Below are positions 1 to 64,000 of a DNA stretch of 64,000 nucleotides, in pieces (position 1 is the stretch's first letter; each line of letters opens with the position of its first letter). The notes under the pieces were generated by a model. The model was not told the origin of the DNA. It saw only the letters and a program-made list of their open reading frames with translations, and made no database searches. This stretch comes from Deroplatys truncata (lineage: Eukaryota > Arthropoda > Insecta > Mantodea > Mantidae): assembly GCA_030765065.1 (NCBI GenBank), contig CM060978.1:113813692-113877691 (forward strand). Reading direction: 5' to 3'. The position numbers were made by a program, and so were the translations under genes.

Positions 1-212
1 CTAGGACTCATCAACTAGATAGTTACTTCATGTACTTGAAATTAGGAATACTTCTTTCCTCTTGCACTTCAGATTAGGAATGCATAGCTACTTCAAGAAA
101 ATTATAAATTACAGTCTAAGGCTTCCATCACACACTTTGTTTTCTATGATCTCCCCAGTCCTCATTCTGCTGTTAATACAAAACTGAGCTTAATGCTTGC
201 AAAATCTGACAC

Positions 213-408
213 TTACTGTGAAGCCTTGGTCCAAATTGGATAGTAATCCAAACTGTGACTAAGTGGTGTTCTTGCAGTCCAAGAGTTGTCTTCTGATTCC
301 TCCTCTTGTTGTTGGTGTGAAGGTGCTGCAGGATACCCATTTACCATTGATGCACTCTTACCAGGAGTCTTCTTTTTCAACAACCTGGCACTTCGCTGTT
401 TTCGATAC
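213..408 (-). CDS. Terminal exon of the unidentified minus-strand gene
   Basis: The acceptor is ttgtgatctcag, followed by G and then 64 codons and a TAA stop. The encoded tail is basic at first (YRKQRSARLLKKKTPGKS), then Gln/Glu-rich (HQQQEEESEDNSW), and ends YYPIWTKASQ. It fits the preceding exon in phase across a 12.1-kb intron. I saw no AATAAA in the 212 bases downstream, so the polyadenylation site probably lies before the window starts. Confidence 0.72.
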
Positions 409-1482
409 CTGAGATCACAATATATAACCTTTCTCTACTTTCTGCTTAAGACCAACATAATACATTGAAAGCCAAACAAACTTTAGCAAATTTAAAGTGA
501 GATTGAAGGTCCAATTTTGAAACAAATCAAACTTTTTGGTTTTTTGTCACAAAGAATTCTGTAATCATTTCTGCACATTTTGATGTATGAATTATTAAAA
601 TTGGATAATTTTAGGCTGGTTAATACTTTTTAAAGTGACTATATCACCTAATATTTTCCTAAAATTAGAAAACTTTAATGCTTAATATCTCTAAACTACA
701 TTTTTCTGTATAAATGACCCATTATCTCTGAAACTAATAAAGATACAGCAATTCAACTCTTGTTCGGGCTGATATTTTTCATATATGGTACTAGAATTAT
801 AAAAATATCTTTCATTGAATTTAGTTTTATTAAAAATAAAATTGAAACATTTAGTTTAAAAAAGGGGATTTTAGAAAAAAAAAATATATGTATATATTAA
901 CTCCTCTCATAATGGAATGTACATCAGAATTCTACTACAGGGAGTTTAGAGCGACATGATTGTTAAGCAGAAAAAAAAATTAAAGTGATAGCTTATACAT
1001 ACTTTCTGAGATAATGGATCACAAACACTGACAATTTAACATTAGAAGCATAGCCCCTGTGATCTCACCTTAACTGTAGATACTTAGAGTTCTTCCTAAA
1101 TCATTTTTGGAAGCTATATGAGGTGTGGTATCTCCAACATAGCAGTCCTGCCTTGATCAGGACTGATTTCATAAATCAACAAATCTGGCTATTTGTGCAG
1201 TAAATGTGTAAAATGATGTGAACAGACACTCATTTCAATGTTATGAAAAATTCAAAATCTCCTGCTAGATAAGATATCCAAGGAACAAAGATAGGAAAAT
1301 GTAATAGCACCTCGTAAATATACATTTTGGGTGAAAATTTTAGTCGGACAGCCCTGAAAATGTGAAATAGCATCTGCTACATAATAGTTATGATTATGAA
1401 CAAATTTATACAACTACAGGGGCTCCTAATAACAAAACAACAACAATAATAATAATTATAATAATAATAATAATAATAATAA

Positions 1483-1513
<31 letters not shown>

Positions 1514-4500
1514 AAGAATAATAATAATAATAATACATAGCTTGCCTGATGAAGAAAGGGTTTTTTTTATGGATGTTTGTTGATGTCTACATAATTAAGT
1601 GCACTGTGTTAAGGAAAAAAGCAAAGTAATGTGTAAAATTAAATTGCAGTTGAGATTATGGATGGCATAGAGAAACCAGGAGAAATTTTTACACTTGTGC
1701 ACATTACCTACTTCTGTTACAGTAACTAACTTATGCCGTAATGTGCTACCATCTAGTAACATTGACATAAAATTGTAGTGATTGTGGAAATAGAGTACAG
1801 GAAAAACTTCACACACTAGTGCACTTTTTCAATGTACACAACCCATATATATTTGGTCCCATAAGGCAATTACGCCACACCAGTTGCTCATGCACAGAAG
1901 CTCCTTAAAATATATACAAGTCAAGATGTTCTAGGGACTGTTACCATGTCTTATCAAGTTTAGGGAGTAGCACGGTAGATTTAAACTCTGTAAATTTTAA
2001 ATTACTGCATATACACTACATTTAATAGCATTAATCTGCAAGGTGTCAAAAGTTAGGATGCTCACATGCTCTTTGTCTTATGCAGCAGCTGCCACTATAA
2101 AAATGGATAAATTCTAATTCATTAGTAATGACACCCGATAAGCAATAATTGTAAAATCAGAGGATAGAGTATGCATGAAAATATTGCAGCGACCTATGGA
2201 GTGTTTCAGTTAAACTTAATTATACTTGTTTTACATTTTTTCCTTTTATAAATAACCTTTATTTTAACAGATTCTACTACATTTCCTATTTGGACAATTA
2301 ATTTAAACACATTTTTAGCATTTTCACTTTTTCAAATGTTTTAGAAGCTGCTGCTTTAATAGTCAGGCTGTGTATGTCTATGTATCATCAGAATTTTTAG
2401 TTTGCTTATTTTTTATTTTTGTGGACAAAATATTTACCTTATTCAAATAATATTATTTATTAAATCTCAAGTTTGTAATTCAATATTACATGTTTACAGA
2501 TTATAAAGACTTCATGGCCTGCAAACCATTCTTCTCTTTTCCAGTTCTGTATCTCTGAACTATAGTCTAGTGTAATACAGTATTGAAGCTTCTCTAATTG
2601 CATCCTTTTGATAGTTGATGGAAAGCTGTTTCTTGTCCACAGCAGATATATAAACAGAAACACAGATGGCTTTGTGGGACTCGGAGAATAATAAAATAGA
2701 AAATTAAGAACAATATACTTCATATACAACTAGCCTTTTATTTATTTTTTTTTTTGGGGGGGCGCTAGGTTCCATTTATATGCCCCCTTTAACATCTAAG
2801 CTCATATCAACAGCTTTGCCTTTGGAACAACTGCTCATCGGCAATGATGTTCACTATTTACTTTTCTGTTCATCTATGGGTTTGTTTATGTCGAGTTTTC
2901 TTTATAAACATTAAATTCACACATGCATTTACACTCCCATTCATACTTTCAGACTCCCGGGAGCATGGGGGATAATCCTAAAGAAAAATTCCATCCTCCA
3001 GCCAGGAATTGAACCTGAACCTCTGGATTTGTAAACCACCAGACCAGAGACAGTCTCAGCAATTGGCTTTTGACAATGTATGAAACAAACATTTAATAAA
3101 TGTTTACATCTTAGGAGGGCTTCAGCTTTGATTTTGCTTTCTTACATAGGGTATACTATATGACACCTTGAATAGTTTCTATGAATAGTAAAACTGCTTA
3201 TATACTGAAGGAACCAATTGCAGTTCACTGCTTTTGTAGATTAGAATTGAAAGACATGCTCTTGATGGGGGGAGGGGGGGTGCACGCACGTGTGTGTGTA
3301 AAATATAGCTATGTTTGCAATTAGCAATTTCATTCAGTATGGAATTAATTGTTCTTTCACACAAGCCGTGTGTTGGACAGGGTTGGAAAGGTATAATCAG
3401 ATGACTGAAAAATTCAATGCCATAGCCAGGATTTGAACCATGGATCTCCCGGTCTCCGTCCAGTTGCTCTAACCACTGAGCTACCATGGCAACATGCCGG
3501 CACGCTATTAATTCTCACGCTGACTCGCATTTTTCCCGGTGAACCACAAGGAGATCTCAAATGTATTGAGATGTCATATCCCAATGTCACTTATCATGTG
3601 TAAGGCGTTGAACCGGCCAACCAACTGACCAACTGGCTGGAGAGGTAAATAGAGATAAGGATACAGAACAGCAATATTAACGCAAATTCCAAAAGTGGCA
3701 TTGACAGATAACCATATTCTTCTGAAAGCTTCTTTCCCCTCTCTCATAAACATTCCATAAACTCTCACAGAATCAGGTTTTGATGACAGTACTTAAGTCC
3801 CGAGCTTTTAGTTTCAACCACTATTAGGTCAATTAATGGAATTAATTGTTCTTTCACACAAGCCGTGTGTTGGACAGGGTTGGAAATGTATTCACAATGT
3901 ATTACTATTAAAATGTTAAATACGCTCAAAGTGGCAATCAGAAGCTGTTATGAGCATATTAAGTATGAGAAACTTTTACATTAATGCACCAAAATCTGTC
4001 TTTTAGAAATATATCTCAACAATAGTGACTCAACAACATTTTTTATTATTGATACAAATTGCTACTAGAACAAACAGTTTCCTGTTTACTTTTAGTTATG
4101 TTGCCGTTATTTCTGCACATCTGTATTGCTAAAAGTGGAACAGCCGGACTTGATTCTGGGGGTTTTCATTTTTTGCTGCATTTGGAACTGCAAAGTTTTA
4201 GCTTCACTGTGTCTGTATATATTAGTTTGAATAAATGTTGTTGAGGCTTTTCAAATTTGGTTAAAAATCAGTACAAACCTAAGGATGGTTCATATGGTGA
4301 GCCTTCCAAAAATTGTAAATGTGCTGAATCACTGCACATGCATATTTGTAATCTATATATTGAGAAACACTTGTCGATGCATTTTGAGTTTGATAATAAT
4401 CTAAGCAAAATTAAAGATAAATTATGGAGATACTTCTAAAAATTTACAATTTCTAGGCAGGTATGAAGCTGAAATGTTATATATAAGAGCTTGAACATTT

Positions 4501-7500
4501 TTTGACTTATATCATTATTTATTTAAATCAATACAAAATTAAGACTATTTTATAATTATTCTGTAAAATAGTGTGATGCAAACCTGGACCTCACTTATCA
4601 TGTGTAAGGCGTTGGCCCGGCCAACCAACTGACCAACTGGCTGGAGAGGTAAATAGAGATAAGGATACAGAACAGCAATATTAATGCAAATTCCAAAAGT
4701 GGCATTGACAGATAACCATATTCTTCTGAAAGCTTCTTTCCCCTCTCTCATAAACATTCCATAAACTCTCACAGAATGAGGTTTTGATGACAGTTGTGAC
4801 ATACAGTGAGTGCTGCTATTGAGAAGGATTAAGTCTTGTATTTGAGCCCCAGTGAGTAAAGCAGACGGAAGAGGAGGCAATTTTGTACATGTTTCATTTC
4901 CCACTACACGCAGTCACAAAAGCGAAGTAACAGTGAGAATTGAACTAAATCACATTTGTGAAGTGATGAAGTCACAATACTTATAATAATAAATATTACA
5001 ATACTGCCACATTATTTCCACCACAGAATGAATGCAACTTAAATGTAATACTATGCATACTCATCATCTTTAAAAGTTACTATAACTTATTTAAAACTCT
5101 AAGGTTGCGAGCCCTGATAGCAGAAGTTCAAAGTTTGAATACCCCATGGCTGTGTTTCACAAATGATCCACTGTATGATAAAAGAAGGCCAACACATAAG
5201 AAAATATTGGAAGGAGAGAGCTCAATACTGACATCTGGGGTACACAATCTCTTGCAAATATTACTTTCAGTGAAAGGTTGTCTATCATTACAAATACAGA
5301 AATCAGTTGCTGCTACATTTTAACCCTAGAGAGGTGGCGGAGGGTATTTTGTAACGGAAGATGCTTGTTTACGTAATATGTTTTTGTATTTGTTAGCCCC
5401 ACGTTGTGGGCCAATTTGTAGTAGAACAAATTGTATATGTTTTGAGCCCCACGTATGGGAGCCAATTTGTAACGGTATTAATGTTGTATATATTGTAACA
5501 TTATTGTAGCTCCACGTTTGGGAGCCAATTTGTAACGGTATGTTATTTAGGTAATATGTGTATTGTTAGCCCCACGTTGTGGAAGCCAATTTGCTAGAGA
5601 AATTGCTTTACGTAATGTTGTTTACATCACGTGTGTTGAAGCCATCTTGTGACGTCATTCATTTGTCTGGTTTGTAGCTCCATCTGGCGTAGCAATTTGC
5701 ATCAGTTTTGAAATAATTCACTTTAAATGTCCTCCAGCTAGCTCTTTGGGTCGAACATGTATTTCTTTGCAGGGTGTGAAGCGGAAAGGAATCTTTTATC
5801 CAGAAATTATACTGATGAAGAAAATTTGTTTTATAATTTTTATTGCCGAACACGTTCACGAACACTTTTACATATTGATTTAGATACTCGCCAAACTGAA
5901 ACTGTTTGTAATAACTTCTTACTTATCACTTTTAACTCGCGTACTTCAACTTTGTGTATATTTAACTGTATAATATGTTAGATCTTTAATGATTTTTGCT
6001 GCGCGTAACTTGACGAAATGAAGGACTGACTGACGACGTGTAGTGTACACGAAATTTTGATGAACTGAGGGACCGACGTGTAAAGTATTGAGAATTTTGT
6101 TGAACTGGGGGCGATCTACCACGGACTCGACTTTATATACTCCCACTCCTCGACATGCCTAAAGATTATAAATGAACTGCTATTGGCTAAGAAAATGCGC
6201 CAACATTAGCGTCTATTTTAATATCCAATGAAAACCACGAATACATATTGCTTTTAGGGAAACATTCCAGAAGTTTCTACCGAAAACGCGCGAACATTAC
6301 GTAACTTCCTTGTTCCCAGTAATGATAAACAACTCACCCCCTCGCTGCATTATTGCGTTATTATTGACAGTTTCAGTAAAGCCGTATAAACTTATTTCCC
6401 AATAATAATTACAATTAATAAACATCTGAAATCAATGTCATATAAAAAAGCATATTCATATTACAATCATTATTTACATTTAAGTAATTTGTGATACAAA
6501 TTACCGTATCAATTTTCTGACCCCAGTCAGTTTTATTTGCAAGTTATATATAATGATTTCAGATACCTGAACCTTCCCTTTCCCTTACCTTTCGCTGCAT
6601 TCCTTGGCTTTTGTTAGAGGTCATTAGCATTGAAATACAGGTCATACATTCCTAGAATATAGGCTATTTGTGTTCTTCAGCTGAAATGAGGGCAGGAAAT
6701 ACCCCACGCCACCTCTCCCGTTGCCTGTTATGTGTCTCGTCTGCATATTGTTTCTGTAGTTGCAGTGTGTTTTCAGCTGAACCTTCAAGAAGTTGTGGTT
6801 ATAATATTTACTTATTTTTTAGTCTTAAATGTAGTGCTGTTTTTATATCAATGTGTGTTTTGAGGAACATCAGGCAAGGTTATTAGCCCTAATAAGGGAA
6901 GTGGAAGAAGAGGAAGCATTAGGTGGTGAAGGCAGCGAAACCGAAGATGAATTTGAAATACAGAGTTCAAATAGTGAAAGTGAGCAAAGTGCAGAAGAGG
7001 ATCGAGTTACGGCATGGAAAATGGTTCAGCCTCCTCAAAATTAACGTACTTGCTCCCACAAGATAGTGACTCACTTACCAGGTGTAAAATCTGCAGCTAA
7101 AAATGCAAAATCTCCTACAGAATTATTGCTTGAGAAAACACGGCATTTTATAATTGCAGCACAACCAGAAAATCAAGAACAGGAATTGCCAGTGAAGAAA
7201 AGAATGAGGTGTAATGTGTGTCCGAGAATGCAGACAGAAAGACAAACTTTTCGTGTGTAAAATGCAAGCAGCAGGTGTGCAAAGACCATAGTGTAGTCGT
7301 GTGTAGGAGCTGTGTGAATTATAATATGAGCATCAACATATGTTCTTACTGTCGAGATGAAAAAAAAAAACATCTTAACTGTGATACTTTATGAACATGA
7401 GTGAAGTGAACATTTAAATATATTTTTTGTGCTGCGCATCGGTCCAAATTGCAAGGAACTGTCAATTCAAAGTTTTTGTTTTATTTTTTAAAGTAGATTT

Positions 7501-8090
7501 CTACAACCAACAGTTATTTTAATACATAATGTATTACTCAGTATATGTAAGCAATAATTAGATAAATTTATTAATTTGGTCCATTTACAACAATCGTGTT
7601 ATTCCTGGGGTCGCGAGTGACCCCACGCCACCACTAATGTAAGACGTACATGCGCCACCTGTCTAGGGTTAATGCAGTGAAAGACTTTGTTACCATCTGA
7701 AGTGTGGGATTTTAAACCCCAAAACCCTCATTCACTGTGCAACTGATGTTGACAAGTTAGCACAATCATGGGATAAAAGTTTATGTGAGATCTGCTCGTA
7801 AGGTTATAGAGATGCTGCAAATGCTCAAATAAGAAAGAACACACAGGGGATTTGATTTGTCTTTCTGTAGAAAGAGTTAGCAAACTTTTGATAATTAATA
7901 TTGAAGGGCTATCTCACAATGACTTTGATTTTGAAAAGGCATTCAGTGTGTGGAGCATGCATAAAAGCCGACGTATTCTGATGTGACATAACATAATGTA
8001 ATGCAAAATATGCAAATCAATACTGACAGTTTACTGTATATATGATATGGAATGCATGGATCTAAATGTATAAAACCTAATTTACACACA

Positions 8091-8172
<82 letters not shown>

Positions 8173-9445
8173 TCATTTAGCAGATTACTCTTGGCTTAAA
8201 TTCAATACACAAATATTTCACTTTTAAAGCCCCATTAATAGTACAATTTATAAGTTTTCTATTAGCAGAATTTTGTACAAACTTATATTTTGCACAAATA
8301 TAAATTTATATTTGTGCATTTTTATGACATTGTTTTATTTTCTAGCTTAAACCCTAGCAGCAAACTCATTTGTAACAATTCTAGAAAACTTTCCTGTTGT
8401 TATAATTTCATGTATGCTGTTGTGTTTTTTGTGCAATATTGCACATAACTTAATGAATCAAATTCTCTAACAACACTTAACACAGTTACTTTGTTACATA
8501 ACTTATATATTAGAAAATGAGATGTAAGAAACATGGAGAGGTAAAATTGAATGAAACCACAGTGTACCAACAATAGTTTATAAGTAGAGCTCAGCATTTG
8601 CCTATTTGCCCATTTTGTTCTCTTATTTATATATATTAATATGTTTCAAGCTTACTGGAGTAAAATATAAGTTCTAATTTTATAGTGCCTAGAATTGCCT
8701 GATTTTCATAGTGTGTGCCTTGTCGTACCTGTTATGTATTTTCTATGAGAACTTTTATCAAGCTTATTACCTATAATATTTTATTTTCGTCACTGACAGT
8801 TGTCTATTAATATTATTTATTAATGTGATGTTGACCTTAGTATTGCAATTAATATTCCGTGCTCTGAGCCAATGAGGCATTGTTGACAACATGCCTGAGG
8901 AAGATTGTAATACTGGCATTCCTTTCCTATGGTCAGCAGTTGCATTGTTTCATGCAGCAATAAAATAGTGGCTACTTACTATTGTATTTATTGTGCTAAG
9001 AGTTTTACAAATTTGATTGTCTACTGCATTTTGACCCTGGTCACTTATTCAGTAGACAATCACTACAGTTTATTTACAGTTTACAAATTCTTGTCACTAA
9101 ATTATCTTGCTCTTTTTTTCAGTTTTTTTTTTTTCCCATGTCCCATTTCCACTTTTTTTTTCACTTTTCATTTATTGATTACTTAACCATCACACATTCA
9201 CTATAGTTTTCCATTCAAAGTAAGATGCACTACCTCTTACTTTTACTAAGCACAATAAAGCACGGTAAATGGTCAGCTACAAAAACACTATTGGTTTATG
9301 AATGGGAAATTGATCATTTTAGTATTAACTCAACACTTTGTTTATTAATATGATGGCTTTATTGTTTTCTACTTGCCAAGTGGGCGAAAATACATTACTG
9401 ACCTAAAAAGACTACACTTATTTCATTGCTAACACAATATCCTGT

Positions 9446-9512
<67 letters not shown>

Positions 9513-12500
9513 ATAATAGACTCAATAATAATTACAAACCCGTGTAAAATATATTCAAGAGAGACATTACTTAAAAATCTGATGTGTTACATTCACATGA
9601 CTTTCTCTACCCTCTATTGCAGGGGTACCATTGAAAAGGAAACAGTCTTGACCAGACTTTCCCCATCATTACATCCCAACTGCCACAGCCTTTCTGACAT
9701 AACAAGCAATCCCACAACAAATGGGGTCAGTGGTGGACACTTGATAGCATATAAGAATCATAATAATGTTGACAAACCATGTGTTTATTTTCATTATGTG
9801 ACTGTAATTCACTATGAATACTGTACATATCAATCATTTGGGGGGGGGCGGAAGGGTTATGATTTTGAAGATCTTTGCAGCTATGAGCCTGCCAATATTG
9901 GCTATAACATTTAAACGCAAGTGGCAACTAGGTTAGAATCAGTTATTCTTGATCTACTTTTGTTCTTAATATTGTTTATAAATGAGAATGCTCACAGATA
10001 CAAGTTCCTCCAAATATTGCTAACATATGAGAGGCAAGATTCTTCAGATTAGGGCACAAACTTGAATCCACTAGTTTCCATATTCCATCCCTAGTTTCCC
10101 ACTGCTGCGCAACCATGTATTATTCTGTACATAAATGATCTCCAGCTGACAGTTTAGTGGAGCTTCTTCTGGATGCCGCAGTGAATTGGCCTTAATTAAG
10201 TTAACAACTTTAACTACTACTGACTTTACATTTTCTAAAGTTGCTGATTTTGTGCACAATGCTTCTCTATGAATACAGTGTACCATTTTTATAGAATTTT
10301 TTGATATTCCTATTTCATTCAGAAAATCGTTAAATTTACCCATTAAACCATGGATGTGACCCATCAGAAGGCACTCTGTCCGTTGTTACTAATATCAATT
10401 TCTCCCACGAGAGTTCGTATTTACAAGCAACATTGTACAATGCCTCAAAAATATCTCTACATGACGTGTGTCCCTTTATGGGTACTAGATCTAGGAATTC
10501 CTCAATTACATTTAATTCAGTGTCTACTTCTCTAATAAATACAGTTGATTGTGCTGTATGCTTAATATCACTGCACTCGTCTACTGCTAATGAGTACCAC
10601 TTAAGACCTTTTATCATAGAGGTTAATTGATCTTCTATGTCAGTGTTCATTTCTCCTATTCTGGAAACTATTGAGGTTTTTCCTAGACTAAGTGCTTTAA
10701 ATGAATTCATCATGCTGGGGCAAATCTCTTCTGCTACAGTTACAAGCAAATCTTTTGCAAATTCTTCATCTGAAAAGGGCTTGCTCTTTTCCATTATCAG
10801 TTTAGCAACTTTATAGCATGCAGAATATTGGTGATATTCTATGGTGTTCATATCTGTAGAAGGTCTCCTTTAGTTCATGGAGTTTTCTTTGGCATTGTAT
10901 ACGTGATAAACAGTGAATACCATATTGTTCAGAATGGTTATTCCTGAAATGTCTATTGATGTACTTTGACAGGACACTCAGCGTTTTAGAACATATTAAT
11001 ATGGTTTACCTTTATGGAGCACGAAAGAGAATTCTTCCTCCCATTCAATTTGAAACTGAGCACTGCACATGTTTACAAAATGCTATTGAATGTTCATTGC
11101 TGCACATATCCCTCTGACATGCCTGAATGACAAATGCAGATCCTTGGTTGCCCACCCGCCGCTACTTACGTCACGTTGCATGGAAGGGGTGAAAGTAGGG
11201 GTATGCATGAGCGTGTGCTCAATAGCAGTCTGCTCTATCGCTTATTAGTGGGTATAAAAATTATTCTTACAAAAGTTTATTTTCCTATCTACTTTATTTT
11301 GATTGAGATAAACCTTTCCAGTAATAGCTACATTACCCATTTCATTATAGATACAAAGGGAGTAGTGATAGTCAAATGTTTCAGAACTGTATGCTGTACA
11401 CTGACCTTAAAATTACAAACCCTTTCTAATACATCACAAGAAACAACTGAAAATCGACAGGACTTTAAAAGAATGGCTAAGTATTGAACAATTGGAACCA
11501 TTAATGATAGACAGCTCGAAATGACTGATGTCACATAAAAAAGTTATCTGAAATAAATTGTATGCTTTAGAGATATCTACATTATATGTATAGTATGTTT
11601 TCATATATTACTTAATGTTTATCAGTTATACATGATTATACAAAATTCCTTCTGAATGAAGAGGATTTCACAGGCTATTCCCAGAAAATTCCAGATATAC
11701 ATTTTGTTTGTCATATAATTACCTTTAATATATGGCATTTTAATCAAAATTGTTAGAGCTATTTTTAGAAAATAAAAAATTTAGAAAAATGTTCCATGTA
11801 AAGGATAGTTTGGGATAAGGGGATTTTCTTGAAAATCTTTGTGTCACATCTTTGGAAGGTACTGAACCTAATTACCAAGTTTGATATTTATCCAACTTTT
11901 CGTATTTGAGTTATGCTATTCGCACGCGCACGCACACACGCACACGCACATGCACACACACACACACTCTTTCTAAAAGTTCTTTTTCTGGATTCAAAGG
12001 CCTCAACACACATTTCTGGTGAAATCTTGATATCAAATTTTTGAGTGAAATGCAATATTTACTCTACCTGCTATGTACATGGTAGAGAAAGTAAAAACTG
12101 ATAATAGGATTTGTCATATAAAATACATAGTAACTGAAGAGTGTACATTTAAAGAAATAATGTTTACAGCTTCATTAAGAGAATAGTGGAATTTAGTAAA
12201 TTTAATATATGGTAAATGGGATATGGCTATTTGATGTTTGATATTTGTATATTGTTCTGTTATGTCAAAATACATTTTTAAGTGATAGATGAATTAATGG
12301 CTGTGCCTGCTGCAATGCTTATCATTACTGATAGTGCCTAAACTGTCACTTGTTGTAGAGCCTCTTTGTCTACCCATTTTAGATTTTTTAGCACTTATTG
12401 CACCAACCTCCAATTATAAGTGAGACTGCAAAATATCCTGCAAAAACATTATGATGCTAATGTCAGCATTTCAAACATTCTCAGAAATAGTGATTAACTG

Positions 12501-14567
12501 ACCTTGCTGAGGACTCCACTTCAGAATCACTTTCAGAGCTGTTATTAGAAAATAGCTTAGAACTATTGCGCACTCTTGCCATGAGATCTAGCTCTTGTTT
12601 TCTCTCACAACCAGCAGGTTTCTTCCTAAAGCTCAACACAGGACTGCTACGAGGCAATTCGGGCAAAACTGTTAGAGGATCTGACTGTGCAAGGCAATTC
12701 AGGCTCAAACCACTGTAGTAACGAAAACACATCAGCTTCCCACACTCTGCAACAAAAATGCGCTATGTTGTATAAAGGAAAGCTAATGAGTTTTTCACAG
12801 CAACTGCACATATGGGTTTAAATAGTAACCATCCAAGTTAGCACCCCTCCCCAAAAAAACCTTTTGTGGAATTTGTAGATAAAAAAAATGAATGCATGGT
12901 GTTCTTTAGAAAGCTATTTTATTTAAAGGTATTAACATAAGTACTGATAGCACAAAAGTTTATTACCATAAACTGATTATATTTAATAATAAGTAAATAG
13001 AAGTTTTGATACAGCAATGTTCTAATAATCGTCAGTAATTATTGAATGGGGAAACACAACTTCAACATGCTTCGGTAAGCATCAAGAATGGAGGCAAATG
13101 TTCATTATATATGTTCAACGTATAATAGTTACAAGGATGTTTTGCATTTCAACTCCTGACTCGCTAACTACCATACATTTTATTTACTGTTTTCAAATTG
13201 TTCAAACCCTATTCTATTTACTGCTTTGTGAGTTAGATATTGTTCCGAGTATCATAAACACAGAAAAAATTATTTGCATTTGACTAAAAGGTGAATAAAT
13301 AGCAATTAAATTCTCGGTAATGTTTAGCGTTATCCTGTAGAGCCACCATATTGGATTCATTCGGTGCAGCACATGAATTTTGGAATGTTATCTACACAAT
13401 GACACATTTTGGTACAAGGAGTATTATTATTTTGACACATAATTAGTAATTAAAATAGGTACACAGATAAAATAAATTACATATTTATAACATTTAAGGT
13501 ACAAAACAAGGTGGTAAACTCTTAACAGATTCTAAAAATATTTAAACTTCAAATCCAGCAATATGATGCCATATTGTATACAATTTCATGCATTTTTCTA
13601 TTACCTATACCATTAATAAGCTATTGAATGTCATAATTTACAGCTTGCAATAACAACCAACTCTTTAAGACAAAAATAGTTCATTCTGATATGAAAATTG
13701 TATTCCTGATCATTTTGTAAATTGTGGACCTTACCAAAAGTAAAGTCGCATCTTTGAATCTCAGGAAAGTTCTAAAAATGATGAAATGTTCGTATGGAAA
13801 CATACAGCCCTGAATGGACCAAGAGCCACCACGCAGTCAGTACATCCTTTAGCAGATACTATTATATGGTCAGCATGCTGCCTCCCCCCTTCAGATCTGG
13901 GAGTCACTCCATTTCCATGAAGTAGAAACTCAATTTACCCTCAAGGACTTCAAGAAGTACTCTGCACTAGACTTCTCAGCAGCATAGCAGATACCAGGTA
14001 TTGAACCTCAGTACCCTTGCACAAAGGCAGCAATGTTAATTCAGAGCTACAGAAGCTGGATGTAGAGGTGTACAGCATTAAAATGTGTGATTACTAGGAA
14101 ATGGAGAAAACAGCATAGGAAGAGAAAAGAGGGAAGATCAAAATATATTTATAAACCTCTACATGAATATGAGCAGAAAAATGGTACTATGATTGGAAGA
14201 TCTAATCTACATATTTACCAATATATTTATTACATTTAACCCTCATTAAGAAAATATGACAAAAGCAATAAATTTGCTAATCTTTAATGACATTCATAAT
14301 ATGGATGCAATAAGTAACTGCAAACTGTTCATAGTGCCTCAGTGCTTTGTCACATCGAAGAATAAGTTAAAAATATTATTGCTTTAGGCTTAGCTGAGTA
14401 TCAAAGCTGAGAAAGAAGTTTTTCATTATTGTCCATTGAGTACCATTTACCTTGATGTGTGAGTGCTGGCTGAGAGAGATCCAATAGCCACATGATCTCA
14501 CCCGAAGGATTTGATCCCACAGTACCCTCACTCAGACAGGCCAACCACTTGGACGGGTCACGTTCAT
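213..14567 (-). CDS. Unidentified host gene, last three coding exons
   Basis: Three minus-strand exons, 14567-14451, 12746-12503 and 408-213, join without breaking the frame. The first ends with one spare base (G) and the second starts with AG, making a Glu codon. The second ends with AG and the third starts with G, making an Arg codon. All visible boundaries are AG/GT. The joined reading frame gives 184 C-terminal residues and ends at a TAA (215-213). The first part is a globular-looking stretch (SKWLACLSEG, EIMWLLDLSQP). The middle is a Ser/Asp/Glu-rich acidic patch (NNSSESDSEVESS). It is followed by a basic patch (YRKQRSARLLKKK) and a tail ending YYPIWTKASQ. There is no signal peptide or membrane segment in this part. 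I do not recognise the family. The 10.0 and 1.7 kb introns are full of transposons. The first exon begins mid-codon, so more exons must lie upstream on the minus strand; I did not find them. Confidence 0.75.
409..2749. other. Intron sequence, no gene seen
   Basis: This is AT-rich intron of the minus-strand gene. It holds a mixed AAT/AAG microsatellite at about 1444-1535 and nothing else I can name. The open frames here are short and have no splice sites or family resemblance. Confidence 0.6.
1444..1535. repeat. Compound (AAT)n/(AAG)n microsatellite
   Basis: A run of AAT/AAC trinucleotides passes into about ten AAG units and back to AAT. Purines lie almost entirely on the plus strand. Confidence 0.95.
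2750..3055 (-). repeat. tRNA-derived SINE, family 2 (reverse orientation)
   Basis: The right end reads, on the minus strand, like a tRNA head with a B-box-like GGTTCAATTCCTGG. The body includes GGAACAA...CATCGGCAATGATGTT, which recurs at 16113-16378 with the same order of blocks (GGAACATATTACCTATAGGCAATGGTGTTAACT). Two diverged copies in one window support a dispersed SINE family. Confidence 0.7.
3340..3389. repeat. 50-bp direct repeat, left copy
   Basis: Identical over 50 bases to 3837-3886 (starting TGGAATTAATTGTTCTTTCA). The pair brackets a SINE head and the first copy of a 204-bp duplicated segment. Confidence 0.9.
3405..3495 (-). repeat. tRNA-derived SINE head (family 3)
   Basis: On the minus strand the sequence has an A-box-like GGTAGCTCAGTGGTTAGAGC and a B-box-like GGTTCAAATCC at tRNA-like spacing. 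There is no acceptor stem or anticodon fold good enough to call a tRNA gene. It is a tRNA-derived repeat head. Confidence 0.65.
3587..3790. repeat. 204-bp duplicated segment, copy 1
   Basis: It matches 4591-4794 with only four differences over 204 bp. On the minus strand both copies keep the same open frame (VYGMFMREGKEAFRRIWLSV and on). The shared block ends on the minus strand just after ATAAGTGA, which resembles a splice donor. See the finding on this pair. Confidence 0.9.
3837..3886. repeat. 50-bp direct repeat, right copy
   Basis: Exact copy of 3340-3389, 497 bp away in the same orientation. Confidence 0.9.
4591..4794. repeat. 204-bp duplicated segment, copy 2
   Basis: Second copy of 3587-3790. 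Here the minus-strand frame is longer, running from about 4904 to 4545 (119 codons, including LLTGAQIQDLILLNSSTHCM). A pyrimidine-rich tract and AG lie just upstream, and ATAA|GTGAGG follows the shared block. It may be an exon or exon relic, but its phase does not fit the neighbouring host gene. The protein is not recognised. Confidence 0.85.
4795..5319. other. Intron sequence, no gene seen
   Basis: Apart from the possible extension of the frame in the duplicated segment up to 4904, I see nothing recognisable. Confidence 0.5.
5394..5600. repeat. Subterminal tandem repeats of the piggyBac element
   Basis: Four units start at about 5394, 5444, 5507 and 5568. Each has AGC(C/T)CCACGT...GGGAGCCAATTTG and, in three, a following GTAACGGTA. 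Subterminal repeats in such elements often bind transposase; that role is inferred. Confidence 0.8.
6853..7372 (+). pseudogene. piggyBac transposase relic
   Basis: The 5' part encodes an acidic N-terminus (REVEEEEALGGEGSETEDEF), typical of piggyBac transposases. After a stop and frame change comes HLPGVKSAAKNAKSPTELLL, which resembles the start of the DDE domain. Then the sequence jumps to the C-terminal cysteine-rich domain (KKRMRCNVCPRMQ and, one frame away, CVKCKQQVCKDHS then CRSC). The catalytic core is missing and at least two frame breaks are present, so it is a deletion relic. Confidence 0.85.
8090..8170. repeat. (AAT)n microsatellite
   Basis: About 27 uninterrupted AAT/ATA units. Confidence 0.97.
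9449..9511. repeat. (AAT)n microsatellite
   Basis: About 20 uninterrupted units. Confidence 0.97.
9572..9618 (-). repeat. 3'-end fragment of the TACTTTCTCTAC dispersed repeat
   Basis: On the minus strand it reads AGAGGGTAGAGAAAGTCATG followed by TGAATGTAACACATCAGA. This is the conserved right end of the dispersed family, joined to unrelated DNA. Confidence 0.8.
10071..11075 (-). pseudogene. BED-zinc-finger hAT transposase relic
   Basis: On the minus strand, 10851-10336 has a 171-residue frame that resembles the middle of BED-type hAT transposases and their domesticated relatives (GTF2IRD2/ZBED-like): GLKWYSLAVDECSDIKHTAQ and IKGHTSCRDIFEALYN. A frame change at about 10350 continues into 10364-10071 (FNDFLNEIGISKNSIKMVHC). 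Upstream, at about 11065-10860, pieces of the BED finger are readable across stops (WEEEFSFVLHKGKP, NNHSEQYGIHCL). The part after about residue 300 of such proteins, including the hAT dimerisation region, is missing. Terminal repeats were not found. Confidence 0.85.
11220..12093 (-). repeat. TACTTTCTCTAC dispersed repeat, near full length
   Basis: Reverse-orientation copy. It starts at 12093 with TACTTTCTCTACC and runs through the conserved blocks (TAACTC..AAATACGAAAAGTTGGATAAA, CCAAAGATGTGACACAAAGATT, GAATTTTCTGGGAATAGCCT). The far end near 11220 is degraded. An expanded CA tract lies at 11925-11965. One part (about 11836-11970) is almost identical to 19466-19600. Confidence 0.85.
12094..12502. 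other. Intron sequence, nothing recognised
   Basis: Single-copy-looking AT-rich intron between the dispersed repeat and the donor of the 12503-12746 exon. Confidence 0.5.
12503..12746 (-). CDS. Internal exon of the unidentified minus-strand gene
   Basis: The exon is 244 bp, with acceptor ttttgttgcag and donor GCAAG|GTCAGT. It encodes 80 whole codons, starting CGKLMCFRYYSGLSLNCLAQ and ending in an acidic serine-rich run (SSESDSEVESSA). The frame is closed just past the donor, as expected for an intron. Phase matches both neighbours. The serine/acidic run looks like a disordered, phosphorylatable linker, which is inference. Confidence 0.75.
12747..13794. other. Intron sequence, nothing recognised
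   Basis: Intron of the minus-strand gene. No repeat family or exon seen. Confidence 0.5.
13795..14045 (-). repeat. Probable tRNA-derived SINE
   Basis: The right end on the minus strand reads CTTTGTGCAAGGGTACTGAGGTTCAATACCTGG, with a B-box-like GGTTCAATACC. The body (GACTCCCAGATCTG, CAAGAGCCACCACGCAGTC on the plus strand) is more GC-rich than the flanks. No second copy in the window, so the call rests on the head. Confidence 0.5.
14451..14567 (-). CDS. Internal exon of the unidentified minus-strand gene
   Basis: The exon is 117 bp. The acceptor reads tctgttacag and the donor reads CAAG|GTAAAT. It starts with two bases of a split codon (AT), then has 38 codons (ERDPSKWLACLSEG...SQPALTHQ), then one spare G. 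An open frame with good codon use between matched splice sites, and perfect phase with the next exon, support it. An upstream exon ending in one spare base is required but was not identified. Confidence 0.7.
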
Positions 14568-15610
14568 CTGTAACAGAATGTTTACAATTATCTTTAGTCC
14601 TCAATAATTTGCAGAGACAGCAGTCATCTCTTTATGAAGGACTAACTGGTTTACCAGACATTGCACAGATGACTTTCAAAATCTGGAATGACGACAATTT
14701 AGTTTACCTTTCCTCACATTCTTTATGAAACTATTACACACTGAGGTAGATTTTTATGGATAAACCTTCCCTTTACCCCTTATAACCATAATTTTATAAA
14801 ATACCCATGATAACTTAATAATGGACAGAAAATCCCGATATTCAAGGAAATGAGTATGAAAAATCAGCAGATGTTGTAATCATCATATCATTAACTTCCC
14901 TGCCCCCTCCCCAATAGTCTTCAAAATTCTGGAAATGTTGCACAGCTTGTAAGTGTCTTTTAGTGGTGAAAGAATTATCAGAATAGTTAATTAACTTTAG
15001 ATAAGCCCCTGCAGGTAAAATGTTTAGCTTTCTATTTGGTCCCATGATTATCAATAACATTAAAGGACCACACTTTTCATGTAATACTGAAACCTGCAAT
15101 ACCAACATTCAATGAAACAAGTCTAAAACTGGTAAATGAAGATTCCCCACTCCAAGTCAGAAATTTAAAAATCTTGGAAATGACACATACTCTGCAACCA
15201 TCAAGAAAAATAATCTGTTATTAATAATTATACATATTGTTAGAGAGTTTTGAAGCTGGAAACACCTTTCTTACTATGTAATTATTTAGAATACAATAGT
15301 GTTGAACTAAATTATGACATGCAGAGCAAGTAGAAAAACTTTCTTACATAGGAATATTAAAAAGTTTTTGGCATATCCTGCACACATCTGCAGTATCTGA
15401 ATAAAATGTCAATTAAATGCATACACATATATCCACCATTATAAGAAAAATTTGATTGTCTTTTATTTTGCTATGTCTTCTGTTCCCTTGGTCTAAATTG
15501 TGGTCATCTATGTATGAAATATCTGCATCCTTTTACATGCATTTTCTGTAAAGTAGTAGCAAATATTTTCTGCTCTAAAACATTCTCTCCATTCTCTTTT
15601 CAAGTACTTT
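14568..15610. other. Intron sequence, no supported exon
   Basis: A minus-strand frame at 15108-14842 has an AG acceptor-like start but no acceptable donor, and its protein is not recognised, so I do not call it. Otherwise empty. Confidence 0.45.
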
Positions 15611-16646
15611 TACTTTCTCTACTACATACATTAAGTATTGGATTCTACCCAAAAATTCGACACCTAGATTTCACCGAAAATACATATTTTGAGGCCCCCT
15701 CAAACTAAATTAAGCATTTTTGGAACCACATCCACGTGTGTGCCTGTGAACACCATAACTCAAAAATGAAAAGTCGGATAAACACCAAACTTGGTATTTA
15801 GGTTCAATATCTTCCAAAATGCAACACAAAGTTTTCAACAAAATCCCCCACCCCAAACTACCCTTTACATAGAATATTTTTCGAAATTTTTTACTTTGTA
15901 AAAAATGGCTACAATTTTGATTAAAATACTATGTATGAAAGTTATTTACATCACATATAAAATATGTATCCTGAATTTTCTGGGAATAGCCTATAGTTAA
16001 GTGATAGATGAAAACATATGATGCAGATCTCTTTTAAACACACAATTTAATTAAAATAAGTCTCTTTTTGTGGCATAAGCCGTTTCTGATATCCATTATT
16101 GAATGTTCGATTTTTTTTAGCTCCGTCTTTAACTGCAATGGTCTTACCGGCGGCCTTTTCTTTGGAACATATTACCTATAGGCAATGGTGTTAACTCGTG
16201 TTAATTGTCGTTTGATTTCGGTAACTTTGGGTTTATTCATTAAATCACACACACACACACACTTCCAGACTCTGCGGTGGATAGGAAATAATCTTGATTA
16301 GAGAAAAATTCCCACCTCCAGTGGGAATCGAACCCGGGAGCAAGCGGGTGCTCTACTGACTGAGCTACGAGACCAACTGGTCATTCTCTTGGTCACTGTC
16401 TCTCATTTCTTGGTCATTCTCTTAAAGTCCTGTTAACATTCAATTGTTTCTCGAAATTGCACAGTATGGAATATTAAGGCCAGAGTGTAGCCTCCAGTTC
16501 TACAGCATTTGTATACCGCTGTCCCCTTTGTATCTATTACGAAATATGTAATGGTTTATTTGGATTAAAATGAAGTAGATAGAAAAATAAACGTTAATAA
16601 AAATAGTTTGTATGCTCACTAATAAACGATGAAGGGTAGAGAAAGT
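15611..16646 (+). repeat. TACTTTCTCTAC dispersed repeat, first unit of a head-to-tail dimer
   Basis: It begins TACTTTCTCTAC and ends GTAGAGAAAGT (16636-16646). A family-2 SINE interrupts it at about 16113-16378. Without the insert it is about 0.77 kb. A 27-bp spacer separates it from the next unit. Confidence 0.85.
16113..16378 (-). repeat. tRNA-derived SINE, family 2, inserted in a dispersed repeat
   Basis: On the minus strand the head is clear: GGTCTCGTAGCTCAGTCAGT (A box) and GGGTTCGATTCCCAC (B box). The body contains (CA)8 and AGGCAATGGTGTTAACTCG, shared with 2750-3055. It splits the host repeat after GAATGTTCGAT. Boundaries are good to about 15 bp. Confidence 0.8.
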
Positions 16647-17229
16647 CATGTGATTGTATCACATCAGGTGTTTTACTTTCTCTACCACGTACATGGTAGG
16701 CAGAGAAGCTATTGCATTCCACCCAAAAATTAGATATAGACATTTCACTGGAAATACATGTTTTGAGGCTCCCTGAATAAAAAAAATTAGAAAAAGGTCC
16801 GTGTATGTTTGTGTGTTTGTGAACAGCTAACTCAAAAACGAAAAGTTGGATAAATACCATACTTGGTATTTAGGTTCAGCAGCTTCCAAAGATGCGGCAC
16901 GAATATTTTCAAGAAAATCCCCCCACCACCCAAACTACCCTTTACAAGGAACATTTTTCGAAATGTTTTTATTTTCTAAAAATGGCCCCTAAGGATTTTG
17001 ATTAAAGTACAATATATTAAAGATATTTACATGACAAAATGTATATCTTGAATTTTCTGGGAATAGCCTGTGAAGTGCACTTCGAGGAAGAAATTTTGTA
17101 TACCTAATCTTGTATAACTGGCAAACATTAAGCGATAGACGAAAATGTACTACACAAGAAACGTGCATCTCTTTAAAAAAAAACAATTTATTTCAAATAA
17201 CTTTTTTGCAGCATTGGCCATTACCGAGA

Positions 17230-18458
17230 TACACTATGTGATCAAACGTATCCGGATACCCCCACAAGCATACGTTTTTCATCTTAGGTGCATTGTGCTG
17301 CCACCTACTGCCTGGTGCTCATTATCCGAGACCTCAGTAGTCATTAGACATCGTGAAACAGCAGAATGGGACGCTCCGTGGAACTTACGGACTTCGAACG
17401 TGGTCAGGTGATTGGGTGTCACTTGTGTCAGAAGTCTGTACGCGAGATTTCCACACTCCTAAACATCCCTAGGTCCACTGTTTATGGTGTGATAGTGAAG
17501 TGGAAACGTGAAGGGACATGTACAGCACAAAAGCGTACAGGCCGACCCCGTCTCTGACTGAGACCGCCGAAATTTGAAGAGGTCCGTAAAGAGTAATAGG
17601 AAGACATCTATCCAGACCATCACACAGGAATTCCAAACTGCATCAGGATCCAGTTAGGCAGTTAGGCGCGAGGTGAGAAACCTTGGATTCCATGGTCGAG
17701 CGGCTGCTCATAAGCCACACATCACGCAGGAAAATGTCAAACGACGCCTCGCTTGGTGTAAGCAGCAACATTACACGATTGAACAGTGGCAAAACGTTGT
17801 GTGGAGTGACGAATCACGATACACAATGTGGCGATCCGATGGCAGGGTATGGGTATGGCGAATGCCCGGTGAACGTCATCTGCCAACGTGTGTAGTGCCA
17901 ACAGTGAAATTCGGAGGTGGTGGTGTTATGGTGTGGTCGTGTTTTTCCTAGAGGGGGCTTGCACCTCCTGTTGTTTTGCGTGGCACGATCACAGCGCAGA
18001 CCTACATTGATATTTTAAGCACCTTCTTGCTTCCCACTGTTGAAGAGCAATTCGGGGATGGCGATTGCATCTTTCAACACGATCGAGCACCTGTTCATAC
18101 TGCACGGGCTGTGGTGGAGTGGTTACACAATAACATCCCTGTAATGGACTGACATACACGGAATCCGGACTTGAATCATATAGAACACCTTTGGGATGTT
18201 TTGGAACGCCGACTTGTGCCAGGCCTCACCGACCTACATTGATACCTCTGCTCAGTTCCGCACTCCGTGAAGAATGGGCTGCCATTCCCAAGAAACCTTC
18301 CAGCACCTGATTGAAAGTATACCTGCGAGAGTGAACGCTGTCATCAAGGCTAAGGGTGGGCTAACACCATATTGACTTCCAGCATTACCGATGGAGGGCG
18401 CCACGAACTTTACGTCATTTTCAACCAGGTGTCCGGATACTTTTGATCACGTAGTGTA
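17230..18458 (+). mobile_element. Tc1-like element
   Basis: TA duplications at 17230-17231 and 18457-18458 flank inverted ends: CACTATGTGATCAAACGTAT on the left; on the reverse strand at the right CACTACGTGATCAAAAGTAT. Length is 1.23 kb, normal for Tc1. The ends differ by a few bases and the transposase is broken, so the copy is old. Confidence 0.93.
17366..18365 (+). pseudogene. Tc1-type DDE transposase, broken
   Basis: The start gives MGRSVELTDFERGQVIGCHL, a helix-turn-helix, then the second HTH with the GRPR hook (KRTGRPR, about residues 55-61) and a stop. The DDE part continues in other frames: [27 protein letters not shown] (first Asp), [15 protein letters not shown], then IFQHDRAPVHTARAV (second Asp region) and NPDLNHIEHLWDVLERRL (the Asp-Glu region reads NHIEHLW). 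Several stops and frame changes make it inactive. Confidence 0.92.
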
Positions 18459-18740
18459 TCTGTCATTAATAGTTCGAATTGTGCAATACTTAGCCATTCT
18501 TTTAAAGTGCTGTCTAATTTTCAATTGTTTCTCGCAATGTCATAGGAGCATGGAATTTTAAGGGCAGCATATAGCGTCCAGTTCTAAAACATTTGATTAT
18601 CGCTGTTCCCTTTGTTTTTACAACGAAATGTGTAATGCAGCTATTTCCGGAAAGGTTTATCTCGATTAAAATGAAGTAGGTAGAAAAATAAGCTTTTGTA
18701 AGAATAGTTTGTACACCCACTAATAAACAGTAGAGAAAGT

Positions 18741-18961
18741 CATGTGAATGCAATACATCAGATTTTTATAAGCGATATAGCTAATTCCATATCCTTTATT
18801 GTAGTATGTTGTCTGTGGTATTGCCCTAGATAAGAGCTTCTGGCCCGGATAATTTCCTATAACGTGCAGGCCGTGTAGGTTAGGAGAGTAACGAGTCCTA
18901 TCATAGTTGGTCACGTATTGCATTTTAAAGAAGGTAACAGTATCGCGGCGTAGGTTACAAA
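18741..18961. other. 5' flank of the CNDP2-like gene
   Basis: Starts with the tail of the dispersed repeat (CATGTGAATGCAATACATCAG), then about 190 bp of more GC-balanced DNA up to the ATG. It should hold the core promoter or an upstream intron end. I see no clear TATA box or initiator. Confidence 0.4.
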
Positions 18962-19042
18962 ATGACTGAAGCAAATCTTGAAAATATTTTTGCACATATT
19001 GATTCTCAGAAAGAGCATTATACGAAGGATTTAGCAGAAATA
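18962..19042 (+). CDS. CNDP2-like gene, exon 1 (start codon)
   Basis: The exon encodes 27 residues, MTEANLENIFAHIDSQKEHY and TKDLAEI, followed at once by the donor GTAAGT. In the family this is the N-terminal helix ahead of the conserved VAIQSVS motif, which opens exon 2 here as VSIESVS. The ATG is the only start that gives the normal family length. A 5' untranslated exon further upstream cannot be excluded. Confidence 0.85.
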
Positions 19043-22000
19043 GTAAGTAAATAATAGAATTATTTTTAGATTCCTTTTACATAATTTACCTCGATCACAG
19101 CAGCAGAACCATTGCAACTTAAAAGGTGGATATTCTGAAAAATGTGTAGTGTTGTGATTCTGAAAGATGCCATAGTGATAAAGGTTAATGTCATTTTCAA
19201 GCTTTAGAAAGTAAAGTGAGAATCCCCAGCTGCTTAGGTCATAGCAGGAAATCCGCTTTAGAGAACTTAATGGAAACTCTTCAAATCACCAAAGCTTAAT
19301 GATAACACTTGGGATAGCCACAGATGAACATAGTTTATTCTACTGTAAAGCGTTTATGTGAATATGCAGGGCATAGACAAAACACCAACCGAGATTCACA
19401 TGGATATTTTCTTATTAATGAAAGAGACAAAAATGATCACATTATTTAAAATAGTTAAAATATTTAAATCTTTGTGTCACATCTTTGGAAGGTACTGAAC
19501 CTAATTACCAAGTTTGATATTTATCCAACTTTTCGTATTTGAGTTATGCTATTCGCACGCGCACGCACACATGCACACGCACACACACACTCTTTCTAAT
19601 TTTTGTGTGCCCTCAGAGTAACTGTGTTTGGCAACGAAGTCTCCCAATTTTCTTTATTATTGTTGTGTCAAATAATATTACCATGGAACTGATCTTAAAG
19701 CGTTTTTTTTATTATTTTTTTTTTATTTTAACCATAGCTTGTCTCGATCTTAAAAGGCAGTATGAAAGTAAATAGGATATATCTGTCTCCTTCTAATGCA
19801 TATATGTTTCCATTAGCTTCGTCCTTTTGACTTTCGCGCTGTCACTAAGTTGCTAATAACATGGTGTAAATATTCATGTTATAATTTTCAGCTTTGAACA
19901 TATTATTCTATGCAGAATATTTTTCTCTTTCAGATTGTACTATTTCTAGAGTCTATAAATTTCTATGGGCACAAATTCCTAAAGAAAACGAGTTTTTCAG
20001 TAAAATAAGATATTTGCTCTACATATGGCAACAGTGCGCCCCATTTAACCTGTGCTGTCTTTTAAGCGTGAGACGCGCTATGAATGGAAAGTAATTGCAA
20101 CACAGACAACAGATATCTGCAGTACGCACAGGCATTTACTCAAGTTGTAACAAGCACTGAAAGGTGGTACGTCAGAAGACGTAAAAGTTCAGTACAAAAC
20201 ATTAGAAAAGGTGAATAAATATATCAGACATTCAAGAAGAATAAAAGCGGAAACTGAATACAAAGAACACTTCTGAATCTCATATACTCGTGATCAGGCC
20301 AAATATCCACATTAGCTTAACTGCAAACTCTTAATGTCGCACAGCACATAAACATTTTATATTGCAGCACGCGAGGGACACTTCTAAATTCACTATTATT
20401 TTTAGCCAAGTTTACAATGTATGCACGTTCACTTATAAATTTCTCGCACTGCATAGGAGAGTTAGGCTCTGTCCATACATTTTCCTTCTCCTTATCATCT
20501 TCTCTCTGTCGCTGAGAATGCCCTTCATCATTGGTCTTCTTCTTCTTCTTCTTCTTCTTCTTCTTCTTCTTCTTCTTCTTCTTCTTCTTCTTCTTCTTCT
20601 GCTCCTGCACCTCCTCCTCATCTTGGTGGAATACATTCATTAGTACTATTTTCTTCCTAAATTCTCATCAAATTTCAATATTAGTAGTTTTGTTGCTATT
20701 ATTTTCATCCACAATGTTATTTTTTTGGTCGACCACACTATAATACACTGCTTACATGTACGTAAGTGAACTGTTATGGCATCCATAATACTTCAGCTAC
20801 TCATTATGATCTTACTCGGCTGCGCGCGCAGCTCGCCCTTCGCCCATACCGTTTAACCAGGACCCTCTAGAAACAACGGACCTGACACTGGGTTCGAGAT
20901 TGAGAAAAATGGCGGCGGTAATTGGTGGTGATCCCTGAGGTGTTTACACTCGCTAACTGCTCGTGCTGTGTTTCCGATGCCTGTGATTTATAGTATTTTA
21001 GCAACTGCGGCAGTTTGTAATCACATTAGCGAAGCAATAGTATTTGAAAACCTTTATTTGAACAATTTGGGAAACGGGAATAGTCCCAGTCATGCGTTTT
21101 CAGTGCCGTGTGCTTTCCAAGTGTTAGTTATGTTTGCTAATACATTACATGTAGATTATGGCTACATTAAATGTAAAGTATAATTATACATTTTGTAATT
21201 TATCTACTTGAGAATATAGTTTGTGTCACGGTTACTGTGGTGAAATAAAGAAATTGTTACAGTTTGGACGTTATAGTTGTAAATATACTTAACCTAAAAC
21301 ATTACAACGCCATTACGTTTCCGGGTGTAAATCGAACTTTGATTATAATGAATAGAGATGCAAATAATTGTGATAAATATTTTAAAATATGCTATATGCA
21401 GTGTTAATTTGATTTATAAAATATATTAAATTTATGTATATTTGTGAGATACAATAAAACAATTATGAGTATTTGAGTGTGTATGTGTATAGTGAGTCCC
21501 AGTTATTCTCATATACCGGAGTAGTGCCATTCATATTTCCAAAATATATTTACAGTTAACATACATAAATCCGTTGTTTCCGACTTAGTTATAGGAAAGG
21601 ATAAATTCCGTTACGGTGGTTCTTTTATAACGGTTCCAAGAAAGTGGTTAAACTGCAGAATCGTGCATTTCTGACTGTTTTAATTCAGCCATCGTATTTA
21701 TGCTGTTACGTTGTTGCATGCAATACTGTAGACTGCATGAATGTTGTTTTGCAATGCTGTTTAAGGTTATGTATTTCATATATTTCACTTGCAGTGCTGG
21801 TTTAAGACTACTTATTTGTTATATTTCAGTCAGTCGGTGTGGACTCTGCAAAAACTAGTAAAGGATACTATAAGTTGCTAAGTGGTATAGTTTCGAATAA
21901 TTATTGCAAACTTATAAATGAAAATCGTTCAGTGAAAGCAAAAGTAACCCTAAAGCTTCTAAATTTAATAGCTAATTACTGTAAACAACGCCATTTCGTG

Positions 22001-25000
22001 CCATCCAGTGTATATTTTGTGCATATAATATTGGGTACAGTGTGATTAACAGTGTAAATAATGACACGTAATTTTGAGTGAACTCAATCAGTGTTAACCT
22101 CAATATCAACAGTTCTGTTTCATGCAAGTATTACAGTGTTTGCAGTTTATAAGACCATGTCCTTTGTAGTTTAAATAAGTAGCCGTAGTTTAGAAATGCT
22201 GTTAAGTTATTACATACAAAACTGTAGACTGCATGAATGTTGTTTGAGGTTACATATTTCATTTAATGTTAAAATGCATTTCGTTTACTTAAAAGACAGC
22301 GTTTTTGTGCACAACAGCATATATTTACACAAAAGATATGTCACTGCACCACATTAATTGTATTTACTGTGGAGAAGTCATAACTTGTAGACAAGAACTG
22401 ATTAAGGCATTTCCCAAATTCCCACCACAAACGGCCGCCATTTTGAATGTCAGTGTCAGGTCCGTTATCCAGAGGGTCCTGGTTTAACACCTTCAAAGCA
22501 GCAATCCACAGGGACCTATTCCCCAAATAAACAATGAAATATGTGTATTTAAAATAAAATAAATTTTGTTCATGTAATTTTAATATTATACTATATAGAG
22601 TTCATTTTCCTTTGCTTTAATGTCTGCCTTTCACCTTATCTACGAAAAATCAATAAATATGGCTTGGACTCAACAGTACTGCCATTTGTTGCACTACTCG
22701 CAAATACGCTCTTAAGGTCCTGCCAGCTGATCAGAATTTAATAACACACAATTAACAAGGTAAAAACGTTTTGTAAAAACTCGAAGTTTTGAAATTTTGT
22801 TCTTCGCTCGTATAGACTCGTTTCATAAACATACTCAAACCTTAAATTACTACCATTATAGTACTACTAACTTCAATTCTTTGTTATATTATTACTATTT
22901 CTATCTCTCCTTGATACTCTTGAATTTCTGTAATCCATTACTATTGCAAAATTGTATTTTTAAAAGCATCTTCAGTTGTCAGGTTCTGCGCCATTACAAA
23001 CATACGCTTTTAACTGATTTGTAGAAAAAAATGCATTTGTTACATTCATATCATTTCTCTATATAGCTTAAATGTATCTCTCTGCTACAAACATAAACTT
23101 CGCGGTTTTAACTTGATCTACTTTATTTGTGCAGTACGCCTCTGTCTCTCTTATGATTTGCCAGTTAATATTTATAACATTCAATCAGAATGAAGAGGAC
23201 TTCATAGCCTCTTCGCAGAAAATACAAAGTATACATTATATCAATCATGCAAACATACCTACGGCATTTTTATAAAAATCGTTGGAGCCATTTTTGAGAG
23301 AATCAAACATAATGAAAATGTTTGCATGTAAGGATAGTCTGGGGTGGGAGGCACTTTCTTGAAAATCTTCATGTCGCACTCCAGGAAAATGTTAAAGATA
23401 CAAGTTTGGTAATAATTAACCTTTGTTTTTGAGTTATACTGCACGCACGGTGGACCTTTCTCTAAAAATAGCTATTTGGGAGAGGGGAACATAGAATTTT
23501 TGTGTAGAACGCAACACTTCCTCTAACCATTATAGGCAGGTGCTTAAAAGAGTAAAAGGAGCAAACTTAATACGCCATCCTTAAAATCATCGCAGAGTAT
23601 TTTCTTGCATGAAAGGAATGAGAAAGAAAGAAACTGCAGTCTTAATTTTCTCCATATTCATCGCAGGAATCACGAATGAGAGAGTAATTAATATGTTATT
23701 TAAAGAAAGAAAGAAGAAGGAAAAAGAAAAGTTTTCAAAACAGTAAATGATTAAAGTTTAGACGAGTTATGGCTGTGATAATTTAAATTATCATTGTTTT
23801 CAAGTACATCTAGGTGGAGTGAGAAGTAATATTTACTCATAATCAATGCGAAGTTTTCCATTATTTCCTCCAGGATTCCCTTACTTTTAAGTGAGTCGGA
23901 CTTCGAGGGGGAAAATAGGGATACAACTGCCCTTATTTTGCTGCACATTTTGCTAAACTAACCACAGTTACATTTCCTAGGATTCCTATATGAGCCCTGC
24001 CAAAACCAAAATTGCATTTTATTATTCTTATGCGATTGTAACTTAATTTCTCGTGGTACAGATGGTGGGTCAGTGTTGTTATAACTCGAATTAGAAATAA
24101 ACTGTAAAAAGTTCTGAAACCCGAGAAAATTAAGGCGATTTCTTCTTCAAATTTCAAAACAGATTCCGAGGCCTTTGGTATGACAAGAATTTCTGCTGAA
24201 GGGATGGATGATAGAGGATTCGGTTTAAATCATTTCTTTCTTAAAAGTTCAGTTTTCTTTTCCCACGACAAAAACGCATATAAACATGCGGAAGCATGCG
24301 CAATAGGTGCGGTAATACAGTTGCATCATTTGTTTATGTACGTAATTTGTAATAATGTTTTTTCCTTGCCTTGCTCTACAGTTCTGCAAACTATTTCTAA
24401 CCATTGTTTCATTTGTATAGCCGCCTCAAACTACACAAGTCTAAGTGTGGATTTCCCTTTCGGAACAATTCTTTCATCTTTCTAACTCGCCGTTTAGATT
24501 ATAATTCCTCGTAACTTTGAAATTGCATTCGCTCCATTAGAGAAACATTTCCCCGGGCCCTTAAAATAGCAAAATCTCACAAATGAAGGGAGATCCGGAT
24601 GTTGAGTTTAGGTTAAGCTAGGTCTTAATAACACCGGATGTTAAGCACTTTCTCTTTTGTATTCACAGGTGAGCATTGAATCCGTGTCAACTGAGCATAC
24701 GCATCGACAGCACTTAACCGAAGCTCTGAATTGGACCGAGAATCGCCTCAAACTTGCGGGAGTAGAATGTAACCGCGTGGACACCGGTGACACTGCAGCG
24801 GACGAATCCTCGCGACTTCCACATATCCTCACGGCTAGCTATTGCCATAAACTGGGCAAGCATACGATACTTGTCTATAGCAATGTCGATGTTGCTCGAG
24901 CAAATCCTCAGGAATGGGAGACATCTCCCTTTGAACTACAGGTAATATGAGCTATGTCCACAAACTGGGCAATCACACTATGCTAGTCTATAGTCATGTC

Positions 25001-28000
25001 AATGTGCTCAGCAAATTCTCAAGAATGAGAGACATCTCCCTTTGGACTACAGGTAATATAAGCTATGTCCACAAACTGGGCAATCACACGATGCTTGTGT
25101 ATAGCCATGTCAACGTACTCAGCAAATTCTCAGGAATGGGAGACATCTCCCTTTGAACTACAGGTAATATGAGCTATGTCCACAAACTGGGCAAACCATG
25201 ATGCCTGCTTATAGTCACGTTGATGTTGCTCGAGCAAATTCTCAGAAATGGAAGACACCTCCCTTTGAACTACAGGTAATATGAGCTATGTCCACAAACT
25301 GGGCAAACCATGATGCCTGCTTATAGTCACGTTGATGTTGCTCGAGCAAATTCTCAGAAATGGAAGACACCTCCCTTTGAACTACAGGTAATAGGAGCTA
25401 TGTCCAAAAACTGGGCACGTAGACAATACTTCTCTATAGCCATGTCGATGTTCTAGACCCCTTCCTGTGAACTACAGGTAAGATGAACTATGCCCACAAT
25501 ACTTCTCTATGCCCATAATAATCTTGCTCGAGCAAACCCTGAAGAGTGGGAGACACTTCCCGGTGAACTACTAGTAATATGAGCTATGCCCAAAAACTGG
25601 GCAAGCACCACATACCCCTCTTTGGCTAAGTCAATGTTGCTCGAGCAAACCCTGGGGAGTGGAAGACACTTCCCTGTGAACTACAGGTTATATGAGCTAT
25701 GTCCAAAAACTGGGCAAGCACCAAATACTCCTCTATGGCTAAGTCAATGTTGCTCGAGCAAACCCTGGGGAGTGGAAGACACTTCCCTGTGAACTACAGG
25801 TTATATGAGCTATGTCCAAAAATTGGGCAAGCACCAAATACTCCTCTATGGCTAAGTCAAAGTTGCTCGAGCAAACCCCGAGGAGTGGGAGACGCCTCCC
25901 GTGGACTACAGGTAATATGAGCTGTGACCAACAACTGGGCAAGCACACAGTACTTCTCTATGTTCATGATGTTGTTCGACCAAATCCTGAAGACTGGAAC
26001 ATCTCTCCGTTTGAACTACAGGTAAGACGATAATTAGAAGATGCAACGAAAGCAATATTAAAGCTGTGAACGTAATGAATTGTCAAAGCATACCCCCGTA
26101 GCTAGGTAATATAGTTAAACAAGATTATTCTGTTCTGGGCTTATTGGTTGCGCTCCCTCTTGGTATAGCAGTGGTCCAGTTTTATTAATGGAGTCCTTGG
26201 GTGGATCCAGGTAGCGTATATGAGAAACTTCAGTCCCTTCCCTTCAGCCATTGCAGAGTCTATGGTGGTGTTCTGTTTTGTAATAGTGCTGTGCCTAAAT
26301 TAATTTTATGAATAGTGTGATTCAGGCACGTGCACACTAATTATATATTTGTGGTACACAACAGGATCACGCACTTAAAATTACTAAATTAAAATGGCTG
26401 CTATATAGGCTGCTATCAAGGGCTGTCTTCATCAGTTTGAAAGTCACCTAAGGATAAAAAAAAAGTTCTAGCCTAAAGGGAATTAATATTATTCAGAATG
26501 AGTATTTTGAGACAGTAATGCTTTAGTAAAGTCACACAACAGTCTTAGGTACAACGAAAATTAATATAAACAACATTTGAATGAATTAAGCGTTTACCGC
26601 ATGTTTTTAGCACATTTTGTCAATCGTTATTGAATATTTATAAATCATACGTATATGAACAATGTCGGAGAATTCAGTAGGGATCTTCAAATATGTTTTT
26701 ATTATTTGAACCTACATTCACTTGTTCAATGAATAAAAGACATGTACGGTACTGAAATTCTTATAGTATGCATTAATGATAACCAGGGTTAGGACTTTTA
26801 GGTGCGCACCTTTTTTCTTAGGATAAGTTAAAGCTGTGCGGAAAGATATCAGTGTGAAATTTTGTTTCTAGTTGCGAGAAGAGGCATTTTTTCTCGCACC
26901 TTTATCCCATTTCCCCCCAACCATGCCCATAATTCCCTTTCTCCCCCTTTTTTCTTTGAATTTTCATTCCAATTTATTCTTTAACTTTCAATTAACGTCT
27001 CCTCAGCTTGCTGTGTTCGTGCGAATAGTAAGCCTACCTCTTTCAGTAAACGCCGCACGGGAATTGAAAGCACACCCATAACAATGAAAAATAATTGTGT
27101 GTTCGACGAAAACCTCTTTCTCTCACTTTACCGCAATAATGCAATTGACAATGGGTGATTCTCTCCCACCAGAATCTGTAGCCTGCAGTGCGTGAATGTG
27201 AGTTTGTTACTGCGAGAGGCGTCATCTGTTTGCGTGGAGGCGAAGGCTGGGCACGCAGAACGGCAGTATCCTCACCCGCGCAGTTCCGAGAATTATTAAG
27301 ACTAAGTTCAGCTCGAAACTACTAGAAATCGCTGAGACTGAAGTTCCAGCAGGAATGAGAACATTCCGGTAATTGTCGCGGTGTTATAAGAGAATGTGGA
27401 CAGCGAATGGGCGCAAGAGTGAGTTGTGTGGCAGTCGCATTGTGTTAGCAAGTGAACTAGTGTTAGCTCTCCAAACGAGTGTACTAGTACTAGATTTTAC
27501 CATGCCAAAGGTGTCCAGTGCTCGATTTATTGTTCTGGCTGAGGAATTCAAACAAGATTTCATAGACACTGATGGAACCGTTATGCGATGTACTATTTGT
27601 GATTCAGGAATTTTGTTAGACGAAAAACACCAGCGAAATCGCATCAAACAACACATTTCCAGCTCTAAGCATCAAATGAACAAGACTCTTCAAGCAAACA
27701 AATCACGGCAACCTCTATTACGAAATGCGTTTCAACAGAGTTCTTCAAAAAGCCAAAATTTCAAAGAATTAAACATTGATTTGTGTGCAGCTCTTACATA
27801 AGCAGGAACTCCACTCAATAAGGTGAACCATCCAGCCTTCAAGGGATTTCTTGAAAAATACACAAAGATGAGAGTACTTTAAGAAAAAAACTACATGAAG
27901 CCATTTTACCAAGAAACCATAGAAAGAATCAAGGAGAAAGTGTCTGATTGCGATGTGGGAATCATTGTGAATGAAACCATAGACTCAATGGAACGATATG

Positions 28001-31000
28001 TTTTGAATATTTTAGTTTTTCCCTTAGCAGGGAAGAAAGATAAGCCCATGTTGTTCAAAATGTACGAGCTGCAGAAAGCCAATGCCAGTACAGTAATGCA
28101 ATCCATTATGGACTTCTGCCAAAAATTCTGGCCTACTGGTATCGAGTTTGAAAAACTTCTTGTGGTTACGGACCAGGCTCCATACATGGTTTCAGCTGTT
28201 AACCAATTGAAACCTTTATTTCCTAACTTGAAGCATTTGACACACTTGGCTCATGCCCTTCACAGGGTTTGTGAACCCATAAGGAACGAATGCGACATCG
28301 CAAATCAATTCATCTCTGCCCTGAAGAAGATTCTACTGAAATCTCCGAGCCGTGTCGTTTACTACAGGGAAATCACTAACCTGCCCCTTCCAAATTTCCC
28401 GGTCATTACTCGCTGGGGATCTTGGATTGAGTGTGTTGCCATGTTGTGTGAGAATTTTGACAAAATTAAAGAGTTTGTGCTTTCTTTGGATCCATCCGAC
28501 ACAGGTGCAATTTCCAAGGCAAGCAACTTCTGTTACCGGAGAAAATACACAATTTGCATACAGAACTATATTGTGTCCATAGTTACAGGTACCTGCCTGC
28601 AGCTATTACACGATTAGAAGGACAAGGTCTGGAAAAGGAAAAACAATGGGATAGTTTTACTTCCGTGAGGTAGGAGTTAGATGACTTTGTCAAAGTTAGA
28701 TGAATCTAGTCTTCAGAAGAATCCAGACATTGAGGAATTCGCCACATCTGTAGAGTTGCCATTCCGAGTGAATACAAGGTTTGCCCCACTGGTTTCTGTG
28801 GATGTTGAAAGAAGCTTTAGCATCTACAAAGACATTCTATCTCCTAATAGAAACAGACTTACTTTAAAAATGTGGAGATGCTTAATGTCTTGAAGTACAA
28901 CAGCTTCATGTTTTTTTCCTTCTTTTGATGAGTGATAATTTGATGTACTTCTTTGTAGTTCAATAATTAGAATAAAGGAAAGATAAATCGTTGAATTAGT
29001 TAAGGGAATGCACAACTGAAACTGAAACTAATCCAAAATCTCAAAAAAATTATGTTCCCCAAAAATTCTCCATCACTTGTAGTTTTAGAATCTTTTATTT
29101 TTGACCTAGCGAACGCTTCAGGATCGTTACGAGACTTTTTAAATACTCTTACGCGTTTGGTTGCTAGCTGTTTATATTTTTAAAACTTCATTTTAAGGTG
29201 TTTCTTATTTTCAGTATTTCTGCATATTCAAAATGTTCACGATGTAGTTTTCATCCATTCATATTGAAATTTTTATGCTTATTTCAAAAACCCAAATAAA
29301 TAAAATTGTCACCTAATTTTTCTGTGTAATGAATAGATTTTGCGCTACCAAATTTTTAAGATAACAATGTATACAAAAAAAAACGAAAAAAAAATGCAAA
29401 TACAAAACCTTTTTTCTTTTAAACTAAGAATGGTAGAAAACAATTATGACATTTGTAGTTCCTTAACATAGAAGCAACATAAGATTTTTTTTAAAAAAAA
29501 TGCATGTGTTGCATTTTGCATATACCCATAATTTTATATTTTGAAAATTAATAACTTGAAAACTAATTAATATTTTGGATTGAAATTCACAAAGCAATTA
29601 AATCTAAAGAAGACTGGCATGTGGTTAAAATGCCAGCCCAATTGAATGTATAGTTTAGAAAATAACAATTTCAGTTGTGCATCCCCTTAAATAAACCAGC
29701 ACCTTGTTGTCCCTTTTTTCACCTTATTTGAGCACCTTTTCCCTTCCTTTTTTCATCTGAAATTTGCATCTAAAAATGCTAACCTTTATGATAACCCTTA
29801 CACATTGCCACAAAATAATAATTGAATAAGATTGAAATTTTCGTTTAAGGTCAGCTCCTATCCTGGTGCCAGAAATTCCCTAAAAGTAAAAATTGTTTCT
29901 GGTTTCGAGAGTAAAAATGTGTCATCGTCTGTAATGTACTGAACAAAAAAATATAAACTGCTAGCTCTATATGACTACAAAATCTGTGGTAGAATCGCTT
30001 GTAAGTACCTACAGGTAAATTTTCAAACAACACGACTTTTCATCCAACTGGGAACTCACAATAGTTATTTTGACAGATTCAGGCACGATGTTCAGAAGTT
30101 TGGAACAAGTAATAATTTTCATCCTTCATACTCAAGAAATTACTCCCGCGTACTGAAATAGCCCCCCCCCCCCGAGATAGGATCCTGATAATTATTTGAC
30201 CTTCACGAACAGATTGAAAGATGATCCAATATTTCCCATTACAAAACGGTTCATTATCCTGCTAATGAACAGCGTGATGTCGTTAATGCTATTTTCGTGA
30301 CATGGAAAAATATTCCTACAATAAAAAGCCGACTAGCATTGTTAAAAAAGACTAGATGAAAAAATCTAATGTTCTGCATTTACATTGCTTTTTCTATTCA
30401 CTCTCATGCAAACTACTCTTACAAAAGCTCATTCTTCTATCTACTTCTTGTTAATAGAGATAAACCTTCATTATATATTTACACGTTTCGTTGTCGGTGT
30501 AAGAAGAATACAGTAAGCTAAAGCGATGGTCAAGTCTTTTCAAAGCCGGCGGCTTTGAATTTGCGTTCTCTTTGCATGAACATGAGGAAGGAGGAAGGAA
30601 GGAAGGAAGGAAGGAAGGAAGGAAGGAAGGAGAGAAAGAAAAGAATAACCAGAATAGGGATTTGCAGTTGAGAAAAGTATAAAGTATTTAAAAATTACAA
30701 CCAGTAACAAAGAATATCCAGGAAATGCTTAATGACACAAAAATTTGACAAGTTGTATACTTTAACGAAATCTGCACTTTTTGTGTAGGTAGTAAGATTT
30801 TGTGCATCTTTTACGGTTTACCAGTTTAGCAGAAGTCATTCAGAATAAAGAGGTCTTCAAAGGTTATTCACAAAAAAGTCAGGATATACATGTTATTTGT
30901 TATGGCAATATCTTAACATATGGTATTTTAATCATAACCATTAGACCATTTTTGAGAAAATAAACATTTTCGAAAATTGTTCCACGTAAGGGTAGTTTGG

Positions 31001-34000
31001 GTTGGGGGATTTTCTTGAACATTTTTGTGTCGCATCCTTGGAAGATGCTGAACTTAAATACCACGTTTGGTATTTAACCGATTTTCCGTTTCTTAGTTAT
31101 GCTGTTCACAGACACGCGCGCGTGGGTTTTCTAAATCATCTTTTTTATTACGAGAGTCTCAAAACTTGTATTTCGGATGAAATCTCGGTAACAAATTTGT
31201 GGATGGAATGCAATACTTCCCCTACTTACTATAGTTAAGTAAAAGGACACATCCACCATTCTCTTACATGCAGAATATGAAAAGCAAGACATCTGTGCTG
31301 CACTAAACATGTGTTGCTTTTATTCCTAGATTTTATTTTCTTTCTGTAACTTGAAATTTAAGTGTAACTCAATCTGTATCCTTTAAAAATCAACGCCGGG
31401 CTGAAGATCGCTTAGCATGGTTTTGATGGCGTGTTAGAGATTTTAAGAGCATGGTGCCTGCTTCCTTCACCAATGTTTTGTTTTATGAATAACAGGATAT
31501 ATAATAAGTCTTCGCGACTTTCCCGGGAATTCACCAAAAGGTATGACGTACCTACTTCCGGTTTCGACCACTGAAATTGTTAACGCACATGACATTTTAA
31601 AGTAAACTACTCATACTAACTAACTCTGAATTACTAACTTTATGTACACTTTACGTGCATTATACAAAATGATATTTAAATTTTATCACCAATTTAAGAG
31701 TGCTAAGCCCACCAATACTTTTTTGTGTGGTTGGTAATCGGGGAGGGGAGAGGATGGACAGGAAAAAGCCAATGCTCATTTAAATGCTCGATACTGCCGG
31801 CTCTCATTCGTCAGTCGCCAGAGCGTTTGGTTTTGTGTTACGTTGCGTAGAAGACCGCAGGTTCGAATCCCTATTCGGGCATGATGTCTGAGTGCGTGTA
31901 AATGTGTGTATGTGTAAAAGGTAAAAACAGAAAAGAGCAAAACAGAGCGGACAATAGGATTTAAAAACCCTTTTCGTGCGATTACGCGATTTGAGACAGC
32001 GGGTTTTGAACGACTTATTTGGTTTACATTTGCCAACAAGCAGACTAGCTCTAGTGAATGTTGCGCGATGCACGGCCTATTTGTCCCGCCCTGCATTCAC
32101 AGGAGCCATCTCTACATTAAACAAAGATAACAGTTTGTAAGCAAATTGTAAAGAGACAAGGAATGCTTTAATATAATGGATATGAACAGTGGTATTTTAC
32201 AGTGTAAATGGGGATATCCAAAATCGTATCCAGAACATTGCCAATGAAGATTGTAATGTACATAATATACCGTTACATTTCAGGCGCGTTAGCAACATTT
32301 TGTATCTCGCATTCTGGTATTGAGTAGATATCTAAGAAATAATTCTAAAAGCTACTACATATACTACTCTTAAAGTTCTATTAATTTCAAGCAAATTACA
32401 TCCATGATATCGCTTAAGATTTGTTAACATTATTTAATACCTACACTTGTTTTCTTGCCGTTTAAAAAATACCACAATAACCCATGTATTATCGTTTCAT
32501 TATATACATCTGCGAGCAATTTGCAAGACGCTACATGTGTGGTTTATCGCTACGCTGTATGGTACATAACAGTGTTTTGGGGAATCCCCAAGCAAACCTG
32601 GAATTTCTGGCGCATGCCGATGCAGCTGAGATTGTCTCAGAGGAACACTTCATGGCAATGAATTTAAAATAAGAAGTAAAAACATAGGTAGCGCGCGCAC
32701 ACAGACTTAATAAGGTAGATTAAAATTGTAATACCTAGAGAGGTATGGAAGCCGGAACTCTCGTATGATTAACGCGAGGGCAAATCAATACACCACATAG
32801 CAAATGTTTCGAATGGGAACCTATAAAGACATTAATAAGGTTTAGCCATTACCCTGGATTCCATCATATATGCTAATAGTTTTAAAAATTAAATAAATAA
32901 ACAGCGTATTAATTTCTTCCCTTCCGTTTGCAGTCAATTGCGTATATATACATATAATTGCAGCGTTTCTTTAAACTATTGAAGTTTCAAAGCCTCCATC
33001 CTCGGTTACCAAATATTCAACCGCAACTTCAATAAGGAAGTTCTTTAATTTTGTACGGATTTAAACCAAATTTGGAATATATTGAAGAATTTTGTTCAAA
33101 CTCTTGTTAGACATTTCAACTCTGTACTTCGAGTAGTTCGCCTAAACATTTAGCATTTGTAGGATATTCTCCATCTAATTTACCCATAATTTTGTAGCGA
33201 TTAAAACCAAAATTCAGTGCGTCCACATATTTTGTTCAGGCTCATGTATATCAATTCAAATTCATGTGTGTAGTGGTTCGCCCAAGAACTGAAAATGTAT
33301 AGAAGGCTCTCCATTTCACCTGCTCTTAATTCTTACAGCGTTCAGCCAAGTCTGAAATGTGGCAAAAAGTTTTGTTCAAACTCCTACATATAATATCTCA
33401 ACTCCTATACCTGCAGCGGTTGGGGAATTGTTTCATGCGTAGATACAGATGGACGACGGATAGACGGACTAAGCTACGCTGATATATGCTCTGCAGTAGG
33501 GTACGCACATAAAAAGGCCCCAAATTAATAAACACAGATCATCCAGGGCACGGTGCATCTCTGAGCAAACTAAACCAATTGGTAGGTGATGTTCAAGAGG
33601 ACAGTGCACTTCAACCGATAAAACAAACCTAACAATAATTGGCACACTAGCCGAAAGCTGTTCACCGTCGCTGGACTAGAACGTTCATCACGTTCACAGC
33701 AGTTATACTCATATTGCACGTTCTCTTGCTTTTCTTTTCTTTCAATTTTAATTTTGTAGCAATGTTTAACGCCCGTTTTTATTACATAAGGTACCACAGG
33801 CGGTGGACACTGATGATACCTACAATTAAATTATATTTGAGAAAGGAATTTTGGGAAGAAATCTTTCCAGGCCCAAAGTTTAGGGTCCTTCCTCAGAATT
33901 TGCCATTTATGAGGACTGAGGAAATCCTGGAGAAAAAATAAATCATGGAGAATGATCCTGGCTGGATTTGAACTGTGGACCTCCCGTTCAAGCCCTATCT

Positions 34001-36182
34001 TAACGACCTCGACCATCCGTGTTTGTGTTCTCTTGCTGGAAAACCCCAAAGCAGTAGGTACATATACGACCGACACAATTCATGAAATTTCTCCACTGCA
34101 TAGGGAATAACGTAGAATAATGTTAATAAAATGTCAAACTATGGAGGATGTATTTTTCTCTTACCAGCGGCGCTCAGTAATAAACGGTGTGAGAACCGCT
34201 CTCCGCTTTGTGTACTTGGGAACGGGCCTCATTGCTGGCTTTCACATAATTAATTTAATCAATGTCTACCTTAATAATGGTTTTTCTTGTGTACAAACGT
34301 ATGTGGTCATGAGCTTGGTTGTGTTTCCGGCTTGAAGCAAGGTATTATTGTGGTTGCAGGAGAGAGATGGCATGCTGAGGGGCCGTGGAGCCTGCACCAA
34401 AGCGGCGCTCCTGTGCTGGATACATGTTATAGAGGCGTTCCATGCCACGCAAATTTCGGTTCCGTTAAATATCAAGTTCCTGATTGAAGCACTCAAAGAA
34501 AGGGGCAGTGAAGGCCTGACTGACATAGTAGATCAGAAAGGGGTCTTCTTCGACGACGTGGACTTCATATGCGTGCCGGCTGGCGTCTGGCTAGACAACT
34601 CCAAACCTTGCATTAACTACAGTTTGCGGGGATTCCTCCATTTCAAAGTCCAAGTGGTTAGTATCTAAAGACTGCTAGAGGACCATAACTCAGCCTTTTA
34701 TTCCTCGTTTCTCTAGCACTCCACTTAGTTCACAATCTAACCTTACAAACATCAGCGTTATCTACCAGTCTCCAACTTTTCTAAACTGCCTGCCACATTA
34801 AAATTTTAACGAACGTACGGTTCAATAACGATATCACGAAATTTGGTTTCCAGGTTTATATCGAATGCTACACGTTTGACATCTTACCAACATAACATCC
34901 TAAAAAAGAGAAAACAAATTAAGACCTCTTCTTCAGCCATCCACCGGCGATAAGTAGTATTTTAATACTAATATTAGTGGCGCTCTTCTTTGAGGGAGAT
35001 ATTTTTCATACAACTTACATTTTAGAAAGGCTACATTTCTAAGGGTATCTTCTATAATTTCACCTGTGAGTTTTGAAAATGTGTGTGCCTTGGCTCAAGA
35101 CAAGAACTCGGATTAATCCCAAAATCGAAAGTAGTCCAAGAAAAAGGTTTTCTGCGTTTAAATAATTTGTTTATCTTCTCATGAAATCTAATCTTTAAAG
35201 CGTTCTTAAAAAGAATATTCATTAAACTAGCAGAAACAGTCAACGATGCCGGGATCCTTGACAGTTTTGCTAAAACACCAATTTTACACGTTTTGTTTAC
35301 ACTTAAACGAATTAAAGCAATTAAAATATTTTTGATATTCAATTATTTTAAAGTGATCATTAAACCTTCATTGTGCAGAACGTCCCCAATCGCACCAAAA
35401 AAAAATCCTCTGAATTGCCTCTCATACAACATTTTTCAGCCCCATCGCTCATTAGGATGGTTTTTCGCATTACCAACCTTAAAATAATGAAAATAACAAC
35501 ATTCATGCTTTCACTATAGACGAAACAGTACAATTCGTGCTGAATATCCTCAAAATTGTCCCTCGCTGAATATTTTCTACCCACCTCCCGTTGAAGGGGC
35601 TTACTATACCACCCCTAAAATAATGAAGAAAACATCAATTATATTTTTATTTTACAAGAGTATTAAGAAAGCACGACGCCCTTTGGTGCTGAGTAACCTC
35701 AAAATTGCTTCCCGGCAATTGCAACCCTCTTCCATTCTGGGGTGGCTTTTGTAATAGCACTTCTAAGAATTTTTACTCTTGTCCTAAAGAATGTGTGTGT
35801 TAAATTCCCCAATGATAGTGAGAATTAACCAAAGTAGGTACCTCCCATGGAACGACTTTTAATCTCATCTCCAATGGGGGAGCGGGGCGTTTTTGGCATT
35901 AACTCCTCTAAATGAATGAAGAGAGTAACCTCTATCTTTTTATTTAGCACAAGTATTAAGAAAATGGGCCCATTTGTGCTGAAAATCCTCAAAATTGCCT
36001 CCCGCCGAACATTTTTGATATCTTCTTCCGTTCGGGATGGTTTTTTGTAATACCACTCCGCCGTATTTTTATAGTTGCCCTTAAGAGTATCGGACCAAAT
36101 TTGGTCTAAATCGGTGCAAGGGTGTATGGGCTTATAAGGGACATATACACTCGTATACATACGTACCCATTTACTTTGTGTC

Positions 36183-36231
<49 letters not shown>

Positions 36232-39200
36232 AAATTTTATTGGGTTTTATTTATGAACGCTCTTTAACTACCATGGTCCTTAGCGCCCCATTCTATATTG
36301 AGGGTGAAAGACCGGAAATTTTGCTCAGAGGCCTCTATCAGGCTTGAGGTTATTTTACGTGCCGTATATCCACGACAAGGGACCACCAGCTTTACTTCCC
36401 TTCCGAAGGAAGCCATGTTAAGAAGCTTTACGTCCGAAAAAATCCATCACCCTCCGCCGGGTTTCAACCCGCGACCTCGGGAACTAGAGGCTAGAATGGT
36501 AACCACTACACCACGTAGGACGACACGTGGCATAAGTAGCATGGCACTTAGAGACTTGTTTTAATGAACAAATTAAATTAAATTACACGGAGTACTTTTA
36601 TTTTATCTCTTACAGTTATTAAGCAGCTTGACACTTAGAAACTTTTGTTTTAATTAATGAATTGAATTAATGTAGTATTTTTAATTTGTCATTTACAGAT
36701 ATTATTGCTTTACTTTGTTACACGTTCAAAGGTCCTCCCTCAGCATTGATACACAACTGTAAACGGTCTGCAGCACTCAGACACGAACTTGATATAATTT
36801 CTTATTAGCGTCTGCTTCCTGAAATGCGTATGTAATGTACTGGCACATCATTGGAACAGTAACTGGTTTTCTGTAGAACACTTTCTCTTTCACAAATCCG
36901 CCCCCCAAAAACGTCCATTGGGGCGAAGTCAGGAGAGCGAGGAGGCCACTCAATTTGTCCGCGCCAGCCACTCCATCTATTCGGGAACCTCTGATCAGGA
37001 ACTCATGGAGAGCCAAATGAAAAATGAGGCGGAGCACCATCCTGCTAAAAATATTGAGCGTCTTCTCGCCCATGGATCTGTGGCACGACTGTACCTTATA
37101 GCAACTGCAAATAATTTTCACCCATGACAGTGGTGTCAAAGAAAACAGAACGATCACTCCGTCACATAATCTCCCCCCCCCCCCCCAGAGTGTGACACCA
37201 GGCTGGTTCAATGCAGTCTCCATGATTACGTTCGGATTAGTGTCACTTCAAATCACATAATTGTGTTTGTCGGCATGTCCGGACAACTGGAAGGCTTCAT
37301 TAGAGCAGATGATTTTGCACAATATGCACGTGTTGTACTGCAGTTCATTTAGTACTTCACAAAACTGCAGGCGTCTATCGGGATCATCCTGGAATAGTCG
37401 TCGGTGATATGACTTCATGTGAAGTGTCTTCAACATCCTGCGCAGAGATCTGTCCTAACTCAAAGGAGGCTCTACGGGTGGACTTCTTTGGACTTGCTAC
37501 AAACGCCTGTGTGACCAACATTCCATTCTCTTCTGTGCACACTGCCCGGGGTCGACTGGATTTTGGTGCGTTGTGAACTTATTGCGAATCGAGTAGGTGA
37601 TCTGACGACTAGGGAGCAGGTATGTTGAATGTTTCTCGCCAGCAAATCTGCACTGTTGCTGCGTTTCCACACTTCCAATATACCTTGACGATCCACTTCC
37701 CGTCCTCCACACTGTAATTACCCGCCATCACTGCTTAGTGTCTGTAAATAAGGAAATAACAAGTGTCAAGCTACTTATGTCGCATCCTGTATATTATAAT
37801 GCTGACAGACAGCTGGTGTGCAATAATTCAGAATTCCCCAATAGCCTTAGTGGCGCCTAGCAGGATATTTTTCTATTTGTCTCTTTCTCTTTTTAGCATT
37901 AAGAGTATTGACGGACAGTGCATAGTGTTCAGTGGACCATGCGTTCAGGGCCCTAGAGTTATGCATAATCAGCTGTTTAAAAAAACACTGGATACTAGGC
38001 TTGTTCCACAGCAAACCGGGAATAACGAGAATGACAACTGAAAAGCATTAAGATACATATTTTGAAATGTGAACATTCGCGATTAATGAGAAGCTCTAAA
38101 GCCCGAGAATGGTAACCGGTGATTTGAAATTTTAACTAAGCTAATTTCCGTTATCGATCCTACCACATTTGTATTAGCCCATAGCCGCTTTCATTGCGCC
38201 ATTTTAAAGGGCACATGACATATCTTTTCAATATGGCGCAAGCTAAATTATGTTAATTGTTAATCTTGGCAAGAAACTGAAACTACGAAAACCGATACCG
38301 ATGCCAATGTTACAAAGGTGAAAGCGTAATAGCGTATCGCCAGATTTCAACTAGCCTGAGGTTCCGGATGTCACTGAAATGTCCTGTTATACATCCATCG
38401 CTTTAACCACATCAGAAATTCAGAACCGTGGCTTTGAGGTTAGACTTATCTTGGCAGATGTAATATCTTATTGCCAACTAGCATCTTGGGGTATGGAGGG
38501 ATTGTGGAAACCAACTGAGTCCAACCTTAAATTCTGGAACTCTACGCCTTCTTGGCAAAACACACTCCGCAATCAGGATCCGTGGCGTGTTGCTTGTGCT
38601 GACAGTTACTAGACGGTAGATGATGCTGTTCCTTCCTTTCTACTTGCTTTATATACCTTTCTTCAACATGGTACCTACTCCAGGTAAAAATTACTCATTT
38701 TAATTCTAATAATAGCATATTGGTCATCCTTAGAGGACTATTACTATTATTTAGTGCCTAGTAGTAGCGGAAGCGGCGGCGGCGGTTGTGGTAATGATAG
38801 CTGGCGGCAGTAAACCTGCAGTGTGTATATTGCTTCTTATTATATTTCATCTAATAAAAATAATAATCGAAAGATTTATTTATCTTTCAACTTCCCCAAT
38901 TCGGGGGTTGCCATTATAGACAAAGCATGATTAACAAGTGTTTAAATATATATCCTACAAATTGTTTAAATTTATATGAAGTGAATTAGAAAGGATTTGT
39001 GAAAGAAAAGAAATTTATACAATATAAGTAAAATCTAAAAGTAACACATGCAAAAAGAAAGCGAGAGACAGAGAGAGAGCTATTTATTATAAAGGTGATA
39101 TTTTAGAATCAAAAGTGATCCTTTAACCGCAGGAAACGCTATTTCTTGAAGTAGGCTTTTATAAATGTCAAATTGTTTACAGGGGTTCAGCAGCTGGCGA

Positions 39201-42200
39201 GGTATCGTGCCTCTAGCTCCGACCATGAGTCCAATCACTTGGATGGAATTGAGATGGTATTTCTTTGTAATATGGAACTGTAGGCTCATATATCCTACAT
39301 TTTTCTGCATGAACTTCCGCCGGTTGTTATGTTCTAATATTGGGTCGATAATGAAACCTGAAGTCCAGCCTGGCGGAATGACGGGCAAATCTATTCTGCG
39401 ACAACATCCATCAGTTGCTAGCCCATGAACTTCCTCGTAAACTGTATGATGATGTTTTCTCAGTGCTTCGGCAATCAGGGACCTAATTTTATGGTGATGA
39501 GTGTTCCTCAAAGTCTCATTCAACGGGCCTGCGCCCAGGACGTGTTTAAGGGTTTCCAACGCCAACATGCAACGCCAATAGTGTTTTCCGCCTTGGGTCC
39601 TGCCAGGAATTGTATGTAGTGGAATGCACCCCGCTCCCTGTCAAGGAATGCTTCATCATATGGGAAATAAGTATTTTCTTTTCCTTCCATTTTATTTCTT
39701 TCTTGCATTTCCCATGGCAGCTGTAGAAGAGCTTTTTCCAAATATCCTTATGCAAGTAACTAATATTACGCAATTCCAGAATCGTTAGCAGCAAGCTCAC
39801 GCGGCCAGGAGCAGATGAGATGGATGGGGAAGGAATGGGCTAGAACGAGCAAATCTGCTACTTTCTTTAAGCTTTTTTTTTTGGGGGGGGGCTTTCCAGT
39901 GGCCGTGAGCTGTCATGGAAATGACGCTTCCACATTCTCATAACGTTCATTGGACTAGCGATCTCTTACACTACGTAAGAGACACTTTAGCTACCAATAC
40001 TCCAGAACGACAGTTTGTTTGACTCTTGGGGTAAGTGACGATAAATTATTGAGAGAAAATTACTATTTCGCCGTATTCATTTGCTTAGGTAATATAGGGC
40101 CGTCTAAACACAGGAAAGCGGAGAAGCACTCTGGAGGCCGCTGATAGGATACTAGACCTCCTAATCTGCAATATTTCCGTACACTTGCACTTCCTCGCCA
40201 AAATGTTGATTATCATTTTAAAAACAGCTGTTACTTTTTGGCTATACGAAACTGTAGTCATTTGCCTTTGGTGAGAACCTGGTCTAAGAAAAGGAGGTAA
40301 GCAGTGCGGAAGCAGTGTATGTTTCTTTTCCTACAGGAAGGCCCTAAACGAGATCTGCATAGTGGCTTCTATGGAGGAATGATCCAGGAACCGCTAGGAG
40401 ATCTCGTATCTCTCCTATCCTCTCTGCAAGATGGTAAGGGACGTATCCGGATACCCGGACTGCGAGACAACGACGTGATGCCAATTACTGACAAGGAGAT
40501 TCGTGACTACCGTGCCTTAGAGATTGATATGGAACACATGCTTAAAGCCAGTGGTGCTACTACGCTAGCGCACAAGGGCGATAAAGTACGAGTACTTCTG
40601 CACACAACTAGGATTCCTTCGATCTCCATTCATGGTGTAGAGGGCGCTTATGCTGGATCTGGACAGAAAACTGTAATACCAGCCAAAGTGGTCGGCAGGT
40701 AAGTTACTCTGTAGCACGCCTTCGTGAAGTAGCGCAACTTCGAAACAATTTTAAAGCATACAGGTATTTTCAAATTTTTAAAAGTTGGTTAGTAAGTTTA
40801 AACTGCCATAGATTAAATAACATTCTTTTTTAGAAATTAATTTGTACCTATACGCTATATACGGAACGCTTTTATAAAGTCCTCTCCTTTATATAGTTAA
40901 AATCTACTCATAAGCTACTGATTTACCGTTCATTACAACCTGGAAAATACTTCTATCACTATATTTCCTGCTTTTTCTGCCGCTGGGATTTAAGAGCTGA
41001 GAAAGCATTGCATTCATTTGAAAAAGCATATGAATGTTCCAAGGAAAACACAATTCTGAAGTCACCTGTATTCACACACACAAACTTCCATTTTTCTTAG
41101 AAAAATATTTGTACATGGCTTGTGTTTTGTAGGTCGATATATTGATCGATCAGACGGTCGGTCGGCCGGTCGGTCGGTGGGTCAGTCAATTAGTTGACAT
41201 TAACTCCAAAACGAAAATTTGCATAAATACCAAACTTTATACTTAGTCCAGTACGGAAGGCAAAGATTTGCAATAAATTACCACCAGTTAATTCGTTATA
41301 TTTTGTTTTAAAAAACGGCTGTAACGATTTTGATAAACGTAATATGTTGAAGTGATGTATGAAATGCCCACATTTACATTTCTGTAACTCAGCTCTGAGA
41401 TACTTTTCATTCTTGTTGAGTTTTATATAATGTGAAACCTTAAGAAGTGGGCAAAAACTTACAGCAAAGAAAAGGTAGATGTTAAGATATAAACAGCCGA
41501 GTGTTGTTGAGATGCAGAGTTTATATTACGTTCATACTGCCTAATTTAAACCATTTCAAGCAAATTTATCCAGCAGATAAAAAACAAGCTTTTGTATGAA
41601 TAATTTGTAGAATAGATATGAAAACGAATAATAATCAATTGAACAAGCAGTTTACCAGCTCACAAACGCAGAGTTTAAAAAAAAAGAGGCAAGCGGAAAA
41701 TAGAAAGGAAAATATTGCGATATAACAATGAGAGATAGAATGCAAAACCAATAAATAAAGAAGAGGACACGATTAAAGGACGCCGCGACCACAGGAAGCT
41801 ACCTAAAATGCAGATGGGTAGTACAGGTTATGAGATAGCACACTAATAGGAGGACACTCTCCTCGAGAACCCATGATTGGTCAGAGGAACGTCGCCAGAC
41901 AGAGAACCCGCTCGGCAGACGAACTAAGAGCAACCTTCGACAGCACATAGACCATGAAAGCCAAAGACAGAAACTTAGAAACAACTGGTGGACATAGAGT
42001 AGGACAATAAGCTAGGTTGATTTCTACCCAAATAGCTAACCGAAACTGGAAAAGCCAGCTAGCTTCCTTACATTTGAAAGAGGTCCTTGTCCAAAAGGGA
42101 TGTATATGGGCTAATTGACTGTCAACACCGATTTTACTTTCTCTACTACGTATAGTAAGTAGGGGAAGTATTGTATTCCACCCAAAAATTCGATACCGAG

Positions 42201-45200
42201 ATTTCACCGGAAATACATGTTTTGAGACCCCTGAATCCAAAATAGCAGTTTTAAAAACGTGTCTGTGTGTGTGTGTCTGTGAACAGCATAACTCAGAAAC
42301 GAACAGTCGGATAAACACCAAACTTGGTATTTAGGTTCAGTATCTTCCAGAGATGCGACACGAAGGTTTTCAAGAAAATCCCCCCACCCCAGATTATGCT
42401 TTACATGGAACATTTTTCGAAAATTTTAATTTTCTCAGAAATGGTTCTAACGATTTTGATTAAAATATCATGCGTTTAAGATATTTTCATGACAAATGAA
42501 ATGTATATCTCGAATTTTCTGGGAATGTCTCCAAAAGTATTCTTCATTGTGAACTACTTTTGCATAACTGGTAAACCATAAGAGATAGACAAAATTTTAC
42601 TACACAAAAAATGTAGATCCGTTAAAATACACAATTTATGTCATACATTTTTTTTGAGTGAACCATTTTCGAGATATTGCTTGTTATTCCCTTAAATTTT
42701 CCAATACTTATACTTTTTCTCAAATTCGTTATTCATTTTTTTTATGTCCTGGACATGCAAAGAGAATGGAATGCGCCACATAGCAACCAGCGCTTAAAAG
42801 ATTTGACTATCGCTTAAAACCTACAACATTCTCCTTGCATCTACAAGAAAATTAGCAATAAGATTGATATCTCGATTAACATGAAGCATATGGAGAATAA
42901 GCGTTTGTAAAAATAGTTTTACAAGAGTAGAGAAAGTCATGTGAGTGTAACAGATACAATTTTTTTAAAATTATTTCCTCCCCTATTTCTTTCTTCCTTT
43001 AATCTAAAGCAAAAAAAGTAACGTTAAAGTTCTGCTCACTCTCAATTTTAAATCACTTTTTGGCTCGAAATGAAAAAGTCCGCAACATAGTGTCAAACCT
43101 TGCCCCTCTGTCATTTAATAAACGCGAATTACGTAAGTATGAACATGAACGTTTCCAAGCCCCAGATTTTCATGTTTGCGTATTTTAAAACAATACGTGA
43201 TTACACAAATTCCTGGAATACTTCTCCACATTTGACGTGCTTCAGAACGTTTGGTTTTGGTTTATTCATCTGAAATTGAGTTTATAAATTACTGGATCAC
43301 ATCTATTTATCAATCTGAACCGGCTTCTACTACACGCAGGACATAAATTGCCGATGATCATAATCTCCCATTGGAGGTTCCTCTGTTGAATGGGTGAACC
43401 TACAATCTTCTACACCTAAATGTTCTTTTGCATTTCAAAATAAATAAATAAATAAATAGTGAGTAAACTTAAGTGATGTTAGTGTTACAATTCCGACTCA
43501 CCTTTAAATAAATTCAATACACATCACTGTTTCTAGCTTCTTTTCATTACAATATCAACGTAAATAAATTGAGTTTTATTTATGAACGCTCTTTAACTAC
43601 TACGGTTCTTAGCGTCCCACTCTATACTGGACGTGAAAGACCGGACACTTTGCTCAGAGGCCTCTTTATCAGGCTTGCGGTTCTTTTACGTGCCGTAAAT
43701 CTACGACACGGAACCACCAGCTTTACTTCCCTTCCGAAGGAAGCCATGCTAAAGACTTTTACGTCCGAAAAAAACCCATCGCCCTCCGCCGGGTTTGAAC
43801 CCGCGATCTCGGGAATTAGAAGCTAGCCCTAGACCATGGAGGACGACACCTTTCAAAAGACGAAAGGCACACAGAAGTTAAGAAATCTCTTATACTAGTA
43901 TAAATTGTGCAGTTGCATTCTCATTTAAGTAATTTGTTCAGTCTCCACGATTACAACAGACAGACAGATCTAGATATATACAGATATATGGATGGGTAGA
44001 TAAGACAGATGGACAGACAGACAAACATTATTTAACATTCAATAGACCGTATTTACAAATTGACATGTCCACAGTATCATACGTTCGTTATGCTTACGTT
44101 TTCATTGTGAATGACATCCCACATGACTTGCATTTGTGCAATGAGCTAACACTGTTTACGTTGCTTTTTAATTGTGAATAGTCCTTCAGTGGGAGTGAAT
44201 ACACAGGCGTACGCACATGTGTCCACATTGCACTAAAAGCTGGTGGAAGTATGCCAACTGAGAAATTGAGTTAGTGTGCTGACTGCTGCGAGTTCTTGTT
44301 ATCTGTAAATTACGTATTTCCACAAATACTCATCATATGAAATGGTATTTTGTGATACGTATCTATGAAAAAGATACAGTTGTGCTTGAGTTAAGGTACA
44401 AACATTTTCGTCAAATCTTTTCATTTCTAAAAATAGTATTAGACATTAAAGTAGTAATATACATAATATGAAACATAACTATTGCTATTAAAAAGTTTCC
44501 TTCGCAGTGAATTCTAAAGTCAATTAAATATTTGGACAACAAAATAAGTGCTGACTAAATGTAATACCTTTTAGGATATTCTATATGCCTGATTACTTCT
44601 TATAAGGGAGATTTCTTATCTGAAATGATCTTTCTGGTATCGTAGAATTCGCTGTTAAGCCATTCTTCTAGTCGTCTTTTAAAATGATCGTTGAAGTGAC
44701 ATGAGAATTTCTGATTCATCTGTTAATCGTCCATCTATTTTAGATAACATCTGGATTCAAAGGGGACGTAACTATTATCTTTGAGCAGTTATATGTATAA
44801 TAACCATAGCCTGACAATATATACCTTGAGATTTGGATCATTATCTTGATAAAATTGAAGTGTTATTCTTCTTTATTTTCTCTGTGCCTTTTTTTTTGAG
44901 GGGCCTTGAGATGTGGAAATACTGCATATTGTCCAGAGTGTGTTCAACGAAAATTAAATTTCTCATCCCACACTCTCATATACATCCCATAACATCACAC
45001 TGCAACCTCGCCCCCTACCCTCAGGAGCCTACTACGGTAGGTACGGGATTGGTACTCCCGGGGTTCCGAGCCACACTCTCGATTGGGTTTCTCTAAGGTG
45101 AGAGGGGACGGAGGAGGAGAATCGCAAGGGGTGCTTGGGTAATGCGTAACCCCCAGACCCTGAGTATCATGTAGGATTGTCTTCGTATCCGCTGATAAAA

Positions 45201-48200
45201 GTCAACCCCGGAGAGAGGCCATTATATGAGCTGTTACACTCATGAAGGCGATTTGTTCCCTCTATCTATAAATTGGGAGGTGAGACCCTAGGGTGAGCAA
45301 GGTCCAGGCCAGGACTCTCATCTAAGTTGGGGTGGCGCCCAGATGCGAGGATACCATCGGAGACATTTGTAATGTGGAGGATTTTATCGCTATGGATCTA
45401 AAGAATAAAAAATAAAAACATACCCAGGTCAGTGTTAAATGAGTATTCGAGTGTTGTGGTCCTAGCTACTTAGTTATCAGTAGAACTAAGGAAGGTAGTT
45501 TATTACGGTGAGTCCATTCGCTATTCAAAAGGGTCTGGATAAAATCGCTGGTGCAGTAAACTGCTGTTTTGAACTCGTAATGGCACGCTCCTGGTTGAAG
45601 CTTATTCAACATCCCATGCAGTTATTATACAGAGAGCAAACGTGTAGCTAGCTACTCCATGCGAGTTGAAATGCACAAGACCCTGAACTCCTCGTGCGGT
45701 GTTGTAAACATCCGTGCATTAGACGTTATGTCCAATGAGGAAATTCAAGAAAATCTTGAAGATCAAGGTGTGACATCTGGTTATCGGGTTCAGCGGAGAG
45801 AAAGAGGTGAATTTGTACCTACTCGTACCCTGTTTCTTACCTTTGATCAGGTAGACTTCCCTCAAATGATTAAGGCTGGGTATGAGCCATTGAAGTTAGG
45901 CCATATATACCCACCCGCTGAGATGTTATATGTGTCAGCGCTTTGGACACACAAGTGATTTCTGTAGCGGTGAAGCTACCTGCGTTAACTGCGGAGAATT
46001 CTCGTAGGAGGGAGCATGTACATTGGCTACAACGTACGTTAACTGCAGTGGTGAACATCCATCTAGTTCCCAAGAATGGCCCCGTTTTACATAGGAAAGG
46101 TCGATCCAAGAGATCCGTTTGGGGGATGTCCTTCTGAGAAGCCTCCTGCGCATCCGCCAACCCTCTGTCCCGAAGCCCGGTGCCTATAGTTCAGTTGCAG
46201 CTAAACCGGTACCAAGTAGGGAAATCACAACTCAAACCAGCGATATTAACCACAATTTCAGAAAATATCCTAGCAGCCAGATCACCTCCAAAGCTTACGA
46301 AATCTAAATCGGCACCAATATCTGCCAAGTCTGTTACTGACAAGATCCCTTCAGCAAAGTCACCATCAAGACCATCGACCTCAAAAAATAAGACTGGCAA
46401 GCCCGTAACGTATAATGGATCACCGATAAAGTTCAAGACCGCCTACAACAGAACCGACTTCCTAAAAGAAAATGGTAAGCCTTTACCCAAAACATCTAAA
46501 GGTAAGGAACGTCCACGAGCATCTCCTTGGAGATCCTCTTCTGAGGAATCTTCTGGGAAGGACTCGGATCGGCGATCTACCTCTTCGCTGATCTCCACTT
46601 CTAATCGGTTCGAGAACCTCACTACCAGAACGACAGTGAAAATATCCAGGATCCTTCCACCGTTAAAGGTGCTAGCCCGAAACCAAGAAAAAGGGCAAAC
46701 TGATTCGAACACCGCCGTCCTCAATGTAGTGGACTCTTAGGATTGAGAACGTATCCCATTATGAATACTATGACTATCCTACAATGGAACATACGTGGAA
46801 TTAGAACACATCGACCTGAGCTTGAATTTTTTACTCAACAAGAATAATTCTTTGGCCGTATGTTTACAAGTGACTAAGCTCCGTCCGCAAGATAGCCTTA
46901 AAATCAGGCTGTATACCCCAGTACACGTGGTCTTACACACGAAGAGAGCATTTCGGCACACGGGGGCACTATGATGCTCATCAGAGATTATATATTTGTG
47001 GAATCTCTATCCATATAGCCTGACATCAGTCAGCGCTGTAAGGATTATACTGTCATCCATCCAAATCATCATTTGTAACATTTATCTGTCTCCATCTGAC
47101 GACCTCGCACTCACTGATTTAGAAGATCTAGTTTCCCAGCTACCAACACCTTTTCTGCTGGTGGGAGACGTCAATGCCCACCACGCACTTTGTTGCTCGC
47201 CACCAGCTTGTGCGAGAGGCAAATTAATCACGATTTCTTAAACATTTATAACCTAGCTCTTCTGAACACCGGAGAGCCTAGATTTCTTTCAGACTCCTTC
47301 AACACTTTTTCACAGCTTGATATTGCAGTTTGTTCACCACAGTTAGCAGTTTCCTTACAATGGCCTGTCATCTCTGATTTACACTCTGGTGACCACTTTC
47401 CATGTCTTATTATTCTCTTAACACAAGATGGCGCTTGGATCAAGCCAACTGGAACCTTTACTCCCAGTTGGCTGTGTCAAATTACAATGAGCACGACTGT
47501 GTGGATGTTTTGGACGAACATCTCACAGAGATGATTCGTTCTGTTGTTGAGCAATCTACTCCTCGGTCGACTGCCCATCCGCGTCGATGTCCGGTCCTTG
47601 GTGGACCGATGAATGTCGAAAAGACATTCGTGCTCACGCAGGCGTCGCCCTGCACTGGATAACCTGATCCAGTACAAGAAAATACGTGCTAAGTCTAGAC
47701 AAATTATTAAGGATAGCAAAAATACATGATGGAGCAAGTTTGTAGCTTCATTTAATCGACATACACCTTCCTATATCGTCCTACAAAATCCTCGCGTCGA
47801 CTACAAAACCACATCATGATGCTAACCTGATATTCCTTTTTAATACAGCAGTCCTAAGACGATTCGGATGATCATTCTACTTATTTTTTTATTCCGTTTA
47901 TACTACAAAATACGAGGCGTGTTCTTAAAGTAAGTACCATGTTAATATTTTAGCATTGCAGTCGTGATTTCGAGGATACGCGATCACTTCCTCCATTCAT
48001 TAGGAAGCCAAACACAGATGTGAGCGATCGTCACTTTGTTTTCCTGTTGTTAGAGCGTTTCGAAAACAATCGAACGACCCACCGACTGTGAGGTCAGATC
48101 AGCAAACATTCATCGCCAATTGTATGAGGTTTATGGGAAAACAATAATGAGTGATGGAATGGTGAGAAAGTGGGTTATACAGTTTAACAAGGTCATGAAA

Positions 48201-51200
48201 TTGTGTATGATGAGCCGCGGAGCGGCTGGCCGTCTGTAATCACGGATGATTTGGTGCAGCAGTGAAAAAAAACATTCGCGAGGGCAGACTTTTCACCATA
48301 TCGATGTTATCTTCGGTTTTCCACAAATTTGAAAGTCAATCCTCTACAACTTCCTGACAGAACGCTTAGATTTCGGAAATTGTGCTCAATATGGGTGCCC
48401 ATAAATCTTACCGATGAGCACAAGAAGAAGCGACATGCCGCTGCACTGACTTTTCTCGCACGAATATGCTGAGGAAGGCGATGATTTGGTAATGCACATC
48501 GTTATAGGCGATGAGACAGGGGTGTCTCACATTACTCCTTAATCAAAGCAACAATCCATGGAGTGGAGGCACATAACATTCCCCGTGAAGAAGAAATCAA
48601 ACAGACGATATCCACTCGCAAGGTCGTGTGCACGGTTTTCTGGGACAGCCAAGGTGTTTTGCTGGTTGAATTCCTGCCCAGGAATGCGACAATCAACAAA
48701 AGATGTCTATTGTGAGACACTATGAAAGCTCCGTTGTGCAATACAGAAAAGGCGTGGAATACTTTCGCGTGTAATCGTGCGATGCCCGGCCACATATAGC
48801 TAAACAAACTCAAGATCTGATCGCATCATTTGGTCGAGAACAATTCGACCATCCTCCCTACAGTCCGGATTTGGCACCAAGCGATTTTCATCTGTGTCTT
48901 CGTCTAAAGAAATTCCTCGGTGGAAAACATCTCAACGGCGTTGGGAAACAAGAAGTGCAGACTTGGCTTTCATCACAGGCGGCATCATACTTTGGCGAAG
49001 GCATACAAAACTGGTTTCGGTTAGGAAAAGTGCCTGAATAACGGCGTTGACTATGTGGAGAAGTAGTGTAAGGCGTAAGGTAATGAATGATAATAAAGTT
49101 ATTGGAAAATGATATTCTGTTATTTTTTAAAAAAATTATTGTTACTTACTTTAGAAACGCGCCTCGTATTTTCACGTGGTACTAGATGAATGGGGAAACA
49201 AAAAAATGAATACATCAAAGCTGATAATTTTGGAAAGCGTTGGTTATCCAAGCGCCTTTTTTTAATATTACGAATAGTGTTTCCAAAATCCCTAATAATT
49301 TCCACTCAAGAGAGTTCTATTTTCTGAATATCGCTTCTAAATTAGGAAATTTGGTGAACATGGCAAGGTTGGAATTTTGGCCTTTTTCAAACCACAGCTT
49401 CTAGCTCTTTTGTTACACTGTCAAATATATTTAACTGCTGAAAAAACTGATGTGCTAAATATGAGTACCCATAAGGGAAATCGAAGTGCATGCAGTCATA
49501 CAGCATGTATCAATCCACCACCATAGATTTATTTTTTCCTTTATTACTATTTATTTTTAAAATCAAATTAAATCTGCAGAAAATATCCGAAGATTTCTTT
49601 CCATTTTGTTATTTATGGAATAGCTTTAAATTCGGAACATCATCTGAAATCTGGAAAACACGTCAACACTACTCCAGAAATATGTGGAGGTTTATGTAGC
49701 TGTCGCCTCTTGGTCTTCTTTCCCAGTACGAAATTGTTGTGTGCAGGGATTTAAAATTAGAGTAACCTGAGAGATCACCTGGAAATCGCTTCAAATTGAA
49801 ATGCATAATAAGCGACATGCAAATGTGCCGATGTTTCGCGAGAGGACATTAAAAGGCGCCAGAATGATGAATGAGCTATGATTATATGCGGAATCCTGGC
49901 GATACGCCGTAAACAGGTTTTATTTTTTCTGAGCATCGACACGTGATTTTCCAGCAGCCTTACGTTTATTCCTTTGCGTCAGCAACTGACTGCCGTGACG
50001 ACACTGATGCTGCAGTGTAAACAGCGAAGAATATTGAATTGAGGGGCGTAGTTCAATATTAAAGCCGGGAGCTAGAGAGCGAGGTAGGTAGAAAAAAGAG
50101 ACTAACTGGTCATTCATTCAAAAGCATGCCAAGAATATAAAGTATATCCTTGTTTTCCAAACGTCTTCTACGAAAGATGATGCAAACGTTACTATTTGCC
50201 AAATAACAATCCTTTTCCCTGTTGATATGAATGTCTGGCGGAAGTTCAGTATTCATCATGAGAAAAACGTACTAATGTCCTGGAAAACCGGACATTCTGG
50301 CAAGTGTAATAAATTTTTATTAGCGGTTCCACATCGTCATTATGTCCTTGCACCTCCATTTCATTACCTCTTAATGTTGTGGGGGAGGCTTGCCATGGCT
50401 TACAAATAGTTGCTGCTGTATTATTTATTGGTATTTACGCTAAAATCTTCTTCTTCCTCGGATCACCTTCCTGTTTGGAGGACTGACACTCCCAAGGACT
50501 TATCTACAAGGATCAGTAGCCTGTAGAGGAGCAAGCAAACTCTGGATCACAGCTTATCCCGGGTAGGTGATCAGCCCAAGGCCTAGTATGGCGACGAGGA
50601 AGAAGTAAATTAAATGTGATGAAAGGGATGATAGAAAAATTCGCGGATCAAATTATCCAAATCAACAATCGCCTAGCGACCGAGAAAACCGTGAAAAAAC
50701 CTTCGGTCACATTGGCCGGCCCCGGGGATATGAACCCACTAAAATCTAAATAGAATAAATAAAATTATTTATACAAATTATAAAGTTAATAATTAAGAAG
50801 TCGCTTAGCTGAGCTAGAAGAAAGTTTTGTGGAATGATAGCATAAACCAAGAATATTTTATATTACAAAATCAGTGGTATCAAATTACACAAGAAAAACT
50901 ATTATCGTCAACGAAATCCGTATGGGTTTCTTTACACTACTAGTTAGACTGATTAGAAACTAACGCAGAAACACTATTAGAATATAATTCTGTGATGTTT
51001 TGTCAGACCCCAAAATATTCCTAAAAATACTGTTTGAAACACAAGGATTTTAGTTTTCAATTTAAAAATTAGGAATCTGATATCTGTACAAATGTAAATT
51101 TAAATAGCATGCTCTTTATTTACTTTCAAGTGCTCGAGCTCTTACTTAGCTCTAAGTACTATATATAGTCAATGCCTTAGTTAGAATGCCAATGTTAGGT

Positions 51201-54200
51201 GCTTACATTACTGCGGAGCACATTAGGTCACTTTGTCATCTCTACGTATGTCCGTACACATAAAACAACTTATCAAACGCAGCAAGTCGGAGTTGAGAGT
51301 TTGAACAAAATCTATCGACAAATTTAAAAATTTAATTGAAATCGGTACAAAATTAAGGAGCTTAAATAGAATGTCTCCTACAAATTTTCAATTTTTAGGC
51401 GAGCCATTAAACGTACGGGATTTAAAGGTTATATAAATGTGTACACACACTTCAAATAACGTTAAAATTGGTAGAAAGTTATGGGTAGTTATAACAAAGA
51501 GCCTCCGAATCGAGGTTGCAGCCAATTTTCGAACCGAGTCTTTGAAACTTTGCTACCTACAGGAAATACTGCAAACGAGCGGAAGCTAATAAATATGCAG
51601 TTTATTTAATTTTTATAGCCATTAGATGCGGAATGCATGCCTAATGGCAGTGGCCGAAACTTTGTTAATGTGTTTACAAGCTTCCATCTCAAAAGCTGCT
51701 GCGTGGTGTAGTAGTATATACACACGTTTGTCATTCGAGAGACTGGGTTTCGATTCCCCACAGCACATGTTCCATCTGGTTTATTAAGGTAATACATCTG
51801 CAACATCTGAGCTAAAATTGTGGAAAATTAAATAATAATTTATTTTCATAAAAAATAATATGAATTCTAGACTTCTAGAAAACATATCCCCCCATTTGGT
51901 GCATTTAAACTACCAGATAAACTATAAACGGACAGGCGCATGCTTATTATAGGCACGGACATTTTTAAACCTTGTTTTCTCTCAAACTTTTTTTCAGCAT
52001 TTTTCCATACTCAAAGTGCTTCACACGATGCAATTTTTTACCAAGTTTTGTATCGCCTCTCAAAAGTACATTAAAGTAAATTGTCATATACTCTTTTTTA
52101 ACATTAATGCTTCAACTTTGAGAAATAAATTAACTTTTGAAAAATGAAGAATTTTGAAGTGCACAAAAAGAAATACTTTTTTCTACAATAATTAGGGGTT
52201 AATATAAAATATCGATATGATAGATCTTTTTGTAAACCCATTTACTGTAAAATATTATTTCTGAAGTGAATATTTTTAAAAATGCGTCAAGTGAAGTTTT
52301 TCTTATTAGAACAATGAATAAAAACAATAAAAATAATATTTAAATAACTATTTCAGTTCTAGAATTTTGAAACCTTGCAAAACCATTACTGTTATTGTGA
52401 GTAATAATCGGGCAGAAACGTTACCAAACCCAGCGGAGGGCGATGGATTTTTTCGGGCGTAAAAATGCTTAGCATGGCTTCCTTCGGAAGGGACATAAAG
52501 CCGGTGGTCCCGTGTCATAGATTTACGGCACGTAAAAGAACCTCAAGCCTGATAGAGGCCTCTGAGCAAAATTACTGGTCTTTCACGCCCAATATAGAAT
52601 GGGACGCTAAGGTCCACAGCAGTTAAAGAACGTCGATACATAAAACTCAATTTAATTTAATTGGCATAAATTTAAGCATATCTTACTGTGAATTTTCCAA
52701 ATTTCACAGATGCATTTAACTTAAGCCTTCAATGAATAGAATGTACGTTAATCATCTACAACTCGACGAAGGACATAAGTACACTTTTTATTTTAAATTC
52801 CTTGCCATGAAAGGAGAATTCTTAAAACATCTCAGTTCCACGGGATTGCCCCCGGAAATGCAGGGTTTTCCTGGGCCATTTCTAAAGATATCCTCGCAAA
52901 ATCTACAATTAAAGGGAAGTAAAAAGCTGAGGAATCCCACTGATTTACAAAACACCCTATCAATGAACCTAACGTAAAAACCACATGTAGGTAGACTTGC
53001 TAAACACAAACTGCATGTTGATCTTATATGCGTTATCGACAGAAATTTAAGAATTGTTTATATGGGGAGCATGCAAAAAAGGTGTGCAATTTTAAGGATG
53101 ATTTCCCAAAACGTCTACTAAATACCAGAACGTAAGACATCTGGAATTTAACGAACGCTTTGTGTACATTTACGATACTGTTGGAGATATGTTCTGAAAC
53201 ACCATGGAATTACTGTGCGATAGCCGCATTTGACTCTGCAAATGACCAATAATATTATACAGCACTATTACAATATCCAACTGCATTTCTCTCTTCAGTT
53301 TTTAGCACTTTAACTGCTAACGGCATATTATATAGCTTCTTTCATGGTCGTTATCTCGATCAGTTTGGTTTCTTATTCGTTGCTGTGTGGATATCTGGGA
53401 TGTTTTAGCTGTCCTCTTGTTAATCTGTGTTTCTGACTTTAACACCATCACTTATTTTTGGATACGAATATCATTTTTGCATTTCTTTGTTTGCACGATA
53501 AACCGCCGGATTATATACCTTATATACAAACATTACGTGTCTCTGTTAAGTTTTCCGATAGATAAGCGTGCTAGTTTTGCTGAACGCTGACGTGATTCCT
53601 ATTGAATTTTGGTGAATGCACACCTCTTCCTGTTTGTTACTCCTTGCATTCACAGTAAGTCACATCAGCAAAGCTAGCAAACCTATCTGCGAATCTAAAT
53701 GAGATATTTCAAACCACGCAGAATGTTTTAGATAGAGCGAACACAGTCGACGGGATGAAGTCAGTACCACGCGGTCGCTGGCAACCCGAAGTATGTTAGC
53801 AGATCACATTACTTTACATCAATGCCCTGGGAATCATTACACTAAGTTTAGGCACCAATATCATCATTTATGCACAACTGCTCAATTACTGAATTTTTCA
53901 TTACTTCTTCAGCACATCCAAATTCATTGCAGTACTTGGACAGTTGAGAAGCGCCTAGTTTAAAACGAGGGATTCAGCACCTTTGTCTTCATTGTATTTC
54001 CGAGTTTTGCTATTGTTGCTCAAGGCCGTGTTACCCTATTACAAACTGGTACTTACAGGAACAATAAAATGAATTTAGTTATTCCCTAAAAATAAAAGAC
54101 CTCTAACATTTGGTGCCAAAAAACTACTCAGCAAAATATTTTGAAACAAAGTGTTTCTCAACGGGACCCAAATATCCTCGTTAAGTAAATATTTACAAAT

Positions 54201-54839
54201 ACATACACATCTATTTACAAATGTTGAAATTTGCGTTTCATGCTAGAGACAAGCTTGTACTTTAGGACTGAAGCAACAACTATTCGAGGAATCCCTATCA
54301 AATTGAGTAATACAACTAAACTCTGCATTAGAATATACTGAAGTTGATCCTCGAGCTTCACGATGGGTAAAAATGTATCTTACATTAAATATCAAAGACA
54401 AACTACCCAAAATGTTATGCTTCCTCCAAAATGCAGGTTCTCTGTGCATCTGGTGCCACATCAGACCGTTGAGAAGACCCGCGCGCTGGTGGAAGACCAT
54501 ATAAACAAATCGTGGGCCAGTCGCAAAAGCCCAAATCATCTGGATGTTCATGTTGTAACTTCTGGAGAACCTTGGATTGGTCGCTACGTGGACGTTCACT
54601 TCCAAGCAGCAAGTCGGTCCATCCAGAGAGTGTTTGGCGTACAACCCCAATTAGCTCCCTCAGCATACTCTGTGCCCTTTGCGGCTCACATGCCACCAGG
54701 AACCAATATCGTTATTATGCCAATAGCACGCCCAGCAGACATGCTCAGCGCTCCCAATGAAGGAATATCCTTGGATAACTATGTTGCCTATGTCAAAGTT
54801 TTTGCCGCTTATATCTTTGAGATAAATCAACTACCGTGA
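18962..54839 (+). CDS. CNDP2-like M20 dipeptidase homologue, catalytically impaired, complete five-exon gene
   Basis: Exons 18962-19042, 24669-24941, 34360-34656, 40337-40698 and 54437-54839 join with phases 0, 0, 0 and 2 into 471 codons plus stop. The family's cytosolic non-specific dipeptidase has about 475 residues and the alignment runs end to end, including the last residues (YIFEINQLP). That enzyme cleaves dipeptides such as Cys-Gly with two metal ions and works as a cytosolic dimer. Here the metal site is mostly gone. Asn99 replaces the ligand His, and both Asp of the GRGSTDDKGP motif are missing (GRGACTKAAL, residues 126-135). Lys164 replaces the catalytic Glu, Ala192 a ligand Asp, and Ser442 the last ligand His. 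Asp101, Glu165 and the inter-subunit His225 (DLHSG) remain. No stop or frameshift occurs, so I infer a retained non-catalytic role. There is no signal peptide. No promoter was recognised. Confidence 0.92.
19466..19600 (-). repeat. Fragment of the TACTTTCTCTAC dispersed repeat
   Basis: Almost identical to 11836-11970, including the shared CA-rich tract. Other family members differ from each other far more. Confidence 0.9.
20537..20600. repeat. (CTT)n microsatellite
   Basis: About 21 CTT units on the plus strand. The apparent poly-Leu, poly-Lys or poly-Arg frames here are artefacts of this repeat. Confidence 0.97.
20853..22487. mobile_element. TTAA-flanked inverted-repeat element, non-coding
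   Basis: Left end TTAACCAGGACCCTCTAGA at 20853; right end, read on the minus strand from 22487, TTAAACCAGGACCCTCTGGA. The similarity continues inward (AACGGACCTGACACTG, then AAAATGGCGGC). TTAA at both ends suggests a piggyBac-type target site; TTTAA is equally possible from the flanks. The 1.6-kb interior has no transposase. It has a repeated block (ACTGTAGACTGCATGAATGT) at about 21727 and 22222. It looks like a non-autonomous element in intron 1. Confidence 0.75.
22488..24668. other. Intron 1 of the CNDP2-like gene, last part
   Basis: Apart from the dispersed-repeat fragment at 23168-23545, nothing recognised. The last 15 bases carry the pyrimidine-rich acceptor of exon 2. Confidence 0.5.
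23168..23545 (-). repeat. Fragment of the TACTTTCTCTAC dispersed repeat
   Basis: Reverse-orientation, diverged. Blocks such as GAAAATCTTCATGTCGCA and CAAGTTTGGTAATAATTAACC correspond to the middle of the family. Confidence 0.75.
24669..24941 (+). CDS. CNDP2-like gene, exon 2
   Basis: Acceptor gtattcacag, 91 codons (residues 28-118), donor CTACAG|GTAATA. It covers the first half of the catalytic domain, from VSIESVS to WETSPFELQ. The motif that is YGHLDV in active members reads YSNVDV here (residues 97-102), so the first metal-binding His is Asn while the neighbouring Asp is kept. The last ~108 bp of the exon plus the donor are the founder of the tandem array that follows. Confidence 0.92.
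24834..26030 (+). repeat. Tandem array of exon-2 3' ends with splice donors (10 copies plus founder)
   Basis: The first unit, 24834-24950, is the end of exon 2 plus GTAATATGA of intron 2. Ten copies follow, starting at 24951, 25062, 25173, 25285, 25397, 25487, 25583, 25696, 25809 and 25921. Most are 110-113 bp; two are shortened (90 and 96 bp). Units share GCTATGTCCACAAACTGGGC, TTGCTCGAGCAAA and AACTACAGGTAAT. Units 3 and 4 are almost identical, as are 7 and 8, showing repeated local duplication. Eight of ten keep CAG|GT(A/T)A at the donor position; unit 6 has CTAGTAAT. Confidence 0.95.
26031..26783. other. Intron 2 of the CNDP2-like gene, no gene seen
   Basis: AT-rich, ends with the 8-bp ATGATAAC target copy (26776-26783) of the hAT insertion. 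Confidence 0.55.
26784..29787 (+). mobile_element. hAT element with 8-bp target duplication
   Basis: ATGATAAC occurs directly before 26784 and again directly after 29787. The ends are imperfect inverted repeats: CAGGGTTAGGACTTTTAGGTGC on the left; on the reverse strand at the right AAAGGTTAGCATTTTTAGATGC. An 8-bp duplication and short inverted ends are typical of hAT. It holds one broken transposase (27502-28893) on the same strand. It lies in intron 2 of the dipeptidase-like gene. Confidence 0.92.
27502..28893 (+). pseudogene. hAT transposase (CGGBP1-related type), broken
   Basis: It starts MPKVSSARFIVLAEEFKQDF with a BED/C2HC-like finger: CTICDSGILL then HQRNRIKQHISSSKH. Stops at about 27799 and 27880 break it. 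A 240-codon frame (27895-28617) carries the core: DVGIIVNETIDSMERYVLNI and FEKLLVVTDQAPYMVSAVNQ, then KHLTHLAHALHRVCEPIRN. The last part gives the hAT C-terminal signature APLVSVDVERSFSIYKDIL then SPNRNRLT. The order and lengths fit the finger-plus-hAT proteins that gave rise to vertebrate CGGBP1. At least three breaks exist, so it is inactive. Confidence 0.88.
29796..30414. other. Intron 2, no gene seen
   Basis: Nothing recognised apart from a short C run near 30164. Confidence 0.5.
30415..31236 (-). repeat. TACTTTCTCTAC dispersed repeat, diverged
   Basis: Reverse-orientation copy with most blocks in order, from the degraded start at 31236 (TTACTTAACTATAGTAAGTAGG on the minus strand) to about 30415. 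A GGAA tetranucleotide array lies inside, at 30591-30630. Confidence 0.8.
30591..30630. repeat. (GGAA)n microsatellite
   Basis: About nine units of GGAA/AAGG. Confidence 0.95.
31237..32870. other. Intron 2, SINE head and unassigned sequence
   Basis: Contains a tRNA-like head at 31796-31905. I see no exon; the few open frames have no matched splice sites. Confidence 0.45.
31796..31905 (+). repeat. tRNA-derived SINE head
   Basis: A-box-like TCAGTCGCCAGAGCGTTTGG and a strong B box, GCAGGTTCGAATCCC, at tRNA spacing, followed by a non-tRNA tail with TGTGTG repeats. The cloverleaf is not complete, so it is a SINE head and not a tRNA gene. Confidence 0.65.
32885..33450 (+). repeat. Repeat with ~141-bp tandem units; partner of 51270-51625
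   Basis: TTTTGTTCAAACTC-type motifs occur at about 33092, 33229 and 33374, a spacing of 137-145 bp, each preceded by a TTTTGTA(C/G)CGATT block. The same order of blocks is found in reverse at 51270-51625 (CGCCTAAA..ATTTGTAGGA, AGTTTCAAAG, CGTTTGCAGT). This is a dispersed repeat with internal tandem structure. Confidence 0.75.
33758..34027 (-). repeat. tRNA-derived SINE, family 4
   Basis: The minus-strand head reads GGTCGAGGTCGTTAAGATAG (A-box-like) and CACAGTTCAAATCCAGCC (B-box-like). The body, TTTAACG(C/T)CCGTT..TTACA..GGTACCACA.GCGGTG, is shared with 63613-63838. Confidence 0.75.
34360..34656 (+). CDS. CNDP2-like gene, exon 3
   Basis: Acceptor gtggttgcag, 99 codons (residues 119-217), donor GTG|GTTAGT. 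It carries three catalytic motifs, all altered: GRGACTKAALLCW (one residue short and without the Asp pair), EALKERGSEGL (catalytic Glu to Lys, following ligand Glu kept) and CVPAGVWLDNSKPC (ligand Asp to Ala). Surrounding structural motifs stay conserved (GSEGL, DDVDFICV, KPCINYSLRG). The exon is markedly richer in GC than its flanks. Confidence 0.92.
34657..35390. other. Intron 3 of the CNDP2-like gene, first part
   Basis: No gene or repeat family recognised. Confidence 0.45.
35391..36150. repeat. Diverged tandem repeat, period about 145 bp
   Basis: CCTCAAAATTGC(C/T)TCCCGCC-like motifs occur at about 35407, 35548, 35697 and 35987 (spacings 141, 149 and 2 x 145). Between them recur TATTAAGAAA and ATCTTTTTATTTTACAAG-like blocks. 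About five units with one degraded. Confidence 0.65.
36183..36231. repeat. (GT)n microsatellite
   Basis: About 22 GT units, just before the tail of a SINE. Confidence 0.97.
36236..36530 (-). repeat. tRNA-derived SINE, family 1
   Basis: On the minus strand: head GTCGTCCTACGTGGTGTAG with GTGGTGTAGTGGTTACC (A box) and GGTCGCGGGTTGAAACCC (B box). Then the body GGCGGAGGGTGATGG, TTCGGACGTAAA, TTCGGAAGGGAAGTAAAGC, and the tail with ATAAATAAAACCCAA. Full-length copy. Other copies lie at 43567, 52432 and 57501. Confidence 0.92.
36718..37728 (-). pseudogene. Tc1/mariner-related transposase relic (insect DUF4817 type)
   Basis: On the minus strand it starts MAGNYSVEDGKWIVKVYWKC at 37728 and reaches a TAA at 36718. 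Readable blocks in several frames are RRMLKTLHMKSYHRRLFQDD, AFQLSGHADKHN, NPNVIMETALNQPGV, the degenerate QDGAPPHF, then WPPRSPDFAPMD and LQLCINAEGGPL. These are in the order found in the DUF4817-plus-DDE transposases that are abundant in insects. Many stops are present. Length (337 codons' worth) is close to full. Terminal repeats were not identified. Confidence 0.85.
37729..39079. other. Intron 3, no gene seen
   Basis: A short GCG-rich microsatellite (38768-38790) stands out. Nothing else recognised. Confidence 0.5.
39080..39700 (-). pseudogene. LINE polyprotein C-terminal fragment with nuclease-like domain
   Basis: On the minus strand, upstream of and within 39568-39080, one frame reads GGKHYWRCMLALETLKHVLG, NTHHHKIRSLIAEALRKHHH, RRIDLPVI, GFIIDPILEHN and VIGLMVGARGTIP. 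This order is seen at the C-terminus of arthropod non-LTR reverse transcriptases: a Cys/His knuckle, then a domain with a conserved Asp pair that resembles restriction-type nucleases. The reverse transcriptase itself is absent, so this is a 5'-truncated 3' end. The family assignment is from recalled motifs. Confidence 0.75.
39701..40336. other. End of intron 3
   Basis: Nothing recognised until the acceptor of exon 4. A T run and G run lie at 39873-39890. Confidence 0.5.
40337..40698 (+). CDS. CNDP2-like gene, exon 4
   Basis: Acceptor tttcctacag, 120 codons plus two bases (residues 218-337), donor GGCAG|GTAAGT. This is the dimerisation (lid) domain: KRDLHSGFYGG with the His that completes the partner's active site, ITDKEIRDYRALEIDME, and IPSISIHGVEGAYAGSGQKT followed by VIPAKVVGR. 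It is the best conserved exon, with all family landmarks recognisable, which fits conserved folding and dimerisation rather than decay. Confidence 0.94.
40699..42134. other. Intron 4, first part
   Basis: Contains a diverged fragment of the dispersed repeat (about 41190-41405) next to a CGGT microsatellite (41155-41182). Nothing else recognised. Confidence 0.5.
41190..41405 (+). repeat. Diverged fragment of the TACTTTCTCTAC dispersed repeat
   Basis: Blocks TTAACTCCAAAACGAAAAT, ATAAATACCAAACTTTATACTTAG and GTAACGATTTTGATAAACGTAAT follow the family order. Confidence 0.65.
42135..42937 (+). repeat. TACTTTCTCTAC dispersed repeat, full-length single copy
   Basis: The cleanest copy: 803 bp from TACTTTCTCTACTACGTATA to GTAGAGAAAGT, with no insertion. 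Blocks in order: CCCAAAAATTCGATACCGAG, (TG)n, CATAACTCAGAAACGAACAG, ACCAAACTTGGTATTTAGGT, GAGATGCGACACGAAGG, ATTTTCTGGGAATG and the TTTTCGAGATATTG block. No frame is conserved between copies, so it is non-coding. Confidence 0.9.
42938..44920. other. Intron 4, SINE and unassigned sequence
   Basis: Apart from the family-1 SINE at 43567-43851 and a CAGA-rich microsatellite at about 43955-44030, nothing recognised. Confidence 0.5.
43567..43851 (-). repeat. tRNA-derived SINE, family 1
   Basis: Same order of blocks as 36236-36530, reversed: tail TTGAGTTTTATTTATGAACG, body, then head GGGTTTGAACCCGCG (B box) and GGAGGACGAC at the end. The A-box part is shortened. Confidence 0.9.
45510..46740 (+). 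pseudogene. Jockey-like LINE ORF1 (gag-like), broken
   Basis: Readable in several frames. The 45659-45958 frame has MRVEMHKTLNSSCGVVNIRA and GEFVPTRTLFLTFDQ with IKAGYEPLKLGHIYPPAE. After a frame change come CQRFGHTSDFC, CVNCGEFS and VNCSGEHPSSSQEW, the CCHC knuckles that bind RNA. 46180-46740 encodes a Ser/Lys/Pro-rich tail (SKSAPISAKSVTDKIPSAKS). At least three breaks. Confidence 0.8.
46770..47860 (+). pseudogene. Jockey-like LINE ORF2, endonuclease part, broken
   Basis: Starts MTILQWNIRGIRTHRPELEF with the WNIRG motif of AP-type endonucleases. LLVGDVNAHHAL is the catalytic GDFNAHH motif. LDIAVCSPQLAVS and LHSGDHFPCLIIL are the usual following motifs. Then RLDQANWNLYSQ and SFNRHTPSYIV of the linker before the reverse transcriptase. 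The sequence ends there. Stops and frame changes are frequent. Confidence 0.8.
47911..49168 (+). mobile_element. mariner element
   Basis: TA at 47911 and 49167-49168. Inverted ends: left TACGAGGCGTGTTCTTAAAG; on the reverse strand at the right TACGAGGCGCGTTTCTAAAG, both followed by TAAGTA. 1.26 kb, the standard mariner length. Lies in intron 4 next to the LINE remnant. Confidence 0.93.
48050..49075 (+). pseudogene. mariner transposase, broken
   Basis: Readable blocks: IHRQLYEVYGKTIMSDGMVR in the DNA-binding part, LTDEHKKKRHAAALTFLA, RKVVCTVFWDSQGVLLVEFL after the first Asp region, a ruined HDNARPH motif at about 48770, and a clear PYSPDLAPSDFHL motif at about 48857 with KKFLGGKHL after it. 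Order and spacing are those of mariner transposases (the SETMAR-related group). Many stops and frame changes. Confidence 0.9.
49169..51265. other. Intron 4, no gene seen
   Basis: Contains only a 160-bp hairpin-ended segment (50448-50607). Open frames are short and unconvincing. Confidence 0.5.
50448..50607. repeat. Short element with inverted ends
   Basis: CTTCTTCCTCG near 50453 is mirrored by CGAGGAAGAAG near 50596. The interior is GC-rich relative to its surroundings (GGACTGACACTCCCAAGGAC, TCCCGGGTAGGTGATCAGCC). Only one copy in the window, so the MITE-like reading is tentative. Confidence 0.4.
51270..51625 (-). repeat. Reverse partner of the repeat at 32885-33450
   Basis: On the minus strand, AAAAATTAAATAAACTGC..CGTTTGCAGT, AGTTTCAAAG..CTCGGTT, CGCCTAAAAATTGAAAATTT, TTTTGTACCGATT and TTTTGTTCAAACTC come in the same order as on the plus strand at 32885-33450. 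Fewer tandem units remain here. Confidence 0.7.
51700..51790 (+). repeat. tRNA-derived SINE head
   Basis: A-box-like GCGTGGTGTAGTAGTATA and B-box-like GGGTTTCGATTCCCC. The cloverleaf is imperfect. No body family recognised. Confidence 0.6.
52432..52662 (+). repeat. tRNA-derived SINE, family 1, without tRNA head
   Basis: Starts in the body (CCCAGCGGAGGGCGATGG) and runs to the tail (CATAAAACTCAATTTAAT). The A and B boxes are lost. Confidence 0.88.
52663..54436. other. End of intron 4, no gene seen
   Basis: Nothing recognised before the acceptor of exon 5. Confidence 0.5.
54437..54839 (+). CDS. CNDP2-like gene, exon 5 (terminal)
   Basis: Acceptor ccaaaatgcag; the first base completes the split Arg codon, so VVGR runs into FSVHLVP as in the family (VVGKFSIRLVP). 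It encodes residues 338-471 and a TGA. It returns to the catalytic domain: GEPWIGRYVDVHFQAASRSI, FGVQPQL and NIVIMPIARPADML. The last metal ligand, His in DDGAHSQNE, is Ser442 in DMLSAPNE. The end (YVKVFAAYIFEINQLP) matches the family's C-terminus. Confidence 0.93.
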
Positions 54840-54898
54840 TATTAATCGCTGTACGCACATTTTTGAAAGTGATGTATTAAATCCTCTTACAGTATACA

Positions 54899-54904
54899 AA
54901 TAAA
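54899..54904 (+). promoter_or_regulatory. Polyadenylation signal AATAAA of the CNDP2-like gene
   Basis: A canonical AATAAA lies 60 bp after the stop, giving a short 3' untranslated region. A T/GT-rich stretch (AACTTGTTCTC) follows. Confidence 0.65.
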
Positions 54905-55832
54905 TATAGATCTTTAAAACTTGTTCTCAATATTACCGCCTTGGAATAGCCAAGATGCTTTTATAACGAGAACGAATTTTCATGCGAGAATTCAAAGCAT
55001 ACTTTTTAACTTTTTGAGAAAGACAGCGACAAGAAAATGTTACATTCTCTAGCCGATTTCGGTGATTTTTTGCGAATTTTGGTGTTTAGATGCTATAAGC
55101 TGATGTTAATGACATGCACAATTTTAAAAGTACGTGTGACAACACATGGCAAGTTAACTTTCAAGTTAACTGGTTATGAACTCTCTTTCAACTTCAAATT
55201 CTTGGACTCTCCAAATGCGGATCGCAGTTTCCTCCCCTCACTGACTGTATGGGGGGGAAAATGCTATGTATTAAAAAATCCAGAGGGAAAGATACGCAAA
55301 ACACGCTAATTAACAGGCACGTTCGTATCATCATCGTCCTAGTCGTAAACCACACGGTAATTAAAGAGGAAAATTAACAATTATTATAGCATCATCGCCG
55401 TCACCATACAGACATACAAGACACATGTAATTTTTTTAAACAAACTGCAGTTCCAGCGGCTAAGAGCTGCACATCATACAAGTAACTTCTTTTTTTAGCT
55501 GGTGGTGGTTACTATGATGGTAAGTGCTGATTATTTTGGTTCTGCAGATATTAATTCAAGGATGAAGACGACTGCGACGATGCAAGTAAATTCACGTCGT
55601 GTTCAACTTACACTGTCGATTTTGAGATACGGAGATTTTTAGCGTGCTCTCCATTCTGATTGAATTTTGTATAATTTATATACCTGCGAATCCACAGTTA
55701 GACAAAAGCTATCATACCGTTTTTTTCATAATGTTAGCCCTTTCGAAATACCCCATTTGTATGCTTACGTTTTCCGAAGTGTACGTACGTCATCTGACGG
55801 TAAGTTCAAAAGTTTGCTACTGTTGTTCTGTT
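54905..55832. other. Downstream of the CNDP2-like gene, no gene seen
   Basis: A 90-codon frame at 55037-55309 has no recognisable similarity, no splice context and no known start context, so it is not called. Confidence 0.5.
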
Positions 55833-56662
55833 TACTTTCTCTACTACGTATAGTAAGTAGGGGCAGTATTGTATTCCACCCAAAAATTCGATGTCCAGAT
55901 TTCACCAGAAATACATGTGAGGTCCCCTGAATTCCCCCCCCCAAATAGAAAAAGTTCCGCGTGTGTGTTTGTGTGTCTGTGAGCAACATAACTCAAAAAC
56001 TAAAGTCGGATAAATATCAAACTTGGTATTTAGGTTCAATGCCTTCCAAAGATGTGACACGAAGATTTTCAAGAAAATTTCCCAACCCAGGCTGCACTTT
56101 ACATGGAAGATATTTTTCGAAATTTTTTATTTTCTAAAAAATTGACTAACGATTTTAATAAAATGTCTTATATTTAAGATATTTACATTACAAATAAAAT
56201 GTATATCTTGAATTTTCTGGGAATAGCCTGTGAATAGCCACTTCACTTGGAAGAAATTATGTATAATCTTATATAACTGGTAAATGTTAAGCGATAGACG
56301 AAAACGCACTAAACAAATCATGTCGATCTCTTTAAAATACACAGTTTATTTCAAATATTTTTTTTGTAGCACCAGCCATTTTCGAGATATCCCTTATTAA
56401 CGGTTCGGATTGTTCAATACTTTTAAGTCCCATCCATTTTTAGTTGTTTCTCACGATTGCATGGAAACAGTATGGAATTTTAAGGGCAGCGTGTAGTGTC
56501 CAATTCTTAAACATTTGACTATCGCTGTTCTCTTTGTATCTGTAACGAAATGTGTAATCTAGCTATTTCTGCAAAGGTTTATTTAGATAAAATGAAGTAG
56601 ATAGAAAAATAAGTTTTAGTAAGAATAGATACCACTAATAAATGATAGAGGGTAGAGAAAGT
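55833..56662 (+). repeat. TACTTTCTCTAC dispersed repeat, first unit of the second dimer
   Basis: 830 bp from TACTTTCTCTACTACG to GTAGAGAAAGT, uninterrupted. All blocks in family order. Confidence 0.9.
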
Positions 56663-56689
56663 AATATGAATGTATCACATCAGGTGTTT

Positions 56690-56849
56690 TACTTTTTCTA
56701 CCGGTACATAGTAGGTAGAGAAGGTATTGCACTCCACCTAAAAATTTGATAGCGAGATTTTACCGGAAATACATGTCCTGAGGTACCTTGAATCCAAAAA
56801 TTGCAAAAAAAAACGCATTTTTAAAAAAAGATCCGCGTGCGCGTATAGG

Positions 56850-56897
<48 letters not shown>

Positions 56898-57856
56898 CAG
56901 CATAACTCAAAAACTAAACGACGGTTTAAGGGCTAAATTTGTTATTTAGGTTCAGTACCTTCCAAAGATGGGACACGAAGATTTTCAAGGAAGTCCCCAC
57001 TCCAAACTACCCCTTACATGGAAGATTGTTCAAATTTTTTGATTTTCTAAAAAAATCGCTCTAATGATATTAATTAAAATACCATACATTAAAGATACTT
57101 AGATGACAAACTGTATATGTTGAATTTTCTGGGAGAAGCCTGTGAAGTCCGCTTCATTCGGAAGGGATTTTGCGTAATCTTGTATAACGTTAAGCGATAA
57201 GACGAAAACGAACTACATAAAAAATGTATATATCTTTAAAACACACAATTTATTTCAAATAACTTTTTTTTCTGGCATCATCCATATTGATGATACAAAT
57301 TGTTCAATACTTGGCCATTCTTTTAAAATCCTGTCGATTTTCAGTTGTTTCTTGTGATGTTATGGAAAGTGCATGGAATTTTAAGGCCAGCGTACCTATA
57401 GCGTCCAGTTCTAAAATATTTGACAATCGGTATTCCCTTTGTATCTATAACGAAATGTGTAATGTAGCTATTTCCGGAAAGATTTACCTCGATTAAAATG
57501 CCGTCCACCGTGGTCTAGAGGTACCATGTTAGCCTCTAGTTCCCGAGGTCGCTAGTTCAAACCCGGCGGAGGGCGATGGACTTTTTCGGGCGTAAAAATC
57601 CTTAACATCGGAAGGGAAGTAAAGCCGGTGGTTCCGTGTCGTAGATTTATGGCACGTAAAATAACCTCAAGCCTGATAAAGGGCTTCCAGTCCTTCACGC
57701 TCAATGCAGAATGGGACGCTAAGAGCCGTATCAGTAGAACATACATAAACAAAACTCAATTTAATTTTAATTTCGATTTAAAAGAAGCAGATAAGAAAAT
57801 AAACTTCGTAAGAATAATTTATATAGCCACTAATAAGATTTAGAGGTAGAAAATGT
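56690..57856 (+). repeat. TACTTTCTCTAC dispersed repeat, second unit of the second dimer
   Basis: Begins TACTTTTTCTACC 27 bp after the first unit and ends GTAGAAAATGT. It contains a long GT tract (about 56851-56893) and a family-1 SINE (57501-57772). About 0.89 kb without the SINE. Confidence 0.87.
57501..57772 (+). repeat. tRNA-derived SINE, family 1, with target duplication
   Basis: Full-length copy in plus orientation. Head CCGTCCACCGTGGTCTAGAG and GGTCGCTAGTTCAAACCC, then body, then tail AACAAAACTCAATTTAATTT. The flanks CGATTAAAATG and CGATTTAAAAG are the diverged target duplication inside the dispersed repeat. Confidence 0.93.
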
Positions 57857-60479
57857 AAACACTGATCCCCTCCCCCCGTTTCTTTTCCTAGAGCTCATTA
57901 CTGCCTCTGAATTTACTTCTCCATGTTTCTGATAACTTTAGAATGTTTCCGCATGCTGTATGTAACCAAGCACGTTTATTAATGCGAAATCATTTTTAGC
58001 AAAACAGAGAATAACGCAATACATATAGAGGAATACCTAACTTTTTATATGAATACTCAAACATACTCGTATAAGATATGCATGTGTCTGGCATTTGAGA
58101 AAGAATTTTCGACCGTTACCTAAAACATATTCCTGTTGTAGTTGTATTTCTTCGGCATTTTTGTTTAAAAGAAAATTCCTCCTCTACTACCTAACAGAAT
58201 GTTGTACTGAAATACAACCAAAACATTTACAAACACCAACAAACACTCAAAAACTATAACCGATGATCATTCTTAAATTCTAGTTGCTGGTTGAGGCTAC
58301 TGGCAAGAGAACCATTAACTGCCTTTATTCAACCCAAGCAGCATTCGGTTTTTAAGCGAGTATAGCGCTATGAGTAACACGTTCCTATCGGTTTTGTGTA
58401 ACAGTGTCAGGAAAGACGGGTCGCATCTTAAGACAAACATCAGATGTAAACTTAACGCTGCTTGCGGCAACAGCAATTAAAACCTAGTTGTTAGGCCATT
58501 TCCTGTCACGTCCGTTTCCTATCTGGGAGTTACAAAGACTGGTTCTGTTCTCTAGTCTTAATGTGGCCTGACACTTCCATTCATCCATAAACATTGCGTG
58601 TTGCAACGTTATGTAAATCCCTGGTTTAATGCCGCCGCTCTACTTCGCATTAAGCGTTTTCCTTGAAATTGGAACTGAAACGATAATTACTGGACAAGTA
58701 AGAGATGCAAATTGAACTTTTAAAAGCATTTAATGTCCGGTAGTTTATTCTAAATATCTCCTATACTAAGACCCGTATTTATGAAATCTGAGGCCCCGTG
58801 CGGGCATAAGACGACTCTCCCTCTAGACTCTCAGATTCTATGAGGACGTCTGATCGCCATTTTAAATGGTGGGATTTGCTTGCAAAAACAGTATTTCGCT
58901 TGCTTTCTTTCAGTTAAGACTTTTTCGAAGATGGACATTTCGTTTCTTCATGCTCGATTTGAATGAGTACTACTTTCTGTTCTGCTTGCATTCGAGTATT
59001 TCGTTCGACCCAAAAATTCGATATCGTGACTTTGTTGCAAAAACACAGCGAGATGCCTTAAATAAAAAAGTAAACCGCATGCCCATCGTAATCTCGAAAA
59101 CCCCTCAAACTAATCGTACGGTGAATGAATGAGATGATAATCAAATGAGTCCAGTATCTACAGAGCTGAGTTACCCGAAATTTGTCTTCTGAGATTAAGA
59201 GAAAATCTCCGGAAAAACAGCTTATCCAGGTAATCACCCTAGCCGAGATTCGAATTAGTGATCTCTAGAATATGAGGTAGACACACTATTCCCAAACCAC
59301 GGAGGTGGATTATTTATGTATCTTTCATTTCTGAAAAGCACTGTCACGGCTAGAAGCATGGGTAAAAAAACTATGTTATTATTTTCAACCTTTAAACATA
59401 AATTAGTAGAATTTTACTTATCTGAACAAGTCTTGGCTCATTGATGCTTTGGACTCGAATAACTGTCCATATTTTCAACCCCTTACATACGGATCTGGAC
59501 TGCTTCACCAATCTCTAATTTGTACACTCGAGCTTTAGCAGCCGGCATAAGTTATAGTATGATTTACAACTTTCAAAAAACTAACCTTAGCCACATTTTC
59601 AACTCTTTAGGTTAACAACTGTACCGTTTATCTCTGATCAAAGCTTTGATCACTTAAACTCCTGAGACCTGAGACATTTTTTCTCTCTCTTGATATCCCC
59701 AGTATTGTTTCTCTGTTACTGAACCAGATATTTGTTTTGGAGATTCTTCCATTAGAAGCCTAGGAAGAAATTTCAACACGGCGCCGGAAGATGTAGAACA
59801 GTGTATCGGTGGGTTCCGTTTTTCTGTGTCTTCTGAATCACAGTCTGCAGCTCTTCAAAATCAATGCCTTTGATTAATATAGTGAATTCATTGATCATAT
59901 CGATGGCAGAATGTGAACGCGTATTCAGTAAAATGAATGACGTGTGTACACAAAAAAGAAATTAGTTAATGCTGGAGACAATCGCAAATTTAATATTTAT
60001 CCAGAATAATAGACCGTTCTCCATCTTTTTCGTCCAGAAGGACACGTACGAGCTTGATTGAAAAAGGAAGATGCCATGTGACGTTACGATTAGCAGGTCC
60101 CGGTTTACTAAAAAAAGTCGGAAGACAACCCTGGAATGGAAGTTGTATGGAAGCGCTGCTAATAACTTATAAGTACATAACCCTGTATTTCAGTATGCAT
60201 GTTTTACATGTTTCAATAATGCCAGTCTATCCGAAATGTTGAATTTGAAAATTTAGTCCTATTCTCCATCATTATATTGAGATTCTTGATCTCCAGAAGA
60301 GACTCTCCAGCCTGGTGCGTATGGCCTGATTGCATATTTAGATGGTGGATGCGGCCGCCCAAGCACCAAATTTTGCGATTTTCTGCATAGTATAAACAAC
60401 ACGATGAAAAAAAAAGTGGTATAACTAATTTTATCCTAAGAAAGTATACCGGCACTTATACTTACCATTTCGAGCACTG
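57857..60479. other. Intergenic, little recognised
   Basis: Holds a small piece of the dispersed repeat at about 58995-59045 (GACCCAAAAATTCGATATCG) and a tRNA-like head at 59215-59310. No gene seen. Confidence 0.5.
59215..59310 (-). repeat. tRNA-derived SINE head
   Basis: Minus strand: CCTCCGTGGTTTGGGAATAG (A-box-like) and CTAATTCGAATCTCGGCTAG (B-box-like). Not a full cloverleaf. Confidence 0.55.
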
Positions 60480-60690
60480 GTTAGAACTGTTTTAACACTT
60501 TGGTCATTTGTAAGTGCTGTCACTATTCAGTTGTTTCCCGCGATATTACGGAAAAAGTACGAATTTCAAAGTCAACATATAGTGAGCTGCTTTTCAAACA
60601 TTTGATTATCCCTATATCGCCGTCGAACACACAACGGAATGTATAATGTAACATAATGCTAGCGGAAGGAGAAAGTCACTGAATGTAACA
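60480..60690 (+). repeat. 3' fragment of the TACTTTCTCTAC dispersed repeat
   Basis: Plus-orientation blocks (CAGTTGTTTCCCGCGATATT, CAAACATTTGATTATCCCTA, GGAGAAAGTCACTGAATGTA). It faces the next copy tail to tail. Confidence 0.7.
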
Positions 60691-60754
60691 CAACAGAGTA
60701 TTGAAATATGCAAACATTTAGAATAAACACATTTGGCGTTACAGTCACACGAAT

Positions 60755-61432
60755 TTCTCTACTCTCTCTCTTTTACAAACTTCTCACAAAAACCTACATA
60801 TACTTCTATCTAATTCTCGTTAAAAGATAAATCTTCATTACTCGCTTATACATTTCAATTTACAACTAATAATTGCGATTTACAGTTGAGAAAACTATAA
60901 GGTATCTAAAAATCCAATCCAATAGCAAAGAATATCTCGGAAATGGTAAACTATATAAAACAATTTGAACATAAGCTGTGTGCTTCGACGAGATCTGCAT
61001 TGTTTGTGTTTTAAGATTAGTCTATCTCTTACGGTTTACCAATTAGTCATTCAGAATAAAGAGGCTATTCCCAGAAAATTCAAAATATACATTTTGTTTT
61101 TCATGAAAATACCATATGTTATTTTAATCAAAATAGTTAGAGCTATTTTTGAGAAAATCAAAACTGACGAAAAATGTTCATGTAACGGGTAGTTTGAGGT
61201 GAAGGGATTTTCTTCAAAATCGTATCGCGTCCTTGGAAGGTCCTGAACTTAAACAGCAAGTTTCTATTTAACCGAATTTTCGTTTTTAGCTATGCTGTTC
61301 ACACACACGCACGCGCGGATCTTATTCTAAAAAAAATTCTTGGGGGAAGCTCAAAACATATATTTGCGGCGAAATCTTAACATCGAATATTTGGATGGAA
61401 TACAATGCTTCCTCTACTTACTGAAAGTAACC
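60755..61432 (-). repeat. TACTTTCTCTAC dispersed repeat, diverged
   Basis: Reverse-orientation copy from about 61432 (TTACTTTCAGTAAGTAGAGG on the minus strand) to about 60755. Blocks such as TTCAGAATAAAGAGGCTATT and CCAGAAAATTCAAAATATAC on the plus strand match other reverse copies. Confidence 0.8.
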
Positions 61433-61436
61433 GAGA

Positions 61437-61560
61437 GAGATGGCCCCACGTTAATAACTGAGGCTCACATTCGGGAGGTCCGGGTTCGACTTCCGTCGAC
61501 CGCCCACTCTGACTTGTAGTTTTCATGGTCCTATCTAGTCGGTAAGCTAATGCTGGGGTA
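61437..61560 (+). repeat. Probable tRNA-derived SINE head
   Basis: AGATGGCCCCACGTTAATAA and B-box-like GGTCCGGGTTCGACTTCC. The GC-rich stretch after it, to about 61890, may be the body. One copy only. Confidence 0.5.
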
Positions 61561-63612
61561 GTTTCTAATCTACCACGATTTCCTTTCCATCACTTTCCTT
61601 TCATGGGGTATGGCTGTGCCAGATGGTCTGGATGCTTGCTCAAAGGAAAGAGTACTTTCCGTGGACACTAGAGCACTGCTTGGTCGACGAGTCGTTCATA
61701 GCTCTCTAGGCTGCTCAGTCGGTGGTGGGGCCTTCGAGCCTGGAACTGTTAGGGACTACCGCGCGTCTCTGTGGTGTGCTCACGGTCTGCAATCTCCTGG
61801 GGTTCGTTCACTTCATTCCTTCCTCATGATGGATGTTAGCCGCAATAGATCTATGTAGGCTCGCAATGTGCGAGGTGTCTCCCTCCGTTGTATAACCTAA
61901 CCTACTACAAGTACGTACATAGTAGAGAAAGTATAAATGCAACTCTGCCAGGCCACGTAAGTCATAATACGGGTTGCTCCAATGACAACAACATTGACAC
62001 AAATTCTCTGTAGCAGACCCGGATAATAGCGAATCCATTGTAAAGAACGCAGTATATAATTGCGCCGTTATGGCACACGTGCTAGAGAGGATAGCACTTC
62101 CCACCCGCGTTCATTGATGAGTTGTTTCCGGGTCGTGATGTCACTTCCTTGGAGGATGCAGCGGAGCGGTCGACTTCATAAAGCTTACCATTTTAGTCCC
62201 GAAGTGTTTCTGCGTGTTCCTACAGATAAATAGCATTATTAGGCCGCGGACTTCCGGCAGGAAAGGTATGACCAAAAGGTTTGCCAGATTTAGTCACTAT
62301 TTATATATAAGGCATAAGCGAGGAAAGATACTCTCTTGCAATTAAGATTTTAAGACAAAAAATGGTCAAAAATCTTTTATTTTCCCCCCGCTTTTCCGCG
62401 TAACGTTTACTGTGATCCCTCGGGAACATTTTGCTACAACTACTTTTATCGTGTGTGCGAAATTGAGTCTGTCATGTGACAATTTAAATGTCATGGGTCG
62501 ACACTATGTCTAATTTTGAATTGATTTTTCTCAGTTTTAAATGTTTTAGGTCTGTCAACACTTAAATGCTCCTTATTGTTACTGTTAAACTCTGCAGGCA
62601 GACTACTATGTATGCCAACTGAAACCTGCTGTTTGATATTTCTTTTAAGATGCATGCCACCCGTCATCCACTGAAATGATAATTACAAGTATGTGCACGC
62701 GATTTTTAAAACATTAAGAATATACAAGAAAGCAAAATAAATTTTTAAAAAACACATTCTCTATATTACATTTATTTACAGTAGATACATTTCTTTATTA
62801 ACTTAATCACGGCTCTAAACGTTACCTTTCGTGCCAAATTAAAAATTGCAGCGTAAGGAACAATTTTAGGAAATATTTAAACTTTGTTAAAAATGGAAAC
62901 CGGCTAAATTACAAACGCCACATTTCATACAAACATGCTAATTCACGGTGGAAAAATCAAATCAATGTGTTACAAACTGTGCATTGTTTTAGAATTCACA
63001 GATTGGTTGCTTAAATATATTTATTCATTTATTTTTATAACTACTGTAAAGAATAGGATGTAGTATGTTTTTCATACTGGAACATCTGGCTGGTATTTTC
63101 GGCTGACCACAAGGATTCAGAATACATAATACATTTTAGTAACAAAATATGACAAATAATAAGAATAAAATATCATAATTCCTAAAAGAAAAAGAAATAT
63201 AGAAAAGGAAGGTAATGGGAGAACTTGTATCATAGAACAAAATAACATTAATTTAAAATAAAGACCACAAAATTAAGTTAAGCTATTATAATGGTCGTGC
63301 AAATAGATAATCTCTCCAAATAATTACACACAATTTTTTAAATATCTGCACTGTAAATTTTAGCCCAAAAAGGTTGGATTTTATAAATTTAAATCTTTTC
63401 TTTGCTCTAAAAGAAAACCCATTGTTTCCCATTCATTAATTTCAGTATTACTTAGCTTGCATAGAAAGTCTTCTCGCTCATAAAAAAAAATCATGAAAAA
63501 CAGAAAGGAAAATTTAAAAATTCACAATTACGACGGAAAGTGTGCTACAATTGATAAAAGTTAAATTTAATATGTACAGCGATTTTATAAGTAACAAAAA
63601 GTTACCTTTTTA
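61561..63612. other. Intergenic, no gene seen
   Basis: GC-balanced up to about 62300, then AT-rich with many A and T runs. An 82-codon frame at 61610-61858 lies in the possible SINE body and is not called. Confidence 0.5.
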
Positions 63613-63838
63613 ATATAGTTTAACGTCCGTTCTTACAGCATACGGCACCACATGCGGTGCACACTGATGTTACATGAAGTATGATAATTTATTGCGAAAG
63701 GAACGTTTCAGGCCTAAGAATGGGGGACCTCTCCTGAGGAAAGCCTGGAAAACACCTCAGTCAGGGAAGACGATCCGCAAGATTTGAACTGCGATCCTAC
63801 CGTTCATGGTTATGTGCCTTAACGATCTCGGGCACTCC
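63613..63838 (-). repeat. tRNA-derived SINE, family 4
   Basis: Same block order as 33758-34027: TTTAACGTCCGTTCTTACAG, GGCACCACATGCGGTGCACA, GGACCTCTCCTGAGGAAAGC, then head GATTTGAACTGCGATCCTAC (B box reversed). Confidence 0.8.
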
Positions 63839-64000
63839 TATATGTAATAAAATGTAATGATTTAACACGAAACGTGCCTTCTCAGAAGAGATGCATGAAG
63901 GACTTCACAGCTGGATATCTAGCGAGATGGATATTACAGGTAAGATCAGGTATATTTTACTAAAATATCATCGCTTTTTCTTTTAAACATGCAGCCTTAT

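Follow-up and report, generated by a model that had tools for sequence, protein, structure and literature searches.

The window analysed here, i.e. the whole 64,000-nucleotide stretch of Deroplatys truncata DNA, carries a full-length homologue of the dipeptidase CNDP2 (family M20A) in which the di-metal site, the catalytic base and most substrate-binding residues of the protein's own (cis) active site are absent, while every family-invariant position around His225 and Thr329 is kept. Taken as one statement, the proposal that this gene is a fast-diverged CNDP2 paralogue turned pseudoenzyme, which would donate residues in trans to an active CNDP2, is the leading explanation, although it is held with somewhat less than even confidence.

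The gene consists of five exons on the plus strand (18962-54839) with lengths of 81, 273, 297, 362 and 403 nt, the last including the stop codon, and translation of the joined exons gives a stop-free frame of 471 codons. Exon 1 (18962-19042) starts with ATG and comprises codons 1-27, exon 2 (24669-24941) comprises codons 28-118 with Asn99 (AAT) replacing a metal-binding His, and exon 3 (34360-34656) covers codons 119-217, in which the bridging Asp is deleted (GRGACTKAALL), Lys164 stands for the catalytic Glu and Ala192 for an Asp, and Glu165 is kept. The first part of the lid/dimerisation domain, including the retained segments DLHSG (His225) and KTVIP (Thr329), is encoded by exon 4 (40337-40698). 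Exon 5 (54437-54839) contributes His342 for Arg343, PSAY for REGG and Ser442 for His445 and ends with the stop codon TGA (54837-54839), and a poly(A) signal AATAAA on the same strand (54899-54904) starts 60 nt past the stop. All four introns have GT-AG borders and lie in phases 0, 0, 0 and 2. Hence, the intact gene proposed in the initial annotation (five exons, four introns, 471 codons without stop, poly(A) signal) was confirmed from bases and translation; neither stops nor frameshifts nor intron loss, as expected of a decayed or processed pseudogene, were found. An assembly or annotation artefact is unlikely, as five exons with GT-AG borders give one full-length frame. Within the window, no second exon set was detected outside the exons and an exon-2-derived array in intron 2, neither when the query and four relatives were run in tblastn (no match with E <0.09) nor in a blastn scan with the exons (no match at E 1e-3). 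Among other features of the window are a fragment of PF01498 (Tc3-type transposase domain) upstream of exon 1 (17658-17951, E 4.5e-7, just below the curated cut-off) and a match to DUF659, a domain known from hAT-type transposases, inside intron 2 (27883-28617, E 7e-7, below the curated cut-off). A tRNA-Ser(gga) gene or tRNA-derived repeat lies at 3417-3491 on the minus strand, and intron 1 harbours a perfect (TCT)22 microsatellite (20535-20600).

Among solved structures, the nearest proteins are the cytosolic non-specific dipeptidases CN2/CNDP2 (2zof, E 4e-106 over residues 6-470, and 4ruh). Homology is full-length, and both Pfam domains score above their cut-offs (PF01546, M20, 58.4 bits vs 24.6; PF07687, M20_dimer, 34 vs 21), which places the protein in the CNDP2/M20A family. 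In the protein database, the full protein gave 33 matches (38% identity for the top-scoring one and, as the highest value, 41% across 71% of the query), residues 94-225 gave no match from 128 candidates, and exons 4-5 gave 461 matches, with 43% identity for the best-scoring and 49% over 57% of the query for the highest among the 120 listed. An orthologue was found with none of these three queries, for exons 4-5 among the 120 listed matches, in a database whose coverage of this lineage is uncertain. The initial annotation had named the lack of any orthologue in related species, which would mean a recent pseudogene, as an outcome that would refute its reading, and with that uncertain coverage this outcome was obtained in part. 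It counts against an old, widely conserved role, and it also keeps alive a rival explanation, namely that a divergent active paralogue has lost its function recently and has yet to accumulate stops. In a tree of 14 of the 149 proteins fetched, the query groups with seven rows, those with names being insects, at a fork drawn as open (93/99). Its end branch measures 3.56 changes per column vs 0.18-0.40 in these seven nearest rows; long branches are also seen for two distant rows (2.25 and over 5).

Metal ligands of CNDP2, whose sites are given here in mouse numbering, are His99, Asp132, Glu167, Asp195 and His445 according to an excerpt of PMC6271292. Comparison with an alignment of 17 of the 33 full-protein matches, the activity of which is assumed from their residues only, revealed that His99 is replaced by Asn99, Asp195 by Ala192 and His445 by Ser442 in the query, while Asp132 is deleted (a one-residue gap after residue 130) and Glu167 is retained as Glu165. 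In addition, the catalytic Glu166 has become Lys164. The metal-site loss read earlier from the bare sequence (Asn99, missing Asp, Ala192, Ser442 and Lys164, with Glu165 and His225 kept) is thus borne out. Beyond it, the comparison added His342 for Arg343, a residue in ionic contact to bestatin, V194 for Tyr197, PSAY for REGG and the array in intron 2; Gln103 is changed to Ala as well. Against what is expected of a CNDP2/M20A enzyme, the five-ligand set, the catalytic Glu166 and Arg343 are therefore incomplete or lost, whereas the trans residues His228 (query His225) and Thr330 (query Thr329) are both in place, and the protein resembles a pseudopeptidase in that its catalytic residues are gone from an otherwise intact homologue. 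All 17 aligned relatives share His99, Asp132, Glu166, Asp195 and Arg343, and each of the 15 rows that extend to position 445 has His there. None of the 149 fetched homologues, many of them partial, exhibits the query's substitution set (His99 is covered in 117, Asp132 in 127 and His445 in 104), and Arg343 is Arg in 149/149. Of the 149, 17 deviate from the expected letter, or have a gap, at a position that they cover, 15 of them at one position only and two at several (mostly gaps): in twelve the C-terminal His alone is affected, two have a gap at His99, one has Thr at Glu167, and P0044 and P0143 show gaps or changes at three and four positions. That the protein is an enzyme whose chemistry has changed to a metal-poor or one-metal type, with the retained Glu165 acting together with new residues, is extremely improbable, as the catalytic Glu is Lys, the bridging Asp is deleted, Arg343 is gone and no sign of a replacement centre is seen.

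Mammalian CNDP2 is described in part of PMC6421639 as active only as a homodimer. In the docking model presented in an excerpt of PMC12655758, bestatin touches Arg343, Tyr197, Glu166, Ser417, Gly416 and His380 of chain A and Thr330 and His228 of chain B; during the simulation from the same source, the Thr330 bond persisted, while the His228 hydrogen bond was lost and a hydrophobic contact to His228 appeared. Since the active site is common to both chains, a subunit without its cis but with its trans residues could still complete the site of a partner. In the query, 15/34 family-invariant columns near its own active site are retained vs 67/85 elsewhere (Fisher 4e-4), and the trans windows around His228 and Thr330 keep 11 of 11 such columns vs the 15/34 in cis (Fisher 1e-3), both types of window being defined as the family-invariant columns within four positions. 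The difference between the trans windows and the rest of the fold is not significant (p 0.06-0.11; p 0.11 for 56/74). A hand-made list of ligands and bestatin contacts gives 2/13 cis vs 2/3 trans residues kept (p 0.14), a count that leaves out the chain A contacts Leu210, Ile418 and Pro419, named in the excerpt of PMC12655758 only for another inhibitor and kept in two of the three cases. The asymmetry between cis and trans (15/34 vs 11/11) lends some support to the earlier suggestion of a non-catalytic partner. Peptide binding in the old pocket, also proposed in the initial annotation, is weakened because most substrate-binding residues of the query's own site are gone, too. The same counts can be read for a homodimeric or monomeric pseudoenzyme with a CNDP2-like fold, the pocket of which would bind another ligand or a protein without any active partner: fold residues are kept (67/85), changes are concentrated in the pocket (19/34 active-site-near invariants altered), and inactive metallopeptidase homologues in such roles are reviewed in a section of PMC11266112. 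Such repurposing offers no special reason for the intact trans residues and windows (11/11); however, dimer structure alone might suffice for these, the contrast with the fold being non-significant. All in all, this alternative is rather unlikely.

Away from the active site, the query keeps the consensus residue at 67/85 invariant, 28/57 strongly conserved, 51/141 moderately conserved and 24/132 variable positions (24/134 under a slightly different column filter). Uniform decay of an ordinary family member, scaled to the loss at variable columns, would leave 0.53 of the invariant positions vs 0.79 observed (p 8e-7; leave-one-out control on 10 of the 17 rows), a test which cannot separate old functional divergence from later decay. 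A second argument separates the two to some extent. With no stop and no frameshift in the gene, a neutral phase can have comprised at most about 101 substitutions if only nonsense changes (3% of random changes) are considered, and at about 49 with a frameshift rate derived from the array (3 indels per ~94 substitutions); these bounds assume random hits, a simple mutation model and three array indels counted by eye. A neutral phase of this length (49-101 substitutions) would be expected to hit 0.4-0.9 of six catalytic codons. As five of the six are lost (P 1e-5 to 4e-4), most of these losses probably came while the frame was maintained, which would mean that selection held the frame as they accumulated. 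Since a neutral phase long enough for the losses would probably leave stops or frameshifts, selection for a non-catalytic protein is likely. The selection claim of the initial annotation hence gains indirect support, from the excess of kept invariants over uniform decay (67/85 with 0.53 predicted) and from the frame-keeping bound. A young pseudogene fares unevenly under the same arithmetic: after 71 neutral substitutions a stop-free frame has a probability of 0.12 for nonsense changes alone, yet a clean frame one of 0.01 once the frameshift rate of the array is added. From those 71 changes, 0.6 hits would be expected among the six catalytic codons, of which five are lost (P 6e-5), and 12 among the 119 invariant residues, of which 37 are lost overall (P 5e-10). 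Young decay is consistent with the orthologue search above and with two properties of exon 2 treated below, namely a loss of His99 that parsimony places after the array had formed, on a short exon branch, and a weak third-position bias in the 3' end of the exon. This explanation is considered unlikely, though it ranks directly behind a repurposed pseudoenzyme without an active partner.

The array preserves part of the gene's history. Directly behind exon 2, intron 2 contains ten tandem copies (24950-26029, plus strand; mostly 110-113 nt, two partial), the repeat unit of which corresponds to the last 105 nt of exon 2 (24837-24941, plus strand) plus the splice donor. Codon 99, AAT in the exon, reads His (CAT or CAC) in seven copies, a stop (TAA) in three and Asn in none; eight copies were taken from an alignment, with copy 10 aligned across its deletion, and copies 5 and 6 were read separately. 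Relative to the exon frame, 2 nt are deleted in copies 1 and 2 and 1 nt in copies 3 and 4, copy 5 is cut short, and copy 6 is a rearranged unit. Copies 7-9 carry the TAA at codon 99, copy 9 in addition a 1-nt deletion, and retain before this codon the GGC (Gly) of the active motif YGHLDV. Of the intron copies, only the last and most diverged, copy 10 (25920-26029), can still be read through in the exon frame, one codon short; its donor is GTAAGA. This openness may be accidental, or the copy may represent the place where the exon-2 duplication originally ended. Because most copies read His and none Asn, Asn99 is by parsimony younger than the array: the metal-binding His99 would have been present when the array formed and lost afterwards, probably late among the ligand losses. 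The flanking sequence of the copies already resembles that of the query, and exchange between exon and array could blur the order at codon 99.

In a tree of the array without the two partial copies, the exon branch measures about 0.05 substitutions per site. When copy 10 serves as outgroup, 3-8 private changes are counted in the exon vs 9-12 per intron copy in seven non-independent comparisons of raw counts, a difference in the direction that constraint would produce. If copy 8 takes this role, five of the seven comparisons agree and two, with its close kin copies 7 and 9, are reversed. Differences between exon and copies in the 105-nt segment exhibit a mild third-position bias (e.g. 5, 4, 10), roughly as strong as between the copies themselves. 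Since this gives third codon positions no clear preference, constraint on this segment finds no support there.

The array may also be a source of poison splicing. From 24939 to 26019, ten CAG|GT donor-like sites are found, i.e. exon 2's own and nine in the array, with GTAAGA at 25475 and 26019, and past Gln118 the exon frame runs V-I-stop (TGA). Hence, use of any later donor reads straight into TGA, by which the mRNA would be truncated or degraded. The ten donor-like sites, two of them with GTAAGA, and the V-I-stop continuation speak for a gene that is transcribed but mostly mis-spliced in this manner. The first donor, which adjoins the full exon, is nevertheless intact, and a frame open across all five exons would be unexpected if no full mRNA were made; this possibility is regarded as very unlikely. 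Searches of open-licence PMC papers for exon-derived intronic arrays led only to work on earthworm metallothionein genes.

According to the favoured proposal of a residue-donating partner, the protein would fold and dimerise, probably with an active CNDP2, whose active site it would supply with His225 and Thr329, its own site being dead. In this way the pseudoenzyme might tune the active enzyme in amount, stability or specificity. Drosophila has a single CNDP2 gene according to part of PMC6421639, so no partner system is known there, which counts against such a partner. The proposal ranks first nevertheless, followed by the repurposed pseudoenzyme that has no such partner and then by the young pseudogene. 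Its most specific version, a trans-donor paralogue that has wholly shed its cis site, kept its partner-facing residues and forms half-site heterodimers, with an order of loss partly readable from the array, is possible but doubtful. When an enzyme turns into a non-enzyme, as a rule only the initial and final states can be observed. In this gene, older states of one active-site codon are preserved in an intronic array, so that part of the order and timing of inactivation becomes directly studyable. If the heterodimer is real, the gene would provide an M20-family case of a subunit retaining just its half of a shared active site.

Searches limited to open-licence PMC papers turned up no pseudoenzyme of family M20, and in the review PMC11266112 'M20' occurs at two places only, both in the reference list. 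With CNDP2/CN2 (M20A; PDB 2zof, 2zog, 4ruh), the query has in common the domain order, full-length homology and the DLHSG and KTVIP segments, but it lacks four of the five metal ligands, the catalytic Glu, Arg343, Tyr197 and the REGG motif of that enzyme. The CPGL-B isoform of human CNDP2, mentioned in part of PMC6421639, goes without part of the catalytic domain; it is, however, an isoform missing sequence, while the query gene is full-length and has its catalytic residues substituted. Gone early, an M13 pseudopeptidase of Drosophila, is a membrane protein and belongs to another family than the query. The mitochondrial processing peptidase is from a different peptidase family, too, and in the query's case both partner and complex are hypothetical. 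Yet, as outlined in a section of PMC11266112, its alpha subunit, an M16 pseudopeptidase without metal site, contributes residues to the active beta partner, which resembles the logic proposed here.
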